Shown piece by piece: positions 1 through 64,000 of a stretch of DNA of 64,000 nucleotides (position 1 is the first letter of the stretch; every line of letters starts with the position of its first letter). Made by a program: the position numbers and the translations under genes. Under the pieces are notes generated by a model, which was not told the origin of the DNA, did no database searches, and saw only the letters and a list, made by a program, of their open reading frames with translations. The stretch comes from Schistocephalus solidus (taxonomy: Eukaryota; Platyhelminthes; Cestoda; Diphyllobothriidea; Diphyllobothriidae): positions 1 through 64,000 of the forward strand of contig WEDG01002508.1 in assembly GCA_017591395.1 (NCBI GenBank). Reading direction: 5' to 3'.

Positions 1-222
1 GACCGAACATGGAAGACTTAAACCACAGATTTGGATGAATTGGCATCACTTAGTACCCGAGACTGCCTATGCCTATCTCGCGCGATCCTAATTTTCAATG
101 CTAATTCAAATATTTGTGCAATCCTTAAGTGAAATGACAAACAGCTTAAAGACGGATCGTTAAGTTGCTTACGTAATTTTTTAAGTCTTTTTTTAAGAAA
201 ATGTGAAACAGTAGAAGAGACT

Positions 223-800
223 GTATGTGAATTAAAAATCTCATCTACTCCATGGGCATCACCCATTATTATCATTTCCAAGAAAGACGGTAAACGAAGG
301 TTGTGCGTTGACTACTGGCGGCTAAACGCGGTCACCGTATGTGACTCTTTTCTGTTGCCCTATATTGATGATACACTAGATGCCCTGGGCGACGCAAGAT
401 AGTTTTTAACTCTAGATCACAAGTCAAGTTACTGGCAGGTCAAAATAGAGCCTAAAGCTGGACACAAAACCGCGTTCACAGAGCCCCAAGGCCTTTTCAA
501 ATTTCAGACGCTTCCTTTCGGATTGTGTAACGCCACCACGGCGTTCCAACGAGTCATGCAAAAGGTCGTCCAGCATCAATTCCCCCACACTTGTCTCATC
601 TTCTTAGATGGTGTCATCATTTGCAGCGCACCTTTAAGGAACACAATGCCAACCTAAATCTTGTCATTGCAGGCCACATAGACGCTGGACTAACACTGAA
701 CCCTAGCAAATGCGTCTTTTTAAGACCAGAGTTTAGCCTCCTGGGCTATCGGGTATCGCCAGGACAGGTCAAGGGGAAGGCGCGCTGGTCGATTTCCGAA
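223..800 (+). pseudogene. Ty3/Gypsy-type reverse transcriptase remnant
   Basis: Read in frame from 226, the translation gives the N-terminal RT blocks of a Ty3/Gypsy LTR retrotransposon: STPWASPI, then KDGKRRLCVDYWRLN, then LDHKSSYWQ (the LD carries a catalytic aspartate), then TAFTEPQGLFKFQ and LPFGLCNATTAFQRVM. The second catalytic motif, normally Y/F-x-D-D, reads FLDG here, so an active-site Asp is lost. There is a TAG at 400-402. A frameshift near 630-650 moves the continuation into another frame, which ends in the typical SKCVF and LLGYRVSPGQ blocks. No LTR, protease, RNase H or integrase is seen nearby. It is a dead fragment of roughly 190 residues. Confidence 0.9.
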
Positions 801-803
801 AGC

Positions 804-2814
804 TAAGTGAAATCTCAAATTCTGAACATATTTCTTTGTGTCTTGCTGGCATTATTAACGTATTTTTTGATAAAAAATTTTTATTTCTAAACCTCAATCA
901 ACGGAACATACCTGTGGTGTTTGTCTTTAAAAATAGGTGGAATTATGCAGTCTCGTACCATTTCACCCGACATAGGCTCATTTCTCGTTCTCAAATTTTG
1001 AACGTATTTCTTCGTTTCTTGCTGTATTTATTAGCTTAAGTATTGATACTTGTTTGTATTCCTCTCCTTTATACAACTATATATACCTCCGGTTGTTATG
1101 TTTAACAAAAGGCGAAAATATTCAGTCTCATATTGCTTCCCCCGACATAGCCTCACTTTTCATCCTTACATATCCTCGTAAAAAGTAGAATTATAAAGCA
1201 CGAACATAGAATTAAAGTAGAATTTATAAACACACTATCAATTTCCATCAGTAAGCTCTTTGCAGTTACCATTTTTATTGTTGAAATGTCAACCATGTGG
1301 AATTCTATATAAGCATAATTGTTTTTTTTTATCCTGCGTAAATTGCATTAATATTTTCTACAAAAGATGAAACCAACAATCTCAGCTCATCATAAGATAT
1401 CTGTCACGGAACCCAAGCGTTGCCTGATTACACCTTTTAATCTCAACATTGACTCAAATATACAACACATACTAAATCTAAACAGCTTAACCTGGCCGCT
1501 TTACAGCACTGCAATGACTACATGATGAAGTTTGGATCTATTTGATCTATATTTGGTCACCTGTTTCATGGTAACATATCTGATGTACGCTCTCAGGACA
1601 GCAGACGCCTCGACTCGCTTGTTCAATTGGTCGACAGCGAGGCTTTTGACAGACAGAAAGGTTATCATAATTTTCTCCTAAAAAATTCTCCCATACACAG
1701 ACGCCCAGTTGACGTTGCTGTGAAAATTTTGTACTCGGGTGGTTTTACCTACAAGACAGTGGAAGCGAAATGCCTCTCTACGCATAGGAAGAATCTTCCT
1801 ATCTTAGTTAAATCGTTTTGAACAATTTAAGTGGACTCAATCTTTGCTAAACGACGTCGCACTTCTCGCTATTTGGAAATGACAAAATGTTTCCTTTGTC
1901 GAGCACTTACACAAATGGAGCGAAGAAATGGGTCACACCTGTCAAATATATCATTTACGTCTCATTTTACTATTTACAATTCTGGTAAAATTTTCACTTT
2001 CCTCAACGCTTTTGAAAATCCATCTCCTCAGATGTCCAGTTCAGACAGCCCCTCCAGTCCACCTTCTACTTCGTTTCCCTCACGGTCGATTTATTCAATT
2101 TCCGGTGCTTTAAGCCCACCTTTAATGTCCGCAGCCCCGTCTAAAGCACTTATGCCGTCTAAACCGTCTATAGCACTCAGACCGACAGCTTCCCCTCTTT
2201 TAACGCTGTTCTGCAGGTTTCTCCATGAAATTTCCTGAGCCATTCCAAATAAATAGCGTACCTCAAATTCAACATGCGCTATCATCTCAATTTACAGACA
2301 ACTCATTTAACCCTCCACAAACTAGCACGTCCCATAACCCCACTGAACATGTTATACCCCCAAATACATCACCTAAGACAGGTCGTCCAAAGGACGTCAA
2401 TCCAAACCAAATCCAAAATCAAAGTAGCGCAGTTCCAACTAAATGCATGCTGCCTTTTCCAAAACTAACCAAACCTCTACAACAGGCAAATAACCCTAGC
2501 CAGGTTAACCGATATATAAAACATGAATTCTTAGCCCTTAATTCTTATAGCTGCTTAACCTTTCCCACCGCATTCTATATTCCATCTAATTTCCCTCCAT
2601 TCCGTTTTTAACTACCAACAGGCATATCCCGGTCTTAACCCCTATAATGCTTCGATACCATAAGGTTATATTCCAACACGTTTAAGATATCCCTCTCAGC
2701 CTTTTGGTTACGGACGTTCTTCATACCAGTAGTTCTGGCACATTTGGCAGTTACTCTTCAAACCACAATAACATCTACCCCAATTTAGGTGTGGGGACAA
2801 TGTAATGGCCCGAT
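804..2814. other. AT-rich stretch without a recognisable gene
   Basis: Short open frames at 1627-1821 and 2027-2238 are Ser/Pro-rich or featureless and match no family I know. No repeats or motifs were recognised. It lies between two retroelement remnants and may be decayed transposon DNA, but that is a guess. Confidence 0.4.
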
Positions 2815-3122
2815 CTTTACTTACTTAGCTGGCACTTACCTGAGGAGGAAGAAGTTAGAATTGTCAAAGGTAAGAGTTTCTGAGTAGAATGTCGTTGGAA
2901 ATTTTCAATTTTAGAATGGCTAGACTCGTTCATTCAACCAAAGAATGGGCAAAAATATTCAAGAATGGGAAGGACAAACATTCGTTAAAGTCTTCATTTA
3001 ATTTCAGGAGGGCAAAAGTTATAAGAAATAAAGCCACAAATCTGGGCAGATTTGGCCATAATTCTACCAGTATGAGGCAAGAGAGCTAAATTATTTGTGT
3101 AGTTTAAACTGAAGTCTTTGAT
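2815..3122 (-). pseudogene. Non-LTR retrotransposon RT 3' remnant, left arm
   Basis: On the minus strand the translation contains IKDFSLNYTNNLALLPH and AQICGFISYNF. This is the block following the RT palm in jockey/CR1-like LINEs, normally KDLGV... plus a K/R-rich helix. It aligns along its whole length with the plus-strand remnant at 3171-3480 but has more frame damage. It is one arm of an inverted repeat. Confidence 0.7.
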
Positions 3123-3480
3123 GCCGTAACCTCTTATTTTTGAAGGTTGCCCTATGATTGAACTTTCCTCCATCAAGGACTTGGGCTTAAGCTACACCAA
3201 TAAATTAGATCTTTCGCCTCATGCCGATAGAATCACGGCCAAAGCTGCTCAGATTCGCGGCTTTATTTCTTATAATTTCTACCTTCCTGAAATTAAATTA
3301 AGATTTTATCGTATGTTTGTACTTCCCATACTTGAATTTTGCTGTCCTTTCTTCGGTTTAATGAACGAATCTAGCCATTCAAAATTAAAAATTTCCAAAT
3401 ACATTTTACAAAAAAACTCCTATTTCCGACTCTTTCAACTGCTTCCTACTCAACAAGATGCCAACTAACGAAGCATACAT
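2815..3480. repeat. Inverted repeat of two LINE remnants, about 310 bp arms
   Basis: The left arm (about 2815-3122, minus) and right arm (about 3171-3480, plus) are diverged copies of the same LINE segment placed head-to-head, with about 48 bp between them. Both begin at the same protein position (Ile-Lys-Asp). Matches run from the inner ends, through the shared CTGAAATTAAAT, out to the AGTGCCAGCTAA / GATGCCAACTAA positions. Confidence 0.75.
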
Positions 3481-3735
3481 TTCTTTGGCTCAGGAGAGTT
3501 AGAGCAGGCTTTTGTCTCCTTTTCCGACTAAATTATAGTTCAACTCTCCCCAAGCTTTCTGTCATTACCCCCGTTAGTCTTCCTTATAACCTAAGAAATT
3601 CTGCCCTAACTATACCTCCCCCTGCATCCTGCACGTTTAAACGCTCCCTATTCTTGGCTTCTGGTGATAGCTTTCTTTGGAATAACTTGCCAATTGAAAC
3701 AAGGTCGTTAACTAGTCCATCTGTATTCAAGTAAA
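3171..3735 (+). pseudogene. Non-LTR retrotransposon RT C-terminal remnant, right arm
   Basis: The open frame gives KDLGLSYTNKLDLSPH, then RFYRMFVLPILEFCCPFF. This corresponds to the thumb region (VRPILEY.s.vW) of jockey/CR1-type LINE reverse transcriptases. After a stop at about 3466 another frame continues with RRVRAGF-like and SLPYNLRNSAL sequence and ends in FLWNNLPIETRSL...FK, the standard C-terminal end of these proteins, with a stop near 3733. The upstream palm with its catalytic Asp residues is absent, so this is a 5'-truncated dead copy. Confidence 0.8.
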
Positions 3736-4198
3736 GACTGCACATTTATCTTAACACTGATTCTATTAACGGCAACGTGAGAGTGACGGAGCTAAGAAGG
3801 ACGTTATACCCTTACGTGTTGTCAAATTATATCGCTTCACAACGGTTATTTGATATTTTCCTTCTAGAAAATTCAACTTCACTTTAAACCTTTCTGAATC
3901 TAATCTGGCCAAATTTCTTTAAGTTTAAGTGTATTCAATGGCCAAAACCTCGGAAAATAAGGTATTTTACAGCATGCCCTTGGTATGTTTCTTAGTCAGC
4001 AGTTAATTTTTTTCATGCATATGAAGCACGCCAGTGTTTAGTCGTTATTCAGTACTGCTGAATATTATTTCCAGAAGCTTGCATTTTTCAGAAAACCGTG
4101 GTTCGGTAAAAAGTGCTGGAATATAATAATTTTCTGGAGCACCTTGAACCCGTTGTTTAACCTAGCAGCTAGAGTTGCGGTGAACCCAGTCTTTTGGC

Positions 4199-5997
4199 AT
4201 GAACCAGCTTAAGCGATTTGGGAGCTTTGGAGGTTACGGCCTTGGACTTGTAGGGGGCCTTGGCTTGACTGCTTTTGGAATTCAGCAGTCTTTGTTCACA
4301 GGTATGATTTAATGTCCGCTTTTACATCAGTTTAGTCGATGGCGGTCATCGAGGTATAATGTTTAGTCGAATCGGAGGTGTGAAACCGGACATATATCCC
4401 GAAGGCCTTCATTTTAGGTACGTCATGATTCTCTCATGCTGATTTTATTTCGCAGAATTCCCTGGTTCCAGTACCCCATCATTTACGATATCCGGTCCAG
4501 GCCGCACAAGATCACGTCTCCGACGGGCAGCAAAGGTCTGTTCGAACAGTATATTGTCATATGACAATATACTGTAATATATTTGCATCCGATTTTGAAT
4601 TATTTATCACCTTTGCCTTGCCAGGAGCTGCATTCTGCTCTCTTGTGCATTTTTTATTTCCTCAAACGGTTTCCTTTTGAAAAATTAAAAACAAGTTCAA
4701 TCGCTCCCAAATCGTCTCCATCAAAAGGTTGCACCGCAGCCTGTAAGACGAACGTGCGAAAGCTTGGTGCCTTTCTGTGCATTTTACAACGGATTCATTT
4801 CTGTTTATTGCGTCTCTTCGCGTTGCTGTCCCTCCTGTTAGAACAGTTTTAGTCGTCTGTGCGTAGTTCTTCGGTTCAGCACACGCTTCGGCTTAGCTCC
4901 GAGTATTCGCACAGGAAAAGTTTGAGTGCAATCTTGCATGCGGAATCGCACTTACTGACAGTTTTTAATCTGTTCTGTTTTGAATTCCAGTCTTGTGCAA
5001 TATCTATCGGGTAGATCTCTGCTCGACTCTGAGCGGATAGTAAGCTACAGCGAACCTTGCGACATTTATCTAGATACTTTTTAGTTCCTACACCGTCTTC
5101 CTTTGGTTTTGTTGTATCGTTTTTTGAATGTTTTACCCGCAAGCCTTTTATGCGACTGAATTTCATCCCTTTTAGATCTGCAGACTATTAATCTGACACT
5201 TCGAGTGCTATCTCGCCCTGAGGTGTCCAAACTCCCGGAGATATATCGAACCCTTGGAACAGATTATGATGATCGTGTTCTTCCCTCGATTGTGAACGAG
5301 GTGCTTAAGGCTGTGGTTGCAAAATTCAATGCCAGTCAACTTATCACTCAACGGCAACAGGTCTCTCTTCTAATCCGTAAGCAACTTGTCGACCGTGCTC
5401 GCGACTTCCACATTGTCGTTGATGACGTCTCGATAACCGATTTGACCTTCTCTCAGGTTTACGCTGCAGCTGTCGAAGCAAAGCAGGTACAGTGGGACTT
5501 TGCGTCGCTTTCCGTTTCGGTCTTTAGCTATCGCCACATTTTGCCTTTACCGTTTATCGTCTGCGCTTGTTTCCTGACCGGTGAATTTTATTCTATGCAG
5601 ATTGCTCAACAAGAGGCACAGAGAGCTCAGTTCCTGGTTGAACGTGCGAAACAGGAGCGTCAACAGAAAATTGTCATGGCTGATGGTGAAGCACAAGCGG
5701 CCAAACTGATTGGTGACGCCTTACAGGCAACCCCGGTTACTTAAAGCTGAGGAAGATAAAGGCCGCCGCACAGATTGCAAGGACGGTAAGTAGCTATACT
5801 TCTAGTTAGTTTTTATACCTTTGTCTTTAACTCGGCGTGCTATTTTTTCGTTAATATTTATGTCCCCTGTTTTTTGTGTGGTTTTATAGCTCTCTCAGTC
5901 ATCTAACCGCGTCTTCCTCAATGCGAACACTCTGCTCTTGAACCTGGCTGATCCCCAGTTCGATGCCAGTGCGGAAAAAGTCCTCAAAAAGAAGTAA
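4199..5997 (+). CDS. PHB2: Prohibitin-2, six exons, one frame break
   Basis: Prohibitin-2 forms ring complexes with prohibitin-1 in the inner mitochondrial membrane, acting as a scaffold and protease regulator. Exons are 4199-4301, 4336-4417, 4456-4535, 5176-5486, 5601-5785 and 5890-5997, all with GT/AG ends and consistent phases. The ATG at 4199 opens a Gly-rich hydrophobic N-terminal segment. It is followed by [29 protein letters not shown] and SPTGSK (SPFH domain), then [37 protein letters not shown] (coiled coil) and a KKK tail. Introns 1 and 2 are only 34 and 38 nt. In exon 5 the sequence after LIGDALQA reads TPVT and stop, where the family has NPGYLKLRK. One base is missing around 5728-5734, next to a CCCC run; downstream, the [15 protein letters not shown] frame resumes and splices correctly into exon 6. 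With that base counted the protein would be about 289 residues, the normal size. Either a consensus indel or a true lesion. Confidence 0.95.
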
Positions 5998-8900
5998 AGG
6001 CCCTCCGTACTTGCTCTTGGGGGCTGTTGTTAGCTTTGTCGTACGTAGTCTCGACTCCTTTCCCAATCTGTACATTGATCTTTTTATTCTAAAGCAATAC
6101 CACTTCCATTTACAAGAGTTCGACTGGATTTTTTTCTGTACAAGTTATAAAAATGCTGTTGATCCTTTTCTGGTTTTACGAAAATGCTGCGTCGCGTGAT
6201 CGTGGATTGTTGAAAGCTGCTAAGTTAACACAATCTGACCATTTAAGAAGTATTCCAGGTATTAAAGTTAATTTTCAACCACGTCACTACCGTAAAGCTA
6301 CCGCTATAGTAATAAACAAGCATTGGAACGAATGTATTTTCTTCGTTCATTTACGTCGGGCTTGTCTATCACGCAATGAAACTCCATTTACAAAGGTAGA
6401 TTTTCATTAGATTAATTGCCAACGACCGATTAAATTGTTTGATAAGCTTACGACAACGAGGCGTGTTTACGCATCAGCCAAGCATTTGCATACAGATTTT
6501 AGAGTGCATGATATGGGCCTATCTGTCCATTTGCACATCACATACGGGCTTCTCAAACATCTTCCCCATTATCTTGCTTTCCTCCTCTTTAGTCCAATAG
6601 CTGCTCACTCTCGCAGGCGTGTCTCTGTAGCGGCGCTGGTGCCAGGGCTTTCCGTTCTGTAGTGGCGGCAACAAGGGTGTCATCTCTGCGACCGACTTGA
6701 GCGTGTCATAAGGTTGTGGTATCTTGTTTTGTGATATCGCCAGCTGCATGAGTACCTTTTTGTTGCGCCTGTTATGGTGTGGGAACAAATTGCGTAGTAA
6801 GTATAGGACAAGTGATTTCCGTGCAAAAGTAACGTTTTAGTTTTTCGATCAACAATAGGACTACCCACCGCATCTGCAGTGCGGTGAGTGATATCTCAAT
6901 AAATAACGGCATGGACAAGCGTTCGGATAAAAGCAGTCTTTTTGTCGTATTCATCAGCATCACAAACGCTCTAACCCATGACTTAAAGTGGTTTATTACT
7001 AGGTTTTCAGGTTACTATCGTTTGTCTTTGGTTTGAAGCAATTCCGAATGAGGTTGTCGACAAACCTGTGGTAATTTCTTTGACCCTCTTAAAGTAATTT
7101 CTGGACTAATGATTCTCTATATTTTATCCGTTCCGTTCAGCGACAGCTGCTTTGGCGTCTTACTGAAATCAATTTAGTCACCATTAAGTCAGTAAACCGA
7201 GCTCATCTACCACTGGTTTTTCTTTCGGGGATGAATTGTAGGACAGGCCCTATTTGTCCAATCAGCCAAATAGGGGACACTGTTGGTACCATTTGGACGG
7301 CAAACCTGATCCGGTGACCATCGCGTCCTCTACAACTTCGTCGTAAGTAACAGTGACAACTGACTTCTTGAAAAATAATGGGATGACTGCAGGTAGAGCC
7401 GAGTTTCTTAACCACAAAATGCGATTGCTGATCTGAAATTCAGAGTACAGGATGGCCACAAAGTAAGACCCTTGACTGTCATGGAATTCATTGAATGGGA
7501 GTAACAGCGCGCATTGGAGTGCGATTGCACTTGCGCTCCAGAATTTCCACGATGTCACTCCGGTTCGAAAGCATTTTTTGCAAGCTTATCTGTAGTTAAT
7601 TCGTTGAATTCTTTCATTAGAGTCTCGTCAGTTTTGTTTCTTTAGGAAACCATGACATCCAAATGTCTTGCGTGGATAATCAACGCATAATATTTAAGAA
7701 CTCTCGCCTAAACCTCGTTTACCCCTCTTAGTCATATCACGTGCAAATCCCAATGCCGGGTATCATCCAACATCTTTGCGTATAATGGTTTTATCTCAAG
7801 CCTCCGGAGACCATTAGTCCACAACGCTACTTCGTCAGGCTTGGTCAGTGACATTAAGCCGAAACCGATACGGGCAGAGCATAACGTCTGATTCGGAACG
7901 AGCCTCCAGGTAAAAGTCTACCCGTTTTATCGCCATTAGACCGCTTCAGTTATCAGTCCAACTGCCAAGTCAGTTGTAGACCTCCATAAGATGTCATTAA
8001 GGAGATTATTTTGGCTGTGGCCTGAAGGCATCCGAGCGTTGCCCGACCCGCCATTTAACGTGTAGGGCGTGACTTCTACCGCAGATTCCTCGTGAAATGC
8101 CCTCCTTTGACGAATTTCTGTCACTGTTAGCATTCGAAATAATAGCCACAGCTGCAGACTGGCGGCCAGTCGAAGTCTACATGAGCTATTCTGAAACAAA
8201 ATCCGCGACAGTAGTATACTTTTTGGAACTCTCGAAAAAAACGCAATCCGTTATTTGTGACGTTGCATCGTGCCTTTCAGTCTGAAATTGGTTATTATGG
8301 GAAGTAAAGTTGCTTAATGACTTTACCATGCAAAAAATGAACCCCTCTTCATCGGGAGTAACGGGTTGTAATCGGTAGGATGTTTTGTTTACCCTAGTTC
8401 CTGCGTAAACTAATGATATATGTCAGAGAGAAACAAACTGTCAGTTAAAAACAGCTCGTATCATATCTTTTGATTGTGAATGTGTCTGTGTTTTAACCTT
8501 GGGGCTTAATAGACAGCAAATATTACACTACGCGGCCAATATCAACGTCAACATGATCTCTGCATCGCTCAGCTGGTGCCTCGGAGGATACTGCGACTTA
8601 TCCTCACGGACAACATCTTGAAAGTGAATTTTCTTCCGATCGCAACCACCAATCGCTAGTACTGTAATGATTTGCTATTTCCCATGATCCAGACACGTGC
8701 TTCGTTGACTCGAAGCAAAGCTCGTCTGCAATTTAACCTCTATCAGAATGCGCCGTTGCTATGAGGATTAACTGGAAAATGTGCAGATTTGGAAGTAACC
8801 CTGGGTCCGCTTGATCGGCATTTGGGGCTGGAACGCAACTGCATAACAATTTTTAGAGGCCACGAACTCTAGGACCGATTAAGCCAGCATTGATGATGGT

Positions 8901-10558
8901 TATTATGAAGTTATGTCCAGCGCGTCAAATTATATTGTTGCGTTGTTGGTTCGAAGGCGCAGTATAAATATCTGTCTAGTAAACAGTGGGAAATGTGTTT
9001 TTCTTAACCGATCTAACCAGAATCCGGTAATTGGCGGTCGAAGATTACTACTAAGATCACTGCGTGTACTTCTGAATAGCCAGACGGTAACTTAAGGAGA
9101 TATAAGGAAAAGGACAATTCAATTGTTTACCATTAAAACCAAAACATAATGTAAGAAGGGAACGATTTAAACGTGGTTTTCTTCTGCTTGCTTTGTATTT
9201 ACGCCTCAGACGTATATTAGAATCGGCTTCTTAGACCACGCATGCTTATTTAAGCTCACTCTTCTGTTTAACGAACTGGAGAAAATATAAAGCTTCGCAG
9301 CGGGATTCAAAAGGAAAATCCGCAGCCCTCGACTGCCAGCAGAGTCACGTAGAAGCCTTTAAGCCGGTCTATTGAGTACCTCTGCAGTCGTTGTGGCTGA
9401 GCTACTAGATCTTACAACCTACTCACCACTGTCTTATTACTGACTGCCAACCGGAAACCAAAAAATCACAATCCACACGACAACAAATTAGCATGTAACT
9501 AAGCGGAACCGAAATGGTATGTCTTAATTACGTGTGCTCATCGAAGTGCTTCCAAGTTTTCCAGTGAAATTCTCCACGGAACTGTGATGCTAGGGAACAA
9601 ACACAGTGGAAACGGAATAAAAATCTCTCATTTGGTAACCCCCATCAATTGACGATGCCCCAATCTGAGGCGTGGAAATCCCAAAAGTGGGTCCGGCTTC
9701 CATCGAGCCCTGGATTATACGCTCATCAGAATCTGGTGAAACAAAAACGTAGTGTTTGCTAGACAGGCTGCCGATGCAGAGTTACGATGATTTAGGTGCG
9801 AACTTAGGTGCAACCACACCATAGTGTGTTGTAGAGACAGAAGTAAGATTACCCAAGTGAATCAAACGAGCCGAAGCCTGCTCGTTTAAGACATCGAATC
9901 CACACACGATCTTCATACAGTCACCCACGAATTTTTCTCACAGAACGCTAGGTGACAGTTCAACTAGATCCATTTTAAAACTCCGTGCTGTTTCTTAAGC
10001 TGTTGTCAGAAACTGGTATAAAAGCTTCTTCAGAGCAAAAGACAACTTCCTAAGGTGTTTGAGGTTAAAAAGGACATTAATAGCGACGGCTGAAAAAAAT
10101 AATCCGTGTTTGGTAGAGCAGTATGTCTTATCTTCAGTTCACAAAACACTCCCGCATTAGAAAACGATCTCCAGTTTCTTCAGTTGTGAAAGACGTCATA
10201 ACTGACGAGTCTAGCTTTTACCTGGGGCCTTTTGGACAAAAAGTTTTTCCCATATAGTCTTGGATTTGATATTTCCTAATAGGTTTTTATTTATTGGGAG
10301 ACGGCAACTGAACACAATAACCATGCTGATATGTCTAAAAATCGACCACATGGACTTAAAGGTAGTAGTATTCGTTTTTTTTTCAAGTCTTATAAGCACC
10401 TAATTATATTTGACGGCGGTGTTCCTCTGTGATTAAATTTGGTGCTACCTACGCAAAATAGTTAAAATTTGTCTATCCATAAGGACATTTATCCAGCTGG
10501 TCATTATAAAATTCCAAAAGAGGGATCGATATAAACTGCAATGCAATAATCGTTTAAC
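5998..10558. other. Long intergenic stretch, nothing assignable
   Basis: Between the PHB2 stop and the CFAP77-like gene I see only short unrelated open frames (for example 6519-6788, 7262-7558 and 7936-8199, all minus) without family motifs. No RT, nuclease, transposase, tRNA or tandem repeat was recognised. The first few hundred bases presumably include the PHB2 3' UTR. Confidence 0.5.
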
Positions 10559-11063
10559 TCACGCGATCGCTGCCTCATCGAACTCAGTCTTGTATTTATG
10601 CTCCAAAACGCATTTAATGGGTGTGTGCGGACGTTGGGGGTGACCAAAGATCATGTTTTTCGGGAAATGAGGCTTTTTGTTTCTGCCCAGGGCCTGTTTC
10701 GTCGTATCTAGCTTAAAATCCTTTTTGTCCGCAAACTCCTCCCAATCGGGAACTGGGTGTATACCTGCCTTAGCACTTTCGATGTTTGTGCGCAGAAAAT
10801 CACGTGGAAAGTCTGAGCGTGCTCGTCTCTTCGGGATAGGCCAGCGTAAACAACGCAGGAGTGCCTCCGGGTCATACTCGCTGCGCATACCATAGACGAA
10901 ACAAATCGGGCTGCCTCGGCCTACCTCGCAGAAGTGGTTTTCCCAGTTGTGGTCGCTGTAATATCTCATTTTTTAGCATGGTATTTCGGATTATACCCAT
11001 CTGGCCGGGGGCAATGTATTCGCATCTCTGAAAAACGTCTAAGGCGACAGACCTCTTTGGCAT
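10559..11063 (-). CDS. CFAP77: CFAP77-like ciliary microtubule protein, frame-broken
   Basis: CFAP77 is a microtubule inner protein that stabilises the B-tubule of axonemal doublets. From the ATG at 11063 the minus strand encodes GIIRNTMLKNEILQRPQLGKP, then RGRPRQPD. After a one-base shift at about 10901-10904 it continues FVYGMRSEYD, then ESAKAGIHPV (family: ..AVKAGL..) and FPKNMIFGHPQRPHTPIKC (family: PPNMTFG...RPSTP), ending VLEHKYKTEF. The conserved blocks come in the family order and the total is about 167 residues, shorter than the vertebrate protein. The last codons read GCGTGAGT, so 10561 is either a stop codon or the start of a GTGAGT splice donor leading to another exon. The frame break could be an assembly indel or a short unrecognised intron boundary. 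Assignment rests on motif order recalled from the family. Confidence 0.75.
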
Positions 11064-12109
11064 TGTGAACTGTCACACGCGTGAGTGGCTGTCTGCTGCC
11101 GCTGCCGAAATTCCCCCCTTCTGACTTCTAACCTTGAAAAAATCAATAATTAGATGCGCGAAGCGGACTTTCGAACTTTAGCTACTTCTTCAATCACACA
11201 TACCTGAGGCTCCCATTGAAAATCTCCCATGGAGCTTCGTGATTTACTGGACCTGTAGTTTAGTTTTCTAGCCTTATCATTATCAAAAGCTTGCACTTTT
11301 CTGAAGCCGAATTCACTAGTGTGCTCGTTTTTTGACATTTATTTACTGCTGTCAGCTTTGGCCCTATTCTCACTTTCTGATCGTGTTTGCTGTCTTTTTA
11401 CAACATCTGAAGTGTTAAAGCTTACAGTTGAAAATAATATCGTCCTTCAGGAATGCAAAAATTGATCGGTTGACCCCAAGCGATCAGCTAGCTTTCCTTC
11501 CGCTGATTAATTCGTAATTGCTAAATTCGAGAAGATATCAGTGATGAAACGCAGTTTAAGTAGACTGTGAAGGTCCAATATCTCTCGGTGTTTGTCTTGT
11601 TTACACACTGTGTCAGCATTTTTGCCAACAATATTTCATTGCCGGTCAAAAAGTTTGCGGCTTAAACAGCAAGCCATCCCATGCCCGTTTCACGCGATTT
11701 GGAGCGAGATTATACGTCTAAAGAAATAGGCCCCTCTCAAATTAGGATAGAATTATGATATGCCTGTCTTGTCATTATGTTTTTCGAAATAGTGAGAAAT
11801 TTTAGATATATAGCTGACGAACTTCCATCTGAAAAGCTGCGCAACCAAGAAATAACTGGATCAGTTTGCTTCAACTTTTTGCTACTTTACCTGTGCATCT
11901 AGTGAGATCTGACTCATAGTTGAGCAGTAATTAAACGCGCTTCTAGAAAATGGCATTTCTTGTACAATTAAACTGTTACACCGCTCCCAAATAGGCATTA
12001 CATCTTGTAGGACAGGTTAATATACTTCAAAATAAGCACAATGCAGTGAGAATTACTGAACACACACCCAACTCATTGGCAGTTCCAGAAGAGTTTTTCT
12101 TCCACAGTT
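11064..12109. other. Intergenic; possible upstream exon
   Basis: One minus-strand frame (11150-11338) starts with Met, is charged and lies just upstream of the CFAP77-like frame. It could be an N-terminal exon, but no clear splice pair joins them. The rest is AT-rich and featureless up to the first LINE-tail sequence. Confidence 0.3.
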
Positions 12110-13009
12110 TTATCGTCAATTCTGATGAGCTCCACCGTCTGATTCACACAGTTCGACCGTCGATTTTGACGAGGTCCACCGTATGCTCCAAACCAGGTGG
12201 TGCAGGGTCGGTGACTTGCGCGTGAATTAGTTTTAAGTGAAAGTAGCCTTGCGCTGCAGCTACCGCGCTCCCTCCTCCTCCCCCACCTGAGCCAGGTTTC
12301 AAGACAGAGTCAAGAAGACCGGAGATGGGAGAGGGTGCAGGTGGCTGGCACGGCCGGAGCCGCCCCTGGGTGTACCATCACACCTGACTCGGATCCCACG
12401 GAGTGGGAGTTCCATAAAGGCCACATTAAGAAGGAGCAATTGCAGCCTGACTCTCAGTCCGCCAGTCAGCCACTCCACACAAACACACATTGGGCTGACC
12501 ACGTGGTCCGAGTTATCCCGTCAGTTGGCAACCTTCCAAGCCTCAGCTTTAAGCGCACCGTGATAGTTTCAAGCGCGGCAGATTGTTTATAGGGAGGAAA
12601 ATGCGCTGAGCTGTCGACCTCTCTCCCCCACTCCCACAATCAGACCACCATCCGAGCCGGTCAGTTGTCTGATGTGGGAGTAGGCACATTGGCTGACGGG
12701 TTGGCGTACTCGTCTTCGCGCGCCACAGCACGACCTGGCCCCCATAACGCACACACCAGGATTCACTAAATCAGGGGATATGGAGGAGCCATCGCCGTCT
12801 GACTCCCAGTCCACTGGTCAGCCACTCGACACACACAGCACATACACTGGGCCGACGGCGTGGTCTGGTGTAAGCGTCAGATTGGCAGCCTTCCAAACCA
12901 CGGTTTCTAGAAAACTGCGATTTTATCAGGTACATTATGATGATTGTGAGGGTGTGTTCTATGTATTAGTGTAGGTGGTGTGCGCTGATGTGGGTTAGCC
13001 TCCGGGGGT
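12110..13009 (-). repeat. LINE A 3' tail (family tail repeat)
   Basis: About 900 bp of non-coding, CpG-containing 3' sequence. It ends at the module that in minus sense contains GGAGCATACGGTGGACCTC. The same module, alone or with neighbouring parts, recurs at 17503, 20727, 21218, 23117, 27757, 49150, 49530, 49900, 50415, 58443 and 58852. Just outside, at about 12110-12150, lies a diverged partial duplicate of the module (GATGAGCTCCACCGTCTG). Confidence 0.85.
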
Positions 13010-13978
13010 TTACCGCAGGTTGTCGTGGAGGCGCATGTGTCCTAATAGGCTCATGCGGTGTGTAAATGTGCGGGAGCATTGAGGGAAGTGGAGGCGGGCG
13101 CGTCGACTGTGTGTCGGAGCCCCAGTCACTGGTTCACCAGGCTCCGTGCGATAGATTCGCAGGTGACCGATCAGGCCGATGCGTGAGTTGAAGTTGCGGG
13201 CGCAGCTGGGGCAGGAGAAATCGGTGGAGGCTGGGGGGGATGTCATTCATGGAAGTAGGGGTGGCAGTGGCGGTAAGAATGGCAGGTGTGCATGGGGTAT
13301 CGGTATTGTCGGCATTGCGGTGTCATGGATGCGCATGTGACCGACTAGGCCCATTCGATGAGTGAATGCGCGAGGACAGTAGGGGCAGTGGAGGCGGTGA
13401 TCTCTGCTGTGTGTTGGTGCTCTAGGCACTGGTTCACCAGTCTCTGTACGATGGATTAGCAAGTGACCGACCAGGCCGATGCGTGAGGTGAATGTGCGGT
13501 CGCATTGAGGACAGTTTAGGAGAGAGTCCCCATCGCTGGTGGTGGTGGTGGTACTGAAGGCGAAGGCGGTGGGGGTAACAGGCGATGAGTATTGTGATGT
13601 GGTCTCTATGATGTTGAGAGTAATGGAATTGATGCCAGGAGTGAGGGTGGGGGAGTCTGAAGGAGGGTTGAAAGAATTTGACGTAGAAATTTAATGTCGG
13701 ATTGTTGGTGCATTGTGTCCGAAGATGTCCAACCAGGCCGATTCGCGCGCGGAAGATGCGTTGACAGCGTGGGCATGTTGACAGGGCCTGGGCATAGACG
13801 ATGTTGGTCCGGGGTGCTGGTGACTTTCGTGCCGCTCTTTGGCCTTGGTGGCAGCGATCCGGTTGGCCTCATAGATTGCTGAACCTGTCTTCACGGATCT
13901 TCTCCATGCCGGTCTTTGCTGGGCGAGGTCCTCCCAGGTCGCTGGGTTGATTTGCAGTTGCTTCAGCGATTTCTTCAA
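13010..13978 (-). pseudogene. LINE A C-terminal C2H2 zinc-finger tail
   Basis: Downstream of the RT and in the same overall frame are repeated C2H2 fingers: HCPYCPRAFTHRMGLVGHMRIH (about 13330-13395) and, after a stop, FSCPSCARNFNSRIGLIGHL (about 13160-13225) and a last, degenerate finger ending HRMSLLGHMRLHDNLR at 13010. Further upstream (13606-13978) is a scrambled version of the first finger. The fingers probably bind nucleic acid, perhaps the element RNA or the target site; this is inferred. Some Cys or His residues are replaced (FPQCSRTF for CPxC), so at least one finger is inactive. Confidence 0.8.
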
Positions 13979-13987
13979 AGTGTCCTT

Positions 13988-15541
13988 CTAGCGTCGTTTT
14001 TGACCTCCCTCTCGGCGAGCACTCGTATTGACCTCTCCGTAGAAAAGTCGTTTGGGTAGTCGCTCATCGTCCATTCTCACCAGGTGGCCGCTCCATCGCA
14101 GTTGCAATTGCCTCAGCATGGCGTGGATGCTGAGGATTCCGGTCCACTCCAGGACTTCCGTGTTCGGGATCCTGTATTGCCATCTCAACTTCAGCATTCT
14201 GCGAAGGCAGCTGAGATGGAAGTGATTCAGTTTCCTGGCTTGGTTCGAGTAGACGGTCCAGGTTTCCGCTCCGTTAAGGAGTGTCGACAAGACGACGGGC
14301 TTGTACATCTTCAGTTTGGTGTTCAGGTGAATACCGTGGCGATTCCACACGGAGGCCTGCAGCCGACTGAAGGCCTGACTGGCTTTAGAGATCCGTTGGG
14401 CAACCTCGTCATTGATTCTCCTGTTGCGTGACAGCGTGCTACCTAGATAAGCGAAGGTTTCCACGTTTTTGAGTTGAGTACCGTTGACATTGATTCGGGA
14501 AGCATTGTATTCTGCGCTGGGTGGCGGCTGGTGCATGAGAACCGTTTTGGCTGTACTGGTTGTTAATCAAAAATCGGCTCAGCCTTCGGCGAAGAGGTCC
14601 ATACTCATTTGCATGTCCTCCTCCGTCACGGTGTTAAGGGCGCAGTCGTCCGCAAAGAGTAAGTCATGGACTGTAGCCGTAAACACGTGCGTTGTAACCT
14701 GCATACGCCGACTGTTGAGAAGGTGCCCGTCAGTTCTGTAGGCGATGCAGATCCCAGGCTGCTCATCACGGTAGGCGTCCATCAGCATAGCAGAGAACAT
14801 GAGACTGAACAGGGTGGGAGCCAATACGCAGCCCTGCTTCACTCCGTTGGTCACTGCGAATGCTTCGGATACCGTCCCATTGTCAGTGACGCGCGCCGTC
14901 ATCCCGTCATGAAGGTGACGCACCATGTACGTGAACCACTCAGGACAGCTGAATTTCTGCATGACTTTCCACAGTCTGTCGTGATTCACCGTGTCAAAGG
15001 CTTTCGTCAGATCCACGAAGGTAGTGCATAGGTGAGTTCGCATCTCCTGGCACTTCTCTTGTATCTTGCGGGCGGCAAAGATCATGTCGGTTGTTCCGCG
15101 GTGTCGGCGGAAGCCACATTGGATTTCCGGGAGCAGGCCATGCTCTAGGTGACCTTCCAGACGATTTAGAAGGATACGTGTGAAGATATTTCCGGCGATG
15201 TTGAGCAACGAGATGTCTCTGTGATTATCACAGAGTCGTCGGTTCCCCTTCCGTTTGTAGAGATGGGCGATGGTCGCGTCTTTGAAATCCTGAGGAACTT
15301 GTCCTTGGCACCACATCTCCTGGAAGAGTGTTGTGAGTTCTGCCATCAGCCGGGGTCCACCGTGCTTGTAGACTTCCGGTAGGATCGCGTCGGATCCCGG
15401 TGCTTTACCGCTGGAAATCTGCTTCACGGCCCGGATGGTTTCTGGTAGGGAAAGGCGGCAGATCCAGGTCATTGTTCGTGTCCACTTGAGGGAGCCGGCC
15501 AATGGCAGCATCGGAGATGGCTGATGAGTAATTAAGGACAC
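13988..15541 (-). pseudogene. LINE A reverse transcriptase
   Basis: Reverse transcriptase with all core blocks: GKAPGSDAILPEVYK (block 1), KDATIAHLYKRKGNR (block 2), LNRLEGHL...QCGFRRHRGTTDMI, FVDLTKAFDTVNHDRLW (first catalytic Asp), NGVKQGCVLAPTLFSLMFS (block 4) and LLFADDCALNT (catalytic FADD, about 14650-14665). A TGA at 14579-14581 and another about 12 bases further interrupt the same frame. It then resumes at 14536 with [53 protein letters not shown] and [17 protein letters not shown], the thumb and C-terminal region typical of this group. It ends at a TAG (13988) where relatives have Tyr. Confidence 0.92.
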
Positions 15542-16055
15542 TTCTGAATTGCTCGTCCCAGCGCTTCATAATTTGCGATTGCTCAGGCAGCAGGGTTGTG
15601 CCGTCAGAGCTGAGCAGCGGTGCGGTCCCCTTGATACACGGACCGTAGATGGCCTTTATGGCTTTGAAAAAGTTTTTCATTTCATTGCGGTCCGCATACC
15701 CGTGGATTTCCTCAGCCTTTTGGATCATCCAGGAATCCTGCATCTCCCGCAGCCGTTGCCGTACAAGGTGCTGGCATCTGAAGAAGGCTGCTTTGGTGGC
15801 GTCAGTCCGAAGGTCCATGTAGGCTTTGTGCAGTTCATTCTTCTCCACGAGTAAGTTGCTGATGTCGGCGTCATTGTCGTCAAACCAGTCCTGGCTTTGA
15901 CGGTGTGCGCGTCCGAGGACTTCGAGGGCGGTGGACTGGATGCCATTTGGCAATTGGCACCATCGTGTTTCCACGGTGCCGTTATTATCTGGAGCATGCA
16001 GGTTCTCCAGGTTCTCGGTTATTTTGTTTCTGAAATCAAAACAGTTAGCAGGCAA
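15405..16055 (-). pseudogene. LINE A linker between endonuclease and RT
   Basis: A 216-residue frame overlapping the end of the endonuclease frame. It contains ETRWCQLPNGIQSTALEVLG, QDWFDDNDADISNLLVEK, LREMQDSWMIQKAEEI and FKAIKAIYGP. This is the basic, helical region that precedes RT block 0 in this LINE family. It continues to DLDLPP, where a one-base difference near 15446-15455 shifts the reading into the RT frame (LPETIRAVKQ). The relative at 60.0-60.6 kb aligns with it, supporting it as true coding sequence. Confidence 0.8.
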
Positions 16056-16911
16056 ATGTAACCAAAAGAGTATTTAACTTACCTGGGTGCCGCTTACCTT
16101 TGGGACTTCGTCGGGGTTGCAGTCGGAGCTTCATCTGGGAGATGGCGAGGTGGTGATCTGTCCAACCATCGACATCAAGGATCGCCTTGGTTACCAGCAC
16201 GTCCTGTCGATCTCGCCTCTGGACGAGAACATAGTCCAGCAGATGCCAGCGCCGCGACCGAGGGTGCATCCACGTGGCCTTCTCCCGCGTCGGAAGGCGG
16301 AAGAAGGCGTTTGTCAGCAGGAGACGGTGTTTCGCACACGTGCGCAGAAGAAGAAGGCCGTTATCGTTACAGTGACCAAGACCGTTGGGACCCAGCACTC
16401 CCTGCCAGGCAGCGTGGTCCGTCCCGACGCGGGCGGTGAAGTCACCAAGGACAATTAACATGTCCGCCTTCGGCACAGTCGCCAGCAGGGCGTGCAGGTC
16501 CTCGTAGAACTTGTCCTTCACCGCATCAGAGCTCGTCATTGGGGGAGCGAAGGCGCAGATGATGGGGGCGAACTGGTCTCCCCGAAGAGGCAGGCGGAGG
16601 CTCATTAGGCGATCATTGATACCCTGCGGCAGACAGGGCAGACGTCTCACGATGTGGTTCCGGATGGCAAAGGCAACCCCGGCGTCGCGTCTTTCTGCCT
16701 TTGGCCGGCCGCTCCAGAAGAAGGTGTAGCCGGCACCCACCTCCTCCAGCAGACCCTGCTCAGAGAATCGGGTCTCGCTGAGAGCAGCAATGTTCACCTT
16801 GTAGCGTGCCAGTTCCCGAGCGACTAGTGCCGTCCTCCGTTCCGGCCGGTTGCTCCTAGGATTGTCTAAAAGGGAACGAACATTCCAGGCTGAAAGTGTG
16901 AGTGGACTCAC
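16045..16911 (-). pseudogene. LINE A AP-type endonuclease domain
   Basis: This domain nicks target DNA for target-primed reverse transcription. The 288-residue frame shows the EEP fold motifs in order: SAWNVRSL near the N-terminus, [11 protein letters not shown] (catalytic Glu), [10 protein letters not shown], then [10 protein letters not shown], where the usual GDFNAR Asn is replaced by Thr. It ends with [11 protein letters not shown] and [10 protein letters not shown] (catalytic Asp-His pair). The Asn to Thr change removes a residue that contacts the scissile phosphate, so nicking may be impaired. The frame ends after [11 protein letters not shown], where a one-base shift moves the protein into the linker frame. 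Confidence 0.88.
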
Positions 16912-17540
16912 CCGAGCAGCCTGGAGGGTATGGCGAGTGGGATGGGGACGGAGGGTATTGTTGTTTGAGTTTTACGACCGCGTATTTTGTGATCTGCGAG
17001 CCGCGGCCGGCTGTAGAAGACGTGATTACCAGCATTTGTTTAGGGCACCTTTTCTAGCCCTTTCCTCCGCGAGGAGGCAAGCAGTGCTGTCACTAAATAG
17101 GGCAGACGGCTGCTGAACTCCACTATTGGTCACGGTTTTGTTTTAGTGGGATAACGACCCGAGTTAGCCTCGGCCACCTACGGGGTTGCTGTCGCCCTCA
17201 CCGTAGGACTTTTTGAGAGGGGGGAGGTGGGAATTTCGGGAGTCAGACATACCGGGTGTGGAGGCACACACAACACCGGAGACCCTCACCTATGTAAGCC
17301 CGCCGTTCATGGCGGTTGCCCGGGGTGTTACCGCTGGGAAGAAGCCAACTTCGAGGAGCCACAGGTGAGAGTTGGGTACCAGTTAGAGGCGGCTACAGGA
17401 GCATTCACCACCTCTACGAGACAAATGGAGCGACCAAATGCTATCTGTGTGGTGCTACCCCTATCTAGTACCCCTACACCCCACACACACACGGCAGTTT
17501 GACCGTCGATTTCGACGAGGTCCACCGTATGCTCCATACC
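16912..17540 (-). other. LINE A 5' leader
   Basis: The leader runs from the endonuclease start back to about 17545. On the minus strand its outer end (17540-17503) repeats the terminal module of the 3' tail, including GGAGCATACGGTGGACCTCG, in the same orientation. A minus-strand frame opens at the ATG inside that module and reads about 60-70 codons (DLVEIDGQTAVCVWGVGVLD...) before stopping. It could be a small upstream ORF, but no function is visible. Confidence 0.55.
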
Positions 17541-17990
17541 AGGTGGTGCAGACAGAGCAATCAGCAGTGGTCTACAGCATACCATGCCAAAACCGTGATG
17601 CGAGGTATGTTTGTATATTGTGCCAAGGCGTTCGCCTTGGCACAAGATTGCATGAACACCAGCTTGCAATCAACCGTAAGGATAAGCTGTCTATGGTTTA
17701 TGGCCAGGTACAACAGAAGAACCACAGTTTTGCCTTTGAGAAAGCGAGGGTAATCGGCCGAGCCAGCGATAAGATGGCCAGACTGCTGCCCGAAAGTTTG
17801 TCCTCCAAGGGCACACTTAACAGAGCCATAGACTTGCATCCCGCCAACCAGACGATATGCACAATGCTCGAGTCAGTTCGGGCAGGGGCAATGGCACAGT
17901 CGAGCGAAATTACGCGTGGCCGTCAGAGAAAAAGAAGAGATGAGCGGGCTTCCCCAGTGGTAACCGTATTTCATTGGATTCATTGGTAAT
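17541..17990 (+). pseudogene. PLE GIY-YIG endonuclease fragment (left copy)
   Basis: The plus-strand translation gives VVYSIPCQNRDARYVCIL...RLGTRLHEHQLAINRKDKLS, then FAFEKARVIGRASDKMARLL, NRAIDLHPANQ and a basic tail. This is the C-terminal GIY-YIG endonuclease region of a Penelope-like element (VY.IPC..C...YVGETG..L.TRL.EH). The second motif is damaged (YVCILCQG for YVGETGK) and no RT domain precedes it. The LINE A 5' end abuts it directly at about 17541. The part from 17649 onward is present again, inverted, at 53161-53501. Confidence 0.82.
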
Positions 17991-18117
17991 CCCTTGTTTT
18001 ATCATTCTTTCGCACACAATGATTTGTTTGTCTTCTCGACAATACAGCACGGCAATACTAGTTTACATCTGTGTTTAGTAACGGTGACGTAGAAATTCCG
18101 GGTATCTAGATTAATAC

Positions 18118-18954
18118 CTGAAATAAATGAGTCAGACGCAGATCCCGCAACTAGACTGGTCCACCTCTCTAACTCCAGTCCCACATATAGGAGGTCCAAG
18201 GACGAAGGCAGTACGCGGGCAAGCAGTTCTGCGTGATGGTCCGACATGCCGAGGAAAAGGCCTGGACGCAACTCGGGATGTCCACCTGCGTCAGGACAGT
18301 CGGTAGGTACTTGCTTTCTACCTACGCTGCTAACATGTGCAGAATCTGCCAGGTAAACGGCGACAGACTGACAGACGGATAAAACCGCGTCAGAAAAACG
18401 TGAGCGGAGGGCAGACAGCACAAGAGGCGGTAAGAGGCCTTGCATCTTGCGTTGGTAACTGAAAATATAGCATTATTAATTTGGTTTACTGCAAACATGT
18501 AAGTAGGAGTTATTTAAAAGGTAAAATGCAGAACATACTCAAGGGAGTAGCTCATTGACAAGCTCCCAAGGCAGGGAGCCGCTACCCGTTGCGGCAACAA
18601 AAACTGCCATTCCTGAGGTGAAATAATTGACGGCAATGAAGAGCGTTCTGTCATAGTTTCTTCTGTAACTTCCAAACGTTGAACCTCCTTGCCTGTTGCA
18701 AAGAAGTCGGCAAGGATTTGGAGAAAGCGCGCAATAACAGCGCATCGATTACGCTGACGGAAGGAACAGGTTGCAGCGATGCCGGGCAGAGCTAACCGCA
18801 AGAACTGGCGCATGCAAATTCCAGCAGGTGCCGTACCGGCTGTTTCGCAAGACCAGCGCGACTTCTTCGCATCCAGATGGCTAGTTTTTCGTAGATGCAA
18901 ATCATCCATATCTCGTAGGTATTGGAATATCACAGGGTATGCCGCCTCCGAACT
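18118..18954 (-). pseudogene. Unidentified host-like gene X, three exons, left copy
   Basis: Minus-strand exons 18954-18539, 18458-18335 and 18285-18118 match those of the right copy base for base in length (416, 124 and 168 nt). Exon a begins in phase 0 after TTTCGTCCACAG with SSEAAYPVIFQYLRDMDD and contains CAVIARFLQILADFF. Exon b encodes YQRKMQGLLPPLVLSALRSR. Exon c (VDIPSYVQAFSSAYRTITQN) runs to a TAG at 18153-18151. The protein looks helical and hydrophobic; I do not recognise it. The donor after exon b is GTTAGC here and GTAAGC in the right copy, so splicing of this copy may be weaker. No first or last exon is visible. Confidence 0.55.
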
Positions 18955-20724
18955 CTGTGGACGAAATAAAGTGCAAAATTAAAAAAAAACAACACGAGAG
19001 CTTTCAGGGCAGAAATAAACGACTTTCATTTTCGTATTTGGTCAATAAAAATACAAGTCGATATTGATAGTACAGAAGGCGAAAACCAAGGACAGAAAGG
19101 CCAAAGTCTTTAAACTATGGGTTGTTCGTCAACCCAAATGGGAAGTTGCGGTGAATCCAAATATAAATAAATGCCCTCCGAAAAAAGCATGTAGTTGATG
19201 TGCTTCCTCATGAAATGTTCACCGAAATAAGGATATATGCTTTTGATCAAGAAGGAGTACTTCAATAGGATTGGAATAGTTATTATCGTACAGCAAAATC
19301 AAAAATATATTTCAGTCACATGGGTATGTCGGATTGTGAACGCACTTCTTTCCGGATCTCTGCGAAAAACACACTTGGAGCACATGTAACAGCAAGTCAT
19401 GTTCCAAATTATTAGAGAATTGAAAAAATTTTAAAAACAAAAAGATACCTCTTCTTTGAATATAAAATTTTAAGAAGATATAAGCATCTACCAAGTGAGC
19501 ACCAGAAAGAATAGTTTCTATGAAATATATCTGAATCTATAACGACCTTGGAAATCAAGGGAAAAACATCGGAGTACCTAAGTCGTTATCTTTTACAGAG
19601 CGTGGTTTTTGCAATCCCCCGGAAAGCTCACTCGAAAGCCGGCATCGTGAGGTGACTGAAATATCTGGGGGTTATGCTGTAGGGTAAGTAATATATAAGC
19701 TCTTCTTAAGGAATCATTTCTAACCGAACACATATTGCAGAATTATGGTTAACATTTTACGGCATAGAACCTCTACTGTATCAAACACGTACTAGACCCC
19801 CCCACAACTGGTGGAACAATGCTCACGTGATACGTCAAGTGCACGGATGGACGGGTAAGTAAAACAAATAGGACAATGAATGCGATAGGGCTGGTTGTGG
19901 TAGTAATTTGCTTGCAAAGTATTCATTAGCTATGGGTTTCGCAGTGAGTTATGGTTGCCAGATCAAGTCCCCAAACGTGCTGGACATCAAAATAATTTGT
20001 TTGTTTTTTTTACGTTCACCATACTATCGATAAGGAGTCTGTGTAGCAAGAGTTGTTTCGAGCGTAAAACCTACAGTGAAGAAACAACTCTTTCTGTGAT
20101 GTCATGATCAGTAGTTTTGTTTACGAAGTCATTCAGTAAAGAGTATGGAATATTCGTAAAGCCTAGGACTATCGGAGGCAAGAAAATGATTGCTTTTTCA
20201 ACTCGACAGCATCCTGCTGAACCCAGAGCCCACAATAGGGTAGTTGGACCGAAGGCGAAGGGGGAGAAGGCACGCGAAAATGAATTTACTTGGAAACAGA
20301 TTTTTTTGTACCGATTAACTAAAAACCCATTAATCAGCAGAAGACCGCCGCACTACATCAGCAAAGAATAAAAGAGGAAACTGCGATTTCATTTACGAGA
20401 GCCCGCTGCATAGTGCGAAAGAAGAAGGCTTCCAGCTCAGATAGAAAAAAAGGCATCTTTACGGAAACAGTCGACTCACGGGATGAGGTTTACCTACAGT
20501 AGTGATCGCTCGGTGCGATGGGCTGCACCAAAATGTTTCCCTGGCAGAATTGCTGGAAAAACTGTGAGGGATTGCCGAAAGAAAACTTTTTAAGGCCCAG
20601 CGTCTATACGCATACATGTTGACGAAAAAATAAACCTTTATGCGATTGTAGAAAATGTACATTTACCAGGGGTTTTATTGTTTTACAAAAGAAAGTATCT
20701 CGGCGATGACAACACTTGGACAGT
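18955..20724. other. Unassigned spacer inside left arm
   Basis: AT-rich DNA with only short frames (for example 20117-20371 plus and 20459-20662 minus). Those frames recur in the right arm simply because the whole arm is duplicated. No family motif was seen. Confidence 0.5.
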
Positions 20725-21955
20725 CGGTTTCGACGAGGTTCACCATGTGCCCCATAGCAAGGTTGCGCAGGGGCAGTGACTTGCGCGTGAATTAGATTAT
20801 AGCGAGAGTAAACTTGCTCTGCATCTACCGCACTCTCTCCCCGTCTCCCACCTGGGTCCGGTGTTGAGGCAGAATGAAGAAAACCGGAAGCAGGATCGGG
20901 CGTAGGGTGGGGGTGCAGCCGGAGCCGCCCCTGAGCCCGGGTCCCACGGAGTGGGAGTGTTATAGAGGCCACATTAAGGAGCCATTGTAGCCTGACTCTC
21001 AGTCCGCCAGTCAACCCCTCTGCACGGTCGAAATTATCGCGTTAGTTGGCAAACTTCAAATACACAGCTTTTAGCACACCGTGACATTTTGAAGCAATTC
21101 AGATTGTTTAATATTGAGGAACATGCACTGAGCCGTCGACATGACTCTCTATCCCTATTCCCAGGCACCAGACACGGTCTGATCCGGTCAGTGTACTGGT
21201 GCGGGCCACACCCGATAGTTCGACCGTCGTAGTCCGACGATGTTCACCGTATGCTCCATGGAAGGGTGGAGCAGGGACGGTGACTTGCGCGTGAATTAGT
21301 TTTAAGTGATAGTAGCCTTGCGGTGCAGCTATCTCACTCTCTCCTCCTCCCCCACCTGGATCCGGTGTCTTGACCAAGTCAAGAAGAACACAGGTGGGAG
21401 AGGGTGCAGGTGGTTGCCGCCACCGGAACCGGCCCTAAACGTGCTTCCACACTTGGCTCGGATCCCATGGAGTGGGAGTGCCATAAAGGCCGCATTTAGG
21501 AGTCATTGCAACCTGACTCTCCGTCCGTCAGTCAGCCACTCCACACAGACTTTCACTGGACTGAATACGATGTCCTGATCATCCCGTCGGTTGACAACCT
21601 TCCAAGCCTCAGCTTTTAGCATTCCGTGATAGGTCCAGCGCGTCAGCTTTTTTATAGTGAAGAAAACTCGGTGAGCCGTCGACCTCGCTCGCTATTCCCA
21701 GGCCCCAGCTATTGTTCCAGCCGGTCTATTGTCTGGTACAGGGAATGGGCACATTTGACTCACCTAGCTAATGACCTCATTTGCGCGGGCCACATACCCG
21801 AAATGCCCCCAACACAAACACCAGGATTCCACTCTAAATGTGTAAGGGAAGGGCTCGGATGTCACACGAGTGAGATTGCCCTATATTTCACAGTAAGAAG
21901 AAGCTATTGCCTGACTCGGCCACTCCACGCAAACGCACACTGGGCCGGTGCTTAA
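20725..21955 (-). repeat. Two LINE-family 3' tails in tandem
   Basis: Two diverged copies of the LINE tail, both in the orientation of LINE A: about 20727-21130 and 21218-21955. Each starts with the module (GACGAGGTTCACC; GACGATGTTCACC) and continues through GGTGACTTGCGCGTGAATTA and the CTCTCTCC-rich segment. The first and the start of the second are also in the right arm (49740-50455, inverted). Confidence 0.8.
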
Positions 21956-23742
21956 CCCACTGTGATAGTCTCAGGATGGGCTGAGATATGAAACAAAACA
22001 TCGTTCACTCTCTTCGTGCCCAACGTCGATTAGTGTTCGTCCATCACTTCATCAAACCAACTCTGGCCCGGGGGCCTTCTCTCAAGAGAAGGACACGAGC
22101 ATCGCAGAGCAGACAGGTGTGTCCGTAGTATCTCACCGAGAGTGCACTCGGTACCAGTTACAGAGGATTGGTGGCTCGATTGAACCCGGCCGTGCAAATT
22201 GTTCATTCATTGCGTGCTACCTGCATAAATTTTCATTTTTTAAAGAAAAACTACAAACTATGAGATCTGAACGCGCATCAGGTGGTCATCGGTCGTTTGA
22301 GTCAGAACGCAACAAGCTGCTTTCACAAAGGTTTAATAATAAGCGCTAGAAGTCAGTTTATAATACAAAAAACGCATTGTTTTTACATTTGAGAAGTACA
22401 TTTGTTGTCTTCGGTGGCATCAAGGCGCACCGAGGTTCACCGTGAAAAGACTATTTAATCAAATACTTTGGTCTGAAGAGCAACTAATTATTTCCCGTAC
22501 TTTTCAGCTAGTACTAAATTTAACCCAACGAGGTTGTCAGTTTCAAAGGAAAAGGGACTGTAAACTCTGTGGTCTTGCAGAAGTCAGATCGAATTGCCAT
22601 CAGACTGTGGGGTTTTTTAATTAAACTAAGTATTGGTATTTTTTGCAAATACATTCATCCAGCGGCTATATTTAAAGAGAGGGTTACTTTCCTTGAAATA
22701 GTCTCGAGAAGCGACATGTATCGGACGCATAGAGGATGATGTTACTGACCTAATGTAGGCCTAAAAAAACGTGAAAAATAAACTGAATTTTTACTGATTC
22801 AGCACGGCATGGCACGTCGCGTGAAAGTGATTCGAGAGTATGATCCACTGCTCTGGGAGAAGACAGCTACCACGGGAAGTCTGCAAGTGCTTATTTGTCG
22901 AAGCTCCCTTGCATCGGTGAGCTAAATTACCTAATTGTCGGAACTTGCTCGCGGACAGTTCGGATTTACGCTCGAAACCATCATCAGAGACTGATGGATA
23001 AGTGTACTGGATACACATCGATTGGCACTTCTATGTCCCATGCGAAACCAATTTTGTTGCAAAGCTATTGCGAACTCTGGGACGATTTGTCGGCATCGGA
23101 GAACTTAGGTGTCAATTTGACCATCGTAATCCGACGATGTCCACCGTATGCCCCACAGAAGGGTAGTTCAGAGGCGGTGAATTGCGCGCAGTCGTTTTAA
23201 GTGATAGTAGACTTGCACAGCATTTATCGCACACTCTCTTACCTTACTCGCCTGTGTCCGATGTCAAACATATCCCATTGCGTCCGAGAGCCATAAATGG
23301 CAAAAGTGGTGGGGAGCGGCATGAGCCTGCACCTACGCATACCCTTGTTCCACACGTCTACCCACCCATGTTCGTCATTCGTTATGGGGGCTCAACCCAA
23401 ATAACGCCCGCTGCACTCTGATCTGGCTCCCGTATTGAGTCAGCGCAATGTCCACGCGGCACGCTTAGGGGCATGGACTTAGGCGTAGTATTAGCCAGTC
23501 GACTGACACATGGTGACACCTTAAAAACGGCCCTTGTACATACAGGAAAGGCTCCCCCGACAATCTAAATTATGAATGGGCAACGTAGTTGTTTCGGCGT
23601 CTCAAATTTCTGATGGCTGATTTAGACACCGCAGTCAGTTCGCGCAACGATTGTTGGTGGAACCTGAAGAGCATGTTTTCTAACAAACGAGATTATGGTA
23701 TCATTGTATGTCGCTATCAGCTTAGCTTATGCTCTTCAGTAG
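21956..23742. other. Unassigned, with one LINE-tail scrap
   Basis: Mostly featureless. A diverged LINE-tail fragment lies at about 23117-23330 (minus orientation; TCCGACGATGTCCACCG followed by GGTGAATTGCGCGC). No coding potential was recognised. Confidence 0.5.
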
Positions 23743-24159
23743 TTGACAATCGGGACCATTGAACAACTTCCGCGAATTGCATGCGATGAAATAATGAACC
23801 TCCTCGGATATGCCCAAACCCTTCAACTTCTAAGATTCTGTCTCAAAACATGCTTACATTTCGATAAAAGGACCTACGAGCAGATGAAAGACATGCCAGT
23901 GGGTTCGCCAATTTCAGGACTCAAGACTGAAGTGGTCTTGCAACCTTTTGACTTACTGCTCTTAAAATATCGAATTCTGATTCCTTATGTGAATGATACC
24001 TTTCATGTCATCGAATGGAATAAGAGGACATCTCATTGCCGTCATTTCCTGCATACATTTTACGATCGAGAGGAAGGGAGAAACCGATTGCCAGTCTTCT
24101 GCGACTTTATCGACTTCCGCAAAGATTATGATGTCCTAAAAACACAAATGCACAGTTAA
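23743..24159 (+). pseudogene. PLE reverse transcriptase fragment
   Basis: The open frame contains LLRFCLKTCLHFDKRTYEQM followed by PVGSPISGL, the PLE version of RT block 4 (F.G..YEQ..G.PMGSPIS). It then gives RILIPYVNDTFHVIEW, the catalytic block where PLEs have RYVDDTF. The first catalytic Asp of the pair is Asn here, so it is inactive. The flanking protein is diverged and ends at a stop at 24157. It belongs to a different PLE lineage from the 61-63 kb element. Confidence 0.8.
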
Positions 24160-25505
24160 AGCCTCAGCCAAGGCGACCTACTGCGTTTAAACGACAACCA
24201 CCCGATCGACAAACAACTGGGTTGCGTAAGGGCATTATAGAGGCGCATTGCCACGCACTACAGTGAATAGGAAGACAAGATTCACGATGCACGATACTCT
24301 TGCTGGGTGTTCATGGCAATTGCCTGTAAGAATAGGATATGTAATCCATCGAGTTTGATATCTAGAATTACCTACAAGTTTTTTTTTGAGGTAGGCACTC
24401 TTTGCTGCATTTTTACTAGACTGACAGAGCACTTGCCATGCTGTCGCCCCTTTGGGTTCGCGCTTACCGGTTGTTAAGTGCCCGGCCTTCCGCCAAGTTT
24501 TTCACTTTCCTATTTTATGATGAAAACGTTTTCCTAAAGTGGCTATTTGCGCAACTTTTTCAACCGGTGCAGCATAAAGGACACAAGAGATCCATCCACC
24601 ACGAGCCCAATTTTTGTGAACGTTTTCGTAATTCCGGGATGTTTTGGAAGTTATCTGCCGCCTTTTACGAAACCGTTAATTCGGAGTTGCATACAGACCG
24701 GAGGCAACCATTAGGCGCCCAGAGATTACAGTAAAACATTAACTGCCACAGCAGAAAACGGCTGGAGTCGTTTACCGGACCTGGCATATTTTCGGACAAA
24801 GTAACCACGTTGGGAGAACTAGGAGATTATTCTGAACACGCAGCAACGACGAGGGGGAATGACACCAAATCCAAATTCGCGAATTATTCGATAGGACACA
24901 CATCGCTTTTAAGTTTGAGGATGTCAAAATTGTCTTATAAGGCAACAATTGCAAGTCTCTGTCACGCAGACCACGAATAAGTGTGATCATCTCTCCTTTC
25001 CATTATCAGACATATGACTTTACCTGGACAAAATAAGAGATTACAAATGTGCGCGCGGGTAAGCACTGAAACCAGTGACAGCATAGGCGAGCAAAATGAC
25101 TGAATAGTTATCATGCCCGCAAATAACGACCCCGAGTTGTATTAGCAAGTAATAATTGCGCGTGAATGAACATTTACGGTCAATGCTAGGCATGTGGCTG
25201 CATTGCAGTTGTGTCACGTAAGTCCTGGAACTCCTGGTCATACAATCTTCATATCCATTGCTCTCTCTCTCTCTCTGATGCTGGTGGTTTCCGGTGTGAA
25301 TCTGAAAAGTTTCTCTAGGGCAATCTTGTCTCATTCTCAATGGCATCTGAGAACTGCGCTTTTTGTTGGTATAGGCACTACGGGTGTTTGCTAGTTGCTG
25401 TTAAAACGTTTTGAAATCAGAACTCATGGTGCCATAATTGCCCAGGCAGATTTCAGTGAGTGAAAACGATCAGTCGACTGCTTGCTAATGATGTTTGAAA
25501 TGTAA
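24160..25505. other. Unassigned stretch with a CT microsatellite
   Basis: A pure (CT)n run of about 18 bp lies near 25260-25278. Short open frames on both strands match nothing I know. Confidence 0.45.
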
Positions 25506-25536
25506 GGCCAACATTTCAGACAACCGCATCAGGGTC
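25506..25536 (-). ncRNA. Degenerate hammerhead-like core
   Basis: On the minus strand CCTGATGCGG is followed, after a short hairpin-like segment, by GAAATGTTGG. The order CUGAUG(A) - stem II - GAAA is that of a hammerhead ribozyme, but A9 is replaced by C and stem II is very short. It is probably a decayed PLE 3'-end motif. Confidence 0.3.
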
Positions 25537-25539
25537 AGT

Positions 25540-26700
25540 ATGCATGAAGAATAGGTACGTGAGCTGCCCTCGGGTAAGTATTGGGCTTGATGGTTTTGGT
25601 ATACTAATTGTTTAGAGTCGCGCTAGGAATCATATGCTCACGACTGTCGGGATGAGGGAACAGGTACACATTCAGCCTCGAGAGCAACCAGTCACCTATG
25701 GCTACAAACCCCATTGTAACCAAATCTACACCACGACCGCACAATGAAGGGATATCAGTATCGGTATCAGTATATTTGAGGGAGATATAGGTGAGTACCA
25801 TTTGCATTCCCTATTAGTACATGTAAGTTGTGGTATCAAATAAATAGTATCTCGGGACGTTGATGAGGCCAATTGATATGAGCCAACTGCGTGGAACATA
25901 GTGGAAAAAGAGCAGACAGTGAAAAAACTCCCAGTGCTATTAAGGAGAAACAAACTGTCGTCCTTGGGGAGGGGGTGAGTGTCCACCGGGGGCATCGCAG
26001 AGGTCATCTGGATCATCACCGAAGTGCGGAAGATGCAGCCAGACACTCCTTTGCTGGTTGCAGAGTCCGCCGAGCGATTTCAAGGTAGAAATATCCGCCC
26101 AGATCATCCTCGGTCCGTTGCGGTTCAAACCAAGGGAGAACGTTCTTAGACCGCATGGAATATGGCCGCCAGGTTCGGCTGATGCGAACGCTCACGGTGT
26201 TACCAAGGTGTGCCAATAGTTAAGCCGGGAAATCCTCGGGGACCTCCGAATGGGAATTATGGAAGAGTGCGAGCCCTCGAATGAAAATATCACACGTAAT
26301 TTGCACCATGATCACCCTGGTGGAGAAACGAACACAAGCTCAGAGTCAGTTGTGCGTCGAGGACTCTTTGGCCAAGCTTCTTTGCGACTACCTGCCAGAG
26401 CTTTCGAGGGGACCTTCAAGACGAAGCGAAAGTCCTCTTATTCCGTTCTGTAAAGCAAACCCGATATCAGATGTGGGCTCGTTCCACTGATACAGAGTGG
26501 GGTTGGTTATCTTATGTCCCTTCTTTTCATTGCTGTAGTGAATTGTGAAATGAAGTCCAGGTGGTCAATCTCCCTCCGATTATACTGGCTCGAGGGGCAA
26601 ACGACAACAGTAACGGGTCTTCGAAAATAATGAAGTAACAACCTTTAAGACAGTGTCGGAAAGAGAACTCCAGCTTTCAGGGGCATTCAAGAGAAGGCAC
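25540..26700. other. Unassigned stretch
   Basis: Minus-strand frames at 25726-26046 and 26016-26216 lie upstream (in minus sense) of the hammerhead-like motif. They could be decayed PLE C-terminal sequence, but no diagnostic motif survives. Confidence 0.3.
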
Positions 26701-26701
26701 A

Positions 26702-27001
26702 TTAAATGCATTTAGAAGATGCACACGTGTAAGTCTTCCTCGCGCCTGTACAATTACGAGGGTACAAGGGATGGACAGGGTTTATAAGCGTCCATTTGTT
26801 CATATCAATCGCTTTCAGACCGTCTGCATAGCTGAGGCTTTTGGGACTGGGAGGGGGCGGGGGAGGCAGGGTAAGCTGCGAGCGACGTTCGGGATCAAGT
26901 ACGGGGATATGAACATAACTGAGTGAACAACTCTTATCAGGCGGTGGGGATGGCGTTGGCCAGAGAGGAGAGAGGGCCCGTTTTAGAGTTTCGGACAGCA
27001 C
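26702..27001 (-). pseudogene. Possible PLE C-terminal tail fragment
   Basis: A 99-residue minus frame with a Pro-rich segment (RRSQLTLPPPPPPSPKSL). It resembles in order and composition the tail of the PLE frame at 30728-31435 (RQSQLRTPPPRPSLVYT). No nuclease motif is preserved. The call rests on that resemblance only. Confidence 0.35.
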
Positions 27002-27044
27002 AGTTTAATAAGGAAATATTCACAGAACTTAAGCATTTAGAAGG

Positions 27045-27175
27045 TTAACGACGAGATCTTAATTTTCAAGGCAATCAAACACCAAAGCGAGTTGCTCCTG
27101 ATGTTCTTCAGAATTCTGACTAACCACCGCAAGGTCATCGATGTAGGCGTACACAAACGACATAAACCTTCAAGT
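27045..27175 (-). pseudogene. Ty3/Gypsy RT catalytic-block scrap
   Basis: On the minus strand from 27157 the translation reads FVYAYIDDLAVVSQNSEEHQ followed by LALVFDCLEN. This is the F.YIDD active-site block and following helix of Ty3/Gypsy reverse transcriptases (Y-I-D-D...S...EEH..HL..VF..L). It is flanked by stops on both sides; upstream blocks are unreadable. Confidence 0.75.
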
Positions 27176-27756
27176 TAGCCATAACTCCAAGCTAGCAATC
27201 AATTTTTGAGGAAATTATACATCAACAATTTCTCAATTGGAGTATCCACCCGAAAACAAACAGGGAACGCGGGGAAACCTACTGATGAGCCGAACACCTT
27301 GTAGCAGCGGCAGAATATCGGCGAAACACAGTTCAGAGCTTTGAGGTTATACATGTGCTGTCGCTATGCTGTATTACGAAACCCCTACTGCCTTAAGCGT
27401 TGGAGGAATAAAATTCGGGTAAGGGAACCGTATTTTCTATGCAAAATTCGAATCGCAGTCCTAGGAATCAGTTCGTGTTGGTTGTCTGCTAACGAGCCTG
27501 CCTCACCAAGCCAGTACAGGCTTGAGCTAGCAAACAATCCTCATCAACTTAAGCAATTAGATGCACAGTTCAGGCTTATAATTAACTGACCGTCTAACAT
27601 CGGTCAGAAGCGGTAACCTGATGGAGATGGGCCAGGGCTGCTAGTCAGGGAAGAAAGGATTGGAGGAGGATTGGGGCATGCTGGGCCATCAGGTGTCAAG
27701 GTGGGGGTGGAGGGGGTGCCAGGGGAGAAAATAATGCATCAATATGACGTGGTGGC

Positions 27757-29452
27757 AGTTCGACCGTCGATTTCGACGAGGTCCACCGTATGCTCCACAC
27801 CAGGTGGTGCAGGGACGGTGACTTGCGCGTGGAGTAGTTTTTAAGTGACCAGTAGCGCTGCGCTGCAGCCGCACTCTCCTCCCCCACCTGGAGTCCGGTG
27901 TCAAGACAGAGTCAAGAAGACCGGAGATGGGAGAGGCGCAGGTGGCTGGCGCGGCCTAAGCCGCCCTGGGCGTGCCACCACACCTGGCTCGGATCCCACG
28001 GAGTGGAGAGTGCCATAAAAGGCCACATTAAGAAGGAGCCATTGCAACCTGACTCTCCAGTGATCCGCCAGTCAGCCACTCACACAAAACACATTGGGCT
28101 GACACGTGGTCGAGTTATCCCGTCGGTTGGCAACCTTCCAAGCCACGGCTTTTAGCGCACCGTGATAGTTTCAAGCGCGTCAGATTGTTTATAGTGAGGA
28201 AAATACGCTGGAGCTCGACTGCCTCTCTCCCCCACCTAATCAGACCACTGTCCGAGCCAGTCAGTTGCCTGATGTGGAGTGGTACATTGGCTGACGGATC
28301 GGCGTACCCGTCTTCGCGCCACAGCACGACCTGGCCCCATAACGCACACACCAGGATTCACAAACTCAGGGGATATGGAGCAGCCATCGCCGTCTGACTC
28401 CCAGTTCACTGGTCAGCCACTCGACACACACACAGCACATACACTGAGCCGACGGCGTGGTCTGGTGGAAGCGTCAGATTGGCAGACTTCCCAGCCACGG
28501 TTTCTGAAACCGTGATATACTGTGATAAATGGTGATTGTGAGAGTGTTGTCGATGCATTGAGATTGTGGTAGTGTGCGCTGATGTAGGTTGGCCTACGGT
28601 GGTTTACCGGAGGTTGTCATGGGCGCATGTGTCCTGTAGGCCATGCGGTGTGTAAATGTGCGAAAGCAGTTAGGGCAGTGAAGGCTATCGACTGTCGAAC
28701 CCCAGGCACTGGTTCACCAGCCTCCATGCGATGGATTCGCAGGTGACCGACCAGGCCGATCCGTGAGTTGAAGTTGCGGGGTTCAGTGTGGAGGCAGAAA
28801 TCGGTAGAGGCCGGGAGGATGTCATTGCTGGTAGTGGGGGTGGCAGGGGCACTAAGAATGCTTGGGAGCGGAGGGTGTGCATGGTGTATCGGTGTTGTCG
28901 GCATTGTGGTTAATTCCGCTGTTATGGATGCGCATGTGACCGAATAGGCCCTATGCGATGAGTGAATCTTGCGCGAGGACAGTGAGGGCAGTGGAGGCGA
29001 CGACCTCTGCTGTGTGATGCTCAGGCACTGGCTCCCTCACCGTGCATTCGCAAGTGACCAACCAGGCCGATTCGTGAGGTGAATGTGCGGTCGCATTGAG
29101 TACAGCTTAGAGAGATTCCCCATCGCTGATGGTGGTGGTGGTGGTAGTGAAGGCGGTGGTGGTTGCGTGGTAGGGTAACAGGCGATGAGTAGATGGATGT
29201 GGTCTCTGTGATGGTGGGAACAATGGGGTGATGACGGGGTGGGGGTAGAGTCGGGAGGGTTGGCAGAATTTGACGTGAAGTTAGATTGTCGGATTGTTTG
29301 CATTGCGTCCGAAGATGTCCAACCAGGCCGATTCGCGCGCGGAAGATGCGTTGACAGCGCGGGCACGTTGGCAGGGCCTGGGCATTGGCGGTGTTGGTCG
29401 GGGCGCTGGTGACTTTCGTGCCGCTCTTTGGCCTTGTGACGTCGGTTGGCCT
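27757..29452 (-). mobile_element. LINE copy B: 5'-truncated 3' end
   Basis: The segment matches LINE A from its terminal module (27757) through the 3' tail, then the zinc-finger coding part, with the finger block FNSRIGLVGHLRIHRMEAG readable at 28617-28904 (minus). It ends near 29452, just before the point corresponding to LINE A about 13870. The whole endonuclease and RT are missing. It carries more small indels than copy A (for example the second Cys pair is lost in CLHTEPRNF). Confidence 0.85.
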
Positions 29453-30695
29453 CGCCGTCTATGGGCAGATAGCCTTCACTGACGTAACGCGTGTGCTCAC
29501 TCTGAGCGAGATGGCTTGGACAGGCGACATATGTGGGCAGTGGGCAGACAGCGTACTGACTTGCGCTCGCAAACAGTTATCGACTTTATTGCACGCTGCC
29601 TTGAGGGGCCTATTTTTAATTCACACCGTGCGCGACAAGTAAGCTAACATAACTTGAAAAGAGCTATATCCACCTTCCCCATATTACTGCATCTTGGGTA
29701 CCATAACTGATAATGCTTTTTCCACACATGCTATTTTTTTTAACTGAAAGATGCAACCACAAAATATACCGTAGTTAGAATGATAAATTTTTAGACCAGC
29801 TTTTGCCGTAGCTAAAACCTTGTAGGATGGGAATAAGAATTTGGACGACCAATCAGAACCTTAACCCACACTAATCGGGCTCATGCGAGTAAATACGTTT
29901 ACAGAACTTCAGTACGGAACGACAGCGAAATTCCATTTGCCGTGTGACGTCAGTACATTTGCAATTGAAACTTTTATTGAATTTCACATCGTCTACATAT
30001 TTTTTTCCATTTCATTGTTACTTTCGTGCTGCATTCCCCTTAGCCATCATTATGCTTTTTCCTATCTTATAAAAACCACATAGGGTGTATTCCGTTTGAT
30101 TTGAATATAGTAAGGAAAAATACTTAAGTCCGACTAAAGGAACGCAGCAAAAAATATTAAGGATTTAAAAGATCCAACGCACACCATCTCCTTATTCCAA
30201 CTCGTTGGAAATGACTTAGAGAATGATCACTTATTTATCAGTAACACATTTAAGGCTTTCAACTGATTTGTGGTACAAACATTGAATTTGTATTCACTCG
30301 GCAAACCAATATCACCTCAATGCAACTGTGCTTATTTCTCGTGCTGAAATACATTAAGGGTGACTTTAGAGAAAAAACATAGGCGTGCTTAAACGTGATT
30401 TACTCATAGATTTTAGCTCATATATATATATATATACAGAATGATATTAGCGACAAAGACAAGACAAGTCGGTAATATCATTTTGCCTATCTCACTAGCT
30501 GCTCTGTTGCTGCTAGCGGGGCTCTAGAGTTAACCCCAAGGCACAACGGGACGAGTGTGTCCTGTAACCGATCCGTCAGCGCCAAAATACCATTATATAT
30601 ATATATTTCTATACATATATATTGCTGATAGAAGCGAAAATGCATGTCCTTGGACAAAAATGAGAAGAAAAGGCGATCTCAGGGACTATAGGTGT
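29453..30695. other. Unassigned stretch with TA microsatellites
   Basis: Short (TA)n runs lie at about 30420-30436 and 30595-30606. No coding signal was seen. The second run precedes the hammerhead-like motif of the next PLE, as at 61-63.6 kb. Confidence 0.45.
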
Positions 30696-30698
30696 ATT

Positions 30699-30740
30699 GT
30701 CCTGACGTTTCAAAAGCATACAAGCTTCTATCGTCGGAGG
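30699..30740 (-). ncRNA. Hammerhead-ribozyme-like core at PLE 3' end
   Basis: Minus strand: TCCGACGA, then stem II AGAAGC / GCTTTT closing a TTGTAT loop, then GAAACGTCAGGA. The flanks TCC and GGA can pair as helix I. The core is CCGACGA rather than CUGAUGA, so it is probably weakened. It overlaps the last codons of the PLE frame ending at 30728, the place where PLE hammerheads are known to sit. Confidence 0.5.
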
Positions 30741-31979
30741 TGAGTATCGTACCGCTTCTCACAGTATTTATAGGGGGGTGATAGCCGTTTTGTAACACAG
30801 GGTTGATTGTACGGGTTTACCTTAACAGTGTACACTAAAGAAGGACGGGGTGGGGGAGTCCTTAATTGACTTTGGCGTTCTTTGCCGGCATAAACACAGG
30901 AAGCAGGGTGAAGAAGGAGGGGGAGGAGGAAATTGCTGTCAGTTGACATGTCTCTCGTTGAGGGGGCGGCCATTGTCTGGGTCCGCATTGACCTTAATTG
31001 GCGCCGTGGGTCGATAGTCATGTTTGTGTCCTGATTGCATATCTCCTCGTCTGTTGGGGTAGTAATTGATGCGGCGGTAATCATGACAGCGCCTTCGTCG
31101 GCCCCGAATTGTGGCGGGGTTAGTTGCATATCCGTCCTAGGTTCTCCCGCGGTGAAATTAATGTTTGGCCTAATTCCGTGTTTGCTCTTACGTTCGATGA
31201 GCTGCGCCCGGAGGGCCTGGTAGGCTGCCGGAAGGGCGACACAACGGTTGATCGAAGTAGGCTCCGTGTGCCAGGCTATGATTGTTTCCCTGGTTACGCG
31301 GTCATTCCCTCGACCCAGGATTTCGGCGTTTTGGAAGGTGAACGTGTGCCCAGAGTTTGCACAGTGTTCCACCACCAGGGACAATGGGTCCATTCTCCTC
31401 ACTGCCCGCACGTGTTCGGTAACATTCGTCTGCAACCGCTTCCTGTCTCTCCGACGTAGTTAACTTCACAGAAGTCACATTGGATCCAATAGATGATGTT
31501 TGACGTCTCACCTCGTGGAAGGGGGGCTTTCGGTCTCATAACTAGATTCCGAATAATTGAATCCGGTCGATTGGCGATTGCGATACCAGCGGTCTGAGGA
31601 GCCGGGAAACTGCCTCAGAGACGCCGTCAATGTATGGCAGTGCACGCCAAACTTTCGGCTGTTCTGTTACCAGATTTTGTCTTGGTTTGACCAGCCTGCT
31701 GCGCTCGATGAAGTAACGAGGGTATCCATTGGCCATGAAAAGATGCTGGAGGTAGCGCAGTTCTGCCCTTTTGTCGTCCGACTCGCTGCAATGTGTTTCT
31801 GCCCTTATGTAGAGAGTTCGCACACAGCTGCGCTTGTGGCACAACGGGTGCTTACTGTGGTAACTTAAGATTTGGCGTGTGTTGGTCGCCTTCCTATAAA
31901 CCGTAGTTTTTATGTGCCCATTGGATTTTCGATGGACTACAGGCCAAACGGTTTTGGACTCGATACGTCGACGATACAT
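30728..31979 (-). pseudogene. PLE RT C-terminus plus GIY-YIG region, frame-broken
   Basis: On the minus strand from about 31940 the reading starts at VVHRKSNGHIKTTVYRK, the conserved block after the PLE RT core. It continues SYHSKHPLCHKRSCVRTL, then in other frames IYWIQCDFCEVNYVGETG (GIY-YIG motif, about 31430-31490), EHCANSGHTFTFQNAEILGR and a long Thr/Pro-rich tail to 30728. At least two frameshifts separate the three pieces (31979-31542, 31511-31302 and 31435-30728). The upstream part with the catalytic YVDD lies just beyond, but inverted. Confidence 0.85.
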
Positions 31980-32140
31980 TTGTCATCATCAAACGAGAAA
32001 TGATCGAAGAATTCCATAGCGTCCTGAATTCCGTCTTCCCGGACATCCAATTTACAATGGAGACCGAAATAAACCACCAACTGCCATTCCTGGATGTTAT
32101 TGTCCATCGAAAAAAATATTGGGCACTTCCAAAAGATAAA
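31948..32140 (+). pseudogene. Inverted PLE segment carrying the YVDD block
   Basis: The plus-strand translation gives TRYVDDTFVIIKREMIEEF, then VFPDIQFTMETEINHQLPFL and DVIVHRK. This is the RT catalytic block and the following conserved stretch of a PLE. It ends at VHRK, exactly where the minus-strand piece at 30728-31940 begins. The two are parts of one element with this part flipped. The catalytic Asp pair is intact. Confidence 0.85.
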
Positions 32141-34889
32141 TCTTTTTCCATTCTTCGCCGCTTATATACTCAACAATACCCTTCTCATCGTGTGTTATCA
32201 TGACAGCTTAACAACTCTTCCTTTAACATTCGCATAGCCCAGCGCTTCATAGTTAACCATTTTGTTTGCACTATCGATTGCTTTAAAGTAAAACGTAAAG
32301 CAATATATGATAGAAGGTAAAAACCGACTTATAAATTTCTATATTCTTCTGCTCCTTCGACGCATGGACAAACCGGCTTGTACTTCTCTGACTTGAAGGA
32401 CTGTCTTGAGCGGAAACATCAACACTTAGAGGGAGGAGTGGCTGTTTGGAATAGCCATCCGATTTCGCAGTGTTATCAACGACTTAGTTCCGTTCACTTC
32501 GTCCATAATAGAGTCCCCTAGTCAGCGACCTTTAACTGCCCTCATTTACTTGACAAACAGCAAAAAGATCGTTTATGAATTCTAAGCGTTTGGAACCGCG
32601 CGCGATCAGAATTTACTGTCTACTAGCTACAACGATCAAAAACTTGACTTGCACACTTCAGCGTATTTTTTACACGCGAAAGCCATCCCACCTCGCACTG
32701 GCCCCAGAAGATCTGTAAAAGGTGCATTCAACGAATGTAAACACCCGATAAAACAAAGCGAAGCGTTTACGTTTACAGCCAAAAAACAAATCTCTTGTGG
32801 GTGTTTTCAAAATTGGTCGTACAATTGGACTGCAGCAAAATCTTTATCAAGATGGAACAGCCTTGTCAACCGTTGAGGATAATGGGATATTTGCGTTTTA
32901 AAAAACTGGATCATGATGCTTAGGATCCTCACCATTGACGTCGATGCCCAGTGGAACAGTCAAAATGCACCATTTACACTATCACACAGAAGATTTCAAG
33001 ATTTACTACCAAGATGTTTGTAATCCATTAGATGACAACCTAAGGTATAACAAATTCCTATTGTTGACTATACAGATCTTGACAAGCACCTTGTTCCATA
33101 AAGCCATAAGCTAGAGAGAAGTATTACTCATAGCGTTATATACAAAATTGTTTTTACAAAATTTTCTAAGTGTTTTAACCGCATTGCCAAGTGTAGTACA
33201 TAAAATAAAACTACCTAAGTCGCAACATTGGAGGTTGAGCCAGGAAAGGGAATAAAACTTACAATAGTCCTCAGGTGTACTGTTGCCATCCACGGACGCT
33301 GTTTTCTTAAACGTCTCCAGTAAAAAATTAACCCCAATAAGTTAATTTCAACCCATCAGCCTTCTCATAAACCCTAATCGGTAAACTGCCGACCTCCAAA
33401 AGTTGCTAACGTAACACACCATTAGCCTTACACTGGCTGCCGGAAAGGTCCGTAAAAAGTGGTAAAAATTATCTGCATACAATTCAGCATCGGGTCACAG
33501 ACCAATTGAAATTAATTCTTACTCTTAATGAGATTCAATTATGAAAACACGGCAGTCGTAACGGGAATCGGAAACATAACGTCAGGGGCAAGGCTTACAT
33601 ACACTCAACGTCCTTACCGTCGGAGCAACGAGACCCTCTGAGGAGCAGTGACTTTAATTATGTTTGGGATACGTTACCAAACGGCTAACCGTAAAGGATG
33701 AAATGGGCCATTTATAATGCAGTGCACTGACTGCCCAAGCAGGAATCAATCAGATTACTAGTAGGCTCAATTGATAAATTTGGTCAAACGGATTACTAAA
33801 ATACACAAACAGGTTACAGGAATAGTTGCGTTTTCGGCGCAGCTGTGTTTATGATAGACTAACATAGAAGACCCTAATAAACAAGGCTCTGGTGAATACT
33901 AAATTAGACAGAAATGGTATACAGCTTTTCCCATGTCAGTAACAAGGGCAACGTTCAGCAAATGCCACCTGCGCTTGTTTAAATAAGGTTATATCGGGAA
34001 TATCCTGTTGATTGCCTTGCTCGAACAGTATACAATCTAGTAAAACAAGACAGTATAAGAAGCGCACGAACCTAGACCACAAGCGAAGGAAATTAAAACC
34101 AAAATCAAATAGAAATGCCAAGGGTGTCCAAACAGTTAAATAAATGTGATCTAAAAAGACGGAACATAAAGTCAAATTAAACATGGCGAACGCTAGGCCA
34201 ACCTACGTTATAGCTGACATTTAGGCGAAGTTAATAAGGACGAGTATACTTGATGAAGCTAAAGTCATTGTGCGTCAAACAGTAAGATCGCCACCTAATG
34301 AAGAATAGACATGCTAATGGTATGGCGCAAGCGCAAACATGGAAACAACGAATTAAAAACGGACAGGGCCACACCAGTCCTACCTGCTTAAAGAGACATG
34401 AGAACCGTAGGATTTATCCAAGTCGAGTAAAAAAGTTACAAAAAGGGAGCTACGACCAGCAGTCATAGAAAAGGACTTCACCCACTGAGCAAATGGATGT
34501 TCGCTCAGCTGACTAGACCTCTTAACCGACCGAGGCACAACAATGCGATCTCGCTAGACGAATGACAGACAAAAACTGGCCCAGTACTGACCACGTTCTA
34601 TGAATCACTCTTTTGGCTATTCCCATACCTTAAAAGGAATTTCAACTTACGATCTAGCAGGATTGGTGGTGCGTAAGCGGACAGTTATTTGTGAAAACTC
34701 CAGGATATCTGTAAATTAATGCTTCAACTTCCTCGTCGAAATCCGAGGAAAACCGCTGACCAGATCAAATTATGACAACACTCGACATGGTGTCAGTAAG
34801 CAGACCTGTCTTACCGGGCCTGGCTTGTTATTTTCTAGGCAAATGGCTCGAAGAAAAGTGCGAGGAAACGAGGAGGCTTGCAAAAATGA
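32141..34889. other. Unassigned AT-rich stretch
   Basis: No frame above 85 codons and no motif was recognised on either strand. Confidence 0.5.
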
Positions 34890-35110
34890 GCAGGTAAGGC
34901 AACTTTTTATTCTGCCAACAAAAATTTCGGCTTCAAAGGCAGAATCTATGAGCAAATCTAAGGACTGCCGATAGGTTTCTCAATGTTCAGCCTAGTTTCA
35001 GAATGGATCCTACACAGGCTGGACCAGGTCACTTTAAAGCCCAACGGTACACGGTTGACACAGTCGTTATAATTGCAAAGGTATCAGGCCTCGAACACCT
35101 GTTTACTTAA
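34890..35110 (+). pseudogene. Heavily decayed PLE RT scrap
   Basis: The plus frame reads FYSANKNFGFKGRIYEQI, stop, GLPIGFSMFSLVSEWILHRLDQV. This aligns with PLE RT block 4 (F.F.G..YEQ..G.PMGSP.S.....E..LQRLE). The following catalytic block is unreadable (a VDTVVII trace in another frame). Confidence 0.6.
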
Positions 35111-35299
35111 ATCTCCAGTTCATTTAAGTGTATTTCAAGGAAAGAAACTCACACCTTTGAAATCCCTATTATTAAAATAAATGAAAAAAAGACGCAACAA
35201 TATAAAAAATTACAACTTTAAGTAAAATTGTCACAGAGTCCAATTTTTTCTGCAGTATATTTTTATCAAGCTGACGTTTTAATGTTTTCTCAGATTAAG

Positions 35300-35560
35300 G
35301 CATTACCCTTGGCTCTGACAGGTTATTCCATGGTGCCACGATACGGTTTGAAAAAATACTTCCTCGCATTCCAACTTCATTGGGGCACGCGTAGTATGAA
35401 GGGATGCATTTGGAGGTTAGTAAAATTGGCGAGTTGGAAGAAATCATCAAACAGAAAGTCACAATTCAAGCCAATCAGCATGCGGAAAGTATTTATTAAT
35501 TCTCCGCGCAACGGCCTATAACTTAGAGAATAGAGATTTAGGTTATTGGGGTGGATCATA
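35300..35560 (-). pseudogene. CR1-like LINE C-terminal scrap
   Basis: The minus frame YRPLRGELINTFRMLIGLNC followed by FFQLANFTNLQMHPFILRV resembles the RRLRGDLI.vYk...g......FF.l......RGH..KL segment found near the C-terminus of CR1-type LINE proteins. Only about 45 residues can be read. It is unrelated in sequence to the remnants at 2.8-3.7 kb. Confidence 0.5.
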
Positions 35561-38335
35561 ATGGCAGGGCACCTTGACCTCTTATCAATTTACTGGTCGT
35601 ATATGCACCCCTTCTATCTTCCTATTCCCCGAAATTTGGCTTATAAGTTTGGAAAAGAAGGCAAGAGCTGCTCTTTCATGACATACACGTCAACCGTTGA
35701 CATACTGGTGAGCAGAACATCGCGATTTAGTTGTCATAGTCACCACCTGATAATGAATAAATGCGACATGGTAAAATATGCATTTGAAGAATAAAATTTA
35801 CTACATCGAAACGGACAGAGGTATGCAGATATCCGGTACATTATCATCAGCCGCTGAGGCCATATGCGTCCACGAAAATAAAGCGAGATTTTACAGTATT
35901 GCGGCACTCGCTATTGCACATGAAGAACGCAGAAGAAACACCAGAACACATCTTCGCATGGCTAAGCATGCCTATCGCACATCGGCTGGCAGTCAACATG
36001 TATGCCAGAGGCATGAAGCTCAAGGAACAACTGGACGTGAGCAATCTGTTGTAGTTTTAAATTTCCAATATGATGACGATCCCTTTCACTAAACGGGGCA
36101 GACAGCAGGACAGTTTCGCTCATGAGGATTCGAGCGCCCAAGGCTTTTTGTACTGAAGACATGGCTGGCTAAACCCTGGGAAGGGAAAATTAATAAAACT
36201 TCGGATAACGGCGCTACCTGGCATTAAGATGGAAAAGAACGGTTGGAGGCATATAACTCTGGCACCAAAATAATTGACAGAAACGTTGTAAAACCCTTCT
36301 TATCAGGCATGGCGCATATGAAGCTATATTATTTGACGCATTTCCTAGCCGAGGGCGAACCCGGTCACCACACTCGGAGAGCACTGATATTCCTCAACGG
36401 CCGTATATTTTCTTTATATCCCCATTCGGTCATTGTTAAACTGCAAACCAGGTCTGGTGATGGCTACACACGCAAATGTACAGAAGACAGGTTCCCGTGC
36501 AACCCCGAATTTTTGAGTTAATAAAACTGCTGTTTCACTGCAAGCACCTCATCCTTCTTGGCATAAATGCGCGCCGCATTTGAAATGCATATGGAGTATA
36601 AAAAATAAGAAAACTAACGCTTTTAAGAAAATAATTTTCAAAATAAAATCATAGGTTAATTGATATAGCATATCCTAGGCGCCGAAAATCTCCTTAGAAC
36701 ACAGATAAAAATTAAAGTCATCATTATTCAGCAGTGCAAACATGGTATACGTAATAGGTCATCTCAAAAATTCACTTCAATGCCGAGTAAAAAGAGGAGG
36801 CAGTAGTATACCTGCCCGGTGATGAATTACTGAAAACATATGTATGAAGATTTGACTTTTTAAGTTTAACATGGGTATATCCACTGCATTAAAATACTGC
36901 TTAGAAGTAAGCTAAAGAGAGACAAGTTGGAATGCTGACACAGAGAATGCCACTAAACGCGGTGCCTATTTATAAAACCGATGACATTTTGCGGGTGCTT
37001 TATTGGCTGGCCTGCATATTTCTCGGGAAACAAAATGAGACTGAGCCGTTGTTTAAATTTCTTAATTAACTAACGGTCTTTATGAAATATTGCCGAAGCT
37101 CATTTGATGTTCCCCTCTGCATCGCATATTGTTCTCGATGAGGCGGACAAATCGACTAACTTGCGTACTGAACGTTGGTTACAGAGCTCAACCTATACAA
37201 ATGCTTTGGAATCCCATTCGTATGAGCAAAAAACAAGAATCGGATGCTAGGTTGAACGTTGGCGTTGAACAAAAGCACGCGGAGAAACGCAAGAAAAGGT
37301 AAAGTCTAGTTTTTACAGGGCACGAGTAGGATAGTAAATGAATGATAATGAATTTTTAACGTCTTCTTTCTTGAAAATTCTAGAAGATTCCCGTGCGCTG
37401 CTGTTTCTGCGATATAAAGGACACTCCTAGTGATAATTACCTATATAGGCGATTACTATCTGTGGAAAGGTTGCGACTGATATGAGGATATTGGTATTTT
37501 TTGCAGTTTTCTCGCTATTGACGTGATAGTGAAAGGTCGTAATAGGACGCAATGTAGCGGCAGCAGTGGTCTTTTCGACATTTTTATTGCATTGCGTATC
37601 TCTCGCCAACGATCAGTTTTTTTTGGGGAAGGGGGCTGCCTCCATCTCTACGTGTGAATGCTCCAAAGCCTATTATTTCGCAAACTCTGCGTCCGCCATA
37701 GATAATTTGTTTTCAATTTATTTCTATGCCCTTGTTTTTGAGTTCACCAGAATATTCTGTACAGCTCAAGGTTTAAGGCCCTCCAACGTATTCTTGTCCG
37801 TTGGGGTCGATGAAAGACATGACGGGCCTGTGACTGGTGCTCAACACAGGAAATGTGAAACTTATACTAAGGACTAGGCATCGTACTCATTCAAAACGGA
37901 TTCCGCTCGCGTACACCACTGCAGGTTTGCATACTGTGATCGAGAAGCCACCACCTGGGGTTGGGTATAGCTGGCTGGTGACGGCTTATAAGCCAGAAAT
38001 GGCCATTCCAGTCTTCATAGTCTTTGTTCGTCATGTTATTCTGCATATATATAATGTTCGAACCAAAGAGGTTCTTTGGGAAACGAAAACAAATTTTATT
38101 ATGTAAGTTTTGCTATCGTTTCCGAAAGTACTCCTTTTTTTCGAATTGTACTTCTTGGGATACCTATTTTCCAATTCGTGTATAAGTCACCAATATTGAA
38201 TTTGTTGGAATACGGACGATAACAACATTTGTAGGTTCTCTTATTTTTTATTGCTTTTTGGTAACTTTGTTTCCAGGGGCTAAATTTAGTTGACGTAGGC
38301 AGCGCCTTCTATTGAAGTTCTTTCTTCTATTCAAC
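35561..38335. other. Unassigned stretch upstream of NRDE2
   Basis: Frames at 35778-36092, 36243-36521 and 37837-38106 are open but unrecognised. The last could contain an upstream NRDE2 exon: an AG at about 37919 and a GTAAGT donor at 38103 would leave phase 2, which fits the phase of the first recognised NRDE2 exon. The encoded sequence does not resemble the family, so this is only a possibility. Confidence 0.3.
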
Positions 38336-41300
38336 AGACGTCAGCGCTCGGTGACTCCGGTAAAGAAACTTCTGGCGGAAACAGCACTGAAAAATGACTT
38401 TTATCTTATTGATCGTGGCTGCAACAAGAATATTTATAAATATTCATCAATTTATGAAGGAGAAGTGGCCAAATTTAACACCTCGTTGCAAAAGCGAATT
38501 TTAGGATTCAAGTATCTGCGTCTCCTAGATTTATCTCCAGAAGCGCTTAAGGAAGAGGCTAAGAAAAACAAACGGAAAAGATATTGTAGCAAACGGAATC
38601 ATAAACGGGTTCTCATGCTGGGAAAGTTTATCACCTCCTCAAAATACACACCTGGAAGTCCCGAACCTTTTGTTCCTATTCAAGAGTCCAGCCAGTCTGA
38701 ATCTTGTGTTGATGTCGTGCATGCACAAAAGTCAATAGATCTAGAGAAAGTGGCTCATTTAAACCGTCTTGTGTATAACCAACCGAAAAATATCAGGGCT
38801 TGGCTGGAGCTTATAGATCTTCAACTCAAAGACACAGAATTTTCCGGCTATTCATCTAGCAAAGTTGTCCAAAAGGAGGAATTCTGCTCACCACAGCGCT
38901 ATGTTCTTCTGGAAAAGCAGATAGCCACAGTTGAACGGGCATTGAGTGTAAATTCAGGAAACGTTCGTCTTCGACTTTTTCTGTCTGGATTACGTGAATT
39001 TGAAACGGAACTCATCGTAAGAGGCGTCCGCTCATCTTCAATCACCGAGTCCTCGACTGTATCACAGAAGAGTACTGTTGCGCGCGAGTGGTCAGAGTTT
39101 GTCTTTACCTGTCCACAGATAGTTTCCGTTTGGCGTGGATATATTGCTCATCTCCGCGGACGATTTTCCTCATCAGCTAACGCGGCCAGCGTTTTTAGTC
39201 GAATAGACTCGATCTACCAGCGTGCTCTGACGACTTTATCTGGAATTTTGTCTGGAAGGATTCTGTCACATAAGCCGACGGAAAATATGGCAGACTTAAC
39301 AGTAGGTATGCATTTTTTCCGTGTCTTCAGTCTTTTTGCTTTTCTAGCACATGGGAAGTACACCACAAATGTAAATTTACCAGACTTGACCATTCTGCTG
39401 TCTGTTTATTTTCCCTAAATAAATGACCCGTCAAAACACTTCAACCATTTCATTACAGTGCAGACCATATATTATCCAGTGGAAGGTAGAATCACGGGAC
39501 ATCGGTACATCAGACAGGTAATAACTTAAGAACCCAGTCATGTGAATAGGGCGTGAAGCACAAACTGCCTACAGTAGTGATCGGAAGCCCTTTCTGTATG
39601 TCTGCTCTCTTAATTAAACGACCAACATTCTTGACCGTGGGCAATCTTTAACTTGGAAGTAATAACTGCGAAACTCAAAGCTTTTATGTTAGCCCTGTGT
39701 GAGATCTAACGTTTCTTGATAAATTAGTTAGCGTCTGCTGTTCAAACCTCAAATGGGCCTCCTCGCTCTCGAAGTTAGGCAACTGAATGCATATCTCTTC
39801 CGTGAATTTCTCCGATTAACCTTCCTACACCAGCTTAACTTGTGTTCAAGTCTAAAATGTTTACCTATACCTTGATAGTAGCCTAGCCACTTGAAAATAT
39901 ATTTACTGTCATGGAGCTAACTTATTTGCTTTCTATGGCATGCATTTTATTTTTGCGAATTAATAAAACAGATCACTGCATTTATATCCCTTCCGAGCCT
40001 GTTGGCTCCTGTTACTCATGCTAATAATGACAAATCCACAGACCCGAAAAGGGATCCTGACTCTGCACCAACTGTTCAATCACTAATTGGCCTAGTTTAT
40101 TTGACCGTTCTGCGTATTTGTGGTAATATGTTTGCATCTTCCGTTGCTGAAAATTTCCTCTAAGTAGAAATATAACATTGGTTGAAAGCCTAACAAATGA
40201 TCCATCGTGATGGTCAAACCGCCAGTTCGAAACGAAGTGAAGCAAGCCATCTGAGAGTAGTTTTTACGTTGTACTAGGATTATGAACTACCAGTGTAGAA
40301 TTGGTCTCGCCAACACTGTCTTTGTTCAGGTCCTAGCTAGCTGAAGCACTTAACGGGTCCCTTTTGAGCAAAAAATCATACCAATATTTGCTATCCGCCT
40401 AAATTAAAAATTCGCAAGGCACCTCAAGGAAATACGGCTTCCTCGATCAGGTGTGCTCAAAGCGTAAATTTTCTTATGGAAAAAGTAAAGAATTAGCTGT
40501 CGGCCTCATCTTATTTAGATCGGGTTTCTTTGCGTATTGTAGAACCACCGTCAACTTTTAGTTTGCTGATTACAGATGCAACTATAGTACAAAAATTTTA
40601 GTATTGCATTGAATCGCTAGCAGAAAATGCCAATCACTTTCTTTCCAATTTTTTTCCAGAACTTCTGGCTGAGTACTGCTGGTGGCTGAGCCAAACAGGC
40701 TTCACAGAACGTGCCATCTCTATGTGGCAGGCGGCAATCGAGTTTTCTTGCTTCTGCCCCCCGCGTCTAAAGTCCACCCACTATGTCAGTTTTGAACAAC
40801 GGCACGCTGAATTCGAAAAGTTTTGGACCAGCGATGTCCCTCGGTTTGGCCATCCGCTGGCTCGGGGATGGTCAACCTGGTTTTCCACTGGCGGTGTAAC
40901 TGAGCCCCGTGACTGTGGATCCCAACAACAGGTATCTTCCAACTTGGCCGCGGACCTGGATGAAGACTGGAGTCCCTCGTCGGCCACAGCAGCCGCCCGG
41001 TGGCAGCAAATTTCCACTGCCTGGAACCGTAAGTTCCCCTTTCCTGAATTGCCCACTGATATAAGGACTTTTCAAGTCATCATACCACCTTCGCTTCCTC
41101 TCGTCTTCCGATTACTCCTTACTCTTTCTTTCCAAGCCTCTCATGCGCATCTCACCCGTAAACTCTATTAATACGTTATAAAGAAACCTCCGAGGCTGCG
41201 GAGGACGTGCTTCTCAACTTCGATTCTACCGCTCCGGAAGCGGAGAAACTGGGGACCGTTGCGGTGACGGCGGTGGCGACTGCTGTTTCGAACTCAGTGC

Positions 41301-44300
41301 AAACGAAGGGTTCCTCTTCGTTTTCTGGTTCGCACCACCTAACAACCCATCCACTCACTTCCAGCCTCAGCCGGAAGCACATGCGTGGCCTTGCATGGTT
41401 GGGTTTGGAACGAACCCGCGAATCCGTTGGTTGGTTGCCGGCCTGCAGCACTCTCTCGGGTCAAGCATTAGCTGCTGTTGAGGACCCTGAACGTCTTGTG
41501 CGTTTCGACGAGGTGCGGCCTTGCCTCCTCGAGGTACATCTTCAGCCGGACCTTACGGAAAGTGAGGTCGTTAGACGTCAGCAGCGAATGCTCCTCTTGT
41601 TTTTGGAGTTCCTTGGAGTGTGGGATGCCGAGGTTGCGCAAATGTACAACTTTCCGCCAGGTAAAATATCCTTGCAATAATAGCAAGCGTTTACATTGAG
41701 CTAAAATATTTAACGACAGGAAAGTCTCTTTGCCTCAATTTGCGACCCGAGAATTTTGATTTTGACTTCATCGCACAGTACACAGCTTAACTATCGAAGA
41801 ATCTCCTGTAGTCCTTTAGTTCACCTTCAAGAACAACCCAGTTAACTAGGTTGTATGATGGCGCTTTTCTGATGGAAAACTGCTTGGTCACCTGCATATC
41901 AATGTACTGTTGAACGTTTCCTTGAAGGAAATTTAGCTTCTTATGGTCTATATGTTATATCTTATCACAATTCGCTTCGACTTAACACACTCTTAGTTGC
42001 ATATTTTTGAAGCGTGGCTCAAATTTTTTCATTTGCTTCTAGTTTCTGAACTAGCGGAAAATAAACAGAAACTTGAAAAATGGGTACTCCTGTTTAATTT
42101 TTTGCACATTAAAATAGGGCCGGAAATTTGATCATGGACTTTCAATGCACGGGCGTTTAACACGGGATAAATCGAGAATGGGGGCAGATTTGACGGGGTC
42201 ACTTCCCTGCCATTCTTTCCAACTGAAGGCAATTGTCTTACTCTTAAATTTTTAGCCACTGATGTGTGTGCACGCTGTTCAGCGTAGTCAAACCGACATT
42301 AACTAGGAAGTAATAGAAAACGCGGATAGCAGAAATCCGTAGAGGAGTACGCCTTGACACGCCGATTCTGTTTTTTTTATTAACTGGAGAACGATTTAAA
42401 CATAAGAAGAGGAATGCAGACAAAGCATGACCCAAATAAGGGCCTAAAAGGGAATTACAAACGTGCGCGATGAATATAATAAGGAAGTTTACAACTTTCT
42501 GAAAAAAGGATTCAGCGCGGAAAGTTTAGGAGAGATTAGAAGATTAAGTCACACCAGGATATTGGGTAGGCGTACTTCACTGGAAATAATGTGAAGACAT
42601 GATGTTAGAATCGGGGGGCAGCCTGTAGACATCGAATAGATTGCTGCCTGTTTATTAAAAGACCACTGTTTCACGATCAATTTAAAGTGTAATTCAAGCT
42701 CTAATAATTTGGGAATACTTGTCCTCGCTGGAACTGCGACCAGTGACATAATAGTCAGCAACTGGTACTCGGCCGATCTCCAAACGCATCCGCCTTCCTC
42801 GCCGTGACCAAATATGGTCAGGACTTGCCACCGTTTGGCGCATCAGGTACGGCTGCAGATAGCGATAACGGGTTGACACAGACAACAATAGAGTAGACAC
42901 TATTAACACTCCTTTGGACAGGAGCCTCACCGTGCATGATACAATGACAACGACCACCATGTAGAATTCGCCAGATAGGCATGATGTAGAGAGTGACTTG
43001 TTAGGTTTTATTGGCGGCCGAGTGAGGGCAGCACTGCATGCGTTAAAACCAAAATGTGTGGCCCTTCATAACGGGCATAGGCAAACGAAGCAGTGGGTCC
43101 GGTGGAGTGCGCTTTACACGCAACCAGTCTCGGAATATCGGTAACCGATTTATCTATATTCCAAACAGTTAATAATTGGGTGGCCTAAGGGCGTTCTTAC
43201 CATCGTGCTATATAAACGTGGAGTATGATGAAACTAATTTTTAAATTGCAAATAGTTTCAATAGTATATGCTTTCGAAGGTTTTTTTTCCCCAGTGAGAT
43301 CTCCATATGTCACTGACTGTATACTTCTTGCTACAAGGCCAGCCTTCGACTGTTCGTGAGGAATGCACTGATGTGCCTTGGGATGGTTGCTCCACTGTCG
43401 ACCCCACATTCTTCCCCACCCATGCACCAGGCGACTTTTTGAGCCTATCAGCTAACTGATGGTGGAATTGGGCGCGGTGATTGACGTGGCGTGAAAACCT
43501 ACGTCCGAGGGATGTCACACGCTCATGGAGTGATATTTAAGGGTTCACACGGACTCAGCACAACTCGATAAACATGTGTAATGAGCCAGTCTGACTTCCG
43601 TTTCGCTTAGCGCTCCAGCAGTGCAGCCCGTTATGGGAACACAGGAATACTGCACACCTAGTTAATCACTTGGCGAAACAGGCTTTTAAGTTTCCTTAAG
43701 CATGCTCTTTCTTCTTGTCCTCTGTTATCCTAGACCTCTGTATGATGCATGAATTGTCAGATCAAAGTTTTCTCCAACGCCAGCGCATTAGTCCACGCCA
43801 GTTTGGCTTCATCTGGCTTCGACCGTCCAACAGTCAGAGCTCGCCCTCCAGTGTATCCAATGTCACCCAGCGCACTCAGTTGGCCGTAGCTTCTGCGGCT
43901 CTTGAGCAGTGCTCACTCCTATTTCCTCAGGATATTGACTGGCAGTCGACCATCGGACGTCTGCGATTTGCCCACGTGACACAGCTCTTCGTACGCACGA
44001 TTGCCACACAGAAGACACCAACAAAGGTTAGGCACACAAATGCGGGCGCTAGAATTTGATCTTTTTGTCAAGTTGACTATCGACAAGTATTGGCACCAGC
44101 CAGCAAAGACTGGACTTACTTATTTACTATTTATCTACCCATACCCTGGCGGGTAACGTCTGACTTTTAAACTTGCGTCTCGTTAGTTGTTAGCACCCGC
44201 CAGTTAAACGATGGGGTTTGCTATCTGTCCGCTGCTACTGGAACTATTTAAAGCCACGTAGGAATGATCCGATTGCAGAATGGAATATAGGCGTTCCGCT

Positions 44301-47300
44301 TCGCTTTGGGACTCCATTCCACAGCCCTCACGACGTTCGATGGCAACCGAGAAGTATCACGAAAAAACTTGAAAGAGATTAGAATGGCCATTGCAGACTA
44401 CAAGGTGAAATGCGATACCTTCATTCTGTCTTGGAACTACTTCAGGTTGATGAGCATAATTCTTGCTTGAAATGGTGGTTCCGTCTACCGTGAGCACATA
44501 TCTAAAACTATCGTACCACTGGACAAGATTATTTTTTTACTTGACTAAAGCCTTCCACGTTTTATCGTAATTGTGCTGTTTTAGAGTTTTTTTATGGTTT
44601 CAATGCCCTAGCGTTGAAGGATTTCGGTAGTTACTATGGGGTCGTTGTCGAGAACAAAGCTGACCCCGTCATATATGCCCTAGACAATCTTGGGATAAGA
44701 ACGAGCAGTAAGTACTGGGCGACACTGGAGGTTGATAAGATGTTTGGATGTATTAAGCCCAAGAAAGTTGATTGACTCATGGTAGAAGAACAAATTTCTA
44801 CCCCTCATCACTGTTAAATGATTCTGTGAGCTCAATTATTTGCTTTAAGAGTTTTCGGAAAGATAAGGAGTAGGAACCGTCCATAATAAAGGTGGTCTTG
44901 CGCTAAGTTCCCGGAAGACGAGAGTTAGGGCCAAGGTTAAGGCTAGAGTTAGATTTAGGGTTTGGGTTATGATTGGAGCTAAGGTATATATAGAGCTGAG
45001 ACCTGATTTGGGTTAAGTTTAGGATTAGCGATAGGATTACTGTAATGACTAGGGTTAGAGCACGGGAATGGGTGCCTTTCTTAGCCCAAGACCACCTGTA
45101 TTGCGGGGAAGGTAGGTCCCTGATCCCGTGTTTTACCGCGTTTTGTTATAAGATAAACTTATTAGAGCCCATCCTTCTTGAAGAAGTCGAAGTCGGCAGA
45201 CGCAAAATGTAGATTATTAATCATCACACAATTATAAGCGTCACGATATAACAACAGAAGGTGGAAAACGGCCGAAGGTAAAGGATAAGGGGTGAGTTGG
45301 AGGCCGTCTGGACGTGTCAAACAAGTGACAGGCGTATACATTAGTTTTGAAGCTCTTCCGTATTCTGGTGGAGCGTTTTGTGTTAAGGCGCGTTCATCCT
45401 TCAGGATATCCGCAGAATATATTCTCCTTTGCCTGCTGGTCGGGCAGCAGACAAAGCTTCGTTTTTAGCTTAGGCGGTCAAATTGTCCCCTCTGTAAAGT
45501 TCTGCTTGCGGGGTGTACTTATACGAATTGTTTTAATATAAAATGCTATTTATGGAACACCCTAAAAGAGCGAATACTCTCCTTTCTTGTTTTCCCTCGT
45601 TAAATTTAATCCTGGATGAAATTGTTCCGCTTTTTTCCAAAGGGTATTCACTACTAAGAAAAAAATTGTCGGTAGTTCGGTATGGGAATCGATATATCCC
45701 GTGATCGACTAAGGCTGGTTCTTCTTCGGCTTACCGATGAAAACTTCCTAGGTGGGGATTCATCGAGGCATGGACTTGTCAGACTTTGCTTGCACAAGCT
45801 CCACACTGACACTTAGCATGGAGGAAACACTGTTCATCATCTAACTGGTGACAAGTGGGGAATATGACGAATCCATTGTAAATGCCAGTATCACTTGTCT
45901 CACAGCTCTGAGCACATATGATCCGTGTGAGGAACCATTCGGCGGAATTTGAAAATCAAGGATGACATTTAACTTAGATTTTCAGAGTTTTTCAGGTTTT
46001 CGGAAAGCTTCATAGTTAAATTTGCTATCGTTGTGGTCATAGGTTCGTGTGTAGCCTGAGCATTTTGTGCAGGTAGGGCCAGGTTTCGTGATATGGTCTG
46101 GATCGTCTTGAGTTACTGAAAAGTTTCATCATACGCCTATGATGGAATAGGCTCATGCGGTGGCCGAATGGTCTGGGACGTATGGACATGAAATTGGGAG
46201 TGGCGAGGTGTTCCAGAAATTGAATAAATTGAAATTTTGGTAAAGCTTTTGTAAAGTCTGATTTACGAAACTGGAACTTCGTAAGGAACGAGTCTTGCGT
46301 CTCTCCCGTCTATGCGAATGGTAGATATCACACGTTACTACAATGGGTATTCGGATGAATCTTTACTCTAAAGCCAGTTTGCCATTGCTTATTAAATTTT
46401 ACAGAACTGCGTTCCTTACTCAGGGCATTAAACCTGTACGCGCGTATTCACACTTCATGAAAATCTCATCAAAACTAGCACTTTATGCAGTTTGGGAAAA
46501 CATCCATCTCCCAATTTTCGTTTGAGTGCTTATGTGCTGAGTGTAAAAGGAACTGCTATGTATGTTTGCCTTTTCTCCACTGATAACCCGTCTTCCTAGA
46601 AAAAAAAGAGTTGGTTTTGTTGTGGCACAGTTTAACTGTACGTTTAAATTAACGTGCTTAAACGCCCAGAAACAGTCGTTTCCTTTTCATATTTTTGCTT
46701 GTTTTCCCCATTCCTGGAAAGTGTGAATTTCGTGGCTTTGCCCAGTAAGTGTTTACTTGGCCAACTTTTTAAATGTTATTTAAAAGTCTTCCATTTGAGT
46801 AACATCTTAGAGACGTTTATATACTCGGTCTTATATCACGTTTCCTTTTACCTATAAAAATATTTGAAGAGTAGGTGAATATTTAGCCTGGAATAAGACT
46901 CCTCTGGTCAAACCCACTGTGAGCTTCTGTCCGTTGATAACAGTGGACTAAACTACGGAGAACAGTGTTCACATCCGCCTGTAGGTAACGGCTTTCCTGA
47001 TCTGGATTGGGTGACTAAACCCTAACGTCAGACACATACTTCATACTGACCCTGATCCCTGCTCTACCGTTCCTCCTTAGCTCTTTCCCTCTTTATCGCG
47101 AGCATTCTACCACTGTCAGTGCCTTGCACTGAGTGGCACATGCAGTCTTTGAGCTCATAACAAAGTTCGTACTTATGCGTGACGCTTGTTTAGGAATTTA
47201 CTCCTATTACCCTTTTAATGTGAAAAAAAATAGCTGCAGTAAAGTAGTGGTGATCAGTCAACACAGCCCTGTTGCAAGCGGAAAGCCAAACTCACTAGAA

Positions 47301-48841
47301 TGTCGTGCCGATTCGCTAGATTGTATGATTGCAACCTTTTATAGGTGGGCAGTGTACTCGGTGTTTTTGGAGTCTGCAGTTGACATCGCTTTTTCAGCCA
47401 GAATACTTCTTGCCTAACCGCCCGCTCACTTTATCAACTTCAGACTGTGTTGGGAACATGGCGACGGAGGGCCAAACAGTTGCTGTCCTCACCGACTGCC
47501 CAAGCGGACGTGAGTATGTGGTCTGCCTTCGCCTGTGGACTCGCTGTAGCAGCTCATGTCTGCTCTGCCTACAGACCAACCGACGTGGAGACGTTCGCTG
47601 CCGAGGCTCGTCGGGTGTTCACCTCCACCTTGCGGATGTATCGCATTTCTCTGCCGTCGCCACTCGCGACAGCAGCAACCCCATCAGTCGGACTGGATAG
47701 CTTCACTTTCCTTCTACCGCGCCTGCAGATTGCACACGTAATACACCAGCTTATCCTTTGATTTTGCAACGATAAGTCGTTAGAGCCTCCAGAAATGGTC
47801 ATTTGAGTCTCCCTCGACATCTCAGTCGCACTATTACTTTTCACTATGCGACTGCCTCTAAAAGCTCTATATTACAAGTAAACAAAGCAAAGCGGAGCGA
47901 GCGTGTTCCTCTAGCGTTACGTCTTTGACTGCCTTTGTGAAAAAGTAACCCAGTGAGATCATCCTAAAAGGACAAATTTGGGCTCAAATTGCGAAGAGAG
48001 CCGCTAACATCTCTCGATGAAATCGCGAATTTTGTAAGACGATGAACAACACTTATTTTCAGAGAAACCTAGTCCTATAAAGTGAGAGACAACCTTAAAC
48101 AGCCAAAACGATGTATCCTTGGTTTTTGGGCGACAAAATGTCACCGTTTCTCACGGGTATCTTAAAAAATCGGTGTCTTGGGCATAATTGCCGGAAGTTG
48201 GAGACGCTACGAGGATAAATTTTGGCACACAACGCCCACACTTGCCTCCGATGTGGTTATATTTCGGGCTCACCGACCATACCCAGTTATAAAAAATCAA
48301 TGGCTTGGCTTCCCCCTTTCATCACCCAACTCTCCAAAACATATACAGTTTCAACTTTGCCATTCAGAAGTTGGCTGTGTTCATTGAATAAGGAAAATGC
48401 AGCCGTTACTTCGCTTTCAGGGAGAACCTGCTACTTACTGATGTTGACCGACTTATGAAAACCCCATGTCGCATGTCTTTCTAACTGCCTCGCTTTTAGC
48501 GTTACTTGGAGTTCGAACTCTTTGTGGGTGCTCCCGTGGACGCTCCACGTCCTTCCTCCGAGGCCTGTTTCGCTCGCGTGCTCCAACTTCTCCACACGGT
48601 AGCTACTGGGGCCTGCGTCAACGTCCAGGCCGAGGCCTTTGCAGTCCCAAGTCCAGTTGAGCTGGCGGAGGCTGCAACTCTCCTGGCCCAGAGCCTTGAG
48701 ACCCTAAAGGCAGCCCTCGAGGCACACACACCCACTTCGGAGGTAGACTACCTTCAGCGCACTGCTGCCCAGTGTGCCCAAGTCGCTGGTCTGCTCTCCT
48801 CCTTTCTGCTACATATCCAACTCCTAGCGCTGGATGAAACC
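38336..48841 (+). CDS. NRDE2: NRDE2 (nuclear exosome regulator), partial at both ends
   Basis: NRDE2 is a nuclear HAT-repeat protein that binds the RNA helicase MTR4 and restrains the nuclear exosome; in worms it acts in nuclear RNAi. Exons: 38336-39305, 40660-41028, 41184-41660, 43734-44026, 47444-47737 and 48500-48841. All phases match (2/1/1/1/0/0), 915 codons in total. Family landmarks in order: FYLIDRGCNKNIYKYSSIYE (N-terminal motif), DLEKVAHLNRLVYNQPKNIR and WLELIDLQ (start of the NRDE-2 domain), IATVERAL, QIVSVWRGYIAHLRGRF, ERAISMWQAAIEFSCF, FEKFWTSDVP, EDPERLVRFDEV, LLFLEFLGVWD, AEARRVFTSTLRMYR and RYLEFELFVGAP (HAT-like). Against the roughly 1160-residue vertebrate protein, the first 150 or so and last 250-300 residues are missing. 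Exon 6 ends at a good GTAAGT, but no C-terminal HAT exon follows; LINE-tail repeats and the inverted-duplication arm do. Confidence 0.9.
44884..45105. mobile_element. MITE-like element with TTAGGG-like core
   Basis: Lies in NRDE2 intron 4. Terminal inverted repeats of about 20-25 bp (GGTGGTCTTGCGCTAAG at 44891-44907; its diverged reverse complement CTTAGCCCAAGACCACC at 45080-45096) enclose about 170 bp of degenerate GTTAGG/TTAGGG-like repeats. No coding sequence. No clear target-site duplication was found. Confidence 0.55.
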
Positions 48842-48917
48842 GTAAGTCAGCGCTATCAGATGCTTTTTGCCTTGTACGTGTGTGAATTACCCATTGGGTG
48901 TGGCCCGCCATTGGGTG

Positions 48918-50000
48918 TGGTGGCACGCCTAGGGGCGGCTAGGACTTAGGGGACCCGGCCGTGCCAGCCACCTGCGTCCTCTCCCGCCTCCGGTCTTCTT
49001 GACTCTGTCTTGACACCGGGTTCAGGTGGGGGAGGAGGAGAGAGTGCGGTAGATGCAGCGCAAGTCTACTATCACTTTAACCTAAATCACGTGCAAGTCA
49101 CCGTCCCTGCTCCACTTTCCCATGGAGCATACGGTGGACATCGTCGGACTACGACGGTCGAACTGTCGTGTGTCGGGTGTGGCCCGCGTGCCCCCTAAAC
49201 GGGCCATGTGGTAGATGCATTGGACCAACACGGGGGCCGCATCAGGGCACGGCATGGGTTATTCGGGTTGTGCTCCGCTAACAAATGCCGAACATGGAGG
49301 TGGTGTGGTGGCACACCTAGGGGCGGCTAGGACTTTGGGGCCCAGCCGCGCTAGCCACCTGCGTCCTCTCCCGCCTCCGGTCTTCTTGACTCTGTCTTGA
49401 CACCGGGCTCAGGTGGGGGAGGAGGAGAGAGTGCGGTAGCTGTAGCGCAAGGCTTCTATCACTTAAAACTAATTCACGCGCAAGTCACCGTCCCTCAACC
49501 ACCCTTCCGTGGAGCATACGGTGGACATCGTCGAAATCGACAGTCGAACTATCGTGTGTGTCCCCTAAACGGGCCACGTGGTAGATGCGTTGGACCAACA
49601 CGGGGTCCACACCAGGGCACGGCATGCGTTATTCGGGTTGAGCTCTGCTAACAAATGCCGAACATGGAAGGTGTGGTGGCACGCCTAGGGGCGGCTAGGA
49701 CTTAGGGGACCCGGCCGCGCCAGCCACCTGCGTCCTCTCCCGCCTCCAGTATTCTTGACTCTGTCTTGACACCGGGTTCAGGTGGGGAAGGAGGAGAGAG
49801 TGCGGTAGCTGCACCGCAAGGCTACTGTCACTTAAAACTAATTCACGCGCAAGTCACCGTCCCTGCTCCACCCTTCCATAAGGGATACGGTGAACATCGT
49901 CGGACTACGACGGTCGAACTATCGGTTTTGCCCGCATCAGTACACTGACCGGATCAGACCGTGTCTGGTGCCTGGGAATAGAAATAGAGAGTCATGTCGA
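48918..50000 (+). repeat. Tandem array of 370-385 bp units sharing the LINE tail
   Basis: The landmark GGCACGCCTAGGGGCGGC or a one-base variant recurs at about 48920, 49309 and 49679, giving periods near 385 and 370 bp. Each unit continues with GACTCTGTCTTGACACCGGG, GGAGGAGAGAGTGCGGTAG and a terminal module ending GGTCGAACTATC, the same module that ends the LINE 3' tail (here reversed relative to LINE A). The part before CCTAGGGGCGGC (for example GGGCCACGTGGTAGATGC) is not in LINE A. Confidence 0.8.
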
Positions 50001-52195
50001 CGGCTCAGCGCATGTTCCTCAATATAAACAATCTGAATTGCTTCAAAATGTCACGGTGTGCTAAAAGCCGTGTATTGGAAGTTTGCCAACTAACGGGATA
50101 ATTCCGACCGCGCGGTTAGCCCAGTGTGTGTTTCTGCAGAGTGTTTGACTGGCGGACTGAGAGTCAGGCTACCATGGCTCCTTAATGTGGCCTCTATAAC
50201 ACTCCCACTCCGTGGGACCCAGGCTCAGGGGCGGCTCCGGCTACGCCCCCCACCCTGCGCCCGATCCTGGTTCCCGTCTTCTTCATTCTGCCTCAACACC
50301 GGACCCAGCTGGGAGACGGGGAGAGAGTGCGGTAGATGCAGAGCAATTGTACTCTCGCTATAATGTAATTCACGCGCAAGTCACTGTCCCTGCGCAACCT
50401 TGCTATGGGGCACATGGTGAACCTCGTCGAAACCGACTGTCCAAGTGTTGTCATCGCCGAGATACTTTCTTTTGTAAAACAATAAAACCCCTGGTAAATG
50501 TACATTTTCTACAATCGCATAAAGGTTTATTTTTTCGTCAACATGTATGCGTATAGACGCTGGGCCTTAAAAAGTTTTCTTTCGGCAATCCCTCACAGTT
50601 TTTCCAGCAATTCTGCCAGGGAAACATTTTGGTGCAGCCCATCGCACCGAGCGGTCACTACTGTAGGTAAACCTCATCCCGTGAGTTGACTGTTTCCGTA
50701 AAGATGCCTTTTTTTCTATCTGAGCTGGAAGCCTTCTTCTTTCGCACTATGCAGCGGGCTCTCGTAAATGAAATCGCAGTTTCCTCTTTTATTCTTTGCT
50801 GATGTAGTGCGGCGGTCTTCTGCTGATTAATGGGTTTTAGTTAATCGGTAAAAAATCTGTTTCCAAGTAAATTCATTTTCGCGTGCCTTCTCCCCCTTCG
50901 CCTTCGGTCCAACTACCCTATTGTGGGCTTTGGGTTCAGCAGGATGCTGTCGAGTTGAAAAAGCAATCATTTTCTTGCCTCCGATAGTCCTAGGCTTTAG
51001 GAATATTCCATACTCTACTGAATGACTTCGTAAACAAAACTACTGATCATGTCATCACAGAAGAGTTGTTTCTTCACTGTAGGTTTTACGCTCGAAACAA
51101 CTCTTGCTACACAGACTCCTTATCGATAGTATGGTGAACGTAAAAAAAACAAACAAATTATTTTGATGTCCAGCACGTTTGGGGACTTGATCTGGCAACC
51201 ATAACTCACTGCGTAACCCATAGCTAATGAATACTTTGCAAGTAAATTACTACCACAACCAGCCCTATCGCATTCTTTGTCCTATTTGTTTTACTTACCC
51301 GTCCATCCGCGCACTTGACGTATCACGTGAGCATTGTTCCACCAGTTGTGGGGGGGTCTAGTACGTGTTTGATACAGTAGAGGTGCTATGCCGTAAAATG
51401 TTAACCGTAATTCTGCAATATGTGTTCGGTTAGAAATGATTCCTTAAGAAGAGCTTATATATTACTTACCCTACAGCATAAGCCCCAGATATTTCAGTCA
51501 CCTCACGATGCCGGCTTTCGAGTGAGCTTTCCAGGGGATTGCAAAAACCACGCTCTGTAAAGATAACGACTTAGGTACTCCGATGTTTTTCCCTTGATTT
51601 CCAAGGTTGTTATAGATTCAGATATATTTCATAGAAACTATTCTTTCTGGTGCTCACTTGGTAGATGCTTATATCTTCTTAAAATTTTATATTCAAAGAA
51701 GAGGTATCTTTTTGTTTTTAAAATTTTTTCAATTCTCTAATAATTTGGAACATGACTTGCTGTTACATGTGCTCCAAGTGGGGTTTTCGCAGAGATCCGG
51801 AAAGAAGTGCGTTCACAATCCGACATACCCATGTGACTGAAATATATTTTTGATTTTGCTGTACGATAATAACTATTCCAATCATACTGAAGTACTCCTT
51901 CTTGATCAAAAGCATATATCCTTATTTCGGTGAACATTTCATGAGGTAGCACATCAACTACATGCTTTTTTCGGAGGGCATTTATTTATATTTGGATTCA
52001 CCGCAACTTCCCATTTGGGTTGACGAACAACCCATAGTTTAAAGACTTTGGCCTTTCTGTCCTTGGTTTTCGCCTTCTGTACTATCAATATCGACTTGTA
52101 TTTTTATTAACCAAATACAAAATGAAAGTCGTTTATTTCTGCCCCTGAAAGCTCTCGTGTTGTTTTTTAATTTTTGCACTTTATTTCGTCCACAG

Positions 52196-53032
52196 AGTTC
52201 GGAGGCGGCATACCCTGTGATATTCCAATACCTACGAGATATGGATGATTTGCATCTACGAAAAACTAGCCATCTGGATGCGAAGAAGTCGCGCTGGTCT
52301 TGCGAAACAGCCGGTACGGCATCTGCTGGAATTTGCATGCGCCAGTTCTTGCGGTTAGCTCTGCCTGGCATCGCTGCAACCTGTTCCTTCCGTCAGCGTA
52401 ATCGATGCGCTGTTATTGCGCGCTTTCTCCAAATCCTTGCCGACTTCTTTGCAACAGGCAAGGAGGTTCAACGTTTGGAAGTTACAGAAGAAACTATGAC
52501 AGAACGCTCTTCATTGCCGTCAATTATTTCACCTCAGGAATGGCAGTTTTTGTTGCCGCAACGGGTAGCGGCTCCCTGCCTTGGGAGCTTGTCAATGAGC
52601 TACTCCCTTGAGTATGTTCTGCATTTTACCTTTTAAATAACTCCTACTTACATGTTTGCAGTAAACCAAATTAATAATGCTATATTTTCAGTTACCAACG
52701 CAAGATGCAAGGCCTCTTACCGCCTCTTGTGCTGTCTGCCCTCCGCTCACGTTTTTCTGACGCGGTTGTATCCGTCTGTCAGTCTGTCGCCGTTTACCTG
52801 GCAGATTCTGCACACGTAAGCAGCGTAGGTAGAAAGCAAGTACCTACCGACTGTCCTGACGCAGGTGGACATCCCGAGTTACGTCCAGGCCTTTTCCTCG
52901 GCATATCGGACCATCACGCAGAACTGCTTGCCCGCGTACTGCCTTCGTCCTTGGACCTCCTATATGTGGGATTGGAGTTGGAGAGGTGGACCAGTCTAGT
53001 TGCGGGATCTGCGTCTGACTCATTTATTTCAG
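52196..53032 (+). CDS. Unidentified host-like gene X, three exons, right copy
   Basis: Exons 52196-52611 (acceptor TTTCGTCCACAG, donor GTATGT), 52692-52815 (acceptor TATTTTCAG, donor GTAAGC) and 52865-53032 (49 nt intron before it). Exon a: SSEAAYPVIFQYLRDMDD, a basic LRKTSHLDAKKSRW, then ICMRQFLRLALPGIAATCSF, CAVIARFLQILADFFATGKE and LPQRVAAPCLGSL. Exon b: YQRKMQGLLPPLVLSALRSR, then SVCQSVAVYLADSAH. Exon c: VDIPSYVQAFSSAYRTITQN, CLPAYCLRPWTSYMWDW, stop at 52997. Without splicing the last intron, the frame continues for another 100 residues instead. The helical, leucine-rich look suggests a HEAT-like scaffold, but I cannot name it. Exon a starts in phase 0, the phase at which NRDE2 exon 6 ends, so a joined transcript is possible. 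Confidence 0.6.
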
Positions 53033-53160
53033 GTATTAATCTAGATACCCGGAATTTCTACGTCACCGTTACTAAACACAGATGTAAACTAGTATTGCCG
53101 TGCTGTATTGTCGAGAAGACAAACAAATCATTGTGTGCGAAAGAATGATAAAACAAGGGA

Positions 53161-53501
53161 TTACCAATGAATCCAATGAAATACGGTTATCACTGGGGAA
53201 GCCCGCTCCTCTCTTCTTTTTCTCTGACGGCCACGCGTAATTTCGCTCGACTGTGCCATTGCCCCTGCCCGAACTGACTCGAGCCTTGTGCATATCGTCT
53301 GGTTGGCGGGATGCAAGTCTATGGCTCTGTTAAGTGTGCCCTTGGAGGACGAACTTTCGGGCAGCAGTCTGGCCATCTTATCGCTGGCTCGGCCGATTAC
53401 CCTCGCTTTCTCAAAGGCAAAACTGTGGTTCTTCTGTTGTACCTGGCCATAAACCATAGACAGCTTATCCTTACGGTTGATTGCAAGCTGGTGTTCATGC
53501 A
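53161..53501 (-). pseudogene. PLE GIY-YIG fragment (right copy, truncated)
   Basis: The minus-strand reading is MHEHQLAINRKDKLS, FAFEKARVIGRASDKMARLL, NRAIDLHPANQ and the basic tail, matching 17649-17990 almost exactly. It lacks everything before the HEH motif, where the duplication ends. Confidence 0.85.
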
Positions 53502-53547
53502 TATGTTTACATATCATGCCCATAGGGAAATCAAATAGTTCACTCAA

Positions 53548-56500
53548 TAGGGACGGTGAAACAGATGTCTTAAAATTTACCTCGATGTCTTTCGAATGAT
53601 CTTAATATTTAAACGCGTACACAAAGTCACAGCGACTGGAGATGTTCGTACACACAATGACGGACAAAGTTAAATAGCCCGTCTGCGCGTGCCACACAGG
53701 ACCTTGTGTCAAAGTGCCCCAGAAACCCGAATTAAAGAAGTGTAAGTTCTACGATCTCACACAGACTCGAGTGATATAGAAGGCATCTGGTTATGGCGGT
53801 GTTATTCAGTTAATTTAGCAAGCTAAAGCCCAAGAATGCTAACGTGCTGTACTAGGTCCGGAGCGTGCTAGGCTATATCTAGTAATGAATTAAGGGTCCT
53901 ATCCCGGCTTGATCGACTGCAAACCTTTCCCCTTTGCCCGCTTATCATTGACTAACGGAATAACGTTGAATGCAGTGTCTGACGTGACGTGAGACATTAC
54001 CCAACACGTGCCGCCCGCCCGCTTGTTAAGTGCGCATGCAGACTCGGAGCAGCTCAATCAGTAGGGTGGCTTTCGTAACTATTTACTTCTCAACATTCGA
54101 GACTGTGAAAGCGGCAAAAAATCTGCAAGGCCAAGGCGCATAATGTGGACTGCAGTAGTGGCAATAAGACAACTAATACAGTTGTTTGCTATGCCAACCT
54201 AATACGTAACAGTTACTCCTTATCCGATATCCGCTGTAAGGAAATCGAAATTATGCTCTGGGTGACTCATGCATGCACAACTGATGCTGTCTTCAAACGT
54301 TTAACATAAGTTAGTTCATATCGCACGCCTGGTAATGCCAATCTCCTCGGCAGCTTTTTTCATGGTCATTAATCTGTGTTTTAGCCTTGCATTCTTCAGT
54401 GAGTGACGAGTCTGTTGATTGTCCGAATGACGTCTCTGCTTAAGACTGGCTTTTCGAGCAGTGCCCACTAAATCCTAACCGGGTGCTCGCTGAGTTGCAG
54501 GGGAAGGGATTTGAATTCCATCGGCTTGCCGATTTGACAAGTGACAACACGTGTCGCGTGGACCTCACCTCCGGCCCACTACTGTTCTGGGCTAACCATT
54601 CGATCACTTTTTTCATGTCCGACGCCTTCTAATTTTATTTCAATTCAAAGGTCTGTCATAAGCCCTAATCATTGAAAATGCCTGTCATCCGCATCCACTG
54701 GACCTTTAGTTCAGCATCTACTATTGACGCAGATGACCTTGCCTGTCAATAGGATACCGATTTTTAAGCCGTATGTAGTCTTAAGGAGTGAGGATAGAGT
54801 TAAATCTAATTTGACTCAAGGTTTACGACCGCGAAACCGTCTTCTCCCGAGCTTGTTGCTTAAACTCACTATTCTACGTCGGGCTGAACAAAACGGTTAA
54901 CCGAAATCTACATGAGTCCTTGTGCCCGCATCCTATTCATGAAGACAAGCCAACCACTGTGCCTTACGGGATGAGCATGTTATCAGTTTGAATTTCACAA
55001 GCGTCAAATATAATTGCATAAAGATATCGATCCCGCTGCCACACGGACCGCCTTACATGGTAATCGGGTTCTGCGTTCCGCCTCAAAGTGACCGGTCTGC
55101 GGACAGAAATGCTGTTTCTGAAATACCATTCATAAATTCCTCCTAACACACTGCCTTTGTATGTCTGCCGAATGGACGCAGCGGAGGAGAAATTTACTTT
55201 GATGTTTTCTCGGTCAGTCGGGTGTGGAGAGCACTTAATCTGTTTGCTAATCGCGTGTACTTATCGATATTGCGTGTTTGGCCAAATGGCTATTGTTTTT
55301 TTGTGCCTTTCGGGCTATTTTTCCTGCTCCCAGGGGAGAGAAACGCCTAAAAGACCAATAATAATATTGAATTAGTTTTAGTGCTTATGGCACGCAAATT
55401 ATCGCCATTTTAGGCCGTTTCGGAGAAGTAATTTTATTTTAGCACCATATTTTATATCGCACATGCATATAGGTGCTGTGATTCCTGGATTATTTTTTGT
55501 TTTGGCTTTGCATCTGGACACGAGAGGTCGGGGGAGTGTCAGGCAGCCACAACGATGTCTGCAGTGCTCTTTATCCGTCATAAAAATATAGAATGCCGAC
55601 ACCAAGCAATGAAAAGTGCCTTTACATATACGTACCCTTGGGGAAATATCTGATGATAATCGATGTCTTCCAGTCTCTTCCATGGAAGAATTTCGCAAGA
55701 AAGCATAAACGCTTGGACTGGCTTGTAGCTACAACCACACCTGAAATAGTCCTCAAGACAACTTATAACGTGATTGCTTTTAGGTTACATCCTTTACTAA
55801 ATTTTTGTACCACTTTAACTTCTGGCAAATCGAAAATCGTCGTCAGATATGTTCATGACACAGTCTACTCTTCCTAGTCCATTCCAGCTCACTCACCTAA
55901 CTATGAGTAGAGTAAAAAAGTAGATATATTAGATTTAGCGTTTATCCGGTTTTTGCTACTCAGCCGTTGATCTCTGGTTCTTCCTTCTACCCCCTTCAAC
56001 TGACTATAAAGTTGTCGTTTGTTAAAAATAGGTACTATCGCTTGAGGTTGTAGGATACACCATACTGGCAACACAGGTACTCCTTAAAAAGCCAGGCGCG
56101 GGCTTTGCCGATATTCAGCCGCTGCATGGCGCAGCTGCGAGGGGTTCGGCTCATCTTTGGGTCTCTAAGCATTTCACATGTGCTTTCTGGTAAATACTCT
56201 AATTTAGCAATTGCTGTTTTTTAATAAACTCAGAAGTTATTCTCTAACTTGGAGTAACAGTATATTCTATCGTCTCTAGGCGCAGACCGAAAGTTGCTAT
56301 GAATATTTGGGCTGAAGTCCCTCTGACACAGCGAGATAACCGCATACCTGAGTGCCCAAAACGTCGGAATTACAGTTCTCTCAGCAGTAGACTGTTTGCG
56401 TATCTCCACTTACGGGTCATGATGTTGATCACAGTGACAGGCTCCGTATACACGCACAAACTGCACCAGTGAAGGGTAGCGCAGACTAACCACAGGTCAA

Positions 56501-56647
56501 TCGACGTACGTCATAAACTGATGTTGTCAACTTTGCAACAACTGTCATTCTGGGCATTGTTAGCTATAAAACAGTCCAATAACATAAAACTTGCAGAGCA
56601 TTTGCAGACAGAAGAAGCTGCGATCGTTTGTACAAGAACTTTATTGG
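53548..56647. other. Unassigned stretch
   Basis: Short frames only. At 55593-55877 a plus frame ends in VVRYVHDTV, faintly like a PLE RYVDDTF block, but the surrounding sequence does not support it. Confidence 0.45.
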
Positions 56648-56687
56648 CCTCACGTTTCGGATTCTCACTCGAACATATCATCAGGAA
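56648..56687 (-). ncRNA. Hammerhead-ribozyme-like core, canonical CTGATGA
   Basis: Minus strand: TTCCTGATGATATG, a possible GTTC/GAAT stem II, then CCGAAACGTGAGGCC. CUGAUGA and GAAA are both intact, and CCT/AGG can form helix I around them. No PLE protein is readable beside it; it is probably the 3' end of a decayed or solo copy. Confidence 0.5.
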
Positions 56688-56689
56688 GA

Positions 56690-58440
56690 GAGAGTCGCCG
56701 AAAAAGGTAATGGGGCAAAGGGTGTGCAGTATTTATGAGACGCAGTTGCTGGAAAACCGCATGTCTGCAATAATTAGCAATACTCGTATTCATCGCACTC
56801 ATTTTGTCTACTCGCGGCTGCCTCTGCCCCTGTATTAACATGATTATCTATTTTGAAATCTTTTGGTTCGCTTCCACGGAAACTCGATCCTCCTGAAATT
56901 ACGACCGAGCCGCATTTTTCCACATTGTGAAGTTCGATTACGGTGTTATTTATTTAATACGCTTAAAAAATATGCAGTGCCCTTGTACTGGGTTTATTTA
57001 AGTTTCCTACAGGTGGGCTTCTTGTGCGCTTTTTTGAGCACACCGCACTGGGGTTCCTTAGATCAGTTCATTTTGTTCAAAAGTTGCATCCACCATCTTC
57101 CACGTCATTTTTGTTCTTACTATCGTTACTTGTCCTCCTTGTTTCCATCTACTGGCTTACAGGAATGTGTTATTTCCAGTGGAGTGTGGTTTCTCTAAGC
57201 ACCCTATTTATCCTCTTGCGTGCTTTGTAGATATCACTGCACTCAAAGGATTTTTTTATGGAATCCTCTTTGAACCGTTTTTTTGCCTTCCGTGCTCACC
57301 CGATCTAAGAAGGCGGTAATCTTTTGACCTATTTTAAGTTCTCCATCATAGCATTCGCAGGGGAGAATTCGCGGCTCCCCACAATTTGTAGCTATGGTAA
57401 CATTTATCACTGTTGACCCGGTGGCTTCATCATACAAGCCCACCATCTCACTAGTGGTCGCTCTTCACAGCATGTTGGACGAGTTTATTTTTCGGTCAGC
57501 ATGCTCGTCTTTGCTTATTTCTGGGCCATTACGCCTCATTTCTGCAATCCAAATTTACCGGTATCGCGAGGCCATCAACTTAGTTGAGATTTGCAAGGCC
57601 TGAATTATAGCCAGGCTTATCTGTCGAAACCTGTTGAAGAATCGGTTCACTGCGCAGTTGACCTGTTAATAGAGAGCACAATCCAAACGCTGACCAAAAG
57701 CAACATTAGAGAAATCATTTTCTTCGCTGTCCTCCCATATCTGATCCTGTCCCGGTGATAGTAAATCTGAGTCAATCATCACAACACCGGTCACAGGATA
57801 TAATGCAGCGTGGTCAACTACAGGGCATCCGGATGAACCATGTTTATTTGCATGTCAAAATTCACAAAATGACTCCTTTGAATCGTGATAGTTTCCAAGG
57901 TTTTACTGCCGCAAAGTATGTTTATCCGTACAGTCTCACCTTTACTGGGAACCACTTTGTTCGCTTGTCGTAAAGCTGTTAGGATGAACAGTTGTAAAAA
58001 CGTAAGCAGTAAGTAATATCCCTGTCAATTCATACAGCATCTTGTTGTCTATCTTTACAATTTAATGGGCGACAGCCTGGTTCCCATACGAGAATTTGGT
58101 CTTCGTTTCTCATCGTCAAGTCAGAAGGTAATGTTTTAAGTCCACCAATACTAGCAAACGACATTTGCAGCTTTCCTCTTAAAGGGAGACTTCATTAGAT
58201 CCATAAGCGGCGCCAAACCTTCCTTCCAAAGAAACCCTCTGTCTGGTAGTGGTGATATCACCGCACTTTGATTTTCTTATTAAGTTTAGCGAGACGGGTT
58301 GCAGGGCGGTTTCAGAATCAGATGCAGACTCTCAACCTCACCTTTTGATAAGTTTTATTCAGAGCACACACGGTTTTACTCTAGTGCGAAAGGCATGATT
58401 TCAGCAGGCATTGCTAAGGAGCTTTCATACACACATGATA
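56690..58440. other. Unassigned stretch
   Basis: A minus frame at 57243-57446 (67 codons, with GELKIGQKITAFLDRV) and a plus frame at 57394-57603 are open but unrecognised. No splice context ties them to a gene. Confidence 0.4.
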
Positions 58441-58442
58441 GT

Positions 58443-58850
58443 TCGACTGTCGATTTCGACGATGTCCACCGTATGCTCAATGGAATGGTGGTGCAGGGAC
58501 GGTGACTTGCGCCTGATTTAGTTTAAAGTGATAGTACACTTGCGCAGCATCTACCACACTCTCTCATCCTCCCCCACATATGCCCGGTGTCAAGCCAGAG
58601 TCAAAAAGACCGAAGATGGGAGAGGGCGCAGCTGGCTGCCCCGGCCGGGGCTCCTAGGTCCCAGCCGCCCCTAGGCGTGCCACCACACCACCTCCATGTT
58701 CGGAATTTGTTATTGGATTGCAACCCGAATAACGCCTGCCATGCCCTGATGTGGCCCCCATGTTGGTCCAACGCATCTACTTCGTGGCCCGTTTAGGGCT
58801 TCGGTGGTACACATACTAAAATTGGAACGATACACACGACACTATAGTTC
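58443..58850 (-). repeat. Single copy of the 370-385 bp tandem unit
   Basis: The same unit as at 48.9-50.0 kb, opposite orientation: terminal module at 58443, CACACTCTCTCATCCTCCC, CCCCTAGGCGTGCCACC at about 58670 and GGCCCGTTTAGGGCTTCGG just before the module of LINE copy C at 58852. It sits head-to-tail with that LINE. Confidence 0.75.
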
Positions 58851-58851
58851 G

Positions 58852-60967
58852 ACCGTCGATTTCGACGATGTCCACCGTATGCTCCACGCAAGGGGGGTAC
58901 CGGGACGGTGACTTGCGCGTGATTTAGTTTAAAGTGATAGTAGACTTGCGCTGCATCTACCGCACTCTCTCCTCCTCCCCCAACTGAGCCCGGTGTCATG
59001 ACAGAGTCAACAAGACCGGAGGTGGGAGAGGGCGCAGGTGGCTGGCCCGGCCGGAGCCGCCCCTGGGCGTACCGAGATACCTGGCTCGGATCCCACGGAG
59101 TGGGAGTGCCATAAGGGCCACATTAAGAAGGAGCCACTGCAGTCTGACTCTCAGTCCGCCAGTCAGCCACTCCCCGCAAAACACAAATTGGGCTGACCAC
59201 GCCGTCCGAGTTATCCCGTCAGTTGGCAACCTTCTAAGCCACGGCTTTTAGCGCACCGTGGTTGGTTCAAGCGCGTCAGATTTTTTATTGTGAGGAAAAT
59301 GCGCTGAGTCGTCGACATCACTCTCTCCCCCACCCCCACAATCAGACCACCGTCCGAGCCGGTCAGTTGTCTGATGCGGAAGTGGGCGCAGCTGTTGGTG
59401 ACCTCGTGTACGTGTACTACGTACACGACCTGGCCCCCTAAACACAAGCACCAGAATTTCACACAATAGAGGGTTGAACGGCTCATATCTCACATGTGTG
59501 AGATAGCCAGAGATCACGTTAAGAAGGAGCCATCGCAGCCTGACTCTCAGATCATTCGTCAGCCACTCCACACATAGCACATTGGACTTACTGCGAGGTC
59601 TGAGTGTAATTGTCAGTTGGTGACCTTCCAACCCACGGTGTTTATCGCCCCGTGATATTCTCAACCTCAGATCACGCATGCAACAGAGGAAGCCACATTG
59701 GCTTTGCGGGAGCAGTCCTTGTTTCAGGTGAGCGCTCAGGCGATTGAGCAGAATGCGGGCGAAGGTCTTTCCGGCAATGTTTGGCAACGAGATTCCTCGG
59801 TGGTTGTCGCCGAGTGGGCGGTTTCCTTTTATCTTGTAGAGGTGGACAATGGTTGCGTCTTTGAAATCCTGAGGGACTTGCCCTTGGTACAACATCTCCT
59901 GGAAGAGAAATGTCAGTTGGTTCATCAGTTGGGGTCCGCCATGCTCGTTAATCTCAGCAGGGATCGCGTCCGAGTCAGGTGCTTTCTCGTTGGAGAGTTG
60001 CTGTACAGCTCTGATGGTTTCTTGGAGAGAGGGCGGGAGATCAAGTTCGTGGTTGATTTCCACTTCAGGCAGACGATCGATGGCTGCGTCAGAGAAGGTG
60101 TAGGGCTGATTGAGAACGCTTTGGAAATGTTCTGCCACCGCTTCAGGATTTGCGTCTTCTCATTGAGTAGCGTCCTGCCGTCGGCACCGAGAAGAGGGCC
60201 AGTGCCATTGATGGGAGGTCCGTAGACAGCCTTGGTGACGGCGAATTTCATTCGTTCGTTGCGGTCCGCGTACCCTCGGATCTCCTCGGCCTTGCGGGCT
60301 ATCCACGCTTTCTGCATCTCCCGCAGCCGTTGCTGTACAAGGCGGTGACTTCGGTAGAAGGCTTTCTTGTTTGCAGCACTAGGGTGGTTGACATTGGCTT
60401 TGTGCAACCGCTACTTCTCGGCGAGCAGAGCGTTGATGGCTGCGTCGTTGTCATCGAACCACTCTTGGTGCTGATGACGTGCATGGCCGAGATCCTTTAC
60501 AGCGAGGGATTGGACCGTGTCCCTCAGTGGGCACCAGCGGTTCTCCACGGAGGCATCCTCATTGGCGACTGAGAGGTTGGCTAGCCGGTTGACCCGTTGC
60601 TGAAATGGATATGGTGAGCAGGCACATTCAACAAAACAGTACTAAAATTACCTGGTGGTCGCTTACCTTGGGGTCTCCTGCGTGGTTGCAGACGAAGCCT
60701 CATCCTAGAGATGACGAGGCGGTGATCCGTCCATCCGTCGACACCGGGGATCGCCTTTGTCACCAGCACGTCCTGTTGGTCACGCCTCTGGATGAGTACA
60801 TAATCCAGGAGATGCCAGTGTCTCGACCGCGGGTTCATCCAGGTCGCCCTCTGCCGCATCGGGAGGCAGAAAAAGGTGTTGGTCAGGATCAAGCACGTGA
60901 TACCATGGGGACCCAGCACTCCTCTCCGCGAGTCGCGGTCTCCCGATGCGGGCGTTAAAGTTACCAA
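58852..60967 (-). mobile_element. LINE copy C: truncated and internally deleted
   Basis: Minus strand, from 60967: the endonuclease end (MRQRATWMNPRSRHWHLLDY, then VDGWTDHRLVISRMRLRL), the linker (LREMQKAWIARKAEEIRGYA), and RT blocks 0-3 (LQETIRAVQQLSNEKAPDSD, QDFKDATIVHLYKIKGNR, QSQCGF). Near 59690 the sequence jumps straight to the 3' tail (59640-58852). The RT catalytic blocks and all zinc fingers are deleted. The endonuclease N-terminus is cut at 60967, where an AT repeat begins. It cannot be active. Confidence 0.88.
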
Positions 60968-61093
60968 GTTATATATATATATATATTTATATATATATGT
61001 TCATTTCTGTTCATTTCGTCTGACGACGGGTTGGTGTCACCAACTTGAAAATTTACGAGTAAAACTCCATTTCCCGAAGAGCATTTTTCTTCT

Positions 61094-61127
<34 letters not shown>

Positions 61128-61135
61128 ATATATAT

Positions 61136-61166
<31 letters not shown>
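60968..61166. repeat. AT microsatellites left of PLE
   Basis: (AT)n tracts at about 60970-61000 and 61095-61166, separated by the short hammerhead-bearing sequence. Confidence 0.85.
61020..61055 (+). ncRNA. Hammerhead-like core of a second PLE family
   Basis: Plus strand: GTCTGACGACGG, a clean 6-bp hairpin GTTGGT/ACCAAC with GTC loop as stem II, then TTGAAAATTTACGAG. It has CUGACGA instead of CUGAUGA. It lies between two AT microsatellites; no protein is readable. Confidence 0.4.
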
Positions 61167-61235
61167 TGAAATATCGGCATCCCAAGAAATTTAATTAAAT
61201 AAAGTTGAGTTATTTGGGAACAAAATAACTTTATT

Positions 61236-61276
61236 GTGTAAATTTTCGAATCTGGTGCCCCAGTTCGTCATCAGAC
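61236..61276 (-). ncRNA. Hammerhead-like core, left PLE end
   Basis: Minus strand: TTGTCTGATGAC, stem II GAACTGG/CCAGATTC with a GGCA loop and one bulged A, then GAAAATTTAC. CUGAUGA and GAAA are both canonical, although one extra C sits between the core and stem II. Confidence 0.5.
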
Positions 61277-61455
61277 AAATGGGAGATGTACAGAAAACAG
61301 TTAACCTTAAATAATGCCTAACACAAGATTATATGGCTGGCTAAAGTTTGAGCCAATAGACATCCGGAGTTTGAAGTTATCTGATCGATAGTGGCTGTTT
61401 TGCCTCCACTTGACCTTGAGAAATTTTGTAATTGGCATCTAAATCGATATGCCTG

Positions 61456-63056
61456 TTAATGCATGCCTCGTCTGAGTGCATTGCCTCCAGGAATCCGCGA
61501 CCTTTCCTTGTTGGGCACGCGCCAACGATGTGGGTATCCTCCCATCCAAATAGGGTGTCCTGTGTCCAGTGTGTGCATGGCTACCTGCGATAAAGAGTCT
61601 CGTCTCCTCACCGCTAACTGATGTTCATGTAAACGGGTGGATAGAGATTTTCCGGTTTGGCCACAATAAACTGCATCACAACTGGTACACGGTATCTTGT
61701 AGACGACTTCTTTTCTATTGAAATAGCCAACCCTGTCCTTAGGGTGTACAAGCTGGGTGCGCAAAGTTGTTGTTGGTTTGTGCGCTATTTGTATATTGTG
61801 TTTCTTGAGCTGTCTTTCAACGAGCTCAGATACATTTTTACATACGGGAGGGTTCGCCAGTTTGTTGTTTTTGACGCCTGGGAGGTCGTAGCTCTGGAAA
61901 TACCTTTTTCTTTTTTTAATTGTTGTCGTCGCATGCATCGACGGACAAAGTCAGGAGGATATCCATTTTTGGGAAAATAATTTGAAAAAGGTATTTCATT
62001 TCTGTTCGATATGTTTCTTCATCGGAATAGTGAGTTTTTGCTCGACGTAGCAAGCTGTTAACAGAGCTGCGTTTGTGAGACATGGAGTGGTTACTCCCAA
62101 AATGTAAAATAACCTCGGAGTATGTATCTTTACGATAGACTGAGGTATGTAGTGTCCCGTCTGTCTTCCTATGTACGAGGACGTCTAAGAAAGGGAGTCG
62201 TTTATCAACTTCTGTTTCAAGGGTTAATTGAATTCCTGGGAACGTGGAGTTCAGGCTTTTGTGGAGTGGATCTAGTTGATCTTTTTTGACGATAACAAAT
62301 GTATCGTCTACGTAGCGTAGCCACAATCTCGGGTTAATTCTGGGGAGAGCTGTAGCCTCTAGTTTCTGCATTACAGCCTCCGCCAAAAACCGGATATTGG
62401 CGAACCCATAGGGGCGCCTTTTAGTTGTCGATAATAATTTTCAGCAAAGGAAAAAGTTTGTTTCCAAGGCAAATATCGAGGGAGTTCCAGGAGGACTTCT
62501 GCAGGTACATCGGTAGAATAGGCCTGAAGGAGTTCTGCAGTACAAGTCCTCGCTAAGTCCAGCGGGATAGACGTAAATAAAGAAAATAACATCAAATGAC
62601 ACCATTATTTCGTCATTTGCAATTTTAAAGTCTTTTTATCTTCTCGAGGAACTGTAGCGAGTCTTGGATAGAGAATTCACAGTTCTTTGTAAGTGGGTTG
62701 AGTTGATGAAATAGCCACTTGGAAATCTTATAATTTGGTGCACCGATTAAGGAGACTATCGGTCGCAGCGGAATGCCACTTTTGTGAACTTTGGGAAGTC
62801 CGTATATTTTGGCAATCGTAGGTTCATCCTGCTTCAAGGATTTAGCCAGTACTCCAGAAATTAATTTTCTTCCTTTGAGGCGTTTCAATACCTTCTCGAT
62901 ATTTGAGTTTTGTGACTTTGTGGGGTCGGTAGTTAGTGGCATGTAAGTTGAGTTGGCGAACCCTCCCGTATGTAAAAATGTATCTGAGCTCGTTGAAAGA
63001 CAGCTCAAGAAACACAATATACAAATAGCGCACAAACCAACAACAACTTTGCGCAC
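61456..63056 (-). pseudogene. PLE RT plus GIY-YIG polyprotein, three frameshifts
   Basis: Minus-strand pieces in order. 63056-62625 has PTIAKIYGLPKVHKSGIPLR and PIVSLIGAPNYKISKWL (PLE RT blocks 1-2); its first codons, before about 62950, belong to the inverted copy. 62595-62371 has LFTSIPLDLARTC and YYRQLKGAPMGSPISG. 62386-61916 has RLWLRYVDDTFVIVKK (catalytic YVDD at about 62303-62314), LPFLDVLVHRKTDGTLH and SMSHKRSSVNSLLRRAKTH. 61938-61456 has VVYKIPCTSCDAVYCGQTGK and STRLHEHQLAVRRRD (GIY-YIG nuclease). Breaks: an extra T in the FDVI-LFTSIP T-run near 62600, a missing T in the run at about 62380, and one near 61930. All catalytic residues are otherwise present. Confidence 0.9.
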
Positions 63057-63435
63057 CCAGCTTGTACACCCTAAGGACAGGGTTGGCTATTTCAATAGAA
63101 AAGAAGTCGTCTACAAGATACCGTGTACCAGTTGTGATGCAGTTTATTGTGGCCAAACCGGAAAATCTCTATCCACCCGTTTACATGAACATCAGTTAGC
63201 GGTGAGGAGACGAGACCCTTTATCGCAGGTAGCCATGCACACACTGGACACAGGACACCTATTTGGATGGGAGGATACCCACATCGTTGGCGCCTGCCCA
63301 ACAAGAAGAGGCCGCGAATTCCTGGAGGCAATGCACTCAGACGAGGCATGCATTAACAGGCATATCGATTTAGATGCCAATTACAAATTTCTCAAGGTCA
63401 AGTGGAGGCAAAAACAGCCACTATCGATCAGATAA
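62951..63435 (+). pseudogene. Intact GIY-YIG frame of the inverted PLE arm
   Basis: An unbroken plus-strand frame with NPPVCKNVSELVERQLKKHN, LVHPKDRVGYFNRKEVVYKI, CTSCDAVYCGQTGKSLSTRL, HEHQLAVRRRD, then EAMHSDEACINRHIDLDANY and a terminal WRQKQPLSIR. It is the nuclease end of the same PLE, without its RT. The frame is cleaner than the minus copy because it lacks that copy's small indels. It has no promoter or start of its own that I can see; the Met at 62953 is from the join. Confidence 0.85.
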
Positions 63436-63538
63436 CTTCAAACTCCGGATGTCTATTGGCTCAAACTTTAGCCAGCCATATAATCTTGTGTTAGGCATTA
63501 TTTAAGGTTAACTGTTTTCTGTACATCTCCCATTTTGT

Positions 63539-63575
63539 CTGACGACGAACTGGGGCACCAGATTCGAAATTTACA
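63539..63575 (+). ncRNA. Hammerhead-like core, right PLE end
   Basis: The inverted counterpart of the left motif: CTGACGAC, the same GAACTGG/CCAGATTC stem II, then GAAATTTAC. It has CUGACGA where the left copy keeps CUGAUGA. Confidence 0.45.
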
Positions 63576-63614
63576 CAATAAAGTTATTTTGTTCCCCAAA
63601 AGAACTCAACTTTA

Positions 63615-63728
<114 letters not shown>

Positions 63729-64000
63729 CTCTCCGTATTTGGTCACACATCATTCGTTTATTCTCTGTTATTGTTCAAAGTGTCTCCTACATAATTACCC
63801 GACATTTAATGTATTTCTGCAACAAAGAGGACGTTGGCGAGAACATCACGAATTCTCGCAGGCGCCCATATACACAAGACTGCGCGTTTTTCAGGCATAG
63901 AGGTGATGGTGAAATCTCAGGTCCTAGGCGTACTGGTCTTAAAGCTTCCCAGCACACGAGGGAAGTTTTGAACTGATCGTTCGGAACAATTAAGACAATA

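What the first reader, a model, noticed from the sequence alone, without database searches (positions are those of the whole stretch)
17649..53501. Nearly identical about 3.8 kb inverted duplication flanking NRDE2
Arms 17649-21420 and 49730-53501 are reverse complements with only scattered differences (one and two residue changes in two long frames). They hold host-like exons, a PLE piece and LINE tails. Such a young inverted pair 28 kb apart could permit inversion of the NRDE2 segment between the arms, or could be a haplotype or assembly misjoin.
Basis: seen in the sequence. Interest (0 to 1): 0.75.

Follow-up and report, generated by a model that had tools for sequence, protein, structure and literature searches.

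The report
Inverted partial copy of NRDE2 exons
In a tapeworm genome, a 3.6-kilobase piece from the middle of the NRDE2 gene (two exons with neighbouring intron sequence) appears a second time, backwards, about 16 kilobases upstream of the same gene; this looks like an ordinary young partial duplication, though a flip between the two copies would cut NRDE2 in two.

Summary
The inverted pair is real: 17649-21426 and 49711-53501 match in reverse complement at 96.7% over 3,804 columns. The core 17649-20711 differs at 35 of 3,052 sites; the excess differences lie in LINE 3' tails at the inner ends. But the arms do not flank NRDE2. The worm is Schistocephalus solidus or very close. NRDE2 runs from 37107 to about base 76360 of contig C2080, whose first 64 kb is this window. 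The right arm lies inside the gene and holds exons 8 and 9; exons 10-11 follow at 64.9 and 76.2 kb. The left arm is an orphan inverted copy of exons 8-9, about 16 kb upstream of exon 1. In the 603.7-Mb assembly the core was found full-length only at these two places. Best reading: a young inverted DNA-level partial duplication, probably inert. Inversion between the arms is conceivable but would separate exons 1-7 from 10-11, as in the human F8 intron-22 inversion. No inverted allele was seen. Artefact is unlikely but needs reads. Known kind; low interest.

The parts
17649..21206 (-). Left arm: derived inverted copy of NRDE2 (part of intron 7, exon 8, intron 8, exon 9, part of intron 9). Similarity runs on to 21426 through LINE-tail sequence.
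   Evidence: blastn self-comparison, windowed divergence; two full-length places for 18000-20711 in the genome
49931..53501 (+). Right arm: parental segment inside NRDE2 (end of intron 7, exon 8, intron 8, exon 9, start of intron 9).
37107..37298 (+). NRDE2 exon 1 (first coding exon of P0001); the frame breaks once against P0001 near 37228-37232; phase to exon 2 not checked
   Evidence: tblastn of P0001; donor read
38338..39305 (+). NRDE2 exon 2 (Pfam NRDE-2)
40660..41028 (+). NRDE2 exon 3 (Pfam NRDE-2)
41184..41660 (+). NRDE2 exon 4 (Pfam NRDE-2 match below the curated cut-off)
43734..44026 (+). NRDE2 exon 5
47444..47737 (+). NRDE2 exon 6
   Evidence: start corrected
48500..48841 (+). NRDE2 exon 7, last exon before the arm
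52196..52611 (+). NRDE2 exon 8, in the right arm
   Evidence: splice sites and phase, P0001/P0002
52692..53032 (+). NRDE2 exon 9, in the right arm; its donor leads to exon 10 at C2080:64890 (phase counted by hand)
18539..18954 (-). Exon 8 copy in the left arm; splice-site motifs identical, 2 codon differences (1 nonsynonymous)
18118..18458 (-). Exon 9 copy in the left arm; splice-site motifs identical, 7 codon differences (2 nonsynonymous)
17551..17949 (+). 5'-truncated PLE fragment at the outer end of the left arm; the right arm keeps only 53201-53501 of it.
   Evidence: alignment with genome copies L003-L008; Pfam empty
17618..17645 (.). Perfect palindrome, 13-bp arms and 2-base loop, 3 bases outside the outer end of homology; stands where the PLE copies L005 and L008 have other sequence
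   Evidence: one of two distinct ones with arms of 13 bp or more and loop up to 4 in 134 kb
20712..21426 (-). LINE 3' tails at the inner end of the left arm (tail 1 20712-21205; tail 2 from 21207, running on to 21917)
48914..50448 (+). LINE 3' tails at the inner end of the right arm, with a 369-bp tandem array 48914-49924 (2.7 copies), in NRDE2 intron 7
12149..17551 (-). Long LINE (reverse transcriptase by Pfam; endonuclease by my reading of the frame) abutting the PLE fragment at 17551

Best explanation
A stretch from the middle of NRDE2 (end of intron 7, exon 8, intron 8, exon 9, start of intron 9; about 3.56 kb) was copied at the DNA level, in inverted orientation, into a transposon-rich place about 16 kb upstream of NRDE2 exon 1. 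The right arm is the parent and still part of the gene; the left arm is the derived partial copy, without the other exons and most likely without function. Shown: the gene continues through the right arm and not the left, intron 8 and splice motifs are retained in both, two full-length places in the assembly, TE sequence at both ends. Inferred: one event, by repair or replication template switching with both ends in TE DNA (LINE tail inside; PLE fragment with a rare palindrome outside). Inversion by recombination between the arms is possible in principle, would cut NRDE2 after exon 9, and has not been observed.
For: Arms. Gene identity: exons 2-9 spliced from the window agree with P0001 (S. 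solidus) at 1,110 of 1,117 aligned residues, 17 gap positions apart; P0002 (Sparganum proliferum) 85.7%. Exons 2-9 form one open chain of 1,166 residues; exons 10-11 were found downstream on the same strand at C2080:64890-65289 and about 76214-76360 (the scripted check of the exon-11 start failed and the start is read). Beside the left arm the strong NRDE2 matches are exons 8 and 9 only; the P0001 tail also matches LINE tails near 12641 and 28241 weakly. Copy number: 49 matches listed for 18000-20711, 2 full length, the other 47 all within 19187-19787, a dispersed repeat in intron 7 (40 of 578 candidates scored). Polarity: at 2 of 3 residue differences the right arm agrees with P0001, at the S/P site also with P0002; at the third the left arm agrees with P0001. 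Palindrome beside the outer end: one of two distinct in 134 kb.
Against: At the outer end the left copy keeps more of the PLE (17551-17648) than the presumed parent, so one must add a later loss on the right or an exchange with another PLE copy on the left. LINE tail 1 inside the arms is four times as diverged as the core (23 of 493 against 35 of 3,052; Fisher p = 9e-7), which one event and one clock do not explain; against 15 LINE copies the differences split evenly (right-private 11, left-private 11, tie 1) and are not CpG-driven (6 of 23 against 9 of 35 touch CpG). Codon differences are 3 nonsynonymous to 6 synonymous, fewer nonsynonymous than neutral expectation (one-sided p = 0.018), although one of the two copies is constrained anyway. 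One of the 3 residue differences points the other way in polarity.
Confidence: 0.8

Rival explanations
1. Assembly or haplotype artefact: the left arm is a misplaced allele or chimeric join of the NRDE2 segment.
For: Arm divergence (1.15% of core sites; 3 of 246 codons nonsynonymous) is of the order of the difference between this assembly and P0001 (7 of 1,117 residues). The NRDE2 frame breaks against other S. solidus records in exon 1 and near the end of exon 10, so the contig may hold errors. No reads are available.
Against: Two junctions to different flanks in one contig without N over 134 kb; the right flank, the left inner flank and exons 2-5 match full-length only themselves; the left copy has PLE sequence that the right lacks.
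Confidence: 0.12
2. An inversion-competent pair that recombines repeatedly, so that both orientations of 21.4-49.7 kb occur in worms, with an NRDE2 cut after exon 9 in one of them; the low divergence of the core reflects gene conversion between the arms.
For: Inverted, close, long, near-identical arms; core divergence a quarter of that of the adjoining LINE tail. NAHR between inverted paralogues gives inversions (PMC3449122, passage read). The Hydatigera and Hymenolepis models P0004 and P0005 also stop near the end of exon 9, though in Hydatigera a separate record, P0011, carries the rest.
Against: Only one orientation is seen, and P0001 shows the same order through most of exon 9. The inverted order would lose exons 10-11, which are conserved in the Sparganum, Mesocestoides and Schistosoma models. 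Faster change in LINE tails could equally explain the step.
Confidence: 0.06
3. A mobile element or retrotransposition product (LINE 3' transduction, processed copy or fold-back element) rather than a segmental duplication.
For: LINE tail at one end, PLE piece at the other.
Against: Two full-length places in the genome; intron 8 and its splice motifs retained; by eye no A-rich tail or flanking target repeat at 17649 / 53501 (not searched systematically).
Confidence: 0.05

Closest known systems
Young partial gene duplicates (reviewed in PMC3449122; passages and part 1 of 3 of section 10 read)
   Same: Incomplete copy of one gene; the longer copy, matching the single-copy outgroup gene, is taken as ancestral; low divergence. 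The part read gives partial duplicates as 21% of 290 young C. elegans pairs, 27% of new genes in D. melanogaster and 53% of D. pseudoobscura pairs, but about 7% in yeast.
   Different: Here the copy takes internal exons only, is inverted, lies upstream, and has transposon sequence at both ends.
Human F8 int22h repeats and the intron-22 inversion (PMC3211038, PMC4422130: search listing and start of abstract only; topology and repeat size recalled)
   Same: One copy of a repeat lies inside a gene and an inverted copy outside it, so recombination between them splits the gene.
   Different: Here the arms are shorter and less alike (comparison with int22h from recall), contain coding exons, lie 28 kb apart, and no inverted allele is known.
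Polymorphic inversions mediated by inverted repeats (PMC3961182: title and start of abstract only)
   Same: Architecture that permits inversion.
   Different: No second orientation observed here.

Membership tests
Partial gene duplicate (DNA-mediated) | Derived copy lacks part of the ancestral gene | tested here: met
   Left arm holds exons 8-9; no other strong NRDE2 match beside it
Partial gene duplicate (DNA-mediated) | Introns retained (not a processed retrocopy) | tested here: met
   Intron 8 and parts of introns 7 and 9 present; four splice motifs identical in both arms
Partial gene duplicate (DNA-mediated) | Ancestral copy identified with an outgroup | tested here: met
   P0002 and P0003 proteins continue past exon 9 into the exons that follow the right arm on C2080; protein level only, no outgroup DNA
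Inversion-mediating inverted repeat pair | Inverted, same contig, long near-identical arms | tested here: met
Inversion-mediating inverted repeat pair | Both orientations of the spacer occur | not testable with these tools
   No reads or population data; only the reference order seen
Dispersed mobile element | Several copies with common ends | tested here: not met
   Two full-length places in 603.7 Mb (40 of 578 candidates scored)
Retrocopy / LINE transduction | Poly(A) or simple-repeat tail and target-site duplication | tested here: inconclusive
   None apparent by eye at 17649 / 53501; no systematic search made

The most novel reading that the evidence does not exclude
A transcript starting upstream of 17.6 kb and reading on into NRDE2 would carry antisense exons 9-8 followed by sense exons 8-9, and could fold into long double-stranded RNA and give small RNAs against NRDE2, a gene whose Pfam family is described as 'necessary for RNA interference'; or the arms flip so that some worms make an NRDE2 cut after exon 9. 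Nothing here tests either.
Probability: 0.04. Interest if true: 0.6.

Novelty: new member of a known kind. Interest (0 to 1): 0.22.

Why it matters
Mainly as a correction: the inverted copy does not frame NRDE2 but is made from it, so gene models, copy-number calls and short-read mapping over exons 8-9 can be confounded. If worms with the inverted order exist, they would be natural NRDE2 truncation mutants, as in the F8 inversion. It is also a small, readable case of a partial duplication with transposon sequence at both ends in a tapeworm genome.

Tried and rejected
Gene identity of the arm frames: Pfam gave no match above a cut-off (none; two weak ones, E 0.12 and 0.15, in the right exon-8 frame), so at first I took exons 6-9 for a separate gene; the protein search then showed that they are NRDE2. 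The query carried 15 extra residues from a wrongly chosen exon-6 start, corrected. A separate protein record for the left copy: none found (1 hit among 3,913 candidates, P0008, Dibothriocephalus latus, 270 aa). Third-party gene conversion of LINE tail 1 by other LINE copies: I reject it, since a tract from copies about 23% different should bring dense one-sided changes and the 23 differences are sparse and two-sided. CpG decay: rejected. Literature: NRDE2 with cestode gave 0 papers; of inverted duplication / PLE / flatworm 15 of 20 were listed, of S. solidus / genome assembly / contigs / PacBio 15 of 9,203, of S. solidus / TEs / Diphyllobothri 12 of 57, of inverted repeats / gene conversion / partial duplication 12 of 13, of inverted duplication / siRNA / hairpin 8 of 65; none of the titles and abstract openings listed concerns this locus. 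PMC12471100 and PMC12090676 were searched for passages only; the passages shown did not say how this assembly was sequenced. Whether the P0001 tail fits 59343-59438 better than other LINE copies in the genome stayed open, because that search did not complete.
Full report
Observation. A blastn self-comparison finds one long inverted pair, 17649-21426 against 53501-49711, 3,804 columns, 96.7% identical. Column by column the difference is uneven: 35 of 3,052 sites in 17649-20711, 23 of 493 in the LINE tail 20712-21205, 28 of 220 in 21206-21426, gaps set aside. The last figure is within the range of matches between LINE tails in this window, so the duplicated unit ends near 21206 / 49931 or is blurred there.

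What the arms contain. Pfam recognised NRDE-2 in exons 2 and 3 and, below its cut-off, exon 4; it gave nothing reliable in the arm frames. A protein search with the spliced exons returned 7 proteins (7,988 candidates scored), all with the NRDE-2 Pfam domain, led by P0001 (Schistocephalus solidus) and P0002 (Sparganum proliferum). P0002 runs through both arm exons; P0001 runs through exon 8 and most of exon 9. The corrected splice chain of exons 2-9 is open for 1,166 residues and differs from P0001 at 7 of 1,117 aligned residues, with 17 gap positions, so the window is S. solidus or very close. P0002, P0003, P0006 and P0007 go on past exon 9 into a conserved stretch absent from the window; P0004 and P0005 stop near the end of exon 9.

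The rest of the gene. The window's own assembly is held: 603.7 Mb, 8,019 contigs; the window is bases 1-64000 of contig C2080, 266,724 bases. I fetched C2080:64001-134000 and found the missing exons on the + strand: tblastn matches at 64886-65272 and 76199-76357, which with the splice sites gives 64890-65289 and about 76214-76360 (the scripted exon-11 start failed and is read by hand). NRDE2 therefore spans 37107 to about 76360, and the right arm is an internal piece of it: exons 8 and 9 (52196-52611, 52692-53032) with flanking intron. Near the left arm the strong matches are exons 8 and 9 on the - strand (18954-18539, 18458-18118). The right arm is thus the parent and the left arm an orphan inverted partial copy about 16 kb upstream of exon 1. 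NRDE2 is not 'flanked' by the arms. Exon numbers count from the first coding exon of P0001; earlier untranslated exons were not sought.

Copy number and assembly. With 18000-20711 as query the own genome gives 49 listed matches: 2 full length, both on C2080, and 47 shorter ones, all within 19187-19787 (40 of 578 candidates scored). The right flank 53490-58400 (55 matches), exons 2-5 (38338-44026; 8 matches) and the left inner flank 21900-27700 (42 matches) each match full length only themselves; the rest are short. No allelic contig or empty site was seen. P0001 lies on a 39,310-base contig, so in another assembly or record, and its model ends in 32 residues, from residue 1181 on, that match 59343-59438 at 96.9%, in order beyond the right arm; other LINE copies in the genome could not be tested for a better match. 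An artefact is therefore unlikely, but reads would decide. On the other side, the contig breaks the NRDE2 frame once in exon 1 against P0001 and once near the end of exon 10 against P0009, which could be residual sequencing error or real.

Ends. Outside, the right copy of the PLE fragment stops at 53501 at sequence that matches only itself, whereas the left copy runs 98 bases further, to 17551, where a long LINE on the - strand begins. Just outside the end of homology the left copy has a perfect palindrome, 17618-17645, where the PLE copies L005 and L008 have other sequence; L003, L004, L006 and L007 lay in the other orientation and were compared only by blastn, where they too match to 17551. 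It is one of two distinct palindromes with arms of at least 13 bp and loop up to 4 in 134 kb. Inside, both copies end in LINE 3' tails. I infer a repair or replication template-switch origin with ends in transposon DNA; the order of events at the outer end is not settled, because the presumed parent has the shorter PLE.

Age and selection. Core divergence is 1.15%; no clock is available. Of 9 codon differences in 246 codons 3 are nonsynonymous (p = 0.018 against neutrality), but the parental exons are constrained, so this is no evidence for function of the left copy. Both left frames are still open, which is expected by chance (0.71). The higher divergence of LINE tail 1 (Fisher p = 9e-7) is unexplained: against 15 LINE copies its differences are evenly private to the two arms (11 and 11, 1 tie) and not CpG-linked. 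Later gene conversion of the core between the arms, or faster change in the tail, would both fit.

Consequences. Recombination between the arms would flip 21.4-49.7 kb, joining exons 1-7 to the left exons 8-9 and leaving exons 10-11 behind. Read past the exon-9 donor, either arm codes 37 more residues and then a stop. This is the topology of the human F8 intron-22 inversion (PMC3211038 and PMC4422130, listing and start of abstract only; topology recalled). That NAHR among inverted paralogues gives inversions is stated in PMC3449122 (passage read), which also reports partial duplicates as frequent among young duplicates in C. elegans and Drosophila though not in yeast (part 1 of 3 of section 10 read). 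Nothing here shows that inversion occurs.

Verdict. Real, correctly located, misdescribed in relation to NRDE2, and of a known kind: a young inverted partial gene duplication.

Noticed in passing
12149-17551: LINE whose 5' end (17495-17551) repeats its own 3' terminus (12149-12205, 94.7%); of three genome copies compared, L027 and L028 continue there into a long 3'-tail copy and L026 carries several tail matches, suggesting tandem or terminal-repeat LINEs.
   Followed up: partly
48914-49924: 369-bp tandem array (2.7 copies) of LINE 3' tails inside NRDE2 intron 7.
   Followed up: no
L009 (C2080:64890-65289) and window 37228-37232: NRDE2 frame breaks against other S. solidus records (P0009, P0001): residual assembly error or real frameshift.
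   Followed up: partly
P0009, P0011: Database records named Pex2_Pex12 (S. solidus) and Rab-GAP TBC (Hydatigera) match the NRDE2 C-terminal exons, so they look like split and misnamed gene models.
   Followed up: partly
61096-61859 and 62954-63718: A second inverted pair, 95.7% identical, next to (AT)n runs; PLE-like by my reading of the frames, without a Pfam match for the two frames tried.
   Followed up: no
19187-19787 and about 51365-51965: Dispersed repeat with matches on both strands, perhaps MITE-like, in intron 7 within both arms.
   Followed up: no
25751-26301: Dispersed repeat of about 530 bp, mostly 86-90% identical to many genome copies.
   Followed up: no
5160-5744: Frame with a Band-7 (SPFH) Pfam match, prohibitin-like by my reading, on the + strand upstream of the left arm.
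   Followed up: no
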